From Hanstruepera neustonica (GTDB lineage: Bacteria; Bacteroidota; Bacteroidia; Flavobacteriales; Flavobacteriaceae): a stretch of DNA of 64,000 nt. This document shows, in pieces, positions 1 through 64,000 of this stretch. Position 1 is the stretch's first letter. Each line of letters begins with the position of its first letter. Below the pieces are notes generated by a model that was not told the origin of the DNA, made no database searches, and saw only the letters and a program-made list of their open reading frames with translations. Position numbers and translations under genes: made by a program. The stretch covers positions 248,001 through 312,000 of the forward strand of contig NZ_POWF01000001.1 in the NCBI RefSeq assembly GCF_002895005.1, read 5' to 3'.

Positions 1-1061
1 AAAATAACATGAGCAAATTTGCTTTGTAATTTCAGATTTTTTAGATAAATCATAAATGCTATTAAAAGGATTACAATTCCAAAAATGCCGTTTGTAAGAT
101 AAAACTCTATAGGTTGACTATGCGGATTAAATCCGTAGGTTCCTAAAGCGGCTTCTGAATAATTTTCTGCAAAATAAACATCCTTTTTATCCTTATAAAA
201 ATCGCCAATCCCTATTCCAAAATAATAACTTTGAGTTTTATCAACCGCTTCAAAAGTATTACTCCAAAGTTTTAATCTTGGCGATTTGTCATAATCCAGA
301 CTTCTTTGAAATTTGTTCAAAACACTTTTGTTAAATAACAAAAAGGTGGAAGATAATATAGCGATAGCAATAAATGATAAGACAAATTGTTTTCGTGAAA
401 AATGAGAGTACAAATAAAAACAAGCCGCCAAAAAATAGGAAATGTAAACTATTCGTGATGTGGTTAACACAATTGCAAGAGTAAATAATAATACAACCAA
501 CCATTTAAATAGCTTGTTAGAAATAATTTGATACTCAAGAACCGATAGGAGAGCAATTAAAACTAATACCCCAAAATAAGGGTGTTGTATGATTGTAATG
601 AAATGGACAAAATCAGTTTTAAATAAAATATCCTGATCAAAATACTTTACACCATTATAAAATGTCACACCACAAGCAATCAGAGAGGCAACAACCAATA
701 ATTTAAATCCATTTATAATCTGGGGTTTTTCGATTTTAAGGCTTAATAACATGAAAGGAACTACGATAATAGGTAGTCTTAAATTTAGATATCTTAACCC
801 ACTGATAATGGCTTCAGAATTAAAAAAGGAAATTACAGTTAACAAATACGGCACTACGCAAACCATGTATAATTTCCAATTAATTGCCTTCAAAGTGATT
901 TCACCATTAAGATATCCAATTACAAAGAATGCCCCAGCTATACCCAAGAGAATATTCGATAAAGCAAATGAAAAAAATGCCATGCTTAAATAGAGCATCA
1001 AAGTGACAAAAACGGCCTCGTTGAGGTTTATATTTTTTATAGTTTTGCCGACTGCTTTCAC
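1..1061 (-). CDS. O-antigen polymerase/ligase-like membrane protein (C-terminus cut by window edge)
   Basis: About 353 codons are visible and the reading frame is open to the left edge. The start is taken as GTG (1061-1059), which shares the bases GTGA with the stop of the upstream glycosyltransferase gene, a typical coupled start. The translation is strongly hydrophobic, with many membrane helices. In its last visible third a soluble stretch reads KLWSNTFEAVDKTQSYYFGIGIGD, followed after about 30 residues by NPHSQPIEF. That arrangement (a G-rich segment then NxHN/NPHS in the large periplasmic loop) is what Wzy_C/O-antigen ligase family proteins show. The role is therefore polymerising or ligating lipid-linked glycan at the periplasmic side of the inner membrane. 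It is the second such protein in the operon, so one may be the polymerase and the other the ligase. Which is which cannot be told from sequence alone. Confidence 0.75.
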   Translation of the reverse strand, partial: MKAVGKTIKNINLNEAVFVTLMLYLSMAFFSFALSNILLGIAGAFFVIGYLNGEITLKAINWKLYMVCVVPYLLTVISFFNSEAIISGLRYLNLRLPIIVVPFMLLSLKIEKPQIINGFKLLVVASLIACGVTFYNGVKYFDQDILFKTDFVHFITIIQHPYFGVLVLIALLSVLEYQIISNKLFKWLVVLLFTLAIVLTTSRIVYISYFLAACFYLYSHFSRKQFVLSFIAIAILSSTFLLFNKSVLNKFQRSLDYDKSPRLKLWSNTFEAVDKTQSYYFGIGIGDFYKDKKDVYFAENYSEAALGTYGFNPHSQPIEFYLTNGIFGIVILLIAFMIYLKNLKLQSKFAHVI

Positions 1062-2266
1062 TTTTCTAACAGTTTTTTATAAACCTTCAAAATTTTCTTT
1101 ATATGTATGTCCTTGGATAAATACTTAGAATAGTATTCCAAAATATTTTTCTTCATTTCTGATGTGGTAATTTTATCTATTTCTAGTAATTTAGTTTTTG
1201 CCTCCTCAAAATTAGAGAAATCTAACAGCCATCCTGTTTTACCATCATCAATTAAATCTTTAAACCCACTATGATTTGAACCTATTACAGGAGTGTTAAG
1301 TGCAAAGGATTCAATAATAGTCATTGGGCAATTTTCGAACCATTTTGAGGGTTGAATCACATATTTTGCCTCCTCTACAAAACCAAAAAGTTCTGAACCA
1401 TATTTCGGACCTACAAATTCAATATTATCAATAGATTTAATTTTCATTGCAACCTCATCCTCTAATGGACCTTTTCCAATTAAAACCAACCTAAATTGAG
1501 TATCCTTAAATAATTCAATAAGTTCGAGAACACCTTTTTCTTCTGAAATCCTGCCAAAGTACAAATAATAATTTTTGCTATTCACACCGCTGTTTGGATC
1601 AACAATATCAGTAAAATTAGGTATTACAGTAATGTCTTTCTTTATGCGTTTTTTAACTAGTTCTGCCAAAAAATTACTTGGGCTAATGTAAAAATCAATA
1701 TGTTTTTCATAATATCCCAAAGAATGATACAACATGCTCTCTGCTGCTCCAATAGTGCTTTTAAGAATAGAGCCATCAAAACACTTATCTTTTATACAGT
1801 TAAAAAAAGAGCCTTCTACACACTTTGTACAAACTTCATTTCTTTGAAAATTGAAAAGCCTGTGATAGGGGCATATCATCTGACTATCATGTATAGTCTG
1901 AACAATTGGGATTCGTCGTTTCTTTATTTCAGGAAGAATACTTGGAGATAGTTGAAAATTATAATTGTGTATATGAACAATATCGGGTTTAAAAGCGTCT
2001 AAAACTTTTCCTATTTTTTTTCTGTTGCTACTTGAATATATTGTTCCGGCAATAGATTTAACTTTAGCTATTGCTCCTTGTTTATTATAATCAACCGTGT
2101 CAGCCAAAAGTTCTTTAGGAAAATCATTCACATCATTATCATCAGCATGCATCCCCCAATATTTGACCTCAATGTTATTGTCTTTTAAGGCTTTGGAAAG
2201 TTGGAACATATAAGTTTCTGCTCCACCAACTGTTTTAAGAAATTTATTTATTTGTAATACTTTCAC
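1058..2266 (-). CDS. GT4-family glycosyltransferase
   Basis: This 402-residue protein has the two-Rossmann GT-B layout. The N-terminal motif KTVGGAETYMFQLSKAL (about residues 11-27) is the usual acceptor-side GGAE motif. The C-terminal half has YYLYFGRISEEKGVLELIE and the EX7E-type element CPMTIIESFALNTPVIGS, which bind the nucleotide sugar in GT4 enzymes. A cysteine cluster around residues 130-165 (CPYH, CTKC, C-x3-DKC) is common in capsule and O-antigen GT4 enzymes. It likely acts in the cytoplasm, adding one sugar to the lipid-linked repeat unit. It overlaps the upstream membrane protein gene by 23 bases and the downstream one by 4. The sugar donor cannot be deduced. Confidence 0.9.
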   Translation of the reverse strand: MKVLQINKFLKTVGGAETYMFQLSKALKDNNIEVKYWGMHADDNDVNDFPKELLADTVDYNKQGAIAKVKSIAGTIYSSSNRKKIGKVLDAFKPDIVHIHNYNFQLSPSILPEIKKRRIPIVQTIHDSQMICPYHRLFNFQRNEVCTKCVEGSFFNCIKDKCFDGSILKSTIGAAESMLYHSLGYYEKHIDFYISPSNFLAELVKKRIKKDITVIPNFTDIVDPNSGVNSKNYYLYFGRISEEKGVLELIELFKDTQFRLVLIGKGPLEDEVAMKIKSIDNIEFVGPKYGSELFGFVEEAKYVIQPSKWFENCPMTIIESFALNTPVIGSNHSGFKDLIDDGKTGWLLDFSNFEEAKTKLLEIDKITTSEMKKNILEYYSKYLSKDIHIKKILKVYKKLLEK

Positions 2267-3515
2267 GAGAATTGACAGTGTTCATTACCAACGCAAAATA
2301 AGCAAACATCACCACAGCTCTTTGTTGAGAAAATATGGAGTCAGATGTACTGTCTATTAATAACAGTAATAGTCCCAAAATTAAGCTCAAATGAGTAAAA
2401 TAAGATGTATTGGCGATATTTGATTTTACATTATTTAAAAATAGCATTAAATAATTATAAACTATAAAAAACATACTGATTAAACCAAAATATCCAAATT
2501 GCCCCAATACCATGGGCCAATATTGATCGGCTACAAAATTCCAATAGGATCTTTTTATGCCATATACATTACTGATACCATACAAATCATAAACCCATGA
2601 GTAATACGCACCCGAATAGTACGAAGAAAAGGTTCCAAATCCGGTACCTAAAGGAAAATAATCAAAGCCAATAATAAAACTATAATATAAAATCACTGCA
2701 CGAGACCAGGCCTCATCAATGTTTTCAAAAGAAAAATACAATTTAATTTTTTCTCTAAATAGAAATGCTAATACTGTTAATAACAATGCAATTGACCATA
2801 AAAAAACTGGTTTTGGTGTTTTAATTAGTTTTTTCCCTTGGAATAATAATATTATAACGAAAAAGACAAAGCCAAAATATTTGACTCTTAATGATAAAGC
2901 TCCAATGAATAACACAAAAAACAACAAACCAAGTCGTTGTTTTTGATATTTAGATAAAAGTAGAAGAAAAATAAATGAAAACGCGAAAGCATATCTCGAG
3001 GTATGCTTGAAAAACAATTCTATGGATTGAATACTAAACCTGTTTTCTCTGGGATAAATTTCAAATGCAATATCTAGAACAATAATAAAAACGAGAATAT
3101 AAAATGCCTTTTGGGCGTAACTAGTGATTTTATCTAATACTGTACTAGATGACATTGAGTCGCTCAAAAATCGAATTGCAAAATAAACAACAAAAGCTTT
3201 TGTCACGTTAATGGCATCTGCAAATATTGCGACAGCATTTGTGCAATACCCTTTATAACAAGTATAGGCATTTGAAAGAAATCCGATAAATATAATTAGG
3301 ATAAGCGACAGTATAATAAAATATTCTTTTCTAAATAACCTAAACCTCTGTTTGATGATTATTTGATAACTAATTACAAAGAAAGACAGCAATCCTAGAA
3401 ACTCATCAAAAAAACCAAGTAGCCTTGAGAAGGCGTCATACAAGAAAACTAAAAATAAAATAGCAAATATTAATATGCTTTCTATTAGACTTGACTTTTT
3501 TATTTTCAGAACCAT
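2244..3515 (-). CDS. O-antigen polymerase (Wzy)-like membrane protein
   Basis: This 423-residue, strongly hydrophobic protein has about ten predicted membrane helices starting around residue 14. A large extracytoplasmic loop lies around residues 280-350 (FPLGTGFGTFSSYYSG through WNFVADQYWPMVLGQFG). A GTGFG-type loop late in the protein is typical of the O-antigen polymerase/ligase superfamily, whose primary sequences are otherwise poorly conserved. Together with the flippase, sulfotransferases and glycosyltransferase around it, this suggests it polymerises the repeat unit on undecaprenyl-diphosphate in the periplasm. Its stop region overlaps the glycosyltransferase start by 23 bases. It could instead be the ligase, because a second superfamily member follows at the left edge. 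Confidence 0.75.
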   Translation of the reverse strand: MVLKIKKSSLIESILIFAILFLVFLYDAFSRLLGFFDEFLGLLSFFVISYQIIIKQRFRLFRKEYFIILSLILIIFIGFLSNAYTCYKGYCTNAVAIFADAINVTKAFVVYFAIRFLSDSMSSSTVLDKITSYAQKAFYILVFIIVLDIAFEIYPRENRFSIQSIELFFKHTSRYAFAFSFIFLLLLSKYQKQRLGLLFFVLFIGALSLRVKYFGFVFFVIILLFQGKKLIKTPKPVFLWSIALLLTVLAFLFREKIKLYFSFENIDEAWSRAVILYYSFIIGFDYFPLGTGFGTFSSYYSGAYYSWVYDLYGISNVYGIKRSYWNFVADQYWPMVLGQFGYFGLISMFFIVYNYLMLFLNNVKSNIANTSYFTHLSLILGLLLLLIDSTSDSIFSQQRAVVMFAYFALVMNTVNSRESITNK

Positions 3516-3536
3516 CTGTTATTGTTGTTTTCCAAA

Positions 3537-4544
3537 TCAATTATTATGCTCTGGCATATCACCCACTTTTATAGTCTTTGTAGCTTCACCTTTTCTTAAA
3601 GCTCTCCAAAAAGCTATTCTCACTTTTATTAATTCAATAAGTCTCTTGGGTAATCCAATCGCCAAATCAATACCCGTCCAAATGAAGGTTAATAGCTTTC
3701 TGTCATTCTTTATCAGATCATAATTATAATCTATAAGTGAATGTCCGGCCATAGCTTGATAAATTAGTTGTTCTTTTTTTGTCAAATTACGTTTCCATTT
3801 ATCAGTATTTTTATTGTCTATTGCCTTAAAAATTAGCTCTGAATGATGCTTTCCAATATATTTATTACTAGAAAGATGAAAGTCTATCATTGATTGTTCA
3901 AAATCAATTTTTAAAAAATCGCTAATTTCCTTGAGATGAAATTCTGGTTTTTGAACCAAATCTTCATATCTAATCAAATAAATTTTGTCTTTAGGTATTT
4001 TTCTTAATGAACGTTCTACTAAACCATGTTTTATCTTCCAGTCTAATGCCATTACCGCTGGATGCGATTTTGATGGGTCCATTTTACGCCAACTGTAAAA
4101 TACATCTCTCCCATCCCTTACTATATGAATAAATTTTGCTTTTGGAAACAAATCATAAAGTAATTCCATTGAGCCAAAAAACAAACTTTTATCTCCCCAT
4201 TTTTTCTTCTGTTCATGTTGAGCATAGGAAGAATATATGATTTCCATCAATTCTTTGACTGTTATGGATTTCTTTTCTGAAATAGCATTTAAAATATCTT
4301 TTTTGTCGAAATTCCATAATTGGAATTGTTCATTCTCTCTTAAATATGAAACTAATTTCTCTTTTTTTTTGCCTCTAATTTTCCGATTTACCCAACTTCT
4401 TTTTAGTATAGGTTTCAAGAAACTAGCCTCTTCTGGAATTGCTATTTCAGAATGTGCATTTAACAATAATCGCAAAAGTGTTGTTCCAGACCTCTGAACT
4501 CCAACTATAAAAAAAGGGATGTTATTGTTGCTTTCTATTTCCAA
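3537..4544 (-). CDS. PAPS-dependent sulfotransferase (Sulfotransfer_3-like)
   Basis: This 335-residue protein has the 5'-phosphosulfate loop near the N-terminus (PFFIVGVQRSGTTLLRLLL, residues 10-28) and the 3'-phosphate-binding element FIHIVRDGRDVFYSW (138-152). These are the two signature PAPS-binding elements of sulfotransferases. The family moves a sulfonate group from PAPS to a hydroxyl or amine, here presumably on a sugar of the glycan repeat. It overlaps the other sulfotransferase gene by 10 bases, and PAPS-making genes lie upstream in the same operon. No signal peptide is visible, so it probably acts in the cytoplasm before the unit is flipped. The accepting sugar is unknown. Confidence 0.92.
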   Translation of the reverse strand: MEIESNNNIPFFIVGVQRSGTTLLRLLLNAHSEIAIPEEASFLKPILKRSWVNRKIRGKKKEKLVSYLRENEQFQLWNFDKKDILNAISEKKSITVKELMEIIYSSYAQHEQKKKWGDKSLFFGSMELLYDLFPKAKFIHIVRDGRDVFYSWRKMDPSKSHPAVMALDWKIKHGLVERSLRKIPKDKIYLIRYEDLVQKPEFHLKEISDFLKIDFEQSMIDFHLSSNKYIGKHHSELIFKAIDNKNTDKWKRNLTKKEQLIYQAMAGHSLIDYNYDLIKNDRKLLTFIWTGIDLAIGLPKRLIELIKVRIAFWRALRKGEATKTIKVGDMPEHNN

Positions 4545-5440
4545 TTTTCGAGATTTCGATTCAATAATTTTTCTAATTTGACAATATCCTCTTTAAAAAA
4601 AGAATTTAAAAGTTTTTTTTCCTCTAAAAACTTAATGTTATCATTTTTTGTTAAAGACCCTGCTTTTTTGGGTTTAGTATTCCAGTTTAAAAAAGCTAAC
4701 TTTAAGTTTGTTCGTTTATGAACAGGTAAAATTGGATCAATAAATCTATCAATAAAAAACTTCTTAATATTGCTTTGGTTATATAATAAATTATGCATCC
4801 ATTTATGCTTTACTTCTCCTGTCACATTAACTTTCTTAAGCTCTGCTTTAAATTGTTCATCAACTTCCAAAAACCTAAAAATACTTTGCAATACATTATA
4901 CGGGTTCTCTTGCAAATCTTCATAAAATAATACCAGAACTTGATCTTTTTCGAATATTGAAAAAATATATTCTAACTGCTCTGCATATAACCCATGTGCC
5001 TTGTAGGTAAAGTTGTTTTTCTCTCTTTGACTTCCATTTGCTCTGTCTTTCTCTTTATACAATGCTTCCTTAAAAGAAAGTCTTTCTAAATTTAACTTTT
5101 TAAAATAATTGTAAGCTGAAATAGCTCTATCTGTCGGGTTTCGAAGTACGCAAATTAATTTTGCCTTGGGATTAAAAGAATATATGTTTTTTATTGCCTC
5201 TGGGTAAAACATATAATTCACATAGCCCTGAAGAATGATTTTTTGAAAATTGTATCCTTCTCTGTAATATTCTTTCTGAAAAGCCATGATTTCCTTTTTT
5301 GAATGATTGTTTTCTAAAAAAAAGGGATGGTCTTTTAAAGAACTTGGACCACAAATTTCAGGGTGTTGTGACATCCAATAATATAGCGAAGAAGTGGCAG
5401 CTTTTTGTGCTCCAATAATAAATGTATTCGGTTTTACCAT
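4535..5440 (-). CDS. PAPS-dependent sulfotransferase (heparan-type domain)
   Basis: This 301-residue protein begins almost at once with the phosphosulfate loop FIIGAQKAATSSLYYWMSQHP (7-27). It carries the 3'-phosphate element KLICVLRNPTDRAISAYNYF (94-113). KAATSSL and RNPxDRAxSxY are hallmarks of the Sulfotransfer_1 / heparan sulfate N- and O-sulfotransferase branch, a different branch from the neighbouring sulfotransferase. The pair therefore probably sulfates two different positions or sugars. The gene is 6 bases downstream of the flippase gene and overlaps the next sulfotransferase by 10 bases, so the three are almost surely translated together. Confidence 0.92.
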   Translation of the reverse strand: MVKPNTFIIGAQKAATSSLYYWMSQHPEICGPSSLKDHPFFLENNHSKKEIMAFQKEYYREGYNFQKIILQGYVNYMFYPEAIKNIYSFNPKAKLICVLRNPTDRAISAYNYFKKLNLERLSFKEALYKEKDRANGSQREKNNFTYKAHGLYAEQLEYIFSIFEKDQVLVLFYEDLQENPYNVLQSIFRFLEVDEQFKAELKKVNVTGEVKHKWMHNLLYNQSNIKKFFIDRFIDPILPVHKRTNLKLAFLNWNTKPKKAGSLTKNDNIKFLEEKKLLNSFFKEDIVKLEKLLNRNLENWK

Positions 5441-5446
5441 ATATCT

Positions 5447-6769
5447 TTAATGGAATGAAAAATAACTTTTAATTTTTAGTTTTTTCTTCAAATAAAAAGC
5501 CCCTGCTAAATTCCAAAAAGCAATACTAATCACAGTTGATATTGCAGCGCCTAAAGCCCCATAAACAGGGGTCAGTAAAAAATTTAACACTAAATTAATT
5601 ATAAGCGCAATAAAAACAATGTTTTGATATTTTTTTTGATAACCTGTCATTTGCAAAATTATCCCAACGGACCCTGAAAACGAATTTACTACCTGACCAA
5701 TGCATAAAATAATTAAAACTAGACTACCAGACACAAACGCATCGCCGAAGGTGCCTAAAATAAATCGATGAAAAATCAAAATTACAATTACTATTACGGT
5801 TGTTATAATAAAATTAAGTTTTGTAGAAAAGCGTATTAAATTTTCAAACTTATTCTTTTCATTGAGTTTATAATAAGTTGCTATTTTAGGGGCAAGGATA
5901 GAATTAATGGCCTGAAGTGAAAAACTTGTAATCATAGCAATTTTCAAAGCAACATTATAAACCCCTATCGTCTCATCTGATGCATATATTCCTAATACTA
6001 ATGTGTCAGACCATCCTAGAAATACTATAATGGCACCAGAAAACATCATTGGAATAGCATCTTTAATAAAAATCCAAGAATTTGAATTCGTTTTAAATCT
6101 TATATTCTCAAATTCTCTCATTACCAAATAGAAGCTATAAACTGCTAAAAAAAGAACACCAAAAAAATGCGCCCTTATAGCATTTAAGCTATCATTTGAT
6201 TGATAGATTAATAATATAAAGATTACAAGTGAAAACAAAAACCTCCCTGGGTTATTGAAAAAGGCAAATAAATTGTTCTTTTTAATAGATCTAAAAAACC
6301 CTGCACAAATCAAAACGACGGACCAAAAAGGAATGGTTAAGCACACCCAAAAAATATATGGGATTAATTGGGGCTTACCAAACAAGTCAACACAAATAAG
6401 ATTTTTAAAACCAAACAAAGTAATGGAAATTAGTGACGAGAAAATTATTGCCTTGAACAAAACTTTTAAAAATATTCCGGAATCAAAACTATTTTCCTCC
6501 AACGAGAAAAATGGTATCAAATTCATATCAATCCCCAATCGACCAAAAATACTCAAGCACATTAATAATGTAAAGCTTAATGAAACTAAACCATTAACTT
6601 CTGCTCCATATTCATGAGCGATAATATAAGTAAAAATATATCCAGCTATTATTCCTAAAACACGAAGTAGTAAAAAGTTAAATCCTTTGTCAACAATTTC
6701 TTTAAAGTCTTTGTCGAGTAGATTTTTATAGAAATTATAAAGTGTTTTGATAACCCTTTGAATTAAAAT
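5447..6769 (-). CDS. Wzx-type polysaccharide flippase with no canonical start codon
   Basis: The family is recognised by the many hydrophobic segments, a C-terminal helix pair (VFIALIINLVLNFLLTPVYGALGAAISTV) and MPM-type residues (AIPMMFSGAIIVFLGWSDTLVLG), as in MATE/Wzx polysaccharide exporters. The first in-frame ATG (6562) would remove the first helix. Upstream of it the same frame stays open and encodes a convincing N-terminus (DKDFKEIVDKGFNFLLLRVLGIIAGYIFTY) back to a stop just inside the preceding gene. No ATG, GTG or TTG is present in that stretch, so the start is probably ATT at 6769 or 6761-6763. I use 6769, giving about 440 residues, a normal Wzx length. It would flip the lipid-linked, probably sulfated repeat unit across the inner membrane. 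Confidence 0.8.
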   Translation of the reverse strand: MLIQRVIKTLYNFYKNLLDKDFKEIVDKGFNFLLLRVLGIIAGYIFTYIIAHEYGAEVNGLVSLSFTLLMCLSIFGRLGIDMNLIPFFSLEENSFDSGIFLKVLFKAIIFSSLISITLFGFKNLICVDLFGKPQLIPYIFWVCLTIPFWSVVLICAGFFRSIKKNNLFAFFNNPGRFLFSLVIFILLIYQSNDSLNAIRAHFFGVLFLAVYSFYLVMREFENIRFKTNSNSWIFIKDAIPMMFSGAIIVFLGWSDTLVLGIYASDETIGVYNVALKIAMITSFSLQAINSILAPKIATYYKLNEKNKFENLIRFSTKLNFIITTVIVIVILIFHRFILGTFGDAFVSGSLVLIILCIGQVVNSFSGSVGIILQMTGYQKKYQNIVFIALIINLVLNFLLTPVYGALGAAISTVISIAFWNLAGAFYLKKKLKIKSYFSFH

Positions 6770-6771
6770 AT

Positions 6772-7305
6772 TTAATTACCTTCTTTTTGTAATAGCTTAT
6801 TAATAAGTATTCTTTTAGCAGATATTACGGGGTTGTGCTTATTGTCAACCTTCTTGGTTTCAATAGTAAAATTGTCTTTTTTGAATGAAACAAACTTGTT
6901 ATAGCGCATAAACTCATCAAAATTATTAGCATCAACAACTATCGATTTTTGACCATACTTGAAGGTAATAAAATTAAATTCAACCTCCTTCTCTTTCTTG
7001 CCAAGATTAATTAGAATAAAATTTGAGATGTTTTTGTTACCAAAATTTGCCTTGAGTTTTTCAAATCCTGTTGAGGGCGGAATAGCTTCTACTATTTGAA
7101 TATTTTTTTTCTGAAATTCGTCTACCTCAATATTATTTACCAATACCTTAAAATCATCTTCAACCGATGTTTTTAACTCAAGAACAATTTCAAAATCTTC
7201 TTTTGTTTCTAATTTTTGAGGCTCAATTTCTGGAGCCTTATTGTTTCTAGCACAAGAAAATAGCACCAATGTTATTATAAAGACTGTGATTCTATTCATA
7301 ATCAT
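6772..7305 (-). CDS. Orphan lipoprotein in the polysaccharide operon
   Basis: This 177-residue protein has a clear lipoprotein signal: MIMNRITVF, a short hydrophobic run, then the lipobox LFSC at about residues 15-18, so it should be lipid-anchored. The rest is soluble, rich in Lys, Asn and Phe, and probably beta-rich. I recognise no family. It starts 3 bases after cysN and ends 2 bases before the flippase frame, so it belongs to the operon. A role in surface glycan export or anchoring is only inferred from position. The initiator could be Met1 or Met3. Confidence 0.75.
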   Translation of the reverse strand: MIMNRITVFIITLVLFSCARNNKAPEIEPQKLETKEDFEIVLELKTSVEDDFKVLVNNIEVDEFQKKNIQIVEAIPPSTGFEKLKANFGNKNISNFILINLGKKEKEVEFNFITFKYGQKSIVVDANNFDEFMRYNKFVSFKKDNFTIETKKVDNKHNPVISAKRILINKLLQKEGN

Positions 7306-7308
7306 AAA

Positions 7309-8562
7309 TTATACAATCATTCCAGCCGCAACAGTTTCATTAGTGGCATCATCAACGAGAATGATACTTCCTGTTGTTCTGTTTTCTCTGTATGAATCAA
7401 CCATTAGGGGCTTTGTGGTACGAATTTTAACTTTTGAAATATCATTCATACCCAATTCCTTATCGTCCATATTTCTCTCTAGGGTATTGATGTCATATTT
7501 ATACACCACTTCTTTTATCATAGCCTTTTGTTCATTTGAAGTGTGTTTGATAGTATATTTTGCTCTTGGTTTAGCAGAATCGTTGTGCAACCAACACAGC
7601 ATGACTTCCAAATCTTGAGAAGCTTCAGGCTTGTTATTCGATCTCACAATCATATCGCCTCTACTGATGTCAATATCATCCTCTAAAGTTATAGAAACAG
7701 ACATTGGTGCAAAAGCCTCTTCCAATTCGCCATCTAAAGTATCTATTGATTTTATTTTAGAGTTAAATCCAGATGGCATAATTGTGACCTCATCGCCCTT
7801 TCTAAAGACGCCACTAGCAACTCTTCCGGCATAGCCCCTATAATCAATAAATCCGTCACGTTGAGGTCTTAAAACGGTTTGTACAGGGAAGCGCGCATCC
7901 ACCTTGTTGATGTCGCTACTAATATGCATGGTCTCTAAAGTGTGTAATAGCGGTGCTCCTTGATACCAATCCATGTTTTGCGAACGATTAACCACATTAT
8001 CTCCTAATAACGCACTAATAGGAATGAAACGTACATCCTTTACCAACATTTTAGATGAAAACTCTTCAAACTGTTCAATGACTTTATTATAAGCTTCTTC
8101 AGAAAAATTTACTAAATCCATTTTGTTAATACAAACGATTACATGCGGTATCTGAAGCAATGATGCTATAAAAGAATGTCTTCTAGTTTGTTCTATAACG
8201 CCATGTCTGGCATCAACTAAAATAATTGCTGCATTAGCTGTTGAAGCCCCTGTTACCATGTTGCGAGTATATTGAATATGGCCAGGCGTATCAGCAATTA
8301 TGAATTTTCTTTTAGGAGTTGTAAAATATCTATAAGCCACATCAATGGTAATGCCTTGTTCGCGTTCATCCCTTAACCCATCAGTAAAAAGTGCCAAATC
8401 AACACCTTCGTGTCCTTTTTTCTTACTAGTGTTTTCTATTGCCTGTAATTGGTCCTCAAAAATTGATTTCGAATCATATAATAAGCGTCCTATGAGTGTA
8501 CTTTTTCCATCATCTACACTTCCTGCAGTAGTAAAACGTAATAATTGATTGTTATCTAACAT
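7309..8562 (-). CDS. cysN: Sulfate adenylyltransferase, large (GTPase) subunit
   Basis: This 417-residue GTPase of the EF-Tu/CysN type has the P-loop GSVDDGKST (14-22), DTPGH (91-95) and NKMD (146-149), followed by two beta-barrel domains. With CysD it makes adenosine 5'-phosphosulfate from sulfate and ATP, driven by GTP hydrolysis. Its length is that of a stand-alone CysN with no fused APS kinase domain, which fits a separate cysC two genes upstream. It lies 66 bases after cysD. Its presence inside a glycan operon with sulfotransferases and without reductase genes points to PAPS supply for sulfation. Confidence 0.97.
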   Translation of the reverse strand: MLDNNQLLRFTTAGSVDDGKSTLIGRLLYDSKSIFEDQLQAIENTSKKKGHEGVDLALFTDGLRDEREQGITIDVAYRYFTTPKRKFIIADTPGHIQYTRNMVTGASTANAAIILVDARHGVIEQTRRHSFIASLLQIPHVIVCINKMDLVNFSEEAYNKVIEQFEEFSSKMLVKDVRFIPISALLGDNVVNRSQNMDWYQGAPLLHTLETMHISSDINKVDARFPVQTVLRPQRDGFIDYRGYAGRVASGVFRKGDEVTIMPSGFNSKIKSIDTLDGELEEAFAPMSVSITLEDDIDISRGDMIVRSNNKPEASQDLEVMLCWLHNDSAKPRAKYTIKHTSNEQKAMIKEVVYKYDINTLERNMDDKELGMNDISKVKIRTTKPLMVDSYRENRTTGSIILVDDATNETVAAGMIV

Positions 8563-8578
8563 GATAATTTTAAATGAG

Positions 8579-8610
8579 ATACTGAATCCTTCGAAACTTC
8601 GGTACAGTAT
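8579..8610. repeat. Small imperfect inverted repeat in the cysD-cysN gap
   Basis: The 66-base gap holds an inverted repeat with outer arms ATACTG (8579-8584) and CAGTAT (8605-8610) and a partly paired interior containing TTCGAA. A loosely similar TTCC...CGGAAC hairpin occurs upstream of rnr near 46160-46190. It could be a small REP-like palindrome or an mRNA processing/stability structure between cysD and cysN. No T-run follows it, so it is not a classical terminator. Confidence 0.3.
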
Positions 8611-8628
8611 TACAATTAATAAATTTGA

Positions 8629-9534
8629 TTAAAAATACCCTTGTCGCTTTCTGTCTTCCATCGCAGATTCCGAGCGCTTGTCATCGCTACGGTTACCACG
8701 TTCTGTTTGACGCATACCAGAAACTTCATCAGCTATCTTTTCCAAAGTATCGGCATCAGATTCAATACCACCTGTAATGGTAATATCGCCTAAAGTTCTG
8801 AAGCGAATTTTTTTGGTGACTATTTCTTCGTGATCTTCTAAAACGAGAAACTCGGAATTCGGAATCCAAGATTCTTGGCGCCAAACCACCTCGCGCTCAT
8901 GAGCAAAATACAATGATGGAATCGCTATATTCTCTCTTTTGATGTAATTCCAAACATCCATTTCGGTCCAATTACTTATTGGGAAAGCCCTAAAATGTTC
9001 GCCCTCAAAATGTTTGCCGTTGAAAATATTCCACAATTCTGGTCGTTGATTTTTAGGATCCCATTGCCCGAAATCATCCCTATGCGAAAAAAAGCGTTCT
9101 TTGGCTCTTGCTTTTTCTTCATCACGACGTCCACCGCCAATAGCACAATCTATTTTATTGGCTTCAATGGCATCTAATAACGTTGTAATTTGTAAAGCAT
9201 TTCTTGTGGCATTTTTACCGCGTTCTTCCGCAACACGACCTTCATCAATAGATTCCTGAACAGAACCCACAATTAATTGAACACCTAATTCCTTGATGAT
9301 ATCGTCCCGAAACTGGATAGTTTCTGGGAAATTATGGCCTGTATCCACATGCATTAAAGGAAATGGTATTTTTGCTGGATAAAAAGCTTTTTTAGCCAAG
9401 TGTGTTACCAATATGGAATCCTTTCCTCCAGAAAATAAAATTACAGGGTTATCAAATTGTGCCCATACTTCTCGCAAGACAAAAATGGCCTCGCTTTCTA
9501 ATTCGTCTAAATAATTTAAATAATACTTACTCAT
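8629..9534 (-). CDS. cysD: Sulfate adenylyltransferase, small subunit
   Basis: This 301-residue ATP-pyrophosphatase of the PAPS-reductase/CysD fold has the PP-loop FSGGKDS (34-40). It ends with the conserved tail RKRQGYF, typical of CysD. It forms the catalytic half of ATP sulfurylase together with CysN. The start overlaps the end of cysC by 8 bases, so the two are translationally coupled. The gene is full length with no visible oddity. Confidence 0.97.
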   Translation of the reverse strand: MSKYYLNYLDELESEAIFVLREVWAQFDNPVILFSGGKDSILVTHLAKKAFYPAKIPFPLMHVDTGHNFPETIQFRDDIIKELGVQLIVGSVQESIDEGRVAEERGKNATRNALQITTLLDAIEANKIDCAIGGGRRDEEKARAKERFFSHRDDFGQWDPKNQRPELWNIFNGKHFEGEHFRAFPISNWTEMDVWNYIKRENIAIPSLYFAHEREVVWRQESWIPNSEFLVLEDHEEIVTKKIRFRTLGDITITGGIESDADTLEKIADEVSGMRQTERGNRSDDKRSESAMEDRKRQGYF

Positions 9535-10129
9535 TTTCGAGCTGTAATTTTGGTCTTATGTAATCTAATATCTGCTTTACGGCTTGTTCAACAGATACGT
9601 CTTCTGTTTTGATTTCAATATCCGGATTTTCAGGTGCCTCATAAGGGGCTGAAATTCCAGTCATGTTTTTTATTTCACCAGCACGAGCTTTCTTATATAA
9701 ACCCTTTACATCGCGGCGCTCACATTCTTCTACGCTGGTGTTGATATAAATCTCAACAAAGTTAACATCTTTGACGATACTTTTAATGTTATCTCGGTCT
9801 TTTTTGTAAGGTGACACAAAGGCTGCTAAGGTGACAATACCTGCATCAACCATTAGATTAGCCACTTCAGCAATTCGTCTGATGTTTTCCGTTCTGTCTT
9901 TTGGTGTAAACGTTAAATCATTATTGATGCCTTTTCTAATATTATCGCCATCCAAAGTATAGGTGTTTATTCCTTGTTTAAACAATTCCTGCTCAACAAC
10001 ATTGGCTATTGTTGATTTTCCAGACCCAGAAAGGCCTGTAAACCATAACAAAAAAGAATTGTGATTTTTTGCCTTCTGTCTATCTTCTTTTGAAATTTGA
10101 TAATCGTGAGGAATAATATTGTCTTTCAT
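9527..10129 (-). CDS. cysC: Adenylyl-sulfate (APS) kinase
   Basis: This 200-residue P-loop kinase has Walker A GLSGSGKST (32-40). The following DGDNIRKGIN and RRIAEVANLMVDAGIVTLAAFVSPY segments are diagnostic of APS kinase. It phosphorylates APS to PAPS, the universal sulfonate donor. It sits 5 bases after the DUF2061 gene and overlaps cysD by 8 bases. Family length is about 200 residues, so it is complete. Confidence 0.97.
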   Translation of the reverse strand: MKDNIIPHDYQISKEDRQKAKNHNSFLLWFTGLSGSGKSTIANVVEQELFKQGINTYTLDGDNIRKGINNDLTFTPKDRTENIRRIAEVANLMVDAGIVTLAAFVSPYKKDRDNIKSIVKDVNFVEIYINTSVEECERRDVKGLYKKARAGEIKNMTGISAPYEAPENPDIEIKTEDVSVEQAVKQILDYIRPKLQLENE

Positions 10130-10134
10130 GATTT

Positions 10135-10560
10135 CTATTTATTTCTGTCTGATAGGCCATAATTAATTCTATACCAAACACGTTCATGCAGATAATACAA
10201 TAGCATTTTTGTTATCACTTCTGCCAGACCTATTTTAAGACCTGTCAACGGATTTCCCGTTACTATCCATGCCAATGTCATAGTATCTATGGTTCCAACC
10301 AATCGCCATGTAACTGTTTTGGCTATATGCCTTTTGTTACTTTCTAAAACTTTTCCGTCTTTGGTCAAATTCACCCTAAACCACAATCGTTCATGGAGAT
10401 AATATAATAACATTTTTGTGATGACCTCATAAACACCTATTTGAAGACCTATAAAGGGATCGCCAGAAAGAATCCATGACAAAACAATAGTGTCCAGTGT
10501 TCCAACCAATCGCCAAGTAATAGTTTTTGCAATATGCCTTTTATGCGAAGCTGCTGCCAT
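10135..10560 (-). CDS. Tandem DUF2061 membrane protein
   Basis: This 141-residue protein is built from two copies of the same unit of about 60 residues. Each copy begins KRHIAKT(I/V)TWRLVGT and ends ITKMLLYYLHER(L/V)W(F/Y)R. This is the DUF2061 signature, a small membrane-associated domain with no settled function. It lies 2 bases after cysQ and 5 bases before cysC, inside the PAPS cassette. DUF2061 proteins are often encoded beside sulfate-activation genes, which suggests a part in sulfate or PAPS handling, but that is inference. The internal duplication gives about four short hydrophobic segments. Confidence 0.9.
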   Translation of the reverse strand: MAAASHKRHIAKTITWRLVGTLDTIVLSWILSGDPFIGLQIGVYEVITKMLLYYLHERLWFRVNLTKDGKVLESNKRHIAKTVTWRLVGTIDTMTLAWIVTGNPLTGLKIGLAEVITKMLLYYLHERVWYRINYGLSDRNK

Positions 10561-10562
10561 AC

Positions 10563-11360
10563 CTATTTACTCACAAGAAAATAACTATTTAATAAATTTT
10601 CTTTGTTATAGCTTAAAGATTTGTTGGTTTCTTTCGAAATGACCTGTATGCCAACTGCATTGCAAATGGCATGACCAGCAGCGGTGTCCCATTCCATCGT
10701 TGGGGCGTACCTTGGGTAAACATCTGCGTTTCCTTCAGCCACTAGACAGAACTTTAATGAGCTGCCTTTAGAAACTATTTCAACTGACTTACCAGAATTT
10801 TTTATTTGATCTATAAAATCTAAAGTTTCTTGATTCATGTGTGAACGACTTCCAACTACTTGAATCGTTTCCGATTTCGAGTTTTTGGGCTGTAATGTAT
10901 TAGAATTTTTAAAAACTTCATCAATACTTGAGTCATGAGAGTTTAACTCCGCTTTATAGGCTTTGCCTTCGCTAACAACAGCATAATACAAAATCTTACT
11001 TGCTGGCACATAAATCACTCCCATTATAGGAGCGCCTTTTTTCACATAGGCAATGTTAACGGTGAACTCACCATTTCTTTTTATAAACTCTTTGGTGCCA
11101 TCAACAGGGTCAACAACCCAGCAATCATTCCATTGTTTTCTTTCACTGTAATCTATTTGCTTGTTTTCTTCACTAATAATTGGAATGTCAGTTTTTATTA
11201 AATAAGAATTAATAACATCATTTGCATTTTTATCGGCTTCAGTTAGAGGTGATTTATCATCCTTTAATTCTACATTAAAAGTTGTATCGTAAACCTGCAT
11301 GATTGCTTTTCCTGCTTTTAGTGCCGCTTCGATGGCTATTGTTAAGTTTTTTTTATTCAT
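10563..11360 (-). CDS. cysQ: 3'(2'),5'-bisphosphate nucleotidase
   Basis: This 265-residue member of the inositol-monophosphatase-like superfamily has the metal-binding motif WVVDPVDGTKEF (81-92) and the second signature WDTAAGHAI (224-232). It dephosphorylates PAP, the by-product of sulfotransferases, to AMP and so relieves product inhibition. Its start overlaps the end of rmlD by 8 bases, linking the rhamnose and sulfate halves of the operon. The combination cysQ-cysC-cysD-cysN is a full PAPS make-and-recycle set. Confidence 0.95.
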   Translation of the reverse strand: MNKKNLTIAIEAALKAGKAIMQVYDTTFNVELKDDKSPLTEADKNANDVINSYLIKTDIPIISEENKQIDYSERKQWNDCWVVDPVDGTKEFIKRNGEFTVNIAYVKKGAPIMGVIYVPASKILYYAVVSEGKAYKAELNSHDSSIDEVFKNSNTLQPKNSKSETIQVVGSRSHMNQETLDFIDQIKNSGKSVEIVSKGSSLKFCLVAEGNADVYPRYAPTMEWDTAAGHAICNAVGIQVISKETNKSLSYNKENLLNSYFLVSK

Positions 11361-12210
11361 TTAGTTTTGATATGGCTTTTGTTAAGCTTGTTTTCCAATT
11401 TTCTATATTAAATCCTAATGTGTTTTCAATCTTACTGGTGTCCATGACACTATAACTTGGTCTTTTGGCATCAGTCTTAAAATCAGTTGAAGGGATGGGC
11501 TTTACATTAATATTTCTTCCTGCCAACTCAAATATTTTTTTGGCAAAACCATACCATGATGTTTCTCCTTTATTGCAAAAATGGTAAAGTCCATAATCGT
11601 CTATGTTATTTTTTATAATGTACATAACAACATCGGCCAGGTCTTTGGCATATGTTGGTGATCCTATTTGGTCATCAACAACGCTAATCTCACTCCTGGT
11701 TTCGGATAGTTTCAACATGGTTTTCATAAAATTTCTTCTATGCTCCGAATACAGCCAACTGGTTCTAATTACATAATGTTCTTTTAGGGTTTCGCTAATT
11801 TTCTGCTCTCCTTTTAATTTGGAAAGTCCGTAAACATTTATGGGATTTGTGATATCTGTTTCTTTGTAGGGTACTTTTTTGCTTCCGTCAAAAACAAAAT
11901 CAGTTGAAATATGGATTAGTTTTATGTTGTTGTTATTGCAAGCTATTGCCAAATTTTCTGCCCCCTTCTCATTGACCTCAAATGCTTTTTGTTGCTCTGA
12001 TTCCGCTAGGTCAACATTTGTATAAGCTGCACAGTTAATGCACCAGTCTATATTGTTTTGGCCAAAAAAACTATTTGTTTTTTCAGAATTGGTAATATCG
12101 AGTTTGGAATGGTCGGCAAAAATAAAGTTAATTTCAGGATAATTGGTTTCAAGATCTCTAATGCATTCTCCTAATTGACCTCCGGATCCTGAAACTAAAA
12201 CTGTTTTCAT
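11353..12210 (-). CDS. rmlD: dTDP-4-dehydrorhamnose reductase
   Basis: This 285-residue extended SDR enzyme has an N-terminal Rossmann glycine motif GSGGQLG (8-14) and the catalytic YGLSK (127-131, Tyr-x3-Lys). ISTDFVFDGS precedes it, as in RmlD. It catalyses the last step of dTDP-L-rhamnose synthesis using NAD(P)H. It follows rmlC by 25 bases and overlaps cysQ by 8 bases. It is full length and unremarkable. Confidence 0.96.
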   Translation of the reverse strand: MKTVLVSGSGGQLGECIRDLETNYPEINFIFADHSKLDITNSEKTNSFFGQNNIDWCINCAAYTNVDLAESEQQKAFEVNEKGAENLAIACNNNNIKLIHISTDFVFDGSKKVPYKETDITNPINVYGLSKLKGEQKISETLKEHYVIRTSWLYSEHRRNFMKTMLKLSETRSEISVVDDQIGSPTYAKDLADVVMYIIKNNIDDYGLYHFCNKGETSWYGFAKKIFELAGRNINVKPIPSTDFKTDAKRPSYSVMDTSKIENTLGFNIENWKTSLTKAISKLNE

Positions 12211-12235
12211 AGAGTTTGGTTGAAATTTATATCAG

Positions 12236-12784
12236 TTAATTGATTTCGGCTAACTTTAAAACAGGTAATTCTAAATCTTTGTCTGAAATTATTAGGCTTT
12301 CTTTAGGCAACTTCCAATCAATATTTAAATTAGGATCATTAAACAAAATTCCTCTTTCCGAAAGTTTATCATAATAATTATCACACTTGTAAGAAAAAAT
12401 AGCGGTTTCGCTCAAAACAACAAAACCATGAGCAAATCCTCTAGGTACAAAAAACTGCTTTTTGTTTTCTTCTGACAACAAAACAGATACGTGCTCACCA
12501 AAAGTAGCTGAATTCTCTCTAATATCAACTGCTACATCAAGTACACTCCCTTTTATGACCCTCACTAATTTAGCTTGAGCATGATTCCCGATTTGATAAT
12601 GCAATCCTCTTAAAACACCCTTTGTTGAAAATGATTCATTATCTTGAACAAAGTTGACATCAAGCCCTGTGAGGTCATAAAATTTTTCTTTGTTAAAAGA
12701 TTCAAAAAAATAACCCCTTTTATCTTCAAAAATTTTAGGCTCAATTTCAAAAGAGCCTTTTAGTTTTGTTTCTTTAATATTCAT
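12236..12784 (-). CDS. rmlC: dTDP-4-dehydrorhamnose 3,5-epimerase
   Basis: This 182-residue cupin carries GVLRGLHYQ (catalytic His about 62), [19 protein letters not shown] with the conserved Lys and Asp, and [10 protein letters not shown]. All are diagnostic of RmlC. It epimerises C3 and C5 of dTDP-4-keto-6-deoxyglucose. Its ATG overlaps the end of rmlA by 4 bases (ATGA type), so the two are translationally coupled. Confidence 0.97.
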
Positions 12785-13650
12785 TTTCTTGAATTCAATA
12801 ATCCTAAAAGATTTTTGCCATAACCACTTTTAAGTAAAGGCGTGGCTAAATCTTTAAATTGTTCTGGTGTAATATAACCCATTTCAAATGCAGCCGCCTC
12901 AATTGATCCTATTTTGAGGCCTTGCCGCTCTTCAATTACTTCAATAAATTGAGAAGCTTGCATGAGAGATTGAAATGTTCCCGTGTCAAGCCAGGCTGTT
13001 CCTCTATCTAATATACTTACACTTAATTTACCTTGCGATAAATAAGCCTTGTTTACATCGGTTATTTCAAGTTCTCCCCTATGACTTGGTTTAATATTCT
13101 TGGCAATTTCAACAACAGAATTATCATAAAAATAGATACCTGGAACAGCAAAATTGGATTTAGGTTTTTTGGGTTTTTCTTCAATTGATATGGCTTGTCC
13201 CTCTTTATCAAACTCGACAACTCCGTACCGTTCAGGATCATGGACCCGGTAGGCATAAATAATTCCACCTATTGGATCGTTATTGCTTTGTAAAAGTTTT
13301 GCAAGTCCTGTTCCGTAAAAAATATTATCGCCTAATATTAATGCTACTTTTTCATTACCAATGAAGTCAGCCCCAATAATAAATGCTTCTGCAAGCCCAT
13401 TTGGGTTTTCTTGCACAGCAAATTCAAACTGACAGCCATATTTGCTTCCATCCCCTAATAAGTCCTTGAACAAGGGTAAATCCTTTGGTGTTGATATAAT
13501 TAAAATCTCACGGATTCCAGAATACATAAGTGTTGAAAGCGGATAATAAATCATAGGTTTATCATAAATAGGCATCAACTGCTTACTTATAGATAACGTT
13601 AACGGGTGTAGCCTTGTTCCTGATCCTCCTGCTAGTATAATTCCTTTCAT
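12781..13650 (-). CDS. rmlA: Glucose-1-phosphate thymidylyltransferase
   Basis: This 289-residue nucleotidyltransferase starts with the signature [11 protein letters not shown] (8-18) followed by [17 protein letters not shown]. It contains ILGDNIFYG and the [18 protein letters not shown] region typical of RmlA. It activates glucose-1-phosphate with dTTP, the entry step to dTDP-L-rhamnose. It overlaps rmlB and rmlC by 4 bases each. The length matches the family. Confidence 0.97.
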
Positions 13651-14717
13651 TCTTTGTATTGTTTTTCATAATAGGACTGGTAGGCACCAGAAGTTACGTT
13701 CTCTAGCCAATCTTTGTTTTCTAAATACCAGTCAATTGTTTTTGACAATCCTTGTTCGAACGTAACCGAAGGCTCCCAACCTAATTCCTTGTTTATTTTG
13801 TTGGCGTCTATCGCATATCGTAAATCATGCCCTGGCCTATCTTTAACGTAAGTTATCAATTTCTCTGAAGTTCCATTTTTTCGGTTTAACTTGACATCCA
13901 TTTGTTGACAAAGCAATTTTACTAAATTAATGTTCTTCCACTCATTAAACCCGCCAATATTATAAGTTTCTGCATTTTCTCCTTTATGAAAAACCAAGTC
14001 TATTGCTTGAGCATGGTCTTGAACATACAGCCAATCTCTGGTATAGTTTCCATCTCCATAGACAGGAAGTGGTTTATTGTTCAAAATATTGTTAATGAAC
14101 AGCGGTATTAGTTTTTCGGGAAATTGATTCTCCCCATAGTTGTTGGAACAATTAGAAATAACATATGGAATCCCATATGTTTCTCCATAGGCTCTAACAA
14201 AGTGGTCCGAGCTTGCTTTGGATGCAGAATAAGGAGAGTTAGGGTCATAGGGAGTAGTTTCTTTAAATAATCCTGTCTCCCCTAAAGTTCCATAAACCTC
14301 ATCAGTGCTTATGTGATAAAATCTTTTATCGGCAAAATTGTCTTTCCATAAATTTTTAAAGGCATTCAGTAAAACCATAGTTCCAATCACATTAGTTTTT
14401 ACAAACGCCAAAGGATCTGTAATGGATCTATCCACATGAGATTCGGCTGCTAAATGAATAACCCCATCAAACCTATATTGGTCAAACAATTTATTGATTT
14501 CTGATTCGTTTGTAATATCTGTTTTTAGAAAAGTATAATTTGCGCTTTTTTCAACATCTTTGAGATTCTCAAGATTCCCCGCATAGGTTAAAGAGTCTAA
14601 ATTGTAGATGTGATAATCTGGATAACTATTTAAAAATAATCTTACAACATGAGAGCCAATAAAACCCGCTCCTCCGGTTATTAAAATTGATTTTTTATGC
14701 TTCATATTGAACGACAA
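13647..14717 (-). CDS. rmlB: dTDP-glucose 4,6-dehydratase
   Basis: This extended SDR enzyme of up to 356 residues has the NAD-binding GGAGFIGSH (15-23), the active-site STDEVYG (137-143) and YSASK (163-167), all as in RmlB. It makes dTDP-4-keto-6-deoxyglucose. The long form starts inside the 3' end of the Wzz-like gene (23-base overlap). A second in-frame ATG at 14705 ([12 protein letters not shown]) gives a more usual N-terminus and is equally likely. It is the first of the four rml genes in transcription order. Confidence 0.96.
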
Positions 14718-15753
14718 ATCGAACTAGTTTTCTTGTTAAATAAATAATACACAACAACACAAATCCAAGTGCTGGCAAAACAACTTTATATCTTTGATAC
14801 CATTCCAAATCTATTTTACCTACTTGTTGAAAACTTGATATTACATCAAAAAACACATCTTCCTCAACTTTTTGTTTATCAAGTTCTTTAAGTTCGTTTC
14901 TCAATCTAATTTCAGTATTTAAAAGTTCAAACTCCCTAGTTTGTGTTTTGTCCTTGTTTAAGGTTAGTCCCTCTCCGCCAATTGTTATTTCGGTTGGAGC
15001 TGTTCTGGACTCTTCTTCAAGCACCTTTATGTAGACATCTTGCAAAGAAGCCACTTCTTCCAACTGCTGCATTATGTTTTGTTTCTGAATGGTTATAAGA
15101 GAATCTCTTTTTTTCATCTTTTTTTCAGAATATTTGTTTGTAAAAGACCCGTTCAAGCCTTCTTCTAGCTTTGGGAAAATATCTTTTTTTGATGAATAAA
15201 CTTTTATTTCAAATAAATCTCCAGCATATATGCTTCGGTTTTCAATGAAATCTTCAAAAGTTATTTTTACTGCTCTAGTGCTATCAATTGATTTTAAAAA
15301 GTTTTCGTATTGTATTAATCTCTCATTTTCGGTTTCTGGCCCAGGGCTTATTTCAAAACTTGAGATTTGCTCAACTTCATCTTCTTGTAAATTAAAAACA
15401 TTGGAAAGTATCCCATATTCTTCATTTTCAATCAAAGCATTGTAGTAATCTATGGTGTTAACCAACTGATATTTTGAATCAAAATACGGTTTAACCAACA
15501 TGCTTGAAGAATATAGTTTGGGCTTAAATTTATCTAATGCGTACCCTAGAATACCTGCAATCAATATGGTTATTACAATAATCTTAAAATTTACAATGAT
15601 CGGTTTAATAGTAAATATCACTAAAGAGAAAAGACTCTTTAATATTGAATAAACAAACTTAATTAAGCGATCAAAAGCTTTGCCTATCATTTTAAATAGC
15701 TGGCCTAAATCTACCTCATCATTGGTATTTAGGGGTTGTTTGTTATCGTTCAT
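14695..15753 (-). CDS. Wzz-like chain-length determinant protein
   Basis: This 352-residue protein has hydrophobic segments near residues 33-49 and 57-72 and a C-terminal membrane helix near 325-343 (VVLPALGFVLLCIIYLTRKLV). Between them lies a long, charged, coiled-coil-rich periplasmic part. Two membrane anchors bracketing a helical periplasmic domain is the polysaccharide co-polymerase (Wzz/GNVR) layout. No kinase domain follows, unlike tyrosine-kinase-linked Wzc proteins. It would set the polymer length made by the Wzy-like protein downstream. It is the first gene of the polysaccharide operon proper and lies 7 bases after the nucleoside-phosphorylase-like gene. Confidence 0.75.
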   Translation of the reverse strand: MNDNKQPLNTNDEVDLGQLFKMIGKAFDRLIKFVYSILKSLFSLVIFTIKPIIVNFKIIVITILIAGILGYALDKFKPKLYSSSMLVKPYFDSKYQLVNTIDYYNALIENEEYGILSNVFNLQEDEVEQISSFEISPGPETENERLIQYENFLKSIDSTRAVKITFEDFIENRSIYAGDLFEIKVYSSKKDIFPKLEEGLNGSFTNKYSEKKMKKRDSLITIQKQNIMQQLEEVASLQDVYIKVLEEESRTAPTEITIGGEGLTLNKDKTQTREFELLNTEIRLRNELKELDKQKVEEDVFFDVISSFQQVGKIDLEWYQRYKVVLPALGFVLLCIIYLTRKLVRFVVQYEA

Positions 15754-15760
15754 ATATGAG

Positions 15761-17455
15761 TTAGTTGTTAAATATTTGTTGTAATATTTTCCTGGTTATT
15801 AAGTATGTGGGTTTCACACCTGAAGTGCCTAGTCCTCCTGATGCCAATGTGCTTCCTGTTTCTAGTGGGTTATCACTGGCGTAGTAAGCATAACGTACTT
15901 TAACGTTTGGATTAATAGCTTTCCTGATTTTCGAAGCGGCCTGAATCGCCTTTTGATAATGGGCCCCTTCCATTTCAAGACCAATGACGCTCCAGGTTGA
16001 ATTGAAAAAGAATTTCAAAATATCTTTATTCTGTAATGAAGTTCCTAAAACTGTAATCATGGCTCCTTCGTATACATTAACACCATTTCCTTCTAAATCT
16101 GCTTTCTGTAATTCATTTTTAAAAGGGTAGTTGTCTGCTGTGCCTTCAAATATATGTGCGGTGGGTATCATAATATCTCCTTTGCCTCCCTCTAAAATTC
16201 CAGCTTTACCCATGATGGAAATGGAAGAAACATTTAAAGAAATATTCTTGTTGCCTGATTTAACTGGCTTTAAAAGCTCGTCAATAGTTTCATATGCTTG
16301 TTCCCCAAAAGCGTAGTCCATTACTAAAATAACCGGTTGTTGATCTTTCTTAGGTTTAGATTTGTTTGTTTCCAGCCCTAGATTGGAAACATCTATCCTG
16401 TTAGCATCAAATATCTGAACGTCAATATTTGTTCCAGATGAATCTGGGATATAAATCATTCCATTCTGCAACGCTTCTTTGGTTACTTTATTGCGTAATG
16501 TTTCATTTTCTTTTTTGCTCAAATCTTCATACGCTCCAAAAATGCCTTTTTTGGCAATAATCGCCTTCAGAGGGTTCACGGCAAACAATGTGTTCATAAC
16601 ACTATGCATATTTGCACTGATAACATGTATGGGCCTGTCAATTAGATTATTCTTTAAAAGGGTGTTTTTTATATTGTCTGCCCAAATTTCACCATGAATA
16701 TGATGTCCTAAACGCTCTCTTAAAACAGGGCTGAATGTAACGGTTCTTTTATTGTTGTTAACAATTTCTTCAATGGCTAGTTTACCCAACCAATAAACAA
16801 TGTGTAACAGTCTTTCGGGTTGATCTTTTAAACTAAACTGATTATAAACTTGACTCAATTCATTAAAAGTTCTTCCAAGAATATTCGCTGTATGAGTTAT
16901 TGCTACTTCTCGCTCATTTTGTGTTAATTTAGTTTTTGATAGAACAGCTTTCTCTAGTTTAACCCAATCTCTTGTTGTATTACCATTTTCATCAATGAGT
17001 ACTCTTTTACTTATTTTATGCGACTCAATGAACAAAAAAGTTAAATGGGTTAAAATATCATAGATTTCGGATCGACCTCGAGTAATTTCAATGTTCATTT
17101 GTTCCTCATCAATACGATAGCAATTTCGGCGTCTTTTAGGTGGTATTATGGCTTTAAAGTGTGAATTACTGTAGCCCTCATCACTGGTCAAATTAATAAA
17201 TGTACATTCTTCAATACCTTGTGGTAATCTATCAATAACATACAACAGTCCGTCTAGTTCCGCTTTATCATCCGCAATAGAGCCATAAATTTCTGGCCGT
17301 AAAAGTAATAAAGCCTCACGAAGTGTCTCTCCCGAAACACCCATAGGTTTATAAAAGCCTCTATTAAACAAATGCCTCATGGTAATATACATTCTTTCAA
17401 TGGCATTCGAGCTTTCTTGGGCTCTCGTTCTAGCATGAAGTTTCTTATTACTCAT
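15761..17455 (-). CDS. Large conserved Bacteroidota protein with a nucleoside-phosphorylase-like C-terminal half
   Basis: I do not recognise a characterised relative of this 564-residue protein. It may be the family called DUF6909, but that is from memory and uncertain. The N-terminal half is mainly helical. The C-terminal part has SISIMGKAGILEGGKGDIMIP, then GLEMEGA (492-498), then a late YYASDNPLE (524-532). A GLEMEG motif followed by an S-D motif is the arrangement of the purine nucleoside phosphorylase/MTA nucleosidase superfamily, where the Glu holds the ribose and the Asp protonates the base. It may act on a nucleoside or nucleotide-linked substrate. It sits between a GH3-family gene and the Wzz-like gene, all on the minus strand. 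No membrane segment or signal peptide is visible. Confidence 0.7.
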   Translation of the reverse strand: MSNKKLHARTRAQESSNAIERMYITMRHLFNRGFYKPMGVSGETLREALLLLRPEIYGSIADDKAELDGLLYVIDRLPQGIEECTFINLTSDEGYSNSHFKAIIPPKRRRNCYRIDEEQMNIEITRGRSEIYDILTHLTFLFIESHKISKRVLIDENGNTTRDWVKLEKAVLSKTKLTQNEREVAITHTANILGRTFNELSQVYNQFSLKDQPERLLHIVYWLGKLAIEEIVNNNKRTVTFSPVLRERLGHHIHGEIWADNIKNTLLKNNLIDRPIHVISANMHSVMNTLFAVNPLKAIIAKKGIFGAYEDLSKKENETLRNKVTKEALQNGMIYIPDSSGTNIDVQIFDANRIDVSNLGLETNKSKPKKDQQPVILVMDYAFGEQAYETIDELLKPVKSGNKNISLNVSSISIMGKAGILEGGKGDIMIPTAHIFEGTADNYPFKNELQKADLEGNGVNVYEGAMITVLGTSLQNKDILKFFFNSTWSVIGLEMEGAHYQKAIQAASKIRKAINPNVKVRYAYYASDNPLETGSTLASGGLGTSGVKPTYLITRKILQQIFNN

Positions 17456-17483
17456 AGAAAAATTTTAGTCCCCAAATATACTA

Positions 17484-18986
17484 TTATTTAGTCAAACCAA
17501 GCGCCAGCAATTGGTCTGCTATTTTTCGATCATTCGATAATCTTGGAAGCTTGTTTTGTCCTCCCAATTTACCAATGGATTTCATGTATTCCTGAAAACC
17601 ATTTTCCGTTACTTGAGTAATTTTTAAAGGTCTTAAAACGTGTCCAGAAATTAAATCAAAATAATAGCTGTTTTGGTTCTGTAATGCTTGATCAATTCTT
17701 AGCTCCAAATCTTGTATATGGTGCATATCACCATCAAACTCAATAAACCATTCGTGGTATGGTAGCCCTTCATCAGGATTAATTTGTGGGGCAACAGTAA
17801 ATTCAGAAACTTGAATATTGGTGTTCTTTAATCCTTCTTTCAGAGCCTCTTCCACTTCCTTACCAATAACATGTTCTCCAAAAGCAGAAATGAAATGCTT
17901 GATACGTCCTGAAACAACAATTCTATATGGTTCTGTAGATGTAAACTGAACCGTATCACCAATATTATATGCCCAAAGACCTGCATTAGTTGAAATAATC
18001 ATGACATAATTTTCTCCGATAACAACATCTTTAATCGTTGACCGTTTTGGGTTATCATCAAAAAACTCATCTGCTTTTATAAATTCATAAAATATTCCTG
18101 AATCTAACTGGAGCAACATCCCTTTATCTCCTTGCTTGTCCTGAAACGCAAAAAAACCTTCGCTTGCTGGATAAAGCTCAATGCTGTCCACCTTTCTTCC
18201 AATTAAACTTTCAAACTTGGCTCTATAAGGGTCATAATTCACGCCGCCAAAAATGAATAAATTAAAATTCTTGAAAACATCACCAACTTTTTTTCCAGTA
18301 CGTTCCTTAATTTTTTCAAAATACATTTGTACCCATGATGGAATTCCAGAAATAATAGTCATGTTTTCATTTAGGGTCTCATTCACAATAGCATTAACCT
18401 TTTCGTCCCAGTCTTCAATACAATTGGTTTCCCAAGATGGCATTCTGTTTTTTTGAAGATATTTGGGCACGTAATGGGCTACTATTCCTGATAATCGACC
18501 CAATTGAATGCCATTTTTCTCATCAAGTATTGGACTGCCTTGTAAAAAAATCATCTTGCCATCAACAAACTTACTGTTGCCTGTTTCGGCAATATACATT
18601 AGTATGGCATTTCTGGCAGCACTAATGTGATAAGGCATACTATCATTGGTGATAGGAATATATTTGGACCCTGATGTGGTACCTGCTGTTTTAGCAAAAT
18701 ATATGGGTTTATCCTTCCATAAAATATCTTTTTTGCCAGCGACTACCAAATCTATATAACCCCTTAATGCCTCATAATCCCTTACAGGCACTCGTTTAAT
18801 GAAGTCGTCATGTGTTTTGATGTTTTCAAAGTCATGGTCTTTACCGAATTGTGTGTGCTTAGCTTCTTGAATAAGCATTTCAAACACCTTATTTTGAGTC
18901 TCAATTGGATTTGATGCCCATTTGTTTATTTGTTTGGACACACGTTTTGCAAATGGTTTTGCTAGAACAGATTTAAGTGAAAACAT
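17484..18986 (-). CDS. GH3-family acyl-adenylating enzyme
   Basis: This 500-residue protein matches the GH3 auxin-responsive family widespread in Bacteroidota. It has the ATP-binding loop AKTAGTTSGSKYIPI (98-112), a central IELYPASEGFFAF, and the C-terminal hinge region VVSGRIKHFISAFGEHV. Plant GH3 enzymes join acids to amino acids through an adenylate, but the bacterial substrate is unknown. Its start overlaps the stop of the M23 peptidase gene by one base, so both are likely on one transcript. Confidence 0.9.
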   Translation of the reverse strand: MFSLKSVLAKPFAKRVSKQINKWASNPIETQNKVFEMLIQEAKHTQFGKDHDFENIKTHDDFIKRVPVRDYEALRGYIDLVVAGKKDILWKDKPIYFAKTAGTTSGSKYIPITNDSMPYHISAARNAILMYIAETGNSKFVDGKMIFLQGSPILDEKNGIQLGRLSGIVAHYVPKYLQKNRMPSWETNCIEDWDEKVNAIVNETLNENMTIISGIPSWVQMYFEKIKERTGKKVGDVFKNFNLFIFGGVNYDPYRAKFESLIGRKVDSIELYPASEGFFAFQDKQGDKGMLLQLDSGIFYEFIKADEFFDDNPKRSTIKDVVIGENYVMIISTNAGLWAYNIGDTVQFTSTEPYRIVVSGRIKHFISAFGEHVIGKEVEEALKEGLKNTNIQVSEFTVAPQINPDEGLPYHEWFIEFDGDMHHIQDLELRIDQALQNQNSYYFDLISGHVLRPLKITQVTENGFQEYMKSIGKLGGQNKLPRLSNDRKIADQLLALGLTK

Positions 18987-19855
18987 TAATTAAAATCTAT
19001 GAAATTTGTTGGATTAATTGGGTAGCCATTACTCCAAAGTTCAAAATGTAGATGTGGTCCCGTTGTCAATTCTCCAGTATTACCGGTTGTGGCAATAACT
19101 TCTCCTGCCAAAACTAAATCGCCTTGTGATTTTGTTAAAAGTGCATTATGCTTATAAACTGATATCAAGCCTTGACTATGTTCCAATATCATCACGTATC
19201 CTGCTTCAGTGGTCCACTCTGCAAAAATTACTGTTCCATCTGCTGTTGCCTTTACAGGCGTATCACTTTCAGTTACAATATCAACTGCAAAATGTTTTTC
19301 TTTGGCGTCGTATTCTTGAGAAATAGAACCTTTAACTGGCGGAAACAAAATAAAGCTAGAACTTAATTTAGCTGATTCAAACAAGTTATACTTGTCTTCC
19401 TTTTTTACTTTTTCGCGTAAAATAGAATCTTCTCTAATGGGTGTTAAATTGATGTTTTTAGCTTCAATTTTGGTGGCTTCAATTATGGAATCTCTATTGA
19501 AATCAACCGTGCTTACCTCGCCATAAAGAACTTTTTTTATGGAAGAAAAATACTGTTCGTTTACAGCAATGACTTGTTGTAAAGAATCTGTTTTATAATT
19601 TAATTCCGTAGCACGTTTTTTTAATTCAGTAGATGAATAGCCTGGAATATATTCTCTCAAGGGTGTGAACGCTATTAGAATGGTTGTTGCAACAATCAGG
19701 AAAATGGAAAGCAAGGACATTAAAACAAAAACGTTAAGCCTGGTTAGTTTAAGTGACAAGCGTTCCTCAAAAGTGTCCTCGTTTAAAATGACCAAACGAT
19801 ATTTGTTCAGTAATTTTTTAGTAAACTTTTTTGGCTTCTTTTTGGTTTTGCTCAT
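18986..19855 (-). CDS. M23 (LytM-type) metallopeptidase, membrane-anchored
   Basis: This is a 289-residue protein when started at ATG 19855 (MSKTKKKPKKF). A longer frame begins at 19906, but a TAATTTTG promoter box at 19871-19864 lies inside that extension, so the short start is preferred. A basic N-terminus leads to one membrane helix (about 36-58) and a coiled stretch. The C-terminal M23 domain has H-x3-D in KHFAVDIV and the second zinc site GPHLHFELW. It should cut or scaffold peptidoglycan in the periplasm. Both metal motifs are complete, so it is probably active. GH3 follows with a one-base overlap. Confidence 0.93.
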   Translation of the reverse strand: MSKTKKKPKKFTKKLLNKYRLVILNEDTFEERLSLKLTRLNVFVLMSLLSIFLIVATTILIAFTPLREYIPGYSSTELKKRATELNYKTDSLQQVIAVNEQYFSSIKKVLYGEVSTVDFNRDSIIEATKIEAKNINLTPIREDSILREKVKKEDKYNLFESAKLSSSFILFPPVKGSISQEYDAKEKHFAVDIVTESDTPVKATADGTVIFAEWTTEAGYVMILEHSQGLISVYKHNALLTKSQGDLVLAGEVIATTGNTGELTTGPHLHFELWSNGYPINPTNFIDFN

Positions 19856-19863
19856 AAGTCTTA

Positions 19864-19871
19864 CAAAATTA
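19864..19871 (-). promoter_or_regulatory. Bacteroidota -7 promoter box before the M23 peptidase gene
   Basis: On the minus strand TAATTTTG matches the Bacteroidota -7 consensus TAnnTTTG. It ends 8 bases before the chosen ATG, so the leader would be almost absent. No convincing -33 element was identified by eye. Confidence 0.5.
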
Positions 19872-19946
19872 AATAAAATTATGTCATCACTTGTTTCACT
19901 TAACACTAAAGTTAGGGATTAAACGCTGTTATTAAAGTTTAATTAT

Positions 19947-19954
19947 TAACTTTG
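19947..19954 (+). promoter_or_regulatory. Bacteroidota -7 promoter box before tatA
   Basis: TAACTTTG matches TAnnTTTG exactly and lies 19 bases before the tatA ATG. With the minus-strand box at 19864-19871 it makes the short intergenic region a divergent promoter. Confidence 0.55.
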
Positions 19955-19973
19955 TAGCATAAATATTTAAGCA

Positions 19974-20150
19974 ATGATTTCATTAAGTATATTTTTAGCC
20001 CCTGGACCATGGCAAATAGTTTTAATTGTTGTGGTTGTATTGTTGTTGTTTGGTGGTAAAAAAATCCCTGAACTAATGCGTGGTTTAGGAAGTGGTATCA
20101 AGGAATTTAAGGATGCCAGTAAAGAAGACGATAAAGACAAAAAGGAATAA
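19974..20150 (+). CDS. tatA: Twin-arginine translocase subunit TatA/TatE
   Basis: This short gene encodes 58 residues starting [20 protein letters not shown]. It has one N-terminal membrane helix, then the hinge [20 protein letters not shown], an amphipathic helix, and an acidic/basic tail (KEDDKDKKE). The FGxxKIPELxRxLGxxxxxF pattern is diagnostic of TatA/E. It forms the pore component that carries folded proteins across the inner membrane. No tatC is nearby, so it works with a TatC encoded elsewhere. A strong terminator hairpin follows 12 bases after its stop. Confidence 0.95.
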
Positions 20151-20161
20151 CTTTTTTAAAC

Positions 20162-20195
20162 AAAAAGCCCAACTTTAAAAGTTGGGCTTTTTTTA
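20162..20195. terminator. Strong rho-independent terminator, bidirectional
   Basis: AAAAAGCCCAACTTT pairs with AAGTTGGGCTTTTTTT around a 2-3 base loop. T-runs occur on both strands. It ends tatA (plus) and the DUF4837 lipoprotein gene (minus), which converge here. Confidence 0.9.
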
Positions 20196-20210
20196 TGCTC
20201 AATAATCCAG

Positions 20211-21188
20211 CTATTTGAATTTAATGGATTTAATAATAGATTCCAATTCAAACATATAATCCCTTTTTTCAACTGATGGTGCAAATGCAAAACCTTCTAC
20301 TACCAGTTGCCTGTTGTTTTCTGGGTCATTGATAATGTAATTCACGAATGGGCCAGACATAAACGCGTTTTTAACATCCCAAAGTCCTTTAGTTTCAAAC
20401 GCTTCTTTATCGTCAATTTGGGTTTTGGATAAAAATGGTGTATAGGCGTTTTCTGTTGCCATGTAGGAGCCATCCACTGGTCCAGGAATATGCACTTGAC
20501 CAACAGAATCCCTGATTTTAATAATTTGATTAATCAAACTGTCGTTTTCAACAATGCTGCCATAAGACAATTCATAAAGCATCAGGTTTGTTGTACCGGT
20601 TGTAATATCCTTTCTGATCCAATAAAAATTATTGTCTTCCTTGGCAATTCTATAAACTGATGGAAATTCAATATCTATTCCCAGTTTTTCTTTTATGTCG
20701 TTATTCTTATGTAAAGATTGTTTAGTCCGTCTTTGGCGTTCTTTTATTTCTTCGTTTTTAAACGATTCAACCATCCTTTGTGCATTATCATGAATCTGGT
20801 TGATAATATCTTCATTGGTTTTTCCCATTACTACAATGAGTCGTTGGGGTTTTGCAAAAACATTTTTGGCTATCTTAACATCAGCCTGATCTCCTTTTTC
20901 AATTTTTAAAACAATCCTACTTCTGGTTGCAAAACCTGAAAAGACCGATGGTGGTATCTGACTTAAAATAAAGAGTGGCTCATCTTGATTCAGTCCGTGA
21001 ACAGGTGCAGCAAAAACATCTCTAATGGCTTCGCCAACATTCCCTTCCCACAATTCGTGATCTACTACTACAGATAAATTATTGATATTTCCTGATGACT
21101 CCGATAATAATTTAATGTTTTTTTTATTTCCATCCTGGCATGAGACTACCATTACAAGAACCATAATAACAAATAAAATTTTTCGCAT
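20211..21188 (-). CDS. DUF4837 family lipoprotein
   Basis: This 325-residue protein has the N-terminal lipobox VVSC (Cys 17) after a short hydrophobic run. The mature part holds DHELWEGNVGEAIRDVFAAP early and PVDGSYMATENAYTP then GLWDVKNAFMSGPFVNY late. These match the DUF4837 family, which I know only from Bacteroidota. The function is unknown and it is expected to be lipid-anchored in the envelope. It lies 21 bases downstream of the MltD-like gene and probably shares its transcript, suggesting a cell-wall connection. Confidence 0.85.
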   Translation of the reverse strand: MRKILFVIMVLVMVVSCQDGNKKNIKLLSESSGNINNLSVVVDHELWEGNVGEAIRDVFAAPVHGLNQDEPLFILSQIPPSVFSGFATRSRIVLKIEKGDQADVKIAKNVFAKPQRLIVVMGKTNEDIINQIHDNAQRMVESFKNEEIKERQRRTKQSLHKNNDIKEKLGIDIEFPSVYRIAKEDNNFYWIRKDITTGTTNLMLYELSYGSIVENDSLINQIIKIRDSVGQVHIPGPVDGSYMATENAYTPFLSKTQIDDKEAFETKGLWDVKNAFMSGPFVNYIINDPENNRQLVVEGFAFAPSVEKRDYMFELESIIKSIKFK

Positions 21189-21209
21189 AATCTAGTTTTT
21201 AAGAAGAAG

Positions 21210-22784
21210 CTATCCCTTGGATACTTTAAGCTTCATTCCTGGTTTTAAATTGTTACCACTAATATCGTTCCATTCTCGAATATTTTGGACAGAAACTCCT
21301 GGAAATTTTTGAGATATGCTCCAAAGTGAGTCGCCACTTTTAACTGTGTAGATTTTTGAATCACCCTTAGGGACTGATTTTGAGACTGTTGAAGAAGATG
21401 ATTGGTTAACTGCAACGGGGGTTCTTGGATAAATAGTTAACCGTTGACCTATTTGTAAATTGTTGCTTCGCAAGCCATTCCATTGCTTAATTTGACTAAC
21501 CCTTACTCCATATTGTCTAGCAATTTTCCCTAAATAATCTCCTGATCTAACACGATATCGAATTTTACTGTCGCTATCAAAAAATTGTGGTAATGGTTTT
21601 TCCCTTGCGTCAAATTCAGCTTGGGCAGAAGCATAAATGGCCTCTTCATTATTAACAAACAAACCTATTGCCGTTCGCGGTAATCTCAATGAATAATTCT
21701 CTCCTTTTATGTATGGAATAATGTCTAGTTTGTATGATGGATTCAAAAATTGCAGTTCTTCCATATTAACTCCAGTAGCTTCGGATACCTGATCCAAGGT
21801 TATCATTTGCTTAACCACAATAGTATCTGTTTCTATATGGTGAAATTTAGGCTTTTCATAAACCAAGCCATGTTCTTCAGCATATTCAAAAATATACATG
21901 GTAGCCAAGAACGCTGGCAAATAACCTGCGGTTTCCCTTGGTAAATTATGACGTATATTCCAATAGTTTTGGTATCCACCAGATCGTCTAATGGCTTTTG
22001 ATACATTTCCTGGTCCAGAGTTATACGCAGCCAGTGCCAAATCCCAATCACCAAAAATAGTATACAAAGATGCCAGGTATTTAGCCGCAGCAGTGGTAGA
22101 TTTAATGGGGTCTGAACGCTCGTCAACATAACTACTTACATTCAGACCATAATATTTTCCCGTAGTAAACATAAACTGCCAGAGACCTGTTGCGCCTACT
22201 CGAGATCTAGCCCTAGGTTTTAATGCGGATTCTACAATTGCTAGATATTTAACTTCTAATGGCACATCATTGTTATCCAATTCCCTTTCAAACATGGGGA
22301 AATAAAAATGGCTCAAACCAATCATTCTTTCAAAATATTGTCTCCTATTTTTTAAAAATGACTTTATAACACTTTCCAATGATGGATTGTATTCAATATT
22401 AAACGGAGTTTTTGCATTTAATAAGGCCAATCGGGCTTTTAACGTGTCTGTTGGAAGGTCTGGATAGTACACTTCGTTATACTCTAATTCTGAAACCGTA
22501 TTATAAATGGTGTCAAAAAGTGCATTACTATACAATTCTTCTAGCCATTTTTGATCGAGTTGCGCTGCTAGTTCATGGTCTTCAAGTACACGTGATTTTA
22601 ATGAATCAGGAGTTATGGCTATGTTTTTTTGATTGAAGTTTTTACCGTCAACTATACTATCTGCCGAAAATTCTTTTTTTGGAATTAATTTATCTTGGGC
22701 AACACCCTTACCAGATATGGTGTCTTGAGCCACAAGACCGTTAGATATAATTAAGAAGAGACTGATGAATGTAGGTAAACGCAT
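21210..22784 (-). CDS. MltD-like lytic transglycosylase with two LysM domains
   Basis: This 524-residue protein has a signal peptide (about 1-19, ending VAQ). It carries an SLT domain with the catalytic Glu in AIVESALKPRARS (E185) followed by GATGLWQF and YNSGPGNV. Two C-terminal LysM domains follow (about 408-452, VRSGDYLGKIARQYGV; about 480-522, VKSGDSLWSISQKF). It cleaves peptidoglycan glycan strands without hydrolysis, and the LysM domains hold it on the wall. The domain order is that of MltD. It is upstream of the DUF4837 lipoprotein. Confidence 0.93.
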   Translation of the reverse strand: MRLPTFISLFLIISNGLVAQDTISGKGVAQDKLIPKKEFSADSIVDGKNFNQKNIAITPDSLKSRVLEDHELAAQLDQKWLEELYSNALFDTIYNTVSELEYNEVYYPDLPTDTLKARLALLNAKTPFNIEYNPSLESVIKSFLKNRRQYFERMIGLSHFYFPMFERELDNNDVPLEVKYLAIVESALKPRARSRVGATGLWQFMFTTGKYYGLNVSSYVDERSDPIKSTTAAAKYLASLYTIFGDWDLALAAYNSGPGNVSKAIRRSGGYQNYWNIRHNLPRETAGYLPAFLATMYIFEYAEEHGLVYEKPKFHHIETDTIVVKQMITLDQVSEATGVNMEELQFLNPSYKLDIIPYIKGENYSLRLPRTAIGLFVNNEEAIYASAQAEFDAREKPLPQFFDSDSKIRYRVRSGDYLGKIARQYGVRVSQIKQWNGLRSNNLQIGQRLTIYPRTPVAVNQSSSSTVSKSVPKGDSKIYTVKSGDSLWSISQKFPGVSVQNIREWNDISGNNLKPGMKLKVSKG

Positions 22785-22889
22785 GGTTATAATTTTATAA
22801 ACCTTTAAAACGAATTTGCATTTGTTTTCTTATAAAAAATCAATTTAAGATGGTTTAACTCAATTTGAGACTGAAATAAATATACTAAA

Positions 22890-24077
22890 TTATTCCAATA
22901 TCGCAGCAATTCCAGGAAGGGTCTTCCCTTCGAGGCTTTCTAACATGGCGCCTCCTCCAGTGCTCACATAGCTTACCTTATCTTCAAAATCGAATTGTTT
23001 TACTGCGGCTACTGAATCGCCGCCGCCTACTAAAGAAAACGCACCGTTTGCAGTGGCCTCAGCAATGGCGTGCCCTAATGCTATAGTGCCTTTGGCAAAA
23101 TTTGGCATTTCAAAAACTCCCAAAGGACCATTCCATAGAATAGTTTTAGAATCCTTAATTACTTTGGCAAACAATGCTTCAGTATGTGGTCCAACATCAA
23201 GACCCATCCAACCATCAGGGATTTTATCCACATCACAGGTATTTGTTTGGGCTTCATTGCTGAAACTGTCAGCAACAATAGCATCAACAGGCAAGTGTAC
23301 CTCAACATTTTTTTCTTTAGCCTTTTTTAAAATATCTCTTGCTAAATCCAATTTATCGTCTTCAACCAGTGAATTTCCAATTGCACCTCCCAGCGCTTTA
23401 ATAAAAGTAAAGGTCATTCCTCCTCCAATTATTAAATGATTTATTTTATCCAAAATATTGTCAATAATGGTGATTTTTGAAGATACTTTAGCGCCTCCTA
23501 ATACAGCACAAACCGGTTTCTCTCCAGATTCCATCACTTTTTTAATACTTTCTATTTCTTGCTCGAGTAAGTAACCAAAACATTTATTGTTCGGAAAGAA
23601 TTGTGCAATAATCGTTGTTGAGGCATGAGCTCTATGGGCCGTTCCAAAGGCATCATTTACATAAATATCACCTAATTCTGAAAGCTGTTTCGCAAACGCA
23701 ACATCACCAGCAGTTTCTTCATCGTGAAATCTTAAATTTTCTAACAATAAGATTTCACCAGGTTTTAAATTATTAACAGCTTCTTTTGCTATTTCGCCCA
23801 CACAATCTTCAGCAAATTTAATTTCTACACCTAAAACATCTTCAGCTTTATTAATGATGTGCTTTAATGAATACTTTTCTTCTTTACCTTTCGGTCTGCC
23901 CAAATGAGACATTAAAACACAACTGCCACCATCTTCCAAAATCTTAATAATAGTCGGTTTGGCTGATTTAATTCTGGTGTCATCGGTAACGTTGAAGTTA
24001 TCATCTAATGGAACGTTAAAATCTACGCGAATAATGGCCTTTTTATTATTAAAGTTGAAGTCGTTGAGGGTTTTCAT
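22890..24077 (-). CDS. pgk: Phosphoglycerate kinase
   Basis: This 395-residue enzyme starts [26 protein letters not shown], with the substrate-binding RVDFNVP, and has [10 protein letters not shown]. The late [12 protein letters not shown] and STGGGAMLE loops form the nucleotide site. It makes ATP from 1,3-bisphosphoglycerate in glycolysis. It stands alone, with its own TATATTTG promoter box at 24105-24098. Confidence 0.98.
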
Positions 24078-24097
24078 AGTTTCATTAATTTGATTGA

Positions 24098-24105
24098 CAA
24101 ATATA
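24098..24105 (-). promoter_or_regulatory. Bacteroidota -7 promoter box before pgk
   Basis: On the minus strand TATATTTG matches TAnnTTTG exactly and ends 20 bases before the pgk ATG at 24077. It fits the expected distance for a short leader. Confidence 0.6.
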
Positions 24106-24152
24106 ATTTTTTCAATTCACAAAAACAGCAGTAAATCTGTTATCTTTACCAC

Positions 24153-25307
24153 ATGTTATTCAGTGAAATTCTTGGTCAAGAACACATAAAAGCCCATTTA
24201 ATTCAAAGTGTTAACAATGGTCGTGTTCCACATGCACAACTATTTGTGGGTCCTGAAGGAAGTGGAACGTTACCAATGGCAATTGCTTATGCTCAATATC
24301 TTTTGTGTCAAAATACCGGTAATGACAATACTGGCGGAAATGAGGCCTGCAATCTAAAGTTTAAAAACCTGACACATCCTGATTTACATTTTGCTTTTCC
24401 CGTGGCTACTAATGGTATCGTAAAAAAGCACCCTGTTTCCAATAATTTTTTAACTGATTGGCGTGAATTGTTGAATGAACAGCCTTATGGGAACTTGTTT
24501 GACTGGTACAAAAAAATTGATATCGAGAAAAAACAAGGACAAATTGGTGTTGATGAAGCCCAAGAAATTGTAAAATCATTATCCCTAAAATCTTATGAGG
24601 GTGGTTATAAGGTTATGATTATATGGATGGCTGAAAAAATCAATACACAAGCGGCCAACAAGCTATTAAAACTCATTGAAGAACCACCAAATAAGACTGT
24701 TTTCATTCTGATTGCTGAAGATGAAGAACAAATTATCAATACTATTTTATCGAGATGTCAAATATTACATTTTCCACCGCTTGCTGAAGAAATTATCAAG
24801 CAGTCGCTCATCAAGAAATACTCACTAACCGAGGATATTGCCGGAAAAATAGCCCATGAAGCAAATGGCAACTATAATAAGGCTTGTGATTTGGTTTACC
24901 ATGATACCGAAGACACTCAATTTGAAGAATGGTTTGTTTTTTGGATTCGGAGCGCATTTAAAGCAAAAGGCAATAAAAGCGCCATACATGATTTAATCTC
25001 CTGGAGTGAGGATATTGCTAAAACTGGTAGGGAAACCCAAAAACAATATTTACAGTTTTGTATAAACTTTTTCAGGCAGGCGCTGTTAATCAATTACAAT
25101 GCGCAAGATTTAGTTTACATAGAAACCAAGATAGATGATTTTAAATTAGAAAAATTTGCGCCTTTTGTCCATGGGAATAACATCTTGGATATTTCAGAAG
25201 AATTACAGGATGCTATTTATCATATAGAGCGTAATGGGAATTCAAAAATTATTCTCACGGATCTTTCCATAAAATTGACACGTTTACTGCATAAAAAAGC
25301 CAGTTAA
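24153..25307 (+). CDS. holB: DNA polymerase III subunit delta'
   Basis: This 384-residue clamp-loader subunit begins MLFSEILGQEHIKAHLIQSV. Its P-loop region reads GPEGSGTL (33-40), lacking the Lys of GKT, so it should not bind ATP, which is normal for delta'. A reduced zinc-binding stretch (CQNT ... EACNL) follows, then KLLKLIEEPPNKTVFILIAE and the arginine-finger motif SRC in ILSRCQIL. It helps load the sliding clamp. A TATCTTTA box ends 4 bases before the ATG, so the mRNA may be leaderless. Confidence 0.92.
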   Translation: MLFSEILGQEHIKAHLIQSVNNGRVPHAQLFVGPEGSGTLPMAIAYAQYLLCQNTGNDNTGGNEACNLKFKNLTHPDLHFAFPVATNGIVKKHPVSNNFLTDWRELLNEQPYGNLFDWYKKIDIEKKQGQIGVDEAQEIVKSLSLKSYEGGYKVMIIWMAEKINTQAANKLLKLIEEPPNKTVFILIAEDEEQIINTILSRCQILHFPPLAEEIIKQSLIKKYSLTEDIAGKIAHEANGNYNKACDLVYHDTEDTQFEEWFVFWIRSAFKAKGNKSAIHDLISWSEDIAKTGRETQKQYLQFCINFFRQALLINYNAQDLVYIETKIDDFKLEKFAPFVHGNNILDISEELQDAIYHIERNGNSKIILTDLSIKLTRLLHKKAS

Positions 25308-25318
25308 AAACTGGCTTA
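25298..25318 (-). terminator. Terminator hairpin between holB and the OmpH-like gene
   Basis: AAGCCAGT pairs with ACTGGCTT around a TAAAA loop. The T-run is on the minus-strand side, so it mainly ends the OmpH-like gene. It overlaps the last codons of holB. Confidence 0.7.
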
Positions 25319-25339
25319 TAAATTCTGGAATTTTGTTTG

Positions 25340-25855
25340 TTATTTCTTGATGTAAGCATCATTCAGTCCATTCAAAATAACTTCAGAAATATTGTTTTCT
25401 TCCACACCATATAAAACACTTGAGGCGCCATCACTAGTTCCAAGTATATAAGTATAGTTGTTGTCCTTTCCGTATTTTTTAACGAAGGTTTTAACTTTAG
25501 AAATTAATGAATCTATTTCTGTTTGACTTTGACTCGCAATTTGCTGCTCCTCCACCTGAAACTGTTGTTGAAGCATTTGTTGCTTTTGCATTAGTAAATC
25601 ATATTCAGCTTGGGCGTCATTTTGTGAGATTGTTTTAGCCTTTAGCTGAAATGCTTGAAATTCCAACTGCAATGCTTTGCTCACGCTATCGCGTTTTTTA
25701 TTATATTTTTCAATTTTAGATTTATATTTGGTTTCAATATCCTTACGTTCTTGATATTCATTTATTACATAACTATTATCTACAAATGCAATTTTATCTT
25801 GATTACAAGATGCCATTAAAATTACCAGGATAAGTCCAAAAAATAAGTTTTTCAT
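25340..25855 (-). CDS. OmpH/Skp-like lipoprotein
   Basis: The preferred start is ATG 25855 (MKNLFFGLILVILMASC), giving 171 residues. A longer frame from 25936 contains the promoter box TACATTTG and has no sensible N-terminus. The lipobox MASC makes it a lipoprotein. After KIAFVDNSYVINEY comes a long coiled coil rich in Gln, Glu and Lys (about 40-120) and a C-terminal beta-hairpin (YTYILGTSDGASSVLYG). This is the OmpH/Skp tentacle architecture that holds unfolded outer-membrane proteins. Lipid anchoring differs from soluble Skp but is common in Bacteroidota. Confidence 0.85.
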   Translation of the reverse strand: MKNLFFGLILVILMASCNQDKIAFVDNSYVINEYQERKDIETKYKSKIEKYNKKRDSVSKALQLEFQAFQLKAKTISQNDAQAEYDLLMQKQQMLQQQFQVEEQQIASQSQTEIDSLISKVKTFVKKYGKDNNYTYILGTSDGASSVLYGVEENNISEVILNGLNDAYIKK

Positions 25856-25876
25856 AATGTTAAAATTTTCAGGAGG

Positions 25877-25884
25877 CAAATGTA
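25877..25884 (-). promoter_or_regulatory. Bacteroidota -7 promoter box before the OmpH-like gene
   Basis: On the minus strand TACATTTG matches TAnnTTTG exactly, 21 bases before ATG 25855. It decides the start by excluding the longer frame that would begin at 25936. Confidence 0.6.
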
Positions 25885-26079
25885 AAAAGTTATTTGAACA
25901 AATTAATCGGACAGCAAAAAATTTAACTATAATCAATCTTTATAAACATTGTTATGTTTTATAATTAAAAACTATTAAAAATCAATCTGTTTAAGCCTGT
26001 TTTTAGAGTGTTTTGCGAATCGGCAATACATTTTATCGCTTCTAGGCAAATCTCTCATTAAAATGCGTGAATTTTGATT

Positions 26080-26931
26080 TTAGGTGTTTTTTAAGATATA
26101 AATGTGCGATGAGTATTGTTTAGTGAACAGTCCTTCTGCATTTGAATACAAACCAATAAAAAATGCTTTGAATAAATTCATACTTCCTGTTTTAAACTTT
26201 TCTGACAAAAGACTCACATAAAAAGAATCAAAAAACATAGGTTTTGTATCAATCAATTCTATATTCACATTGCCAAACAATTTTGAAACAGCCTTTTTGG
26301 AAAAATGCCAAAGGTGTCTGGGAACATCATAAGCCGCCCAAAAAGATTTATAATGTTTAGCATCATAACTTTTAAAGTTAGGAACAGCTACAACGACAAT
26401 TCCGTTTGGCTTCAACAAACTTTTTATTTGATTTATATAATTTTCTAAATCTGAAACATGTTCTAAAACATGCCACAAGGTAATAACATCAAATTTATGA
26501 TCAATCTTAAATAGAGTTTCAGAATCAAATACATGGTTATTAGTTTTATCATTGGCTATTGCCCTTGCCTTTTCATTAGGCTCTATGCCATAAATATTCC
26601 AACCGTTTTCAAAGGCTTTGTTTAAAAAATCACCCGTACCACAGCCAATATCCAATAATTCTTTATCATTTCCTTGATTAAACTTGTTGATGAGTCTAAC
26701 CTTTTTTCTTAATGCAAATTGACGAACAACATGATAAGTTTTTTCAAACAAGTTTCTTTTGGAATCCGTATGTGAAATATACTCCTCACTTTGATAATAA
26801 CGATTCAAATTATTTTCTTCTGGCTTTGGATATGTTTCCAACATATCATATTCCGCATTGTATAACAATTGAAATGATTCTCCAGAAACTGAATAATCCA
26901 ACAACTCTAAAAACAAGTTTTTATCTTTCAT
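26080..26931 (-). CDS. Class I SAM-dependent methyltransferase
   Basis: This 283-residue protein has the SAM-binding motif I KELLDIGCGTGDFLNKAF (90-107), an acidic loop NIYGIEPNEKA, and WHVLEHVSDLENYINQI, the pattern of Methyltransf_23 enzymes. An N-terminal stretch (YDMLETYPKPEENNLNRYYQSEEYISHTD) is typical of a Bacteroidota subgroup acting on unknown, possibly glycan or lipid, acceptors. It lies 24 bases after mnmG with a parS-like site in between, and is probably read through from mnmG. Confidence 0.88.
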   Translation of the reverse strand: MKDKNLFLELLDYSVSGESFQLLYNAEYDMLETYPKPEENNLNRYYQSEEYISHTDSKRNLFEKTYHVVRQFALRKKVRLINKFNQGNDKELLDIGCGTGDFLNKAFENGWNIYGIEPNEKARAIANDKTNNHVFDSETLFKIDHKFDVITLWHVLEHVSDLENYINQIKSLLKPNGIVVVAVPNFKSYDAKHYKSFWAAYDVPRHLWHFSKKAVSKLFGNVNIELIDTKPMFFDSFYVSLLSEKFKTGSMNLFKAFFIGLYSNAEGLFTKQYSSHIYILKNT

Positions 26932-26939
26932 TTTGGAAT

Positions 26940-26955
26940 TGTTCCACGTGAAACA
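26940..26955. promoter_or_regulatory. parS-like chromosome partition site (downstream of mnmG)
   Basis: TGTTCCACGTGAAACA fits the widely used ParB target consensus TGTTNCACGTGAAACA at every position. It fills the space between the mnmG stop codon (26956) and the methyltransferase start (26931). A second site lies 1.9 kb away at the other end of mnmG. Confidence 0.8.
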
Positions 26956-28827
26956 CTAACGGCCCATATATACTAAAAGAACTGAAACATCACTGGGAGA
27001 AACGCCGCTAATTCGTGAAGCTTGTGATATGGTTACAGGTTGAATTTTACTTAATTTCTCCCTGGCTTCCATACTCATGGACTTTAGTTTAGAATAGTCA
27101 AAATCCTTCGGGATTTTGATGTTTTCCAGCCTATGCAATTTATCTGCATTATTTTTTTCTTTTTCTATGTAACCAGAATATTTAACCTGAATTTCTGTCT
27201 GTTCAATAATTTCTCCATCTAATTCATTATCCAATATGTAATCATTAACAGATTGGACTTTGCGCATATCATCAATGGTAATATTCGGTCTAGCAAATAT
27301 TCTAAACATCTTATCCGATTGCTTCATTAGTGATGAGTCATTCGCTTCCAAAATGGGATTTATCTCTTCTGGCTTTACACTTGTTTCTCTAAAAAATTCA
27401 ACAAAATCAGAAGAAGCTTTTTGCTTTTCTTCCATACGCCTCACACGTTTTTCAGATGCTAAACCAATTTCAAAACCTTTAGGCGTGAGCCTAAAATCAG
27501 CATTGTCTTGGCGTAAAAGTGTTCTATATTCAGCACGAGAAGTAAACATACGATAGGGTTCTTCTGTGCCTTTGGTAATCAAATCATCGATTAACACCCC
27601 AATATAAGCCTCGCTTCTAGATAAAGTAAATGCTTCTTTTTCTTGAATTTTCAAACTAGCATTGATCCCTGCAATCAAACCTTGAGATGCTGCCTCTTCA
27701 TAACCTGTTGTGCCATTAATTTGACCAGCAAAGTACAAACCATCAATGAGCTTAGTCTCAAGCGTATGTTGTAACTGGGTAGGTGGAAAATAATCATATT
27801 CAATAGCATAACCTGGTCTAAAAAACTTAACATTTTCAAAACCTGACACCGATCGTAATGCTTTAAATTGAACATCTTCCGGTAAGGATGTAGAGAAACC
27901 ATTTACATAAACCTCAACCGTATTCCAACCCTCAGGTTCTACAAATAATTGATGCCTGTCTTTATCTGCAAACCGATTAATTTTGTCTTCAATAGAAGGG
28001 CAATATCTTGGGCCTAAACTTTTGATTCGACCGTTAAACATAGGCGATCTATCAAATCCTTCACGTAATAAATCGTGTACCTCAGGACTGGTATATGTCA
28101 TATAACATGACCGTTGTTCCATAAGCGGTTTGGTTACATCTAAAAAGGAGAATTTTTGCGGGTCATCATCACCTGGTTGTTCAACCATTTTAGAGTAATC
28201 CAAAGATCGACCGTCTACTCTAGGTGGTGTTCCTGTTTTCATTCTGCCTGAATCAAAACCCAATTCAACTAATTGTTCCGTAATTCCTGTTGCAGCCTTT
28301 TCTCCAGCTCTACCTCCTCCAAAATTTTTATCTCCAATGTGGATTAAACCATTTAAAAAGGTGCCATTAGTTAACACGACAGATTTACCCCTAACCTCTA
28401 TTCCTAAAGATGTTTTCACACCCACAACTTTATGGTTCTCGATTAATAAACCAGAAACCATTTCTTGATAAAAATCCAAATTAGGTGTCTTCTCTAGCAA
28501 CAAACGCCAATCTTCAGCGAAACGCATTCTATCACTTTGAACACGTGGACTCCACATAGCAGGTCCTTTGGATTTATTCAGCATTTTAAATTGAATAGCC
28601 GATGTGTCGCTTACAATACCGCTATAGCCACCTAAAGCATCTATCTCCCTAACGATTTGACCTTTAGCTATTCCTCCCATTGCTGGGTTGCAGGACATTT
28701 GGGCAATGTTTTGCAGGTTCATAGTTATGAGCAATGTCTTACTACCCATATTAGCGGCAGCAGCAGCAGCTTCACTACCGGCATGACCAGCACCTACAAC
28801 AATAACATCATAAACATCATTAAACAT
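26956..28827 (-). CDS. mnmG: tRNA uridine-5-carboxymethylaminomethyl(34) synthesis FAD enzyme
   Basis: This 623-residue enzyme starts with the FAD-binding motif DVIVVGAGHAGSEAAAAAA (about 7-25). It contains MSCNPAMGGIAKGQ, GRMKTGTPPRVDGRS and GLYFAGQINGTTGYEEAA, all diagnostic of MnmG (GidA). With MnmE it modifies the wobble uridine of several tRNAs. A parS-like site lies in its 5' leader and another right after its stop codon. In many bacteria gidA lies near the replication origin, which fits these sites. Confidence 0.98.
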   Translation of the reverse strand: MFNDVYDVIVVGAGHAGSEAAAAAANMGSKTLLITMNLQNIAQMSCNPAMGGIAKGQIVREIDALGGYSGIVSDTSAIQFKMLNKSKGPAMWSPRVQSDRMRFAEDWRLLLEKTPNLDFYQEMVSGLLIENHKVVGVKTSLGIEVRGKSVVLTNGTFLNGLIHIGDKNFGGGRAGEKAATGITEQLVELGFDSGRMKTGTPPRVDGRSLDYSKMVEQPGDDDPQKFSFLDVTKPLMEQRSCYMTYTSPEVHDLLREGFDRSPMFNGRIKSLGPRYCPSIEDKINRFADKDRHQLFVEPEGWNTVEVYVNGFSTSLPEDVQFKALRSVSGFENVKFFRPGYAIEYDYFPPTQLQHTLETKLIDGLYFAGQINGTTGYEEAASQGLIAGINASLKIQEKEAFTLSRSEAYIGVLIDDLITKGTEEPYRMFTSRAEYRTLLRQDNADFRLTPKGFEIGLASEKRVRRMEEKQKASSDFVEFFRETSVKPEEINPILEANDSSLMKQSDKMFRIFARPNITIDDMRKVQSVNDYILDNELDGEIIEQTEIQVKYSGYIEKEKNNADKLHRLENIKIPKDFDYSKLKSMSMEAREKLSKIQPVTISQASRISGVSPSDVSVLLVYMGR

Positions 28828-28846
28828 AACTATCCATTTATATTAC

Positions 28847-28866
28847 TTTGTTCCACGTGGAACAAA
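28847..28866. promoter_or_regulatory. Perfect parS palindrome upstream of mnmG
   Basis: TTTGTTCCACGTGGAACAAA is a perfect 20-base palindrome whose 16-base core TGTTCCACGTGGAACA is a known ParB-binding parS form. It lies between the mnmG promoter box (28894-28887) and the mnmG ATG, so ParB binding could also affect mnmG transcription. Confidence 0.88.
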
Positions 28867-28886
28867 ATCCATTTTTTTTAAGTGTG

Positions 28887-28894
28887 CAAATATA
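28887..28894 (-). promoter_or_regulatory. Bacteroidota -7 promoter box before mnmG
   Basis: On the minus strand TATATTTG matches TAnnTTTG exactly. It is about 60 bases before the mnmG ATG, and the parS palindrome occupies the leader. Confidence 0.55.
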
Positions 28895-28901
28895 CGATGA
28901 A

Positions 28902-29321
28902 TTACTGAATTTCAGACAAAAGCCCTAAGTAGTGATTTTCCTTTGAGCGCATTAAAGATGCTTGATTTTCTGTTTTGTCTTTATAGCCACAATAATGTAA
29001 CACGCCATGAATCATGACTCGGTGTAATTCGTTATCAAATGTTACATTAAAATCATTTGCGTTATCAGCAACTCGTTCAGTTGAAATATAAATATCCCCT
29101 TGTAATATTTTTCCTACCGTGTAATCAAAGCTTATGATGTCTGTAAGTGTATCGTGGTCCAAAAACTCCACATTAATCCTATGTAGGTAATCATCATTGC
29201 AAAAGATATAATTTATTTCACCCAATTTAAATCCTTCTGCCTTTATTGCTAAAGTAACCCACTTAATCAGTAGCTCTTGATTATGTAAACTAAAATCATT
29301 TTCGAAATTAAAGCTAATCAT
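28902..29321 (-). CDS. ybeY: Endoribonuclease YbeY, rRNA maturation factor
   Basis: This 139-residue UPF0054 protein has the metal site ELHRVMIHGVLHYCGYKD (98-115), with H105 and H109. The usual third His of the GYDH ending is replaced by the KD seen in Bacteroidota. DIISFDY and GDIYIS precede it, as in the family. It takes part in 16S rRNA 3'-end processing and ribosome quality control. It overlaps the DUF4175 gene by 8 bases. Confidence 0.95.
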   Translation of the reverse strand: MISFNFENDFSLHNQELLIKWVTLAIKAEGFKLGEINYIFCNDDYLHRINVEFLDHDTLTDIISFDYTVGKILQGDIYISTERVADNANDFNVTFDNELHRVMIHGVLHYCGYKDKTENQASLMRSKENHYLGLLSEIQ

Positions 29322-32300
29322 CCTTTTGCTTAAAGTATTCCTGTACTTTCTTTTTATAAACCGGCTGCAAAGGTAATGTCTCTCGGTTTAATATTTCGGT
29401 AGTATTAAAATATTCTTTAGCTTTTGGTATTTGATTGGTAGAATTGTTTTTAAAGTTTTCCTGATTCGTTTTGGATTGTCGTTTAGTATCTTGCCCTTGT
29501 TGAAACGTAGCGTTTTCCAATTTTAATAATTGGTGCTGTAAATTCATCATTTTCTGAAGCGTTTGATTGGTAAACCCTTTATTTAATAAATCCAACTCTA
29601 TTTCTTCCATTTGTCTTAAAAGCCCATTGCCAACTCCAGTTTTACCTTCTTTGGCCAATTTGTCCTCGAGGGCTTGTCTAATTTGTTGCTGTTGTTGGTA
29701 TATTCTAAATAGTTCGCCGTTCAGTTCTTCAGATCCCTCTCCTTGACCCAATTTATTGCCTTCTTGACCTTCACTGCCCTCTTGTCCACCTTGTGACTGT
29801 TTGCCTTGTTCCCCTTCCTTATCACCATCTTCGCCCTCTTTACCTTTCTCACCTTCATTCGGTTTGCCAGACTCGCTTTTTTTCATCCCCTCTTGCATTT
29901 GCTTATTCAACTCTTCTTGGCTCATGATAATATCTGGCAAGCCTGGTTCGGGTTGACCGCCACTCCCCATGCCACTTCCTTGCATCTGCATTTGCATGCT
30001 ATTTAATATGTCGCTTAAGAAATCAGCTAAATTATTCGCGGCGGTTAAGGTGTATTGTTGGTTAGCAACACCTTGATATAGTCGGTTTTCAGAAAACTGA
30101 TCCAACGATTTGTCAATATTAAAAAACACCTCTGAAATTTCCTTGTTAATGCGTTCGGAAATTTTAGGTTGCCGTAATGACAAGGCAAATAAGCTATCGT
30201 CAATATGGGAAAAATGTTCCTTTAAACTATTTTGTTTTACCAAATAGCCAGCATATTTGTTATGATTTACCTCAATACTTTTAAATTGATTCATCAAGTT
30301 TTCTTGGTCAAAAGAAAATAACACCAAATTGTCCAGAATTTGCCGAAGCATTTCCATGTCTTCTTGCATCTGTTCGGCGCCACCCATTTGCATAGCCATC
30401 TGCATTTGCTCACTCATCTGTTTCATTTTTTGGGCTGCTTGCTTCTGTTTCTTTTTGGCGTTTTGCTGATTCTGACTAGGAGATTGTTCTTGGTTGTCAC
30501 CTTTCTCCTTGTTTTCTTCTTGAGCGTCCTGTTCTTCCTGTTTTTCAAGTTGCTCTGTTGCCTCTTTTTGGTCTTCCTGTATAGCTTCTTCCTGTTTTTT
30601 GTCTTGAGGCAAATCAATAGGTTGTTTGAGCTCTTTGTTCTCTTTTTGGAGTTCGTCTAATTGCTCTTGAAAGTCATCAAAATTTTTGTTCAACTCCTCT
30701 TGAGACTCTGAGTTGTTTTTGTCTTTGTCTTCTTCTGATAGTTTGTCCTGCTCTTCAGCTAATTTATCTAACTCTTGTTGAAGCTTTTCGAGTTTTTTAG
30801 ACACATAATAGCGTTTTGTGAGTTCTAAAAGTTGCTCCAAGCTTCTTTTTTGGTTCTTGTTCTGCTTGGCTAATTTTTCAAGTTTGTCGGTTAGCTCTTC
30901 TTTGTTTATTTTTTCTTGAAGTTTTTCAAGCTCCTCCAATAACTTCTCATCTTCTTTGAGTTGTTGTTCATTTTCTTCAAGTCGTTCTTTCAGGTCTTCT
31001 TTAAATTGGTCTTGTTCCAGATTATCCCTTTGAAACTCTTCTAAATTTTCTTTTAATTTTTTATTGAAGTTTTGCATCATTTCTTCCTGCTGTTTCTGCC
31101 TTTGGAGGAAATTCTCAAGCTTCTTTTTATCATTAAAATTAAGTTCCGACTTTTCTTTTTGAGTTTTAGAAAATTCCTCTAACTCCTTCTCCCTGTCTTC
31201 AATTTTTTCTAAAGATTTGTTTAAATCATCAATTGTTTCGTTTTGTTGTTCCAACTGTTTTTGTTCTTCCTCATCTTTGGTGAGTTTTCGGTAATAATAA
31301 ACACTGCTCTTGGTGCTTTTAAAGTTGCTTAAGGCATCATTATCAAAAACTTGAAAAAATAACTCATAACCCTCACCTTCCTGTAGTTGCAAATCATTTG
31401 GAAATGCCGAGATAAATTCGCTAATATTAGACTTGGCAATAGGAATATCTACCTTTTTGATTTCATCACTATTGCTAATAGGATAATAGACTAATTGCAG
31501 CTTGCTTAAACCATAATCATCGGATGCTTGTCCATAAAAATAGAGGCTCTGCTGGTCAATACTGTCCATCTGCATTTCAATATTCAATTCAGGATAGCTG
31601 TCTTTGATTACCTCAATGCTAAATGAGAGTTTTTCATAATCCTTCAGTAGCTTATTACTGGTGCTAATAGCGTAATCCATATTAGCGTAAACACTTTTTG
31701 ACGCAGCATATTTGCCTAATCCATCAGTTTGGAAGTTTAAAGTGTCTTTAGCTACTAGTGTCACGTTATCAGTTGCCTTGGTGTGCAATTGCCAGGTTAT
31801 TTTCGTTCCTTGCGGTATTGTAGCATTACCAGTACCTTTTAATATATCTTGAGATTTCTTTATGTAATTTGGATAGTCCAAAACCATTTCAAAGTCCAAT
31901 ATCTCGGGTACTTCGGCAACTGTGAGCGTATATGTTTTAGACCGAACGTCATTGGCTGACAACTCAAAATTGATACTGCTTTTGGGTCTTGTAAAAACAA
32001 ATTCGAATTCCCCTATTGCTTTTTGTTGTAAAAAATAAGTCTCACCATTGTAGCTTATTTTAGCGTTTTCAGGAATTTTTGTGCCTGCCGTCCTGACCGA
32101 TAAAGTAAAATCTTCGTTTTCCGTAGTTGTCAAACTATCATTTACAACAAAAAACTGAAAAGGAGCTGGTGGTTCATAGGCGGTTTTATAATCAACAACA
32201 CGCTTGTAGCTGTCGCTAAACCAATTAAATTTGCCCGAAACCAAAGAGATTACTATGATTAGTATTGGAATGGCGGCATATTTTAGATACTTACGGTTTT

Positions 32301-32742
32301 GTTTGAAATTAATAGCAAATTGAAACGGCACGGGCTGTAGCTCCACAGATTTTTGATCAATACTAGCTAACAACAACTCGGATTCTGTATTGCTTTGATT
32401 GAGTTGCAGCACATTAAGTAATTTATCATTAACCTCAGGAAAATGTTTTCCAATTATTTTGGAAGCTTCAATATAGTCTATGCCTTTTTTAAACTTAAAT
32501 AATTGCGCTAACGGGAATAGAATAAACTTTACAAATAAGGCGGTTTCAACAGCGATAAATACCCAGAACAATAGCGTTCTTAAACTCGGGCTTAGCCAAA
32601 AAATATATTCTACAAATAAGGTAAATAAAAAGTACAACAACCCAATAGCTACAAATAAAATACCGCCTTTTATGAGTTCATTGGTGTAGTACCTCCTAAT
32701 AAAAGACTCTAACTTTTCGGTTATGTTGTCAAAATTTGCCAC
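29314..32742 (-). CDS. DUF4175 family giant coiled-coil membrane protein
   Basis: This 1142-residue protein has membrane helices near 20-40, 48-75 and 153-167. A beta-rich extracytoplasmic part (about 180-480) follows, then a long Gln/Glu/Lys coiled-coil region (about 490-790), a Met/Gln-rich and Gly/Glu-rich low-complexity stretch (about 800-1010), and a conserved C-terminus. This is the DUF4175 layout known from Bacteroidota and alphaproteobacteria. The function is unknown, with an envelope-spanning structural or sensing role likely. It is followed by ybeY with an 8-base overlap. Confidence 0.85.
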   Translation of the reverse strand: MANFDNITEKLESFIRRYYTNELIKGGILFVAIGLLYFLFTLFVEYIFWLSPSLRTLLFWVFIAVETALFVKFILFPLAQLFKFKKGIDYIEASKIIGKHFPEVNDKLLNVLQLNQSNTESELLLASIDQKSVELQPVPFQFAINFKQNRKYLKYAAIPILIIVISLVSGKFNWFSDSYKRVVDYKTAYEPPAPFQFFVVNDSLTTTENEDFTLSVRTAGTKIPENAKISYNGETYFLQQKAIGEFEFVFTRPKSSINFELSANDVRSKTYTLTVAEVPEILDFEMVLDYPNYIKKSQDILKGTGNATIPQGTKITWQLHTKATDNVTLVAKDTLNFQTDGLGKYAASKSVYANMDYAISTSNKLLKDYEKLSFSIEVIKDSYPELNIEMQMDSIDQQSLYFYGQASDDYGLSKLQLVYYPISNSDEIKKVDIPIAKSNISEFISAFPNDLQLQEGEGYELFFQVFDNDALSNFKSTKSSVYYYRKLTKDEEEQKQLEQQNETIDDLNKSLEKIEDREKELEEFSKTQKEKSELNFNDKKKLENFLQRQKQQEEMMQNFNKKLKENLEEFQRDNLEQDQFKEDLKERLEENEQQLKEDEKLLEELEKLQEKINKEELTDKLEKLAKQNKNQKRSLEQLLELTKRYYVSKKLEKLQQELDKLAEEQDKLSEEDKDKNNSESQEELNKNFDDFQEQLDELQKENKELKQPIDLPQDKKQEEAIQEDQKEATEQLEKQEEQDAQEENKEKGDNQEQSPSQNQQNAKKKQKQAAQKMKQMSEQMQMAMQMGGAEQMQEDMEMLRQILDNLVLFSFDQENLMNQFKSIEVNHNKYAGYLVKQNSLKEHFSHIDDSLFALSLRQPKISERINKEISEVFFNIDKSLDQFSENRLYQGVANQQYTLTAANNLADFLSDILNSMQMQMQGSGMGSGGQPEPGLPDIIMSQEELNKQMQEGMKKSESGKPNEGEKGKEGEDGDKEGEQGKQSQGGQEGSEGQEGNKLGQGEGSEELNGELFRIYQQQQQIRQALEDKLAKEGKTGVGNGLLRQMEEIELDLLNKGFTNQTLQKMMNLQHQLLKLENATFQQGQDTKRQSKTNQENFKNNSTNQIPKAKEYFNTTEILNRETLPLQPVYKKKVQEYFKQKDD

Positions 32743-32851
32743 GCTGCTATCTAATTAACTTACTAATCTACAATTTTATTTTAATGTACAATTCCTTATT
32801 TTTATAAGGTTGTGTTAATTTAGAGGAAACTGGCACATTTATAGATTAAAA

Positions 32852-33895
32852 ATGAAAGATTTAAAATATTTAGCCGCACTTTCCATTCCTGTTACAGCGG
32901 TTATTGGTTTGCTATATCAAGGGTTTTGGATGTTTTTGACACCCGTTTACTCGTTTGTTATTATTCCTATTTTGGAACTCTTATTGCCCCAGAACAACCT
33001 TAATTATTCTGAAACTGAAATAGCGGATAAAAAACTAAACAAATTGTTTGACTGGATGTTGTATTTAAATCTTCCCATTGTATATTTTATATTAATTTGG
33101 TCTTTGATGACGGTGAAATCCTCACCTTTGGAAACTTACGAATTTATTGGGTTGACATTGAGTTTAGGAATGGTATTAGGCACCAATGGTATCAATGTCG
33201 CTCATGAACTGGGACATAGACAAACTACCAACGAGCGCTTTATTGGTAAAGCATTACTCCTGCCCTCATTATACATGCATTTTTATATTGAACACAACTA
33301 TGGGCATCATTTACATGCGGCTACCAAAGAAGATCCTGCCACGGCACGATACAATCAAAATGTTTATTCTTTTTGGTTAACATCTACCATCGGGCAATAT
33401 GCAAGTGCCTGGCGCATTCAAATGAAATTACTTAAAAACAACAATCAATCCTTCTTTTTAGTTCAAAATGATATGCTTTGGTATACTGTTTTCCAGTTTT
33501 CATATTTAATTACCGTATTTATACTTTTTGGAAGTGTTGGTCTTTTGTTTGTTGTTACGGCAGCTGTTACAGGGTTTTTACTGTTGGAAACCGTCAATTA
33601 CATCGAACACTACGGATTATTGCGACTCAAAACAGAATCTGGTCGCTATGAACGTGTAAAACTAGTTCATTCATGGAATTCGAACCATGTGGTTGGCCGA
33701 ATAGTCCTGTATGAACTAACCAGACATAGTGATCATCATTATAAAACATCTAAAAAATATCAAATTTTGGAATGCTCTGAAGAAAGCCCACAAATGCCTT
33801 TTGGTTATCCTACCTCAATGGTCTTGGCGCTTATACCGCCACTATGGTTTAAAATTATGAATAAACGGGTTCCTAAAGAAATGATTTTAACCTGA
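32852..33895 (+). CDS. alkB: AlkB-type alkane 1-monooxygenase
   Basis: This 347-residue integral-membrane di-iron enzyme has all the histidine boxes of AlkB: HELGH (118-122), EHNYGHH (147-153) followed by ATKEDPATAR, NYIEHYG (249-255), and LTRHSDHH (289-296) followed by KKYQIL. About six membrane helices surround them. AlkB hydroxylates terminal carbons of medium-chain alkanes using electrons from rubredoxin. No rubredoxin, rubredoxin reductase or alcohol dehydrogenase gene is adjacent, so partners must lie elsewhere. A fatty-acid or other alkyl substrate remains possible. Confidence 0.9.
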   Translation: MKDLKYLAALSIPVTAVIGLLYQGFWMFLTPVYSFVIIPILELLLPQNNLNYSETEIADKKLNKLFDWMLYLNLPIVYFILIWSLMTVKSSPLETYEFIGLTLSLGMVLGTNGINVAHELGHRQTTNERFIGKALLLPSLYMHFYIEHNYGHHLHAATKEDPATARYNQNVYSFWLTSTIGQYASAWRIQMKLLKNNNQSFFLVQNDMLWYTVFQFSYLITVFILFGSVGLLFVVTAAVTGFLLLETVNYIEHYGLLRLKTESGRYERVKLVHSWNSNHVVGRIVLYELTRHSDHHYKTSKKYQILECSEESPQMPFGYPTSMVLALIPPLWFKIMNKRVPKEMILT

Positions 33896-33922
33896 AAGCC
33901 TACTAAAAACTAATTAAGATTT

Positions 33923-33930
33923 TATCTTTG
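33923..33930 (+). promoter_or_regulatory. Bacteroidota -7 promoter box before gltX
   Basis: TATCTTTG matches TAnnTTTG exactly and ends 16 bases before the gltX ATG, predicting a leader of about ten bases. Confidence 0.55.
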
Positions 33931-33946
33931 CGCAAAATATTTTTGC

Positions 33947-35467
33947 ATGAGTCAGCCTATAAGAGTGCGTTTCGCACCAAGTCCAACCGGACCTTTACAT
34001 ATTGGTGGTGTTCGCACTGCTTTATTCAATTATTTGTTTGCTAAAAAACATCAAGGAACCTTTGTGCTTCGTATTGAAGATACCGATCAAACCCGCTATG
34101 TTGAAGGAGCTGAAGACTATATTGTTGAATCCTTGAATTGGTGTAATATTCCTTTTGATGAAGGGCCTGGTAAAGAAGGCTCGTTTGGGCCATATCGACA
34201 AAGTGAGCGTAAACATTTATACAAACAATATGCCGATGAGTTGGTAGCAAAAGGAAAGGCTTATTATGCTTTTGATACTGCCGAACAATTGGATGCGCAC
34301 AGAAAAGATCATGAAGAACAAGGGAAAACCTTTATTTATAATTGGCATAATCGTGAGAAAGGGCGTTTGGTTAACTCGCTAGTACTTTCTAAAGAAGAAA
34401 CCCAAACCAAACTAGATGCTGGTGAGGATTACGTAATTCGATTTTTGTCTCCTCAAGACGAAACCCTGCATTTAAAAGATATTGTTCGTGGTGATATCCA
34501 AATTGATACGAACATTTTAGATGACAAGGTCCTGTTCAAAAGCGATGGTATGCCCACCTATCACTTGGCCAATATTGTGGATGATCATTTAATGGAAATT
34601 ACACATGTTATCCGTGGTGAGGAATGGCTACCGTCTTTAGCCTTGCACTATCAACTCTATGAAGCCTTTGGATGGCAAGCGCCTGAATTTGCACATCTTC
34701 CGCTAATTTTAAAGCCAACAGGCAAGGGCAAGTTAAGCAAGCGTGATGGTGATAAATTAGGCTTCCCCGTATTTCCGTTGGCTTACAAAGACCATAAAAC
34801 AGGTGATATTAGTCGTGGCTATCGCGAGGATGGTTATTTTCCTGAAGCGGTAATAAATTTTTTAGCATTATTGGGCTGGAATCCTGGAACCGAGCAAGAG
34901 ATTTTCAGTCTTGAGGAACTCATCCAGACATTCGATTTGGAAAAAGTCAATAAATCTGGAGCGCGTTTCGACCCAGACAAAACCAAATGGTTTAACCATC
35001 ATTATATGCAAGAACAACATGATGATGTTTTGGCTAAAGATTTTAAAGCCATTCAGCCGGAATTGGAAACTATTGATGTAAACTATGTTTCTTTAGTTGT
35101 CGGGCTTATAAAAGAACGTGCTAACTTAATAACCGATTTTTGGGAATTAAGTTACTTCTTTTTCGAAACACCAACCGAACTAGATGAAAAAGCCGTTAAA
35201 AAAGCTTGGAAGGATGATTCGTCTGAAGTCATGTCACAAGTTTTAAGTCTTGTTGATTCTGTTGCTGACTTTACTGTTGAAAACCTTCAAACAATCATAA
35301 AAGGCTGGATAACTGAAAACAATATTGGCTTTGGTAAAGTTATGATGCCTTTACGATTAGCTTTGGTGGGTGATCTCAAAGGCCCTGATGTGTTTGAAAT
35401 TATGTTCTTGATTGGAAAAGATGAAACCAAACGCCGCATTGAGAATTTGGTGAATACGTTGTCATAA
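33947..35467 (+). CDS. gltX: Glutamyl-tRNA synthetase
   Basis: This 506-residue class I synthetase has the HIGH-type motif PSPTGPLHIGG (11-21), RIEDTDQTRYV, and the KMSKS-type motif KGKLSKRDGD. The C-terminal helical anticodon domain is complete. It charges tRNA-Glu. Because a separate glutaminyl-tRNA synthetase is also encoded in this window, this enzyme is expected to be the discriminating type. A terminator hairpin begins at its stop codon. Confidence 0.98.
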   Translation: MSQPIRVRFAPSPTGPLHIGGVRTALFNYLFAKKHQGTFVLRIEDTDQTRYVEGAEDYIVESLNWCNIPFDEGPGKEGSFGPYRQSERKHLYKQYADELVAKGKAYYAFDTAEQLDAHRKDHEEQGKTFIYNWHNREKGRLVNSLVLSKEETQTKLDAGEDYVIRFLSPQDETLHLKDIVRGDIQIDTNILDDKVLFKSDGMPTYHLANIVDDHLMEITHVIRGEEWLPSLALHYQLYEAFGWQAPEFAHLPLILKPTGKGKLSKRDGDKLGFPVFPLAYKDHKTGDISRGYREDGYFPEAVINFLALLGWNPGTEQEIFSLEELIQTFDLEKVNKSGARFDPDKTKWFNHHYMQEQHDDVLAKDFKAIQPELETIDVNYVSLVVGLIKERANLITDFWELSYFFFETPTELDEKAVKKAWKDDSSEVMSQVLSLVDSVADFTVENLQTIIKGWITENNIGFGKVMMPLRLALVGDLKGPDVFEIMFLIGKDETKRRIENLVNTLS

Positions 35468-35491
35468 AAAAGAGCCATAATGGCTCTTTTT
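35467..35491. terminator. Terminator after gltX
   Basis: AAAAAGAGCCA pairs perfectly with TGGCTCTTTTT around a three-base loop. It starts at the gltX stop codon and can also serve the converging beta-barrel gene. Confidence 0.9.
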
Positions 35492-35506
35492 AGTTTAATA
35501 TTATTT

Positions 35507-36214
35507 CTAAATCGAAATCATTAACGAAAACACAAACATCGATTGGTTGCCTTTAAACTTACTGATATTATTACCGACATTCAGATTGTTATCATTCAGT
35601 TTATTAAACGTATTTAAAAACCCATAGATATAGGCTGCTTTTATTCTAAAGTGACTGATTCCCGCAGACAACCCAACGGTACCGTCAATGTTAAACTTTG
35701 ATATGTCTGAAATGTCTTTAGCTAATAGTCCGCTGGATTCGTAATTCTTTATTACGTATATCTCTTTATCATCATCTTTCAGCTCCATGTCTCCATTGTA
35801 TTGTAACATCGGGCCTATATCAAAAGTTAGATAAGGACCAATTATCTTAACATGCATGAGCAATGAGATTTGCGCTGTAAAAATTTTATAGTCAATAAAC
35901 TCTTCACTTGTTAGTAAGGGCGATCTGGCGGCAATACCCACATTGTTTTCAGCTATTTGAATCATATAACTCATGTTGTACCACTTGTGCGGTAAATCAA
36001 CTGTTGCCGATCCGGCAATGGCCCAACCATTACCCGCTTTGGTTTCAAAATTATCTGTTTGAAAATCGAATTGGGTTAAGCCTCCCGAAATTCCAATCCC
36101 ATTTACAATAGGAACGGTACCATGAGGTCTTCGTCTTTGTGCGTTGATATTTGTAACAAAAGTGGTTGTGAAGGCTACTAATAAAATAAGTCGTATAAAT
36201 TGCATGCTATTCAT
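35507..36214 (-). CDS. Outer-membrane beta-barrel protein
   Basis: This protein has about 235 residues. The frame could start at 36229, but that codon lies inside a TATATTTG promoter box, so ATG 36214 (MNSMQFIRLIL) or 36205 is preferred. A signal peptide ends near NINAQ, followed by RRRPHGTVP. The rest alternates polar and hydrophobic residues with Gly-rich turns and ends MFVFSLMISI, as expected for a small PorT/OmpW-like barrel. The function is unknown. It converges with gltX on a shared terminator. Confidence 0.75.
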   Translation of the reverse strand: MNSMQFIRLILLVAFTTTFVTNINAQRRRPHGTVPIVNGIGISGGLTQFDFQTDNFETKAGNGWAIAGSATVDLPHKWYNMSYMIQIAENNVGIAARSPLLTSEEFIDYKIFTAQISLLMHVKIIGPYLTFDIGPMLQYNGDMELKDDDKEIYVIKNYESSGLLAKDISDISKFNIDGTVGLSAGISHFRIKAAYIYGFLNTFNKLNDNNLNVGNNISKFKGNQSMFVFSLMISI

Positions 36215-36226
36215 ATGTGATTGCAA

Positions 36227-36234
36227 CAAATATA
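36227..36234 (-). promoter_or_regulatory. Bacteroidota -7 promoter box before the beta-barrel gene
   Basis: On the minus strand TATATTTG matches TAnnTTTG exactly. It overlaps the most upstream possible start codon, which is why a downstream ATG is chosen. Confidence 0.55.
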
Positions 36235-36280
36235 ACTTAAATTAGTAGAACTTATTTTTAACATTTAAAAACAATTAAAC

Positions 36281-37204
36281 ATGTCTCCAGTATTTCTTAT
36301 TCCTTTTCTATTAATTGTATTTCTCCTATTAATATCATTTTTTACTGTGAAGCAACAATCTGCTGCCATCATTGAACGCTTTGGTCGTTTTCAAAGTATC
36401 CGTCATTCTGGTCTACAAATGAAAATTCCACTAATAGATCGTGTTGCTGGGCGATTGAGTTTAAAAATTCAACAATTGGATGTGATTATTGAAACTAAAA
36501 CTTTGGATGATGTATTTGTACGTCTAAAAGTTTCTGTTCAATACATGGTTATAAAGGAGAAGGTTTATGATGCTTTTTATAAGCTCGATTATCCGCATGA
36601 TCAAATTACCAGTTATGTGTTTGACGTAGTTCGTGCCGAAGTGCCTAAAATGAAGTTGGATGATGTGTTTGTGAAAAAGGATGATATCGCTATAGCGGTC
36701 AAAGCTGAATTAAACGATGCCATGTTGGAATATGGTTTTGATATTATTAAAACCCTTGTTACGGATATTGACCCTGACTCTCAAGTAAAAGCAGCTATGA
36801 ATCGGATTAATGCATCGGAGCGTGAAAAAATAGCGGCCCAATACGAAGGGGATGCCGCCAGAATTCTGATTGTTGAGAAAGCCAAAGCCGAAGCTGAAAG
36901 TAAGCGCTTACAAGGTCAGGGAATAGCAGACCAAAGACGTGAAATTGCACGTGGTTTGGAAGAGTCGGTTGAAGTGTTAAACCGTGTGGGTATCAATTCT
37001 CAAGAAGCATCTGCGTTAATAGTCGTTACACAACATTATGACACCCTTCAATCCCTTGGAGAAGAAACCAATAGTAACCTTATTTTATTGCCTAACGCAC
37101 CACAAGCCGGCAGCAATATGCTGAATGATATGGTAGCTAGTTTTGCGGCCAGCAATCAAATAGGTGAAGCTATGAAAGAAGCCCGAAATAAAAAGAAAGA
37201 ATAA
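36281..37204 (+). CDS. SPFH/band 7 membrane protein (stomatin-like)
   Basis: This 307-residue protein has one N-terminal membrane helix (about 3-22, FLIPFLLIVFLLLISFF). The SPFH domain follows (KQQSAAIIERFGRFQSI to DIDPDSQVKAAMNRINASEREK), then an Ala/Glu-rich coiled coil (KAKAEAESKRLQGQGIADQRREI). This is the stomatin/prohibitin layout. Such proteins form membrane microdomain scaffolds. No NfeD partner gene is next to it. It ends on a terminator shared with the small gene downstream. Confidence 0.92.
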   Translation: MSPVFLIPFLLIVFLLLISFFTVKQQSAAIIERFGRFQSIRHSGLQMKIPLIDRVAGRLSLKIQQLDVIIETKTLDDVFVRLKVSVQYMVIKEKVYDAFYKLDYPHDQITSYVFDVVRAEVPKMKLDDVFVKKDDIAIAVKAELNDAMLEYGFDIIKTLVTDIDPDSQVKAAMNRINASEREKIAAQYEGDAARILIVEKAKAEAESKRLQGQGIADQRREIARGLEESVEVLNRVGINSQEASALIVVTQHYDTLQSLGEETNSNLILLPNAPQAGSNMLNDMVASFAASNQIGEAMKEARNKKKE

Positions 37205-37212
37205 AACTTATA

Positions 37213-37243
37213 AAAGGCCTCAACTTTAGTTTGAGGCTTTTTT
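37213..37243. terminator. Terminator after the SPFH gene
   Basis: GCCTCAA pairs with TTGAGGC, flanked by an A-run and a T-run. It lies between two converging genes. Confidence 0.8.
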
Positions 37244-37433
37244 AATGCTTGCTTATCAGTTGTTTTAGGCTCTCCAGGTAATCCTCAAGTTCTTTTCGGT
37301 CCACCTTTGGGTGTTCCATATTGGGTATAGTTATGGGGTTTTCATCTAAATATTGATATACTTCAGGGTAATTTGTTTCAATATCCCGAATTAACCTAGC
37401 TATTTCGGTGAGTAACTCTTGTGTGCTTTTCAT
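37242..37433 (-). CDS. Small conserved hypothetical protein
   Basis: This 63-residue protein (MKSTQELLTEIARLIRD...) is mostly helical and charged, with a central proline/asparagine loop (DENPITIPNMEHPKVD). It has no signal peptide or membrane segment. Such short proteins occur widely in flavobacteria without a known role. It reads well as a real gene because it ends neatly on the shared terminator and has the usual codon use. I do not recognise a family. Confidence 0.65.
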   Translation of the reverse strand: MKSTQELLTEIARLIRDIETNYPEVYQYLDENPITIPNMEHPKVDRKELEDYLESLKQLISKH

Positions 37434-37511
37434 ATTCCTTATCCTATAAACAATTAAAATACTGAAAACTAAAGGGATATCAAAGTTTCCTCCTGTTAAA
37501 TAAATAGTAAA

Positions 37512-38666
37512 TTACTTAAAGGGGTGTCGTTCCTGCCACTCTGTCGAAGGGTTCATAAACTGGAAAATATATTTTAAAAGAGTGTTCAGTAACCAATTAG
37601 TGTGTTTTAAGTACATTACCATTTTTAGGGGTTTGGCTCCTATGGAACTTTTAATTTCCATGGCTGTTCTGGCATAGACTATGTGTTTAAATTTATTTTC
37701 TATACCATATTGAGCCATATCATACAACATGTTAAGATATAACTGGTTTTTATACTGATACGCGGTATCATATCCCAAAAAATACGTTTCCAAATATGGT
37801 TGGTTTAAAATAAGGGAATAAAAACCTATGAGCTCATTCTTAAAATAATAACCATAAACCTTGAATTGGTCCCCAAGTTGTTTTTTGTAAATCAGGAAAT
37901 GGTCCTGTGGTAGAATAAACGTATTAATTCTGGCATTGTCCGATACATTCTTATACAGCTCATACATGCTTTTTGATTGCTCTTGAATAGCATTTATATC
38001 CAATTCCCGTTTTATTATCTGTCTAGACTTCTTTCTTGCTGTTTTATAACGGTCTCGGTATTTTTTATGAAGATTTCCAATATATTCGTCAAACGTTTTC
38101 CAGTGGCTTCGTACATCCATAATCATATTGGGCTGTACCGAAACTTTAGTAAGACCAAAATTTGACAAAACAGTGCTGTAATCATGAATGGTTTCATTGA
38201 GAAAATAGTCTTTCATCAATACTGCCCTGATTTTTTTGCCGTGTTTTGATCTAATGTGTGTTTTCAAATCGTTTAAAGCTTCAAACAAACACTTCAAGAA
38301 AGTATCGTAAGGCATTTTCTGGGTATCAAAATAAATACCGTGCTGCCCAGTGTGTGTGATATTTCCAACCACCAAAATATTACCTTTTAAAATCCTGGAA
38401 ATGACATTTTTAAAACGTTCCTGAAAACAGGAGTCCTTATGATTTCTGAAAATATCATTGAGATAAAGTTGTACCCGCTGAACTAGCGCTATTCCAATTA
38501 ATACATCATCGTTGTAAAACCCGATGTAATATGAGGAAATGTTGTTAGGTGAAGCCTTTTCTAAAGCTTGTAAATAGTTTCTTTGGAGATAAATATCATG
38601 AGGCCCAAGCGAGTCCCAATCATTTGGCAATTTATCCGAAGTATCAAATATTTTAAATTTTATCAA
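37512..38666 (-). CDS. FemAB/GNAT-like acyltransferase, probable TTG start
   Basis: The frame extends to TTG 38696, but that codon lies inside a perfect terminator hairpin (38679-38705). The next candidate is TTG 38666, giving about 384 residues (IKFKIFDTSDKLPNDWD after Met). The C-terminal half has LHKKYRDRYKTARKKSR and a GNAT-like core (YGYYFKNELIGFYSLILN ... LYLNMLYDMAQYGIENKFKHI). It resembles FemAB/peptidoglycan-recognition acyltransferases of the GNAT_6 type. The substrate is unknown. The N-terminal third carries a second, weaker GNAT-like fold, as in FemAB pairs. Confidence 0.7.
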   Translation of the reverse strand: MIKFKIFDTSDKLPNDWDSLGPHDIYLQRNYLQALEKASPNNISSYYIGFYNDDVLIGIALVQRVQLYLNDIFRNHKDSCFQERFKNVISRILKGNILVVGNITHTGQHGIYFDTQKMPYDTFLKCLFEALNDLKTHIRSKHGKKIRAVLMKDYFLNETIHDYSTVLSNFGLTKVSVQPNMIMDVRSHWKTFDEYIGNLHKKYRDRYKTARKKSRQIIKRELDINAIQEQSKSMYELYKNVSDNARINTFILPQDHFLIYKKQLGDQFKVYGYYFKNELIGFYSLILNQPYLETYFLGYDTAYQYKNQLYLNMLYDMAQYGIENKFKHIVYARTAMEIKSSIGAKPLKMVMYLKHTNWLLNTLLKYIFQFMNPSTEWQERHPFK

Positions 38667-38678
38667 AATAGCATGAAA

Positions 38679-38705
38679 AAAGACTGATTGGTACAATCAG
38701 TCTTT
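38679..38705. terminator. Perfect 12-bp-stem terminator after the DUF1761 gene
   Basis: AAAGACTGATTG pairs with CAATCAGTCTTT around a three-base loop. It lies directly downstream of the minus-strand DUF1761 gene and has T-rich flanks. Confidence 0.9.
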
Positions 38706-38728
38706 AGGTTTATGATTTCATTACAAAA

Positions 38729-39211
38729 TTATTGCCATCCACAAACAATACCGCCCATGATTGCCAATGTGACAATCCAATAACCGCTATTGATAAAGAT
38801 GTATTTAGCGCCTTTGCGTTCAAACAGAGCATTGGTTCCAATAATGGGTAAGGCGATAAAAATCCCAGCAATTGTACCGTGCAAAGCACCATGTTTAAAT
38901 GTTCTAAATGCATTACCATAATCTGCCATAAAAGCATCATAAGATGGCAGGGCCTGGCTTGGGTCACCTCCTACCATTCCCATGGCTCCCGTTTGATGAA
39001 TAGTAATAAATTGGAGTGCAAACGCCAATAAAAAGGCAAACAATAATGCCAAGCCAAATATCTTGGCCATGTTACCGCCTTTAATTTGCTCTTCAGTCAT
39101 TTCTGCCGCTTTCATCCAGGCAGTTCCGAATACTTTAGGATTATACCAAACAAAACCGATTACCAAAGCTGAAACTGCAGCCGTAATTAATGCTAAAAAA
39201 TTAATTTCCAT
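38729..39211 (-). CDS. DUF1761 family membrane protein
   Basis: This 160-residue protein has four membrane helices (about 7-25, 50-70, 107-125, 138-156). The N-terminal signature FVWYNPKVFGTAWMKAAEMTEEQI is diagnostic of DUF1761. The function is unknown. It is monocistronic, with the glnS terminator upstream and its own terminator downstream. Confidence 0.88.
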   Translation of the reverse strand: MEINFLALITAAVSALVIGFVWYNPKVFGTAWMKAAEMTEEQIKGGNMAKIFGLALLFAFLLAFALQFITIHQTGAMGMVGGDPSQALPSYDAFMADYGNAFRTFKHGALHGTIAGIFIALPIIGTNALFERKGAKYIFINSGYWIVTLAIMGGIVCGWQ

Positions 39212-39280
39212 ATTGTTGTTATTTAGTTAGTTATAGTATAAATATAGTTATAAAAATGATTTGTGTTCTTTTTGTACAAA

Positions 39281-39305
39281 AAAACCTCGAACAATTCGAG
39301 GTTTT
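39281..39305 (-). terminator. Terminator after glnS
   Basis: AAAACCTCGAA pairs perfectly with TTCGAGGTTTT around a three-base loop. On the minus strand a T-run follows, as expected for the end of glnS. Confidence 0.88.
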
Positions 39306-39328
39306 AGGTTCTACTCTATTTTTAATAC

Positions 39329-41335
39329 TTAGATGGTTTTTGCTTCACCAACCAATAAATCGTTTGAGTCTTCAAGAGCATTTTCAATAAATTCATTAAT
39401 AGCTTCATTCCGCTCCAAACCATTATCGAGCAGTACTTTTAATGTTAGCATTGCCGCAATACGTGTTCCAACTTTTTTAGCAGCTGTTCCAAATAAGGGT
39501 TCCAATTCATCATAAGAAACCTCTTTTGCCAGTTCCTGAATTTCGGCTTTAACTTTAGCTTGCTTGTCTTCAGGATAATTGGTGTATTTCTTCCCTAATT
39601 GCTGAATGACATTAATGGCTTTTCGTTGTTGCTGACCTTGATTTTTTTGCTGATTTTGGTTGACTTGTGGTTTTGGCTTTTGTTTAGCCCAAGAGTCCCT
39701 TAAACCTACTGTTTTATTAAAAATCAAGTGATTTGGAGTGGAATCATCATCAACGTTAAAATAACCTAATCGCTGAAACTGAAATCGCTCACCTGGCTTT
39801 GCGTCCAGTAAACTGGGCTCTACAAAAGCCTCAATGATTTTGAGTGAATTCGGATTGAGAAATTCCATAAAGTCTCTATCTTCATAAGTGTCTGGGGCTT
39901 CATCCATGAACAATCTGTCGTATTCACGAACCTCAACTTTTACTGCGTGTTCTGCTGACACCCAATGTAAGGTTCCTTTTACTTTCTTTGAAGTATCTTC
40001 GGAATACGTACATTGTATTTCAACTATATTTCCGTGGTCATCTTTTACCACATGGTTTGCTTGAATGATATAGGCATTTTTTAAACGTACCTCACCCCCT
40101 AGTTTCAGTCTGAAAAATTTATTACTGGCTTCTTCTTTGAAATCATCTTTTTCAATATAAATTTCCCTTGAAAACGGTACTTTTCTGTATCCTGCGCTTT
40201 CATCTTCCTGATTATTTTCGGCTTCCATCCACTCAACCTTACCTTCCGGATAATTGGTGATAACAACCTTTACGGGATCTAAAACAGCCATAACACGAAG
40301 GGCTGTCTTATTAAGATCTTCTCGAATACAGAATTCCAACAAGGACACGTCAATGACATTGTCGCGCTTGGCAACTCCAACTTTTTCAATAAAGTTCCTA
40401 ATGGATTCTGGGGTATATCCACGGCGTCTTAAACCAGAAATGGTAGGCATTCTAGGATCGTCCCAGCCATTTACAACACCATCTTGAACCAATTTTAACA
40501 ACTTACGCTTGCTCATAATGGTATAACTCAAGTTCAACCGTGCGAACTCACGTTGTTTTGGGAGCAATGGCAGTGTTTCTGGTTGGTATTTATATACTTG
40601 CTCCTTAAACCAGTCGTAAAGCTCTCTGTGGGGCTTAAATTCAAGGGAACACAAACTGTGTGAGATTTGTTCTATATAATCACTTTCACCATGCGTCCAG
40701 TCATACATCGGGTAAATACACCAATTGTTACCAGTGCGGTGATGTGATTTTTTTAAGATACGGTACATAATGGGGTCGCGCATCAACATATTGGGATGCT
40801 GCATATCTATTTTTGCACGAAGCACATGAGAACCTTCATCAAACTCTCCATTTTTCATGCGTTCAAACAGGTCTAAATTTTCAGCAACTGAACGGTTACG
40901 ATAAGGTCCATCAACACCTGGTTGTGTAGGTGTGCCCTTTTGCTCGGCCATAGCTTCACTGGATTGAGAATCTACATAAGCTTTATCTTCTTTAATCAGC
41001 ATGACAGCCCAGTCGTACAATTGTTGAAAATAATCAGACGAGTATAGTTCGTTAGCCCATTTATAACCTAGCCAAGACACATCATTTTTTATAGCATCTA
41101 CATACTCTTGCTCTTCTTTAGCTGGATTAGTGTCATCAAAACGCAGGTTAACCGGAGCATTATATTTTTCACCTAAACCAAAACTAATTCCAATGGCCTT
41201 GGTATGCCCAATATGTAAGTAGCCATTAGGTTCTGGTGGGAAACGAAAACGCAATTTGGATTTGTCTAATCCATTAGCTAAATCATCCTCTATGATATGC
41301 TCAATAAAATTGAGTGATTTTGTTTCTTCTGACAT
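39329..41335 (-). CDS. glnS: Glutaminyl-tRNA synthetase with a C-terminal extension
   Basis: This enzyme has about 668 residues from ATG 41335 (MSEETKSLNF); an ATG 12 bases further up is possible. The HIGH motif is in RFPPEPNGYLHIGHTKA, DDTNPAKEEQEY follows, and the KMSKS-type motif is MSKRKLLKLV. The core ends around residue 560. A Gln/Lys-rich linker (about 565-590, PKPQVNQNQQ...) and a helical domain of about 85 residues come next, making it longer than the 550-residue E. coli enzyme. The extra domain may help bind tRNA, as C-terminal additions do in some GlnRS. It charges tRNA-Gln directly. Confidence 0.96.
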   Translation of the reverse strand: MSEETKSLNFIEHIIEDDLANGLDKSKLRFRFPPEPNGYLHIGHTKAIGISFGLGEKYNAPVNLRFDDTNPAKEEQEYVDAIKNDVSWLGYKWANELYSSDYFQQLYDWAVMLIKEDKAYVDSQSSEAMAEQKGTPTQPGVDGPYRNRSVAENLDLFERMKNGEFDEGSHVLRAKIDMQHPNMLMRDPIMYRILKKSHHRTGNNWCIYPMYDWTHGESDYIEQISHSLCSLEFKPHRELYDWFKEQVYKYQPETLPLLPKQREFARLNLSYTIMSKRKLLKLVQDGVVNGWDDPRMPTISGLRRRGYTPESIRNFIEKVGVAKRDNVIDVSLLEFCIREDLNKTALRVMAVLDPVKVVITNYPEGKVEWMEAENNQEDESAGYRKVPFSREIYIEKDDFKEEASNKFFRLKLGGEVRLKNAYIIQANHVVKDDHGNIVEIQCTYSEDTSKKVKGTLHWVSAEHAVKVEVREYDRLFMDEAPDTYEDRDFMEFLNPNSLKIIEAFVEPSLLDAKPGERFQFQRLGYFNVDDDSTPNHLIFNKTVGLRDSWAKQKPKPQVNQNQQKNQGQQQRKAINVIQQLGKKYTNYPEDKQAKVKAEIQELAKEVSYDELEPLFGTAAKKVGTRIAAMLTLKVLLDNGLERNEAINEFIENALEDSNDLLVGEAKTI

Positions 41336-41434
41336 AAATTTATCCATCTAAATTAAGACGCACAAAATTAGTCAATTTTAGCGTAATTGTAACAACTGGT
41401 TGATTTTTGATACCAATTAATAAAACCATTAAAT

Positions 41435-41644
41435 ATGCAACACAGAAACTACGAATGTCCAAAATGCCACAATAGAACCTATCAAGTCGATCAGATGCAG
41501 GCAACTGGTGGTTTGTTTACGAAATTGTTTAATATTCAAAACAAACGATTTACATCGGTAACTTGTGAACGCTGTACGTACACAGAATTTTACAAATCCA
41601 AAACAAGCGCCATTAGTAATATATTTGACTTTTTTACCAACTAG
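41435..41644 (+). CDS. Small zinc-ribbon protein
   Basis: This 69-residue protein has two zinc-binding knuckles, CPKC (near residue 8) and CERC (near 44), in a single ribbon. VDQMQATGGLFTKLFNIQNKRF lies between them. This matches the COG3478/YpzJ-like predicted nucleic-acid-binding family. No partner is obvious, and it is read in the same direction as folB 64 bases downstream. Confidence 0.85.
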   Translation: MQHRNYECPKCHNRTYQVDQMQATGGLFTKLFNIQNKRFTSVTCERCTYTEFYKSKTSAISNIFDFFTN

Positions 41645-41696
41645 TCTTTAGAATTAAATTTCTTGCAAAATTCACTCATTGTGACAAAAGGAGTTT

Positions 41697-41704
41697 TATT
41701 TTTG
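41697..41704 (+). promoter_or_regulatory. Bacteroidota -7 promoter box before folB
   Basis: TATTTTTG matches TAnnTTTG exactly and ends only 4 bases before the folB ATG. The transcript would be leaderless or nearly so. Confidence 0.5.
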
Positions 41705-41708
41705 TCCT

Positions 41709-42077
41709 ATGGGAATAATTAAAATTGAAAACATTCGAATATTTGCCAATCATGGTTGTTTGAGTGAAGAAACCAAAATTGGAAGTGATTATCTCGTGGA
41801 TTTAGAGATTAAAGCGAATTTACAGCCTTCTGCGGGTACCGATTTGTTAAGCGATACTGTTGACTACGTGTTTTTAAACCGTGTGATACGCGAAGAAATG
41901 TTAAAACCATCTCATTTACTGGAAACGGTTGCCAGACGTATATTGGACAGGGTTTTTACTGAAGACAAGCTAGTCCAAAAGGCAACGGTGAGTATCAGTA
42001 AATTAAACCCTCCAATTGGCGGTGATGTGGAGATGGTAACGATAAAAATGACCGACAAACGAAAAAACTATCAGTAA
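41709..42077 (+). CDS. folB: Dihydroneopterin aldolase
   Basis: This 122-residue protein shows the FolB pattern: IKIENIRIFANHGCLSEETKIGSDYLVDLEI, the substrate Glu in HGxxxEE, DTVDYVFL, SHLLETVARRI and the late SKLNPPIGGDVE. It cleaves dihydroneopterin in folate synthesis and forms octamers. It has its own near-leaderless promoter. tRNA-Cys follows 43 bases downstream in the same direction. Confidence 0.95.
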   Translation: MGIIKIENIRIFANHGCLSEETKIGSDYLVDLEIKANLQPSAGTDLLSDTVDYVFLNRVIREEMLKPSHLLETVARRILDRVFTEDKLVQKATVSISKLNPPIGGDVEMVTIKMTDKRKNYQ

Positions 42078-42101
42078 ATAGTGTAAAAAACATATTTTTT
42101 T

Positions 42102-42109
42102 TACATTTG
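42102..42109 (+). promoter_or_regulatory. Bacteroidota -7 promoter box before tRNA-Cys
   Basis: TACATTTG matches TAnnTTTG exactly, 11 bases before the tRNA 5' end. This predicts a very short 5' leader. Confidence 0.6.
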
Positions 42110-42120
42110 CTGTCGAACAA

Positions 42121-42191
42121 GGTGTCGTGGCCGAGTGGCTAGGCAGTGGTCTGCAACACCATCTACAGCGGTTCGAATCCGCTCGACACCT
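42121..42191 (+). tRNA. tRNA-Cys (GCA)
   Basis: This is a 71-base cloverleaf. The acceptor arms are GGTGTCG and CGACACC, the D-arm starts GCCG, and the anticodon stem GTGGT/ACCAT encloses loop CTGCAAC with anticodon GCA. The T-arm is AGCGG-TTCGAAT-CCGCT and the discriminator base is T, as usual for tRNA-Cys. CCA is not encoded. Three decayed copies of its 3' half follow within 320 bases. Confidence 0.96.
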
Positions 42192-42197
42192 CGAGAA

Positions 42198-42227
42198 AGA
42201 GTTACTTTTTTAGTAGCTCTTTTTTTA
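42198..42227 (+). terminator. Terminator after tRNA-Cys
   Basis: AGAGTTACT pairs with AGTAGCTCT (one G-T type mismatch) around a T loop, followed by a T-run. A copy of the same hairpin occurs 201 bases downstream with the 3'-end repeat. Confidence 0.75.
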
Positions 42228-42306
42228 TTACTAATTTTTAAAAAAAATTAATTAAAGATAACAACACCATCTGCAGCTATTTCAATGTAATACGCTGACA
42301 CCTCTA

Positions 42307-42334
42307 AAAACCTTCAACAAAAGTTGATGGTTTT
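42307..42334 (+). terminator. Second terminator-like hairpin in the tRNA-Cys repeat region
   Basis: AAAACCTTCAAC pairs with GTTGATGGTTTT (one mismatch) around AAAA, followed by a T-run. It follows the first 3'-end relic and is decayed in the second repeat unit. Confidence 0.6.
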
Positions 42335-42550
42335 TTATTTTTAACTTTTAAGAAGATTTATTCAGCGGTTCTAAATATTAAACGTGACACCTCGAGAAAG
42401 AGTTACTTTTTTAGTAACCCTTTTTTATTTCTAATTTTTAAGAAAAATTAATTAAAGAAAACAACACTATCTACAGCTATGTCAATGTAATATGCTGACT
42501 CCTTTAAAAACCTTCAATCTTAATTGGATATTATTATTACTAATTGAATA

Positions 42551-43231
42551 CTAATCCAAAGGACTTATCTGTTCCAATCTATCCTTAATCATTTCCTTTT
42601 CTTTTGGGAAAAAACCTTGAATCAGTAACAAGACTCCAAAACCAAGAATAACCAGCGCCACAATCTTTTTGGTTTTAAAAATACGTCTTGGTGTAAGTTT
42701 GTTTTTGAGGGTTTTGGCTGCAGCCATTTTTAAAAGATCTACAAGAAAATAAACAGCTAATATCGTTGCTAAAAATACCCAAAGTTCACTGTTGGTTTCT
42801 GTCAAGGAATTGCCGATCACTATGAATCCCAACCAACCTAACAGAACGCCGACATTTATAAAGTTTAATAAAAACCCTTTAATAAACAGTTTGCCTAATT
42901 TCTTCTTGATTTCAACTGTGTGGTATTCTCGGACTATTTCTCTAAAGGATTTAGAGGTTTTGATAAATGAAATAAATCCATAAACCGCTAAAAGAACGCC
43001 TCCAAATATTAAAAAATTAGGGTCATCTTTAATCTTATCCAACAGCTTGCTGGTGCTGTAAAATGCAACAACTATGAAGAACATGTCTGCCACAATAACT
43101 CCCAAATCAAAAATTAATGCACTCTTAAACCCTTTGGTAGCACTAGTTTCCAGTAATACAAAAAAAACTGGTCCTATGGTAAAAGCCAGAATAATCCCGA
43201 AGGGAATAGCCGCTAAAATGGCGTCAAGCAT
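42551..43231 (-). CDS. LysE-family exporter
   Basis: This 226-residue protein starts at ATG 43231 (MLDAILAAIPFGIILAFTIGPVFF); the upstream codons MWKCYPL look non-coding. It has six membrane helices and the LysE/RhtB N-terminal signature GxxxAFTIGPVFFVLLETSATKGFKSAL. The family exports amino acids or related small molecules. The substrate cannot be told. It converges on the tRNA-Cys repeat region. Confidence 0.85.
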   Translation of the reverse strand: MLDAILAAIPFGIILAFTIGPVFFVLLETSATKGFKSALIFDLGVIVADMFFIVVAFYSTSKLLDKIKDDPNFLIFGGVLLAVYGFISFIKTSKSFREIVREYHTVEIKKKLGKLFIKGFLLNFINVGVLLGWLGFIVIGNSLTETNSELWVFLATILAVYFLVDLLKMAAAKTLKNKLTPRRIFKTKKIVALVILGFGVLLLIQGFFPKEKEMIKDRLEQISPLD

Positions 43232-43273
43232 AAGTGGATAGCATTTCCACAAATTTATAAAAAAGGAATGTAT

Positions 43274-43942
43274 TTAATTCTTTCTGATTATTTTACCACC
43301 TAAAACGGTGTTTTCATCAACTGTTTCAGGGTTTCCGTAGATGTAAACATTACCTCCTGCCCTAACCTTGGCAATCACTTCTTTAGTAGCATAAACATCC
43401 GCTTCACCAGCCGCTTTAATGGTTACTTCGGTCTTTTCGGTGTGAAGTTCTTTACCCTTGTACTGGCCGCCTGTATTGATGTCAATGTTTTGATTTTTAG
43501 AGTTACCTGATGTGTGAATAACGCCTCCAGATATCGCTTTGACATTTAAAAAGGTCATGTCTTTAACTTGAATTCTGATGGAGCCGCCTTCTTGTGCTCG
43601 TAAATCTATTTCAAATTGCTCAAAAACGTCATTAGATCCAATAAAAGTCCCTTCATTAGCATCAATAATATCAATGTTTTTGTAGTATACTTTTACTTCT
43701 GTTTCAGCTCCATTGAAAATCTTATCTAATGTCATTCTAATTTTCAGCAGTCCATTTTTGATAACAAAAACAACATCTTCTGTATTCTTACCTGAAACAA
43801 CGACTTTATTTTCATCAGATTTTATGAGCTCTACTTCTATCCTATCATACACTTTTAGTTCTCTAAAATCTCCTAAATTCTTCTCGGTTTGTGAATATAA
43901 TACGGTTGAAAATACTATTAGTATTAAAGCAACATACTTCAT
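43274..43942 (-). CDS. Head-GIN (DUF2807) domain protein
   Basis: This 222-residue protein has a signal peptide (ending VLYSQ). The mature part is a right-handed beta-helix-like fold with repeated hydrophobic strands and Gly turns (FRELKVYDRIEVELIKSDENKVVVSG near the start, GNPETVDENTVLGGKIIRKN at the end). This is the DUF2807/putative auto-transporter adhesin head-GIN pattern, common in Bacteroidota. The function is unknown. It follows rnr by 11 bases and is probably cotranscribed. Confidence 0.9.
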   Translation of the reverse strand: MKYVALILIVFSTVLYSQTEKNLGDFRELKVYDRIEVELIKSDENKVVVSGKNTEDVVFVIKNGLLKIRMTLDKIFNGAETEVKVYYKNIDIIDANEGTFIGSNDVFEQFEIDLRAQEGGSIRIQVKDMTFLNVKAISGGVIHTSGNSKNQNIDINTGGQYKGKELHTEKTEVTIKAAGEADVYATKEVIAKVRAGGNVYIYGNPETVDENTVLGGKIIRKN

Positions 43943-43953
43943 GTTTAAAAAAA

Positions 43954-46146
43954 TTAATCGTTATACTTTCCTAATAAATTAAAATCTAAATGTTTTTTAA
44001 CTAAATCTGTGTTTTTAACAGTAACAACGACCTCATCACCTAATTGATACATGTTTTTCGTGTTTCTGCCTATCAAAGCATATTCGCTTTCATCAAATTC
44101 ATAATGGTCATCTGTAATATCACGAACTCTAACCATTCCCTCACATTTATTATCTATGATTTCAACATAAATTCCCCAATCGGTCACACCTGAAATAACA
44201 CCAACAAACTCTTCATCTTGATGATCCTGCATAAATTTAATCTGCATGTATTTGATAGAATCACGTTCAGCTTTTGTGGCTAAATATTCCATGTTACTGG
44301 AATGCACACACCTATCTTCATAAACCTCTTCATTAGCGGATTTTTCACCATCTAAATACCGTTGCAACAATCGATGTGCCATGACATCCGGATAACGCCT
44401 GATAGGTGATGTGAAATGGCTGTAATAGTCAAATGCTAGACCATAATGCCCAATATTATGAGTTGTATACTCTGCTTTGCTCATACTTCTGATAGCTAGA
44501 GTATCAACTAAATTTTGCTCTTTTTTACCAACAACATCCTTTAATAAATTATTCAATGAAGCAGTCGTTGACTTCTTATCCTTAAAATTAAGTTTGTAAC
44601 CAAAACGTCCTACGATGTTTTGAAGTGCTGCTAACTTACTATCGTCAGGCTCGTCATGAACACGATATACAAAGGTTTTTGGAGGTTTTTGCTTACCTAC
44701 AAATTCAGCTACTTTTCGATTAGCTAATAACATAAATTCTTCAATTAACTTATTAGCATCTTGAGATGTTTTAAAATAGACGCCTGTTGGATTGTTATCT
44801 TCATCTAAATTAAATTTAACCTCTACTTTATCAAAAGAAATAGCCCCAGATCGCATACGTTTGGTACGCATTTTTTTAGCTAATTCATCCATTTTTAATA
44901 TAGCATCTGCAATATGTTGATCTGTATGATATTCCTTACCTGATAAGGAGACCTCTTTCGGGATTACATTAGTTTTACTTTCTATCACACTTTGGGCTTC
45001 TTCATAAGCAAATCGTGCATCACTGTAAGTTACTGTTCTACCGAACCATTGGTCTTTTACTTCAGCTTTTTCATCTAGATGAAAAACTGCCGAAAACGTA
45101 TATTTTTCTTCATGTGGCCGCAGCGAGCAGGCATTGTTCGATAAAATTTCTGGTAACATGGGTACAACCCTATCCACCAAATACACCGATGTAGCCCGTT
45201 CGTAAGCTTCATCATCTAAAACGGTATTAGGTTTAACATAATGCGACACATCAGCAATATGGATACCTATTTCATAAAGACCATTTTCTAAAATTTGAAA
45301 TGATAAGGCATCGTCAAAATCTTTAGCGTCTTTGGGATCTATGGTAAATGTTAAAACGTCTCGCATATCACGACGTTTAGCTATTTCCTCTTTGGTGATG
45401 GATGTATCTAACTTATTAGCAAATTCTTCAACCTCATAAGGAAATTCATAAGGCAAGCCGTATTCCGCTAAAATAGAATGTATTTCGGTATTATGTTCTC
45501 CTGGTTTTCCTAAAACCTTTAACACACGTCCACTGGGTGAGTCTTGATTTTCTGGCCATTCATCCAATGAAACCAAAACCTTATCACCTTCTTCAGCTTT
45601 GTTGATTTTATTAATGGGTACAAAAATATCCTTATACATTTTTGTACTGTCAGGAATCACAAAAGCATAATTATCATGCACCTGTATTACCCCAACATAA
45701 TCATTTTTAGCGCGTTTTAATACCCGAGTAATTTCTCCTTCTCTTCTACCGCGTTTTAAGCGTTTATAAACATAAAATTCGACTTCATCACCATCTAAAG
45801 CGCGGTTGATATTATTGGATGCAATATGAATATCGTCCTCAAATTCATCACTGATAACATAACCAGATCCCTTATGTGATAAGTCTAAAATTCCAGTATG
45901 ATAATCAGCAGTTGGTATAGCTTTAAATTTGCCACGCTCAACTTCTTCAATTTCTTTTTTAGCCTTTAATTGCTGTAGTTTTTTTATAATTTGATTACGA
46001 CTACTGGCGTCATTAACACCCAATTTTGCCGCAATTTGTTTATAGTTGAAGGATTTGTTTCGTTCTTTTTTTAATATACTTAAGATTGTATTCGTTAGGT
46101 TGGAAATCTTGTTTTTAGATGATCTCCTTTTTTTCTTTCTTGTCAT
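43954..46146 (-). CDS. rnr: Ribonuclease R
   Basis: This 730-residue 3'-5' exoribonuclease has an N-terminal winged-helix (about 15-70), two cold-shock domains (about 75-230), and the RNB catalytic domain with TIDPKDAKDFDDALSF and IGIHIADVSHYVK, including the acidic cluster. A C-terminal S1 domain (FVGVISGVTDWGIYVEI, about 645-728) follows. It degrades structured RNA. The order and length match RNase R. Confidence 0.97.
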   Translation of the reverse strand: MTRKKKRRSSKNKISNLTNTILSILKKERNKSFNYKQIAAKLGVNDASSRNQIIKKLQQLKAKKEIEEVERGKFKAIPTADYHTGILDLSHKGSGYVISDEFEDDIHIASNNINRALDGDEVEFYVYKRLKRGRREGEITRVLKRAKNDYVGVIQVHDNYAFVIPDSTKMYKDIFVPINKINKAEEGDKVLVSLDEWPENQDSPSGRVLKVLGKPGEHNTEIHSILAEYGLPYEFPYEVEEFANKLDTSITKEEIAKRRDMRDVLTFTIDPKDAKDFDDALSFQILENGLYEIGIHIADVSHYVKPNTVLDDEAYERATSVYLVDRVVPMLPEILSNNACSLRPHEEKYTFSAVFHLDEKAEVKDQWFGRTVTYSDARFAYEEAQSVIESKTNVIPKEVSLSGKEYHTDQHIADAILKMDELAKKMRTKRMRSGAISFDKVEVKFNLDEDNNPTGVYFKTSQDANKLIEEFMLLANRKVAEFVGKQKPPKTFVYRVHDEPDDSKLAALQNIVGRFGYKLNFKDKKSTTASLNNLLKDVVGKKEQNLVDTLAIRSMSKAEYTTHNIGHYGLAFDYYSHFTSPIRRYPDVMAHRLLQRYLDGEKSANEEVYEDRCVHSSNMEYLATKAERDSIKYMQIKFMQDHQDEEFVGVISGVTDWGIYVEIIDNKCEGMVRVRDITDDHYEFDESEYALIGRNTKNMYQLGDEVVVTVKNTDLVKKHLDFNLLGKYND

Positions 46147-46301
46147 GTAATTCTTTTCATATTCTGGTTCCTAAAGTTCGGAACACTTTCATTTTTAATT
46201 TAATACTAAAGGCGAAGTAATTTGTATTAAACAATTACAAAGCTACGGTTAATTAATTAAATTAATATGTTTATAAAGTTAATTATTTGATAACTAACTC
46301 A

Positions 46302-47759
46302 TTATTCAATAATAAGTTTTTTGGAAGCTTTTCCTTTATTGGTTATTATTTCAACCACATAAACTCCTGATGATAAACTACTTATATTAACTATAGATTT
46401 AGTTGTTGTTGTAACTAATTGTCCTAAATCATTATAAATAGCTACTCCTTTCAATTCTAAATGTTGTGGGATTTCAATTGTAAAACTCGTTGTGGCTGGA
46501 TTGGGAAATAAATTAAACTCAATAAGATTGTTTTCATCTACTGATAAAGCTGCACTTAAATCATAAGTAATTACTTTACCTGAATTTTCATAATTAGTGT
46601 CATCATATTGATAACCAACTCCCAGTATACTTCCATCTGGTGATAAAGCAAAACTATACCCTACATAAACATCACTATTATCTCCTTGAATTTGTTCTCC
46701 TAATAAAACCCAATCATTATTAATATATCTATATAAATCAATATATCCCATATTAAATAAATTAAAATTATGATGAGGTGCTCCAATTGCAAGAATATTT
46801 CCATCATCAGAAATAGAAATGTTTGATCCTAATAAGTCACCTGCAGCTAAACCAAAAATGCTTGAACCTTTTTGTACCCAATTATCATTAATATTATGAT
46901 ATACTCTTACTTGTCCAGCATTTGATGCAATAACATTACTTTGATTAATAGCAATTACAATTGTTTGTGCATCTGGAGTTATCTGTATTTTAGAACCTAT
47001 TCTTTCTCCAAATATTTCTTCATTGATAATACCAGTCTCTTCCCAATCATCATTATTGTATTCAAAAATTTTAATATAACTAGGATTTCCACTATTACTT
47101 GGATTAGAACATGCCAGTACATTACCATCTTCAGATAATGCCGTGTCTAAACCAAATCTTCCATAAAGATCAGAACCTTGTAACAACGAACCCTTGTTTT
47201 CCCAGGTATCATTGATAAAAGTAAAAACTCTAACATATCCTGAAAATGTTCCATTTTCCCCATTATATTGATTAGCTCCTGCAGCTAAAGTACTTCCATC
47301 ACTAGATAGTGATATATTAAAAGCAAAAATTTCTCCTATAGTTAGAGGAAGAATTTCTTGACCTATTTGTATCCATGTATCATTTATAAACTCATAAACT
47401 TTAATACTACCTGATTCTAAAATAGTTGTGCTATTTCCTGTTGTTCCTACTGCAATTCTTTGTCCATCTGACGATATAGCAACTCTTATACCTTGTAAAT
47501 TTCCATTTGCATGGCCATTTAATGTTTGACCTATTTGTGACCAACTATTATTATTAAATTCATAAACTCTTACATATCCAGTAATAGAACCACTAGCATC
47601 TTTATTATCTGCTACAACCATTCTATTGTTATCAGAAGAAAAGGCTAAATCTGTACCAAAAAATTGTCTATTAGAATTACCAAATAATGTTTGTCCAAAT
47701 TGAATTTGGCAGAATACTACAGAAGGACATAAAAAACATATAACAACATATTTACCCAT
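46302..47759 (-). CDS. T9SS-secreted seven-repeat beta-propeller protein
   Basis: This 485-residue protein has a signal peptide (about 1-17, ending VFCQ). About seven repeats of 50-60 residues follow, each with a pattern like (L/I)SSDGxxLAxG ... GxVRVYxFxNxxWxQxG, which should form a beta-propeller (about 18-400). From about 417 it carries a type A T9SS sorting domain (LFPNPATTSFTIEIP ... GVYVVEIITNKGKASKKLIIE). It is exported across the outer membrane by the type IX system and probably surface-bound. It sits between rnr and the AT-rich gap, and its codons look more AT-rich than its neighbours. The ligand is unknown. Confidence 0.88.
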   Translation of the reverse strand: MGKYVVICFLCPSVVFCQIQFGQTLFGNSNRQFFGTDLAFSSDNNRMVVADNKDASGSITGYVRVYEFNNNSWSQIGQTLNGHANGNLQGIRVAISSDGQRIAVGTTGNSTTILESGSIKVYEFINDTWIQIGQEILPLTIGEIFAFNISLSSDGSTLAAGANQYNGENGTFSGYVRVFTFINDTWENKGSLLQGSDLYGRFGLDTALSEDGNVLACSNPSNSGNPSYIKIFEYNNDDWEETGIINEEIFGERIGSKIQITPDAQTIVIAINQSNVIASNAGQVRVYHNINDNWVQKGSSIFGLAAGDLLGSNISISDDGNILAIGAPHHNFNLFNMGYIDLYRYINNDWVLLGEQIQGDNSDVYVGYSFALSPDGSILGVGYQYDDTNYENSGKVITYDLSAALSVDENNLIEFNLFPNPATTSFTIEIPQHLELKGVAIYNDLGQLVTTTTKSIVNISSLSSGVYVVEIITNKGKASKKLIIE

Positions 47760-48317
47760 ACACTAAAATTATACATTTTAAAATTAAGAAAATAGAATCT
47801 AAACCAAACTTATACTTATCCACATTAAATACTATAATAATTATTTCTTTTTGAAATTTTAAAAAAATATTAATGATTATAATGGCGTGTTAATAGCTTC
47901 AATAACTTTTTTAAAATATATTTTGAAAACACACAGTTTACATTTTATTGATAATTAATTAACATTCAAAATAAGCTTAACTTGTTCATTTTTAATCTCA
48001 TTTTAAATACTATTAACAGCTGTTTATATTGTTTGTTAATAACCAATTTTTAATAAAAACTATTTATATGGGTGTTGATAAACGTTAAAATAGATGCTCA
48101 AAAATTAGCTAAAAAAATAGGTTTAATTTTTTGGTAAATACATTCGCATTTTTGATTGCAATTTTTATTCAATTTTTAAAATATATCTGTTAGAAAATGA
48201 TAAATAGATATTAACATGTTATGAGTCTATATAGACTGTTTTATAAACACGTTAAATTTTACGATTTAAAATTAGGCATTTTGTACCTTTACCGCATCAT
48301 ATCAACACTACAACAAA
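47760..48317. other. 558-base AT-rich divergent intergenic region with a DnaA box (candidate origin)
   Basis: No gene is visible on either strand. By hand count bases 47821-48240 hold 79 G/C of 420 (19%), far below the surrounding genes. A perfect DnaA box TTATCCACA is at 47816-47824. One-mismatch forms are at 48034-48042 (TGTTAATAA), 48073-48081 (TGTTGATAA) and 48241-48249 (TTATAAACA). A perfect 14-base palindrome AGTCTATATAGACT lies at 48224-48237 and an imperfect one around AACAGCTGTT at 48015-48024. TACCTTTA at 48284-48291 may be the rpiB promoter. Flanking genes point away from the region. It could be an origin or simply a large divergent promoter region. Confidence 0.4.
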
Positions 48318-48752
48318 ATGAAAATATCTATAGGTAACGATCACGCAGGAACCGATTATAAATTTGCTATTATCAAGCATTTAGAATCAAAAGGAATTCA
48401 AGTCACTAATTATGGAACGGATTCCAGTGACAGTGTGGATTATCCGGATTTTGTACATCCTGTAGCTCAAGATGTCAATGATAATAAAGTGGATTTTGGT
48501 ATTTTAATTTGCGGTAGTGCCAATGGTGTGGCCATGACTGCTAACAAATATCAACATGTACGTGCTGGTATATGTTGGATGAACGAAATAACAGAGCTAA
48601 CCAGACAACATAACAATGCTAATATTATTTGTATTCCTGCGAGATATACGGCTATTCCTCAAGCTATAAAAATGGTTGATACCTTTTTAGAAACAAAATT
48701 TGAGGGTGGACGTCATCAAAAACGCGTGGATAAAATCCCGCTATCCTGTTAA
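48318..48752 (+). CDS. rpiB: Ribose-5-phosphate isomerase B
   Basis: This 144-residue protein begins MKISIGNDHAGTDYK (D8, H9), then DYPDFVHPVA and the catalytic-loop CGSANG (65-70). These are the RpiB/LacAB signatures. It interconverts ribose-5-phosphate and ribulose-5-phosphate. The next gene's ATG follows its stop codon with no gap, indicating translational coupling to the cation exporter. Confidence 0.95.
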   Translation: MKISIGNDHAGTDYKFAIIKHLESKGIQVTNYGTDSSDSVDYPDFVHPVAQDVNDNKVDFGILICGSANGVAMTANKYQHVRAGICWMNEITELTRQHNNANIICIPARYTAIPQAIKMVDTFLETKFEGGRHQKRVDKIPLSC

Positions 48753-49664
48753 ATGGGTCATTCGCATTCACATAATCATTCGCATTCCAATATGAAGGAT
48801 AGAAATCTCATTATTTCTATTCTTTTAAATATACTCATAACTTCTGCTCAAGTCATTGGTGGAATTATTTCTGGAAGTTTAGCCTTATTAAGTGATGCCC
48901 TTCATAATTTTAGTGATGTAATATCTTTAGTAGTTAGTTATGTAGCCTCTAAATTATCGAGACAAAAAGCTTCTATTCACAGAACCTTTGGTTATAAACG
49001 AGCTGAAATCCTTGCAGCTTTTATAAATGCTTCAACACTAGTAATTGTAGGTGTTTTATTGATAATCGAGGCTGTAAAACGTTTTCAAAATCCGCAAGAA
49101 ATAGAATCGAATTTAGTAATATGGCTTTCTGTTATTGCTATACTAGCTAACGGATTTAGTGTGTTGTTGTTAAAAAAAGATGCTGATTCCAATTTGAATA
49201 TGAAATCTGCTTATTTGCATCTATTTACTGATATGCTAGCTAGTATTGCTGTTTTAATAGGTGGTTTGTTGATGAAATATTATCAGGTTTTTTGGGTAGA
49301 TAGCGTGTTAACATTTCTTATTGCCCTTTATTTGGTATGGGTTGGATACGATCTATTAAAAAAGTCTACCAAAATTTTAATGCTTTTTACTCCAGAGCAA
49401 GTGGATATAAAAGCTGTTTTAAGAGCGGTTCATAAAATACCCAAAGTCAACAAGCTTCATCATGTTCATGTTTGGTGTTTAAATGATGATGAATTGCATT
49501 TAGAAGCCCATTTAGATTTATCTGAAAATATATCTATTGATGAATTCAATAATGTTTTAAAACAAATAGAAGATGTATTACATGCTGAATTTGACATCAA
49601 TCACATAACCATTCAACCAGAATTTAATAAGAAAGATTCCAAAGATGTTATTGTACAGGATTAA
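48753..49664 (+). CDS. Zinc-type cation diffusion facilitator (CDF)
   Basis: This 303-residue protein has a His-rich N-terminus (MGHSHSHNHSHSN), six membrane helices and a C-terminal ferredoxin-like cytosolic domain (about 210-300). Transport-site motifs are HNFSD in the second helix (LLSDALHNFSDVIS) and HLFTD in the fifth (YLHLFTDMLAS). HxxxD in both helices fits a zinc/cadmium exporter of the CzcD/ZitB kind. It starts on the base after the rpiB stop codon, and a GNAT gene follows by 12 bases. Confidence 0.93.
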   Translation: MGHSHSHNHSHSNMKDRNLIISILLNILITSAQVIGGIISGSLALLSDALHNFSDVISLVVSYVASKLSRQKASIHRTFGYKRAEILAAFINASTLVIVGVLLIIEAVKRFQNPQEIESNLVIWLSVIAILANGFSVLLLKKDADSNLNMKSAYLHLFTDMLASIAVLIGGLLMKYYQVFWVDSVLTFLIALYLVWVGYDLLKKSTKILMLFTPEQVDIKAVLRAVHKIPKVNKLHHVHVWCLNDDELHLEAHLDLSENISIDEFNNVLKQIEDVLHAEFDINHITIQPEFNKKDSKDVIVQD

Positions 49665-49676
49665 ATAAAGAAAAGC

Positions 49677-50120
49677 ATGCTTGACATACTTACTAAAAAT
49701 TTTTCGGAGTTAAATACAAGTGAACTCTATGATTTATTGCAATTACGTTCTGAAGTGTTTGTGGTGGAACAGGATTGTGTATATCAGGATATCGATGGAA
49801 AGGACCAGAAAGCCTTACATATTTTAGGTTATAAAAATAATAATCTGGTCGCTTACACACGCGTTTTTAAACCAGGTGATTATTTTAATGTAGCTAGTAT
49901 TGGTAGAGTAGTGGTGAAAGAAAATGAACGCCAGCATCAATATGGTTATGAAATCATGAAGGCTTCCATTAAAGCAGTAAATGTCTTTTTTAATACAACC
50001 GAAATAAAAATTTCAGCACAAACGTATTTGAAGAAATTTTACAATAATTTAGGATTTAAAGAAATAGGAGAGGAGTACCTGGAAGATGGGATTCCACATG
50101 TAGCCATGATTAAATATTAA
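49677..50120 (+). CDS. ElaA-like GNAT acetyltransferase
   Basis: This 147-residue GNAT shows the ElaA pattern LYDLLQLRSEVFVVEQDCVYQDIDGKDQKALHI near the N-terminus and the acetyl-CoA loop RVVVKENERQHQYGYEIM (GRVVV...R-x2-GxG type, with Tyr in the loop). YLKKFYNNLGFKEIGEEYLEDGIPH closes it. The substrate is unknown. Its end overlaps the converging OmpA-like gene by 4 bases. Confidence 0.9.
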   Translation: MLDILTKNFSELNTSELYDLLQLRSEVFVVEQDCVYQDIDGKDQKALHILGYKNNNLVAYTRVFKPGDYFNVASIGRVVVKENERQHQYGYEIMKASIKAVNVFFNTTEIKISAQTYLKKFYNNLGFKEIGEEYLEDGIPHVAMIKY

Positions 50121-50974
50121 TCTTTACCGACATACGTCACTAAAATTTCAACCCGTCTATCAAATTTAGGATCACCTCCTAACGGAAATTTTCGGCGCAT
50201 TCCCACGTACTTCATTCGACTTTTATCAACCCCTTTTTTGGCTAAATAATCATAAATATATTTTGCTCGGGTAACCGACAAATTACGCTTGTTTGTTTGA
50301 CGATCCATGGCATCACGGCCATTTTGCGTGCAACACACGTGACCTTGTATGGTGAAGTATATATCCTCGCGTTCCAGGAGGGTTTCTGCAATTTTTTCTA
50401 GTGTTTTTTTAGATTCTGGGAGCAGGATACTATATCCTGTTTTAAATAAAATATTTTCCAATAGAAATTTATCACCAGCTTTTATATCACCCTTGATAGC
50501 CTCCGAAAATTCTTTTTTTTCTGGTTTTTCAATTTCAGCTTCTGTTCTGGGAGGAGAATACGGTTGAACCCTAATTTCTACTTTTCGATTTAAACCTCTT
50601 AATTTAGCTATATTCTTTTCTTTTACGAGTTCCAATAGCACTTCACCTTTTCCATCAACGTTAGTAATTTTTGATTCGTCAAATTCGTTATTGGAAAAAA
50701 TTTCTTTAATGGAGTTTGCGCGGTATTGGGATAAAAGCAGGTTATAGGAATCACTACCACGATCATCACAAAAACCATAAATAGATATCTTTTCTATATC
50801 AAGAGATTCAATTTCTGATAGAAAAAGCATCAACCTACTTTCTTCAGTAGGCAGAACCACATATTGGTCGGTTTCAAAAAACACAATATGGGTGCGCTCT
50901 CTTTCAGCATCTGTTTGCGAAAAGAGCATCATATTACTACATAATAATATGAAGAGCGCTATTAATCTATTCAT
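50117..50974 (-). CDS. Double OmpA-domain protein
   Basis: This 285-residue protein has a signal peptide (about 1-19, LFSQ). It carries two OmpA-type peptidoglycan-binding domains: about 27-132 (FETDQYVVLPTEESRLMLFLSEI ... YGFCDDRGSDSYNLLLSQYRANSI) and about 165-282 (ILFKTGYSILLPESKKTLEKIAETL ... GHVCCTQNGRDAMDRQTNKRNLSVTRAK). No beta-barrel precedes them, so it may be a soluble periplasmic wall-binding protein. The second domain has a CC pair in the usual SHTD/GHT position. It lies just after the CtpA-like protease gene on the same strand. Confidence 0.85.
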   Translation of the reverse strand: MNRLIALFILLCSNMMLFSQTDAERERTHIVFFETDQYVVLPTEESRLMLFLSEIESLDIEKISIYGFCDDRGSDSYNLLLSQYRANSIKEIFSNNEFDESKITNVDGKGEVLLELVKEKNIAKLRGLNRKVEIRVQPYSPPRTEAEIEKPEKKEFSEAIKGDIKAGDKFLLENILFKTGYSILLPESKKTLEKIAETLLEREDIYFTIQGHVCCTQNGRDAMDRQTNKRNLSVTRAKYIYDYLAKKGVDKSRMKYVGMRRKFPLGGDPKFDRRVEILVTYVGKD

Positions 50975-51004
50975 AGTAGGTAATGAAAATGAACTTAAAT
51001 ATAC

Positions 51005-52642
51005 TTAATTTAAGTAATCTTTATAAACGGAAGGTTTTGATAAAATTTCAGTCGCTTTTTTTATCTCAAGATTATGACCTTTGTAGTAATCATACAAACC
51101 TTCTCTATAAACATAACGTTTTACTATCTCATCAGTTAGTAACGATAAAATTTCGTCTTTATTTTCATTGATAGCCAATTCTTTGGAATTGTTTAAATTA
51201 GTTACCAACGCGTTATAATCATTTTGAATATTGTCATCTAAATCTTCTTTAGCAGCTTTTTCCATGACCTTATTCAGTGCTTTTTCAGTTTCGGTAACAA
51301 ATGTAAAATCATTGCTTTTTAAATACTGTTTAAAATCATTAAAGTCAGCATTTGTCAGTTCAAAATTACTAACATCAGCTTGTTGGTGCTTGTAATAATA
51401 GTCGGTAGCGTAATCGAAAATTAAAAAGTCATATTGAATTGCTTTAGTAATAGCTGAATTTTTGGTGACTGCTAAAGCTTCATCTGGAAAAACACCTCCG
51501 CCATCAAATACTTTCCGGCCGTTTTTGGTTTTAAATTCATTGTATTTGTCTTTTTCTATACGGACCGCATTGCCTTTTTCATCTCTGTTCCAATAGTCTA
51601 ATGCCTGGATGCATCTACCGGATGGTGTGTAATATCTTGATATGGTAATTTTTAGCTGTGTACCATAAGTTAAAGGTTTAGGGCGCTGTACAAGTCCCTT
51701 TCCAAAGCTTCTGGAACCAACAATGACCGCTCTATCTAAATCCTGTAAAGCACCTGAAACAATTTCACTAGCCGAAGCACTACTGCCATTAATTAGAACA
51801 ACAAGCGGGATTTCGGTATCAAGAGGATCACTTTGAGTGTAATAAGTACGGTTGAACTTTTTAACTTTAGATTTAGTTGAAACCACCAATTGACCTTTAG
51901 GAACAAATAAGTTTACAATTTTGACGGCTTCCAATAGAAGTCCGCCTGGGTTACCTCTCAGGTCCAAAATAATGCGTTCAGCACCTTGAGCTTTCAAATC
52001 TTTTACAGCATAGCCTGTTTGGGAAGACGCTTTGTTATTAAACTTATCTAAAACAATATATCCTGTTTTATCATCAACCATTGAAAAATGTGGTACGGCA
52101 TCAATTTCCACTTCAGAACGTGTAATACTGGCAGTATATTCTTTTCCTTGGCGCAAGTAGGTTACATCTACTTTACTTCCAGAGGAACCTTTTAGGAGGT
52201 CGCCTGCATCATCTTTGTAATTGGCAATTACCGTATTACCGATTTTTATAATTTCATCACCAGCTTTTAAGCCAGCTTTATCGGCAGGATAATCTTTGTA
52301 TGGTTCAATAATGACCAACTTGTCCTTCATGGTTCTAACATTGGCTCCAATACCCGTGTAATCTCCTGTTCTCCGAATTTTTTCAGCTTCGACATCTTGC
52401 TCGTTATAAAATTGGGTATAAGGATCCAAATCATTCAACATGCTTTTGATAGCCGTATCCATTAATTCAGCTGGATTGGTATCGTCAACATAATTCATAT
52501 TAACCTCTTTATATAAGGTGGTGAATATTTCTATTTGCTTGGCTATCTCAAAAAAATCGTTTTGAAAAGCGGTACCAGTCAGAAATATAACAAGCGCTAA
52601 AAAAGGAATGATAATGCGCTTTTTAAGTAATTTTTTCATCAT
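51005..52642 (-). CDS. CtpA-type S41 carboxy-terminal processing peptidase
   Basis: This 545-residue protein has an N-terminal signal/anchor (about 9-26). A PDZ domain (about 95-175, TGIGANVRTMKDKLVIIEPYKDYPADKAGLKAGDEI) follows. The S41 catalytic part has LDLRGNPGGLL, the Ser in INGSSASASEIVSG (285-297) and the Lys in GSRSFGKGLVQ (K315). It should cleave periplasmic proteins at the C-terminus. Its start overlaps the end of rnpA by 4 bases, an order often seen in flavobacteria. Confidence 0.94.
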   Translation of the reverse strand: MMKKLLKKRIIIPFLALVIFLTGTAFQNDFFEIAKQIEIFTTLYKEVNMNYVDDTNPAELMDTAIKSMLNDLDPYTQFYNEQDVEAEKIRRTGDYTGIGANVRTMKDKLVIIEPYKDYPADKAGLKAGDEIIKIGNTVIANYKDDAGDLLKGSSGSKVDVTYLRQGKEYTASITRSEVEIDAVPHFSMVDDKTGYIVLDKFNNKASSQTGYAVKDLKAQGAERIILDLRGNPGGLLLEAVKIVNLFVPKGQLVVSTKSKVKKFNRTYYTQSDPLDTEIPLVVLINGSSASASEIVSGALQDLDRAVIVGSRSFGKGLVQRPKPLTYGTQLKITISRYYTPSGRCIQALDYWNRDEKGNAVRIEKDKYNEFKTKNGRKVFDGGGVFPDEALAVTKNSAITKAIQYDFLIFDYATDYYYKHQQADVSNFELTNADFNDFKQYLKSNDFTFVTETEKALNKVMEKAAKEDLDDNIQNDYNALVTNLNNSKELAINENKDEILSLLTDEIVKRYVYREGLYDYYKGHNLEIKKATEILSKPSVYKDYLN

Positions 52643-53022
52643 GAATTTTTTTTGGATTCCATTTCAACAAACTTCTTAAACAGTTTGTTCATGGATTGTT
52701 CAACTTCAACATAAGTGGGTTTATCATTACCAATGTACAAAATCATAAACGCATATTGTGTTGTAATGTTGTTAAAATAGGCAGTTTTGTTCAATCGGTA
52801 CGCTTCTCGAAGCAATCGTTTGATTCGATTTCTGTCAACCGCTTTTTTAAAATGACGTTTTGAAACAGAAACACCTGTTTTGGCAATGACATTATCATCA
52901 AGTTCCGTTTCTAAATAAACCATACGCAGCGGATAAGCCGAAACCGACTGGCCTTCAGTAAAAAGCTGATCGATGCGTTTTTTGCCTTTGAGCTTTTCTT
53001 TATGTGAATAAGGTGCTTTCAT
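52639..53022 (-). CDS. rnpA: Ribonuclease P protein component
   Basis: This 127-residue basic protein has the RNase P signature RNRIKRLLREAYR (64-76) after TGVSVSKRHFKKAV. It helps the RNase P RNA mature tRNA 5' ends. The usual neighbour rpmH is absent; the upstream 128 bases hold no L34 gene. A CtpA-like gene follows with a 4-base overlap. Confidence 0.95.
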   Translation of the reverse strand: MKAPYSHKEKLKGKKRIDQLFTEGQSVSAYPLRMVYLETELDDNVIAKTGVSVSKRHFKKAVDRNRIKRLLREAYRLNKTAYFNNITTQYAFMILYIGNDKPTYVEVEQSMNKLFKKFVEMESKKNS

Positions 53023-53150
53023 AAACTGCTGCGTGCGTAAAAATAGTAATATCTAGGCAAGCATGCGATATGTCTCTATGACATAAATCATATTTTTTAA
53101 TGCCAATAGGCTGTAAATTACCAAAATATTATTCTTAAATTATTGTCGGT

Positions 53151-55001
53151 ATGGGTAATTTAAATGTCACGCGACTTGTAACAAGAGAAGAAAAATCAGC
53201 ATTTATTGATCAACTTACTAGAGATTTGGAGGCTCTGGAAATGATGTTAGAAAAGGGGTTGATTGAAAAAGAGCCCATTAGAATTGGCGCTGAACAAGAA
53301 TTTTGTGTGGTTGATAGGGATTTTTTTCCATGCAATAACTCACTCGATTTATTAGCAGAAATAGAGGACAATCATTTTACTACAGAGATTGGTAGTTTCA
53401 ATTTAGAAATTAATCTGGATCCATTTGAATTAAAAAACGATTGTTTTTCAAAATTACATGAGCAATTAGTTACACTTTTAGAGAAAGCAAAGGCAGTTTG
53501 TGATAAACACGACTCTAAAATTGTTTTAACGGGAATTTTACCAACTTTTTCATTGAAGCACATTTCCGAAGACTACATGACGAAAGTACAACGCTATCAG
53601 GTATTAAATGAAGCCATAAAAGATTCTAGAAAGCAAGATTTTAGTATCCATATTAAAGGCACTGATGAACTTAACCTCTTGCATGATTCAGTTATGCTTG
53701 AAGCTTGTAATACCAGTTTTCAAACACATTTACAGATTCACCCGGATAATTTTGTTGATGATTATAATTGGGCTCAAGCTATTTCGGGACCTGTTTTAAG
53801 TATTTGCGCTAATTCACCATTGTTGTTTGGCAAAGAGCTTTGGAATGAAACACGTATTGCGTTGTTTACCCAAAGTGTGGACACACGGTCAAATTCATTT
53901 TTACTTAATGAAAAACAATCACGTGTTAGTTTCGGATCTGATTGGGAAACAGGAAGCGTGGTTGACATTTTTAGGGACAGTATTTCAAGATTTAGGAGCC
54001 TAGTTACTTCGGAGTATGATAAGGATAGTGTGGATATGGTAGAGTCGGGAGAAATCCCAAAATTAAAAGCATTGAGTTTACATAACGGAACGGTTTATAG
54101 ATGGAATAGGGTTTGTTATGGAGTAGGAGACGGTAAACCACATTTGCGCATAGAAAATCGCTACCTTCCATCTGGACCCACCACAAGTGATGAAATTGCC
54201 AATATGATGTTTTGGGTTGGTCTCATGTTAGGAAAGCCTAAATCATTAAGAGAAATTCATAATAAATGGTGTTTTAAAGACGTGAAATCGAATTTTTTTA
54301 ATGCTGCTCGATATGGCATGGGAACACAATTTATTTGGGACAACGAGTATATTTCAAGTCATAAGTTGTTATTGGATATTTTGTTACCAATGGCTTACAA
54401 AGGACTTTATAAAGCAGGAATTACCCCAAAGGATGCAGAGAAATATTTAACAATTATAGAAAACCGGATTAAATCACATTGTGGCTCACAATGGATGATT
54501 AAAAGTTATAGAGTACTTCAAAATAAATACAAACCATTTGCTGCGGCACAGGCTTTGGTTGCTGGTATGTATGAAAAACAAGAAAAGGATTACCCGGTTG
54601 GGAGTTGGAGTATATTGGATTATAATTCCTTAAGCGACTTCAAAACTAGCAGAAAGGTAAAGCATGTTATGAGTACCAATATATTTTCTGTTGAGCAAAG
54701 TGATAGTTTGAAATTGGTATTAAATATTATGATGTGGAAAAATATCCATCATATGCCAGTCATAAATGATAAACAAGAATTAATTGGATTACTGTCATGG
54801 AACGATGTTGAAAGTTACATAAGCGATGAAAACATAAACAATATCACTATTGATTCCATCATGCGAAAGCACATAATAACAGCAACAGAGTGGATGACTC
54901 TGGAAGAAGCTCAATCATTGATGACAAAAAACAAGATTAATAGTCTTCCTGTTTTGAAAAACAACAAATTAATTGGAATAGTTACTTCAAAAGACATTTA
55001 G
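53151..55001 (+). CDS. GCS2-family carboxylate-amine ligase fused to a CBS pair
   Basis: This 616-residue protein begins with a glutamate-cysteine-ligase type 2 (GCS2/YbdK-like) domain (about 30-490). That domain has IRIGAEQEFCVVD (metal/ATP Glu residues), EIGSFNLEINLDP, and PHLRIENRYLPSGPT. The last 115 residues (from 502) form two CBS domains (VMSTNIFSVEQSDSLK ... IHHMPVINDKQELIGLL, and IMRKHIITATEWMTLEEA ... INSLPVLKNNKLIGIV), a likely adenine-nucleotide sensor. The enzyme should form an amide between a carboxylate and an amine using ATP; the substrates are unknown. The next gene is an amide-cleaving aspartoacylase-like enzyme 7 bases away. Confidence 0.88.
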   Translation: MGNLNVTRLVTREEKSAFIDQLTRDLEALEMMLEKGLIEKEPIRIGAEQEFCVVDRDFFPCNNSLDLLAEIEDNHFTTEIGSFNLEINLDPFELKNDCFSKLHEQLVTLLEKAKAVCDKHDSKIVLTGILPTFSLKHISEDYMTKVQRYQVLNEAIKDSRKQDFSIHIKGTDELNLLHDSVMLEACNTSFQTHLQIHPDNFVDDYNWAQAISGPVLSICANSPLLFGKELWNETRIALFTQSVDTRSNSFLLNEKQSRVSFGSDWETGSVVDIFRDSISRFRSLVTSEYDKDSVDMVESGEIPKLKALSLHNGTVYRWNRVCYGVGDGKPHLRIENRYLPSGPTTSDEIANMMFWVGLMLGKPKSLREIHNKWCFKDVKSNFFNAARYGMGTQFIWDNEYISSHKLLLDILLPMAYKGLYKAGITPKDAEKYLTIIENRIKSHCGSQWMIKSYRVLQNKYKPFAAAQALVAGMYEKQEKDYPVGSWSILDYNSLSDFKTSRKVKHVMSTNIFSVEQSDSLKLVLNIMMWKNIHHMPVINDKQELIGLLSWNDVESYISDENINNITIDSIMRKHIITATEWMTLEEAQSLMTKNKINSLPVLKNNKLIGIVTSKDI

Positions 55002-55008
55002 ATATAAT

Positions 55009-56211
55009 ATGATAGAAGTATATAGCGAAGCGCTGGATAAAACAATTAGAACAGGTAGAGTAATAGGTAAAATAAACGGCCATAAAAAAGGGCCTACCAT
55101 GGTTTTTTTTGGTGGTGTTCATGGTAATGAGACAGCTGGTGTTTTCGCATTGCATAAAGTTTTTAATCATATAAACCCTAAAGAAATCTCAGGGACGCTT
55201 TATGCAATAACAGGAAATATTTCGGCTTTAGAGGCAAATAAGCGTTATGTGAATAACGATTTAAATAGACTTTGGAAAGAAGCCTCTATTGAAGAAATAA
55301 AAAGTAAAACCATTGTTAATTCAGATGAGGCCGAATTGTTAGAAATATTTGATCTTATTCAGGATATTTTAAACAAAGATTCAGGCCCTTTTTACTTTAT
55401 TGATTTTCATACCACATCAAGTAAAACAATTCCTTTTATCACAATTAATGATGCCCTAATCAACAGAAAGTTTGCAAAGCAATTTCCTGTTCCTGTTGTT
55501 TTAGGTATTGAGGAATATTTAGAGGGTCCTTTGTTAAGTTACATTAATGAACTTGGCTACGTGTCGTTGGGTTTTGAGTCCGGACAACATACTGATAAGG
55601 AAGCCATCATTAATTGTGAGTCATTTATCTATTTGTCATTAGCTTTTTCAAAAGCCATGTCATCAGAATCCATTGTTGGATTTCCCATTTACTACAAACA
55701 ACTTCAGGATCAGAGTTATAGTATTCATGAAACATTTGAAATTACGCATTTGCATTCCATAAAACCAGATGACAATTTTATAATGGCTCCAGGATTCAAA
55801 AGCTTTCAAATAATAACTAAAAACATGTTATTAGCCCATGATTCAAATGGGGAAATCCGGTCTCGATATAATGCCCGTATTTTCATGCCTTTATATCAAA
55901 AAATGGGAAAAGAAGGGTTTTTTATTATTCAGAAAATTAAACCAGTTTTTTTAAAGCTTTCCGAAATTTTGAGACGCCTAAAATTTGACGGTGTATTAGT
56001 ATTATTACCCGGGGTTTCATGGCAAGACAAACGAAAAAAAGTACTTCAGGTTAACTTGAAAATAGCCAGGTTTTTTGCTAAATCATTTTTTCATTTATTG
56101 GGTTACAGAAGTCAAACCGTTGAAAAAAATTATTTGATGTTATTTAATCGAGAACGAACCTCGTTAAAAAGCATGTACAAACATGAATTATGGTATAAAA
56201 AAAGCCACTAG
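55009..56211 (+). CDS. Succinylglutamate desuccinylase/aspartoacylase-family deacylase
   Basis: This 400-residue zinc deacylase shows the family motifs GGVHGNETAG (zinc His38 and Glu41), NNDLNRLW (82-89, substrate Arg) and IDFHTTSS (zinc His134). It should hydrolyse an N-acyl amino acid or a similar amide. Beyond about residue 310 comes a basic extension of about 90 residues (LKFDGVLVLLPGVSWQDKRKK ... ELWYKKSH) not seen in plain aspartoacylases. It is almost certainly cotranscribed with the GCS2-CBS ligase. Its stop codon sits next to the converging gene's stop codon inside a shared terminator. Confidence 0.85.
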   Translation: MIEVYSEALDKTIRTGRVIGKINGHKKGPTMVFFGGVHGNETAGVFALHKVFNHINPKEISGTLYAITGNISALEANKRYVNNDLNRLWKEASIEEIKSKTIVNSDEAELLEIFDLIQDILNKDSGPFYFIDFHTTSSKTIPFITINDALINRKFAKQFPVPVVLGIEEYLEGPLLSYINELGYVSLGFESGQHTDKEAIINCESFIYLSLAFSKAMSSESIVGFPIYYKQLQDQSYSIHETFEITHLHSIKPDDNFIMAPGFKSFQIITKNMLLAHDSNGEIRSRYNARIFMPLYQKMGKEGFFIIQKIKPVFLKLSEILRRLKFDGVLVLLPGVSWQDKRKKVLQVNLKIARFFAKSFFHLLGYRSQTVEKNYLMLFNRERTSLKSMYKHELWYKKSH

Positions 56212-56224
56212 TCAAAGTGGCTTT
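56201..56224. terminator. Bidirectional terminator holding two back-to-back stop codons
   Basis: AAAGCCACT pairs perfectly with AGTGGCTTT around loop AGTCAA. The plus-strand stop TAG (56209-56211) and the minus-strand stop TGA (56214-56212) meet at the loop. A- and T-rich flanks lie on both sides. Confidence 0.85.
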
Positions 56225-56787
56225 ATTGAATATTTTTGAAGCGCGTTTAGTTCATTGTGAATTTTCGCTTCCCAAGTATTTATTTCTTTTTGAGACTCCC
56301 AACCGCTATTTGTTGCTTTTCTAAATTCAGACTGATATGCTCTGCAGGCCTTAAGCAAAACATTATATTCATACTGATACGCCGAAAACCTTCTTTCTTT
56401 TTCAGTTTTCATTTCCTCAAATTTTTTTCGAATTTTTCGGGCAAATAATTCAGCAATATCAAACGTTAGTTGTTCGAACTTTAATAAGTCAGCCTCATAA
56501 TCGGGATGAAAATGGGATTCATTCATGTGAAACTCTGCAACCACAGTCAAATCTTTATAACCTTGTATATAATCGTTTCTATCAACAACAACTTCTAAAG
56601 GATAGAATTCAATTTTATATGCTGTGAAAGTGTAACTGTCATTAATGTCACGTTCTTTTTGAAAATCGCTTATATCAAGTTTGCAACCTTCTTGCCACTG
56701 AATAATATTCTCACTAGTCACAGATTTATCTTGAGATCTAACTAGATTAAAAATCAAACAAAAAACGAAAAGCAATTTTTTGGGCAT
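56212..56787 (-). CDS. DUF922-like secreted protein lacking the HExxH histidines
   Basis: This 191-residue protein has a signal peptide (about 1-18, LVRSQ). The mature part follows the DUF922 pattern of Bacteroidota: an early IIQWQEGCKLDISDFQ, then beta strands, then a helix LLKFEQLTFDIAELFARKIRKKF and a C-terminal coiled helix. In the relatives I remember the helix reads LLKHEQLHFDI, an HExxH zinc-peptidase motif. Here both His are replaced (F and T), so metal-dependent catalysis is not expected. It is one base from the M1 peptidase gene on the same strand. Confidence 0.7.
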   Translation of the reverse strand: MPKKLLFVFCLIFNLVRSQDKSVTSENIIQWQEGCKLDISDFQKERDINDSYTFTAYKIEFYPLEVVVDRNDYIQGYKDLTVVAEFHMNESHFHPDYEADLLKFEQLTFDIAELFARKIRKKFEEMKTEKERRFSAYQYEYNVLLKACRAYQSEFRKATNSGWESQKEINTWEAKIHNELNALQKYSIKPL

Positions 56788-58583
56788 TATTTTTCCAATT
56801 TGTTATTATCTCGATTAATGTCTGCCATCCAATTTTTTGGATCTATTTCTACAGCTTTTACCTCTTTAGAAACCTCAAAGGAGTAATTAGGATTGGCCCA
56901 TGCCCAATCATCTATTATGGTTGCGGATGTTGGTTTTTCACCGCGCATCATCTGTAACGGGATGTAATAGTCTTCAGAGGTTCCATCGGTATAGGTAACC
57001 CTAACATCTAAAGGCATTGGCATTAAACCAATGCGTTCTAAAGACACAGTTTTGCCTTCAACATTTGAAACGGCATAATCAATGGTATTGGTAGTTTGTG
57101 TAAAATCAATTAAATACCAATCCAATTCAAAATTAGTTACTTTTTCAGCTGAACGAATAATATCAATAGGTCTTGGATGTTTAAATGCAAAATCGTTGAA
57201 GTATTTTTTGATGGTTTTCTTTAAATTTTCTTCACCAATTACATAACCTAATTGTGCTAAAAAGACTTCTCCCTTGCTGTAGGCTGAAATACCATAAGCT
57301 TGGTTGAACTCATATCTATCAGCATGGGTAGACAGTGGTTGTTCCTTTCCGGATTTAGCCAAATAAAGATAGCCTCTATACGCATTTACAGTAGGGTTTT
57401 CTTTGCCTTCAGCCATAATATCGTTCATAGCATAATCACTGATGTAACTTGTAAACCCTTCGTCCATCCATTCGTGTTTAGCCTCATTTGTTGCCAACAA
57501 AAACTGGAACCAGGTATGAGCCATTTCATGAGCTGTGACACCAACCAGACTTCCAAATGAGCGGTCGCCAGTAATTAAAGTACACATAGCATATTCCATG
57601 CCGCCATCACCACCCTGAATAACAGAGTATTGGTCATAAGGATACTTTCCAATGTTTTCACTGAAATATTGCATGAGCTCTACGGTTTTAGGCTGAAGTT
57701 TTTTCCAGTTTTCTTTCTTTTCATCATTCAAGGTGCTTTTGTAATAAAAATGAAGCAAAGGACCATCAGGAACTTGCATGGTATCATGAATATATTCAGG
57801 ATCAGCAGCCCAAGTAAAGTCATGAACATTAGGCGCAACAAAATGCAAGGTTTTTTTATCCCCTTTTGATTTCACATTATCTTGAAGGTAGCCAGTTCCT
57901 CCCACAACATAATCTTTATCTATGGTCAATTTCACATCAAAATCACCCCAAACACCGTGGAATTCACGACCTATGTATGGGTCGGCATGCCAGCCTTCAA
58001 AGTCATATTCGGCTAATTTAGGATACCATTGTGTCATTGACAGCGCAACACCTTCTTTATTGTTTCGTCCTGAACGGCGAATTTGAATAGGCACTTGGGC
58101 ATCAAAATCCATATCAAATGTTACTGATTCTCCGGATTGAATAGGCTTTGCCAACTCAACCTCTAAAACAGTCCCAACGGTTTCGTGTTTTAAGACAGTT
58201 CCATTTTGTTTTAAGGAATTGACTTTAATAAAACCAATTTCATTGGGCTGAAGTTTATTAATTCTATCACCAACACGACCGTCAGGATCAGCAATGGTTC
58301 TCGAGCGGACGTCCATTTCACTACCCGGTTGGAAGGCATTGAAATATAAATGATAATAGACACGGTTAAGAACATCAGGTGAGTTGTTGGTATAGACTAA
58401 AGTTTGCTTCCCCTTATATTGATAGGATTCAACATCCATGTCAATTTCCATTTTATAGTCAACGTGTTGTTGCCAATAACAATCTGTATTGGAAGCAGAA
58501 GTGTTTTGGGCAATAATATCACCGCTACCAGCACAGGAAAGGATGAAAACAGCGGCCAAGGCCGAAAAAAGAATATTTTTCAT
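56787..58583 (-). CDS. M1-family zinc metallopeptidase (lipoprotein)
   Basis: This 598-residue protein has the lipobox LSC (Cys17). The N-terminal beta domain leads to the gluzincin site HEMAHTWFQ (352-360) with the third ligand in EWMDEGFTSY (E375). The substrate loop reads GGMEYAM (327-333), where most aminopeptidases have GAMEN. It should be a surface- or periplasm-anchored aminopeptidase-like enzyme. It overlaps the next gene by one base and lies downstream of the S8 protease terminator. Confidence 0.92.
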   Translation of the reverse strand: MKNILFSALAAVFILSCAGSGDIIAQNTSASNTDCYWQQHVDYKMEIDMDVESYQYKGKQTLVYTNNSPDVLNRVYYHLYFNAFQPGSEMDVRSRTIADPDGRVGDRINKLQPNEIGFIKVNSLKQNGTVLKHETVGTVLEVELAKPIQSGESVTFDMDFDAQVPIQIRRSGRNNKEGVALSMTQWYPKLAEYDFEGWHADPYIGREFHGVWGDFDVKLTIDKDYVVGGTGYLQDNVKSKGDKKTLHFVAPNVHDFTWAADPEYIHDTMQVPDGPLLHFYYKSTLNDEKKENWKKLQPKTVELMQYFSENIGKYPYDQYSVIQGGDGGMEYAMCTLITGDRSFGSLVGVTAHEMAHTWFQFLLATNEAKHEWMDEGFTSYISDYAMNDIMAEGKENPTVNAYRGYLYLAKSGKEQPLSTHADRYEFNQAYGISAYSKGEVFLAQLGYVIGEENLKKTIKKYFNDFAFKHPRPIDIIRSAEKVTNFELDWYLIDFTQTTNTIDYAVSNVEGKTVSLERIGLMPMPLDVRVTYTDGTSEDYYIPLQMMRGEKPTSATIIDDWAWANPNYSFEVSKEVKAVEIDPKNWMADINRDNNKLEK

Positions 58584-58601
58584 TGATGAATTGTGTTTAA
58601 A

Positions 58602-58632
58602 AAAAATCCTATCGTTTGAGGATAGGATTTTT
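58602..58632 (-). terminator. Terminator after the S8 protease gene
   Basis: AAAAATCCTATC pairs with GATAGGATTTTT around a seven-base loop. On the minus strand a long T-run follows. Confidence 0.88.
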
Positions 58633-58648
58633 AAAGTTTTTTAAATGT

Positions 58649-60256
58649 TTATTTTGTTTGGCTAGCCATAATTAATGCGTTGTAGGCATTAACCATTTTA
58701 GCTGATTTTGTTAAATCGGCAAATGGCCTAACATCAGAAGGTTCACCACCAACAACAACATTTGTTTTAACTGGTAGTCCCGAATCTAAAATAATTTGTT
58801 TTACTTGGGCAGCCGATAGTTTTGGATAATAAGAACGAATCAATGCAGCTACACCAGCAACGGCAGGAGCTGCCATAGAAGTTCCTCCTTTAGTGGCATA
58901 TTCATTTTCAGGAGTTGTAGAATACACTTTAGCTCCTGGAGCAAAAACATCTACATTATATTTCCCATAATTTGAAAAACCAGCAATCATACCTGACCCG
59001 TATTTTGGCTCTAAAGCCCCAACTGTAATAAAGGTGTTAGACACTTCTGGCCCTGTTCCAATAGCATCATTTGGAAAGACATCTTTTTTGTCAATGTCAA
59101 TACCTTCATTTCCAGCAGCATTGATAAAAAGCACATCGTTATCGCCTGCGTAAGCAATAGCATCTCTCACCCAATCACTATGAGGCGAGTAGTACTTTCC
59201 AAAACTTCCGTTTATTACTTTTGCACCGTTATCAACAGCATAACGAATAGCTAATGCTATATCTTTGTCATATTCGTCACCATTTGGAACTGCTCTTAAA
59301 CTCATAATTTGAACATTGTTTGCCACACCGTTTATGCCCTTACCATTATTACGTTCAGCGGCTATAATACCAGCAACATGAGTCCCATGGCTTTCTCCTT
59401 TTTCAGAAGGCAAAACATTACCATTTCCATAGCCAACATCCGAAAGGTCATCAGGGTCATCACCTGTTTTTCTTCCTTTTAAGTCTTTGTTTAGGTTTGC
59501 ATTCAATTGATCGGTGTAGTATTCAACACCACCTTTAACAGCTTCTAGAACTGCCTCTGAATTATCAAAACCCCTTGCGTACATACTTTGAAGCATTCCC
59601 ACAGCTTGCGTTACCGCGGCATCATCTGTTTTAATGGCAGCAACATCTTCTTTGGTGTAATCTTTTTTGTTCAAATGATTAGCAACGGTTTCATCAGCAC
59701 TTTTCACCATTTCATAAATTTGATCGTAGCGCTGTTTGTTATTAATGGCTTCTTGATATTTTTCTTCATATTCAGCAACTGCTGCATCATATTGAGGGTT
59801 GGTTTTATCACCCTTAACTATAATTCTAACAAACTCCAATTGCTCATCATAGGCATCTCCTAAAAAATTCCAACCATGAATGTCATCTACGTAACCATTT
59901 TTATCATCATCTATCCCATTTCCAGGAATTTCATCTTCATTAGTCCAAACAACTCCATCTAAATCTTCATGTTCGATATCAATACCAGAATCGATTACAG
60001 CAACAATAACAGTCTTTCCTTTCTTATCCTTAATTATTTCTTGGTAAGCTTTGTCAACGCTCATTCCCGGTATAGTGTCCTTAACAAGGTCTAAATGACC
60101 CCAAGTGTGTTTTTCATTTTCTGTTAATTCAGACTCTTTAAGCGGTGTGTTATCAATATTTTCAATAGGTGTTGATATCACTGCTGCCCCACCACCACAA
60201 CTTGTTAACACTACAGCTGTTAAGGAGGCCAATAAAAATGGTTTAATTAATTTCAT
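58649..60256 (-). CDS. Subtilisin-family (S8) serine protease, lipoprotein
   Basis: This 535-residue protein has the lipobox LTSC (Cys20). The catalytic triad is visible: Asp89 in AVIDSGIDIEHEDL, His293 in GESHGTHVAG, and Ser460 in KGGTSMAAPAVAG. About 200 residues separate Asp from His, including a helical insert (about 140-260), which is common in Bacteroidota subtilases. No propeptide inhibitor domain or T9SS signal is visible, so it is probably anchored in the envelope. It has a strong terminator downstream. Confidence 0.94.
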   Translation of the reverse strand: MKLIKPFLLASLTAVVLTSCGGGAAVISTPIENIDNTPLKESELTENEKHTWGHLDLVKDTIPGMSVDKAYQEIIKDKKGKTVIVAVIDSGIDIEHEDLDGVVWTNEDEIPGNGIDDDKNGYVDDIHGWNFLGDAYDEQLEFVRIIVKGDKTNPQYDAAVAEYEEKYQEAINNKQRYDQIYEMVKSADETVANHLNKKDYTKEDVAAIKTDDAAVTQAVGMLQSMYARGFDNSEAVLEAVKGGVEYYTDQLNANLNKDLKGRKTGDDPDDLSDVGYGNGNVLPSEKGESHGTHVAGIIAAERNNGKGINGVANNVQIMSLRAVPNGDEYDKDIALAIRYAVDNGAKVINGSFGKYYSPHSDWVRDAIAYAGDNDVLFINAAGNEGIDIDKKDVFPNDAIGTGPEVSNTFITVGALEPKYGSGMIAGFSNYGKYNVDVFAPGAKVYSTTPENEYATKGGTSMAAPAVAGVAALIRSYYPKLSAAQVKQIILDSGLPVKTNVVVGGEPSDVRPFADLTKSAKMVNAYNALIMASQTK

Positions 60257-60268
60257 GTTTAATTCTAA

Positions 60269-61135
60269 TTATATTAAGTTAAAAACTTCATTACAGTTGA
60301 ATACTTCTTGTAAACGCACGCCTTTTTCGGTATTTTTTACTGTAATAATTTCATTATGTGCATCGTGTTCCAAAAATAAGTAATAATTATTATTCACGGC
60401 CATTTGCAGGAACTTTTCTTTTTCATCTAATGTCAATAGAGGCCTAGTATCGTAGCCCATTACAAAAGGAATTGGTAAATGTCCTGCTGTTGGCAATAAG
60501 TCTGCCATAAAACAAATGGTTTTACCATTGTAATTTATCATGGGAATCATTTGTTTATCGGTATGACCATTTGCGAAAAAAATATCAAAACCAAGAGCGC
60601 TATTCTTCAACACATCTAGTTCTGGAAGACCAGTAAAGTTCAATTGGCCACTTTCTTCCATCGGTAAAATATTTTCTTTTAAAAATGATGCTTTTTCCCT
60701 TTTGTTGGGTTGGGTGGCCCATTTCCAATGGTCTTTATTGCTCCAAAATCTAGCATTCTTAAAAGCAGGCTCATAACCTGTTCTATCCTTATTCCATTGA
60801 ATACTACCACCACAGTGATCAAAATGTAAATGGGTCATAAAGACATCGGTTATATCATGTCTATGGAAACCATACTTTTTTAGAGATTTATCTATGGTGT
60901 CATTGCCCCAAAGATAATAGTAGCCAAAGAATTTATCACTTTGTTTATCACCCATTCCAGTATCTATTAAGATCAGGCGATTACCATATTCAATAAGTAA
61001 ACATCTTGCAGCGATATCAATCATGTTATTGGCGTCAGCAGGATTGGTTCGTTGCCAAAGGGATTTTGGAACCACGCCAAACATAGCACCACCATCAAGT
61101 TTAAAATTTCCAGCGTTTATAGGATATAAATTCAT
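60269..61135 (-). CDS. Metallo-beta-lactamase-fold hydrolase
   Basis: This 288-residue protein has the zinc motif THLHFDHCGG (101-110) and further ligands in ANGHTDKQMIP and FLEHDAH near the end. The N-terminal LYPINAGNFKLDGGAMFGVVPKSLW matches a Bacteroidota subgroup of MBL-fold hydrolases annotated broadly as lactonase-like. The substrate is unknown. It is 12 bases upstream of the S8 protease gene and may share its transcript. Confidence 0.9.
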   Translation of the reverse strand: MNLYPINAGNFKLDGGAMFGVVPKSLWQRTNPADANNMIDIAARCLLIEYGNRLILIDTGMGDKQSDKFFGYYYLWGNDTIDKSLKKYGFHRHDITDVFMTHLHFDHCGGSIQWNKDRTGYEPAFKNARFWSNKDHWKWATQPNKREKASFLKENILPMEESGQLNFTGLPELDVLKNSALGFDIFFANGHTDKQMIPMINYNGKTICFMADLLPTAGHLPIPFVMGYDTRPLLTLDEKEKFLQMAVNNNYYLFLEHDAHNEIITVKNTEKGVRLQEVFNCNEVFNLI

Positions 61136-61252
61136 AGTCTTGCAAATTAATAAAAGTGTTAATATTAAAGAAATGAATGTTAAATCAATAACTTCATTTT
61201 AACATTTAGACAAAATTGTAATTATTTAGTATTTTCACAAAAATTAAAAGAT

Positions 61253-63094
61253 ATGATAGAATTAGCTGGAATAATCATTTTAGGAATTTTAGCACAATGG
61301 GTTGCTTGGCGACTAAAAATACCAGCAATTTTGCCTTTGATTTTAATTGGGCTTTTGGTTGGTCCTATTGCGGCTGAATTTTTATCAGAAGATGGTACAA
61401 AATGGATTGAACCTATTTGGAATGGAGAAAAAGGTCTATTTCCTGGTGACGGTTTATATTACTTTGTATCATTAGCAATTAGTGTAATCCTTTTTGAGGG
61501 AGGTTTGACATTAAAGCGTGATGAAATTAGAAATGTTGGTCCGGTAATTACGAAATTAATCACTCTTGGATCTGTAATAACCTTTTTTGGAGGAGCCATT
61601 GTTGCCCATTATGTTTTCTACTTAAGTTGGGAAGTTTGTTTTTTATTTTCAGCCCTTATAATAGTCACTGGTCCGACAGTAATAACACCTATTTTACGAA
61701 ATATTCCGCTGAAAAAAGACGTGTCGGCTGTTTTAAAATGGGAAGGCATTTTAATTGATCCAATAGGCGCACTGGTTGCGGTTTTAGTCTTTGAATTTAT
61801 AAGTGTTGGTGGCGATAGTGGTTTTACTAAAACGGCATTTATAGAATTTGGAAAGATTATTCTTTTTGGAACAACCTTCGGATTTACCTTTGCCCATGCC
61901 TTAAAGTTTGTCATAAACAGAAATCTCATTCCGCATTATTTATTGAATGTGGTTTCATTATCAACGGTACTATTGGTTTTTGTTGAGTCTGATGTATTTG
62001 CGCATGAATCTGGTTTATTAGCCGTTGTTGTCATGGGCATGGTATTAGGTAACAGCCAACTTCAAAACCGAAAAGAATTACTTTATTTTAAAGAGTCATT
62101 AAGTGTCTTGTTGATTTCAATATTGTTCATTTTGTTAGCGGCCAATATTAGTGTTGATGACTTGATGCTTTTATATAATTGGAATACGGCAGTTTTATTT
62201 GCCATTGTGGTTTTTATAATAAGACCTTTGGCTGTTTTTTTAAGCACCACGGGTTCAAAATTGAAGACAAACGAAAAAACGTTCATTAGCTGGGTTGGTC
62301 CAAGAGGTATTGTAGCTGCAGGAATCGCATCGCTTTTTGGAACCAAACTTATTAAACAAGGTGTTGAAGGGGCCGAATATATCACGCCTTTGGTGTTCAT
62401 GATTGTTTTGGGAACAGTATTGTTAAATGCTACAACGGCTCGATTTGTAGCCAAAATTTTGGGCGTTTTCTTAACAAAAAGTGAAGGTATTTTAATTATT
62501 GGAGCTTCTAAATTTGCTCGTGTTATAGGTCATTATTTGGAATCCAATGGAAGACATGTGGTTCTCATTGACAGTAATCAAACTAATATCAATAAATCTT
62601 TAGAGCTCGGGCTTGAGGCATTGAATGTCAACATATACTCTGAAACTCTTACAGATAATATTGAATTGAGTGATGTTGGTTATTTAATGGCTATGACAGC
62701 TAATTCCGATATTAACAAATATGCTATCAATAAGTTTAGCAAACAATTTGGTGAGAACGGTAGCTTTAGATTGGTTACTCGAGACGAAATGAAAAATAGT
62801 GAGGACAATCCAAAGGAAGGCCTATTTTCTCATACAGACGATTTTATAAAACTAACAGAGGTAACCCGTAAAAATCCGCTTATCAACGAAATACCGATTA
62901 GGGATAAGGATCACTACGATAGGTTAATAGAAATAACCAACAACGACGACGATATTGTCCCACTATTCGTGAAAGACAAAGAAGGGGAGCTTCACATTAT
63001 TTCGTCCTATAATAAGGATACCAATAAGATCAATGATAACTGCAGTCTGGTTTACCTTGGAAAACTATTAAACAGTGATGAAGACAACAATTAG
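61253..63094 (+). CDS. CPA1-type cation/proton antiporter with a TrkA-N domain
   Basis: This 613-residue protein has about 12 membrane helices in the first 400 residues. They include [33 protein letters not shown] and [18 protein letters not shown], the latter two typical of NhaP/KefB-like antiporters. From about 402 comes a Rossmann TrkA-N (RCK) domain ([29 protein letters not shown]). This suggests Na+ or K+/H+ exchange gated by NAD(H) or another ligand. It overlaps the converging lepA by 4 bases. Confidence 0.92.
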
Positions 63095-64000
63095 TCGTTC
63101 AGTTTTAAAACAGCCATAAATGCTTGTTGCGGTATTTCAACATTACCCACTTGACGCATTTTCTTTTTACCCTTTTTCTGTTTTTCCAATAGCTTTCGTT
63201 TTCTGGAGATATCACCACCGTAACACTTGGCAGTGACATCTTTACGTAAAGCTTTGATAGTTTCTCTTGAAATAATTTTTGCACCAATAGCTGCCTGTAT
63301 AGGTATATCAAATTGTTGACGCGGAATCAATTCTTTTAATTTCTCGCACATCTTTTTACCAATATTGTAAGCATTATCAGCATGTATTAATGCTGAAAGG
63401 GCGTCAACTTGTTGTGAATTCAATAAAATATCAACTCGAACCAATTTTGAAGCTCGCATGCCGATTGGAGAATAGTCAAAAGACGCATAACCTTTGGAAA
63501 CAGTTTTCAACCTATCGTAAAAATCAAATACTATTTCAGCTAGAGGCATATCAAAACTCAATTCAACGCGTTCAGGTGTAAGATAGGTTTGGTTTTTTAT
63601 TTGACCGCGCTTTTCAATGCATAAGCTCATGACCGAACCAACAAAATCTGCCTTGGTAATAATTGTTGCTTTGATATAAGGCTCCTCAACACGGTTCAAG
63701 GTTGAAGGATCGGGCAAATCCGTTGGATTGTTGACAATAATAATATCATCAGGATTTTTATTTGTAAATGCATGGTAAGACACGTTAGGTACAGTCGTAA
63801 TGACCGTCATGTCGAATTCACGCTCCAAACGTTCTTGAATAATTTCCAGGTGTAGCATGCCTAAAAATCCACAACGAAAACCAAAACCTAGTGCAGCTGA
63901 ACTTTCTGGTTGAAAAACCAAAGAGGCATCATTCAACTGAAGCTTTTCCATGGATGCTCTTAAATCCTCATAATCCTCTGTGTCAACTGGATAAATTCCA
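63091..64000 (-). CDS. lepA: Elongation factor 4 (LepA), N-terminal part outside the window
   Basis: Only the C-terminal 303 residues are visible, and the frame is open to the right edge. The visible start [32 protein letters not shown] is the LepA domain III region. It is followed by [26 protein letters not shown] and the LepA-specific C-terminus [27 protein letters not shown]. LepA back-translocates ribosomes or assists their assembly. An internal Met at 63951 is not the true start. Confidence 0.97.

Follow-up and report, generated by a model that had tools for sequence, protein, structure and literature searches.

A polysaccharide operon of Hanstruepera neustonica with built-in sulfate activation, probably for a sulfated surface glycan

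Introduction

When the enzymes of sulfate activation are encoded within a polysaccharide cluster, do they supply cysteine synthesis or the sulfation of the glycan? The question is raised by a run of genes at positions 3-15753, all on the minus strand, of a 64,000-nucleotide stretch of the Hanstruepera neustonica genome (hereafter the window). Glycan clusters in which sulfation is fed by PAPS are already known from Vibrio and Cobetia, and the new element here is a small membrane protein of family DUF2061. From its gene sequences we consider it likely that the locus is a Wzx/Wzy-type polysaccharide operon with its own sulfate activation, making a sulfated and probably rhamnose-containing surface glycan.

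Results

Along the run, each gene overlaps the next by at most 23 bases or is followed by it within 25 bases, the sole exception being the 66 bases between cysD and cysN. The run begins with a gene for a Wzz-like chain-length protein (14695-15753), followed by rmlB (dTDP-glucose 4,6-dehydratase, 13647-14717; TIGR01181, 470 bits against a cut-off of 365), rmlA (glucose-1-phosphate thymidylyltransferase, 12781-13650; TIGR01207, 460 against 361), rmlC (dTDP-4-dehydrorhamnose 3,5-epimerase, 12236-12784; TIGR01221, 242 against 156) and rmlD (dTDP-4-dehydrorhamnose reductase, 11353-12210; TIGR01214, 319 against 224). Then come cysQ for a PAP phosphatase (10563-11360; TIGR01331, 261 against 229), a DUF2061 membrane protein with two tandem domains (10135-10560; PF09834 in two stretches, E 3e-44, 149.5 bits against 23.1), cysC (apsK) for APS kinase (9527-10129; TIGR00455, 255 against 139), and the two subunits of ATP sulfurylase. 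The small subunit, CysD (8629-9534; TIGR02039, 409 against 397), is placed by its tree in the S-type clade described below, and the large subunit, CysN (7309-8562; 417 aa; TIGR02034, 563 against 336; PRK05124, 596 against 590), carries no fused APS kinase. The rml and cys products thus each exceed a curated NCBIfam cut-off. The first-pass annotation had described the content, strand and tight packing of the run correctly and had omitted two genes: that of DUF2061 and, at 6772-7305, one for a lipoprotein-like protein of 177 aa.

The remaining genes are those of glycan assembly and sulfation. A flippase of the Wzx/Wzy pathway is present (PF01943, E 4e-17) in the frame 5447-6772, which stays open upstream of the first ATG, GTG or TTG; its start is probably the ATT at 6769-6767, so that the gene would span 5447-6769, and its closest homologs have 433-434 aa. 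Of two proteins that had been called polymerase- or ligase-like, the one at 3-1061, running over the left edge of the window (18878-19900 of locus L002), is over the Pfam cut-off as a Wzy_C/O-antigen ligase-like protein (PF04932, E 2e-17), and the multi-spanning protein at 2244-3515, for which neither Pfam nor NCBIfam gave a family, resembles Wzy in anatomy only. Between them lies a GT4 glycosyltransferase (1058-2266; PF00534 and PF13439 above cut-off). The Wzz call of the first gene has to be softened to a likeness, since its PF02706 match is below the cut-off (E 0.0055; 17.4 bits against 25.5); homologs of this protein adjoin AMP nucleosidase in relatives. The 177-aa protein matches no Pfam or NCBIfam family and is predicted to form a beta-sandwich (AlphaFold2, pLDDT 81.6). 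No fold relative was found in the PDB at E <= 0.001, and the best match (E 4.6e-3, TM-score 0.36) was discarded. Its homologs occur in 12 of 80 named loci, following cysN in some relatives.

The claim of two sulfotransferases of different branches held, both proteins being above their Pfam cut-offs. Sulfotransferase 1 (4535-5440; PF00685, 69.5 bits) belongs to the heparan-sulfate-NST/3-OST-like branch, with 3rnl as its best PDB match (E 1e-33), then NDST and 3-OST. Sulfotransferase 2 (3537-4544; PF13469, 122 bits) is of the Sulfotransfer_3 branch and is closest to the PKS sulfotransferases 4gox and 4gbm, then to tyrosylprotein sulfotransferases, which are not glycan enzymes. Both start almost at the PAPS-binding loop, and on reading their sequences no N-terminal secretion signal is evident in the first residues, which fits a sulfation in the cytosol ahead of flipping. 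The whole genome has nine sulfotransferase matches; seven PF00685 matches lie outside the operon, six of those in two other glycan-type clusters (C3 and C10).

Left of the window edge the cluster continues with an AXE1-like hydrolase and is followed by genes on the opposite strand, which rules out a cysH gene immediately past the edge, one of the findings that the first-pass annotation had named as fatal to its reading. Past these opposite-strand genes, about 4-8 kb from the edge, are Ugd, a UDP-glucuronate-decarboxylase-like gene and a WcaJ-like initiating phosphoglycosyltransferase (L002, 10970-12328), the last above the cut-off of TIGR03025 and at 410.7 against 410.75 for TIGR03023. Scans of positions 6000-21000 gave 45 promoter-like sites, fewer than the mean of 60.2 in shuffled sequences, and 8 terminator-like sites against 8.0; because neither scan did better than the shuffles, we make no claim on the borders of the operon.

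We then considered whether the PAPS could leave by reduction. A PF01507 search of the whole genome (99.99% complete) had a single match, the CysD of the operon, so there is neither a second cysD nor a cysH of this family. For sulfite reductase, PF01077 (NIR_SIR) had 0 matches genome-wide, and the same search was positive in 11 of 14 control genomes. The lack of PAPS reductase and sulfite reductase that had been remarked for the window is therefore true of the whole genome, and the suggested search for a second cysDN or for cysH/cysI elsewhere came back empty in both families. CysH and sulfite reductase, the marks of assimilatory sulfate reduction, are both missing, and the gene-level marks of a PAPS-fed polysaccharide cluster are both present, with cysDNC between the rml and wzx genes and two sulfotransferases in the same cluster. 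With no CysH-family PAPS/APS reductase and no sulfite reductase found, no reductive outlet for PAPS was seen, and the module is not expected to supply cysteine synthesis. Two SulP-family permeases in the genome are potential sulfate importers.

To place the operon in its family we sampled 120 Flavobacteriaceae genomes, one per genus, and compared 101 cysD loci, 100 from the sample plus the window, leaving out G022 (a fragment) and G057 (8% contamination) and retaining loci truncated by contig ends (e.g. L076, L098, L113, L130, L140). In 55 loci cysC is nearby and cysH and sulfite reductase are both absent (S-type); in 44 there is cysH and/or sulfite reductase and no cysC (A-type, in the order DUF2061-cysH-cysD-cysN-SiR-cobA); two have neither. 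In the CysD tree one branch (100/87) sets apart the 44 A rows, and another (100/99) unites the 55 S rows with the unclassified L108, so that the two operon types match two CysD clades. Within loci of about 20 kb each, a sulfotransferase was found in 33 of 55 S loci versus 0 of 44 A loci, sulfotransferase and cys labels here coming from custom profiles, not Pfam, of which the sulfotransferase profile is the less sensitive. The same gene order, which had been proposed as a thing to look for, was found in many Flavobacteriaceae, and rml-cysQ-DUF2061-cysCDN recurs in named relatives, among them Meridianimaribacter, Xanthomarina and Winogradskyella.

At the genome level (n=120; lists for cysD, sulfite reductase, cysC and sulfotransferase transcribed by hand), a sulfotransferase is present in 50 of 63 genomes with cysC versus 1 of 57 without (Fisher 3.8e-20), the other 13 genomes with cysC having no PF00685 match at E 1e-5. 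No such link exists with sulfite reductase (20 of 57 genomes with it, 31 of 63 without; p 0.14). The expectation that sulfated surface glycans are uncommon thus does not suit this family, APS kinase being present in 63 of 120 genomes and mostly joined by a sulfotransferase match. The S/A split concerns operons, not genomes: seven genomes with A-type cysDN have cysC elsewhere, and sulfite reductase is also found in 22 of the 55 S-type genomes, 17 of which lack a separate A-type cysD. In these 17, which include the closest kin of the window CysD (G045, G029 and G028), S-type CysDN may serve more than sulfation, so that it is not exclusively for sulfation in every genome.

Rhizobial NodP/NodQ is an ATP sulfurylase that serves sulfation. 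A further tree was built from rows picked by hand (13 of the 44 A and 14 of the 55 S). In it a CysD-like protein of S. meliloti pSymA, which has no annotation in its record and which we take to be NodP, fell outside the S-type clade and grouped with the E. coli protein. The CysD of Phocaeicola massiliensis likewise grouped with that of E. coli, outside the S-type clade.

The AlphaFold2 model of DUF2061 (pLDDT 87.5) predicts four long helices (2-32, 35-62, 75-101 and 104-131), and no solved relative was found by sequence (E <= 1) or by fold (E <= 0.001). Among matches listed to about E 2e-14, DUF2061 is present in 94 of 98 family genomes with cysD versus 1 of 22 without; this one genome is 64% complete and its gene adjoins cysH. 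DUF2061 precedes cysH as a single domain in 43 of 44 A-type loci, and precedes cysC, mostly with two domains, in 51 of 55 S-type loci. We therefore rejected it as a marker of sulfation only; it tracks sulfate activation generally. In one case, G257, it forms a fusion with APS kinase. Where cysC lies apart from cysDN, DUF2061 adjoins it at two of eight loci (L227, L266) and is absent at six (L228, L233-L237), and 7 of 18 DUF2061 loci of the phylum sample, outside the family sample, have no profiled cys gene nearby.

Discussion

We propose that CysD and CysN would convert sulfate to APS and CysC APS to PAPS, that the two sulfotransferases would transfer sulfate from PAPS to a lipid-linked repeat unit in the cytosol, one that probably includes L-rhamnose, and that CysQ would remove the by-product PAP. 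Wzx would flip the sulfated unit, with polymerisation then taking place at the surface. As the only cysD of the genome, the operon's gene presumably also supplies the seven sulfotransferase matches elsewhere.

Those distant matches, most of them in the C3 and C10 clusters, also allow that PAPS mainly sulfates another target (a lipid, something sterol-like, a protein, or the glycans of C3 and C10) and that the rml/wzz site is merely convenient. The resemblance of sulfotransferase 2 to PKS and protein enzymes points the same way, and in B. thetaiotaomicron a similar cluster of a proposed sulfate importer, PAPS genes and a sulfotransferase (Bt_0411-0416) is reported to make cholesterol sulfate (PMC9417993), an acceptor unlike the glycan proposed here; the acceptor could therefore be a non-glycan. 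We regard this as unlikely, given that both sulfotransferases lie between the wzx and wzy-like genes, overlapping or almost touching their neighbours, and that wzx-sulfotransferase pairs recur next to S-type cysDN in several relatives. Less probable still is ordinary assimilatory sulfate reduction for cysteine, with the cys genes in a glycan cluster by chance. Some relatives with S-type cysDN do have cysH-SiR elsewhere without adjoining cysDN (eight loci, L238-L245), but in this genome the idea is largely refuted by the missing reductive genes and by the CysC and CysQ of the operon itself, and cysC occurs in no A-type locus.

A sulfated glycan is the product of two close precedents. In Vibrio sp. 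KMM 8419 and Cobetia marina KMM 1449 a polymer with sulfated L-Rha is reported to have been demonstrated chemically, and the gene logic is the same (PMC11641403, PMC11766843): the capsule clusters have dTDP-rhamnose genes, cysD/cysN/cysC and sulfotransferases, with cysQ in Cobetia too. Export there is by an ABC transporter (Kps) and here by a Wzx flippase; Cobetia has a bifunctional CysN/CysC and a sulfate permease gene, in place of the separate CysC and the DUF2061 found here. The V. vulnificus cysDNTC genes reportedly produce PAPS needed for rugosity and also serve cysteine synthesis (PMC6113621). The A-type flavobacterial operon shares homologous CysD/CysN and an upstream DUF2061, but has cysH/SiR replacing cysC/cysQ, a single-domain DUF2061 and a separate CysD clade. 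Among the matches listed in a search of open-licence papers on sulfated glycans of the genera concerned, nothing was relevant.

The role of DUF2061 is suggested by its place. Phocaeicola massiliensis (OY725991.1, L270) has, as here, cysQ, a membrane protein, cysC, cysD, cysN and a sulfotransferase in order, its membrane protein being an SLC13-type permease whose slot DUF2061 occupies in Hanstruepera; in a V. europaeus plasmid record (cysD-cysN-permease-cysC) the permease directly upstream of cysC is again SLC13. Of the retrieved loci, only L133 had an SLC13 homolog among its collected ORFs. Most likely, DUF2061 is a membrane partner of the activation module that imports sulfate or holds APS-handling enzymes at the membrane; gene position and the one fusion suggest that it is possibly a sulfate permease. 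It could instead be a neighbour that is simply carried along and does something else at the membrane, a view to which we give clearly less than even weight. The loci of the phylum sample that lack cys genes favour it, as do the scarcity of an adjoining DUF2061 where cysC lies apart from cysDN, the lack of a similar solved fold, the SulP-family permeases that could supply sulfate instead, and the iron, regulator and stress contexts in which papers on Caulobacter, Shewanella and Pseudomonas mention DUF2061. Against it stand the close tracking of cysD, the single domain by cysH and mostly two by cysC of S-type operons, and the fusion in G257. We therefore offer only tentatively, at a little short of even confidence, the wider proposal that DUF2061 may be an unrecognised helical-hairpin component of bacterial sulfate activation (a compact importer or a dock for APS-handling enzymes, single with cysH, duplicated with cysC) replacing SLC13 permeases in Flavobacteriaceae, and that two ATP sulfurylases may be maintained and inherited separately in this family, the first serving cysteine synthesis and the second sulfated surface sugars.

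In practical terms, cysDN in a genome does not imply growth on sulfate, DUF2061, a family of unknown function, gains a concrete and testable context, and S-type cysD with cysC and a two-domain DUF2061 is usable as a proxy for finding producers. Marine flavobacteria have mostly been studied as degraders of sulfated algal polysaccharides. With S-type ATP sulfurylase in 55 of 120 genomes, and APS kinase together with a sulfotransferase match in 50 of 120, many flavobacteria may make sulfated molecules instead.

Gene content of the operon and its flank

The operon is a minus-strand run that begins in transcription order with a wzz-like gene (14695-15753), continues through rmlB, rmlA, rmlC and rmlD to cysQ (10563-11360), and then includes the small membrane protein DUF2061 (PF09834; 10135-10560), cysC (9527-10129), cysD (8629-9534), cysN (7309-8562) and, directly after cysN, a lipoprotein-like gene of 177 aa (6772-7305). 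Next are wzx, two sulfotransferases, a Wzy-like protein and a GT4 and, last in the window, a Wzy_C protein that extends beyond its left edge. No two neighbours overlap by more than 23 bases or stand more than 25 bases apart, with the sole exception of cysD-cysN (66 bases). The observation of the first-pass annotation is confirmed, but it had not listed DUF2061 between cysQ and cysC.

Beyond the left edge of the window, the Wzy_C gene overlaps a gene for an AXE1-like hydrolase. Next come GT4, radical SAM and acetyltransferase-like genes on the plus strand. About 4-8 kb from the edge, the minus strand carries Ugd, a UDP-glucuronate-decarboxylase-like gene and a WcaJ-like initiating transferase (the GT4, acetyltransferase, Ugd and decarboxylase names are by reading). 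The first-pass annotation had raised the matter of a cysH outside this edge, and none was found in the 19 kb left of the window. The flippase frame offers no ATG, GTG or TTG upstream of codon 371 counted from its end, although its nearest homologs are 433-434 aa; its likely start, in the minus-strand stretch at window 6761-6790, is an ATT some ten bases after AGAAGG. The 177-aa lipoprotein-like protein is fast-changing, with a predicted beta-sandwich, and has homologs in 12 of 80 named loci at only 18-44% identity.

Sulfur genes across the genome

In the whole genome (3.05 Mb in 16 contigs, completeness 99.99%) the single match to PF01507, the cysD/cysH family, is the operon's cysD. PF01077 (sulfite reductase) had no match, with the same search positive in 11 of 14 control genomes. 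The lack of PAPS reductase and sulfite reductase described for the window thus extends to the genome, and PAPS from the operon has no detectable reductive outlet. The genome encodes two SulP-family proteins, one adjoining a gene reading as carbonic anhydrase, and one CitMHS protein over cut-off; no match to Na_sulph_symp was found.

Sulfotransferases (PF00685) gave nine matches over cut-off, the top count among 120 genomes (runners-up 7 and 6). Two are in the window, and contigs C3, C10 and C9 contribute four, two and one. The C9 match (L014, 7636-10227) is an 863-aa fusion of a phosphodiesterase/sulfatase-like domain, TPR repeats and a sulfotransferase domain; it is among 16 rows of the 120-genome search whose open frames span 843-887 aa and in some cases contain inner stops. 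The four C3 matches lie in a second large glycan-type region (26000-64000) with, by reading, an apparent ABC-2 export pair. A third glycan-type cluster, with the two C10 matches (32000-50000), also holds genes that read as flippase-like and asparagine-synthase-like.

Two types of cysDN operon

Among 120 genomes sampled evenly across Flavobacteriaceae, one per genus, we found cysD in 98, DUF2061 in 95, APS kinase in 63, NIR_SIR in 57 (each in a frame of some 690-730 aa, as long as the sulfite reductases here) and PF00685 in 51. About 20 kb was collected around 100 of the cysD matches, together with the window. Of these loci, 55 bear cysC (S-type), 44 bear cysH and/or sulfite reductase (A-type), two (L068, L108) have neither, and none has both. 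A sulfotransferase is present in 33/55 S-type versus 0/44 A-type loci and, at the genome level, in 50/63 genomes with cysC versus 1/57 without; between sulfotransferase and sulfite reductase there was no significant association among the 120 genomes. Five genomes (G032, G080, G082, G084, G102) have one cysD copy of each type.

The CysD tree follows the same division, with A-type rows on one side of a branch (100/87) and S-type rows together with L108 on another (100/99). The type label requires one change for A and two for S versus 33-34 in shuffles, on a tree for which the program warned that the bootstrap had not settled and in which L068 is a long branch. In an outgroup tree of a hand-picked subset, S neighbours A (with three same-class rows and L068), and both are next to two actinobacterial rows; they are apart from CysD of E. 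coli, Vibrio, Azospirillum and Phocaeicola and from an S. meliloti pSymA protein, which we take to be NodP. L255 and L258, two rows from the same phylum, are placed far outside these groups. The best plasmid-collection match, a Nonomuraea CysD (60% identity; L272, 3085-7148), lies between CysQ-like and sulfotransferase-like genes, adjoining a sugar transferase-like gene.

Sulfite reductase is absent from 33 of the 55 S-type genomes and present in 22, of which 17 have no A-type cysD. Eight of these 17 were inspected (L238-L245), and all have cysH-SiR-cobA without cysDN within about 8 kb, so that the S-type CysDN there presumably serves both sulfation and reduction. The window's nearest CysD kin are likewise S-type with sulfite reductase and no A-type cysD, which suggests that the window's genome lost its reductive branch. 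Conversely, eight genomes (cysC examined in L227, L228, L233-L237 and L266) have cysC without S-type cysD, seven with A-type cysDN and one (G055) without any cysD. The split is therefore one of operons and CysD lineages, and no strict split of genomes.

DUF2061 and sulfate activation

DUF2061 accompanies both operon types. It stands before cysH, with one domain, in 43 of 44 A-type loci; the remaining one, L076, is cut by its contig end, and that genome's DUF2061 adjoins cysH on another contig (L231). Of the 55 S-type loci, 51 have it ahead of cysC; in 48 of these it has two domain motifs, in three a single one. Where cysC is apart from cysDN, DUF2061 adjoins it in two cases (L227, L266) and is absent in six. 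It occurs in 94/98 genomes with cysD versus 1/22 without, the exception (G112, 64% complete) having it beside cysH. An extra copy in G025 (L229) lies between genes reading as methionine synthase and homoserine sulfhydrylase, and in G022 (L232) DUF2061 precedes cysQ on a stretch without cysC.

The best 80 relatives in the GTDB collection, chosen by likeness to the two-domain form and so not an independent sample, all adjoin cysC, 79 of them also cysD. In a phylum sample DUF2061 was found in 22 of 198 genomes; 11 of 18 newly fetched loci are cys-linked and seven are not, four of the seven scoring below 50 bits. One of the linked cases (L257, 7365-8087, minus) fuses PF09834 (residues 10-61) to the APS kinase domain PF01583 (72-218), both over cut-offs, and adjoins a second, separate cysC. 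Structure prediction gives DUF2061 four long helices (pLDDT 87.5), and no solved relative was found. Invariant residues of the first half (R8, K12, R17, T24, E45, K49, H56, E57, W60) have counterparts in the second (R77, K81, R86, T93, E114, K118, H125, E126, W129).

These neighbourhoods make DUF2061 a candidate membrane partner of sulfate activation. In Flavobacteriaceae it holds the slot taken elsewhere by a permease, as in the orders cysQ-SLC13 permease-cysC-cysD-cysN-sulfotransferase (a Phocaeicola record) and cysD-cysN-SLC13-cysC (Vibrio europaeus), and in the Cobetia PAPS region, which includes a sulfate permease gene (PMC11766843). Two SLC13 and two SulP queries against the ORFs of the fetched loci matched one locus, L133 (SLC13-like), one of the four S-type loci that lack DUF2061; in the remaining three the stretch holds no SLC13/SulP-like gene. 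This single case is suggestive, not proof. Against sulfate uptake are the SulP proteins of the window's genome, the very small size of DUF2061, and the published mentions found elsewhere, which concern iron, a regulator or stress and not sulfate. Another little-known small membrane protein, ygbE (DUF3561) of E. coli K-12 (L267, 5015-5338), lies directly downstream of cysC.

Relation to known systems

The nearest known kind is found in Vibrio sp. KMM 8419 and Cobetia marina KMM 1449, whose clusters for capsules with sulfated L-rhamnose combine PAPS genes with sulfotransferases (PMC11641403, PMC11766843); the Vibrio authors regard this pairing as a hallmark of the synthesis of sulfated polysaccharides (PMC11641403). 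Unlike both, the present operon has a flippase route and DUF2061, and its CysC is separate, in contrast to Cobetia. No description of PAPS-fed glycan operons in Flavobacteriaceae was among the matches listed from open-licence PMC papers. The earlier interpretation, that PAPS feeds glycan sulfation, is supported, sulfation itself being predicted from sequence. DUF2061 is the newest lead, along with the division of CysD into one lineage linked to sulfation and another linked to reduction.
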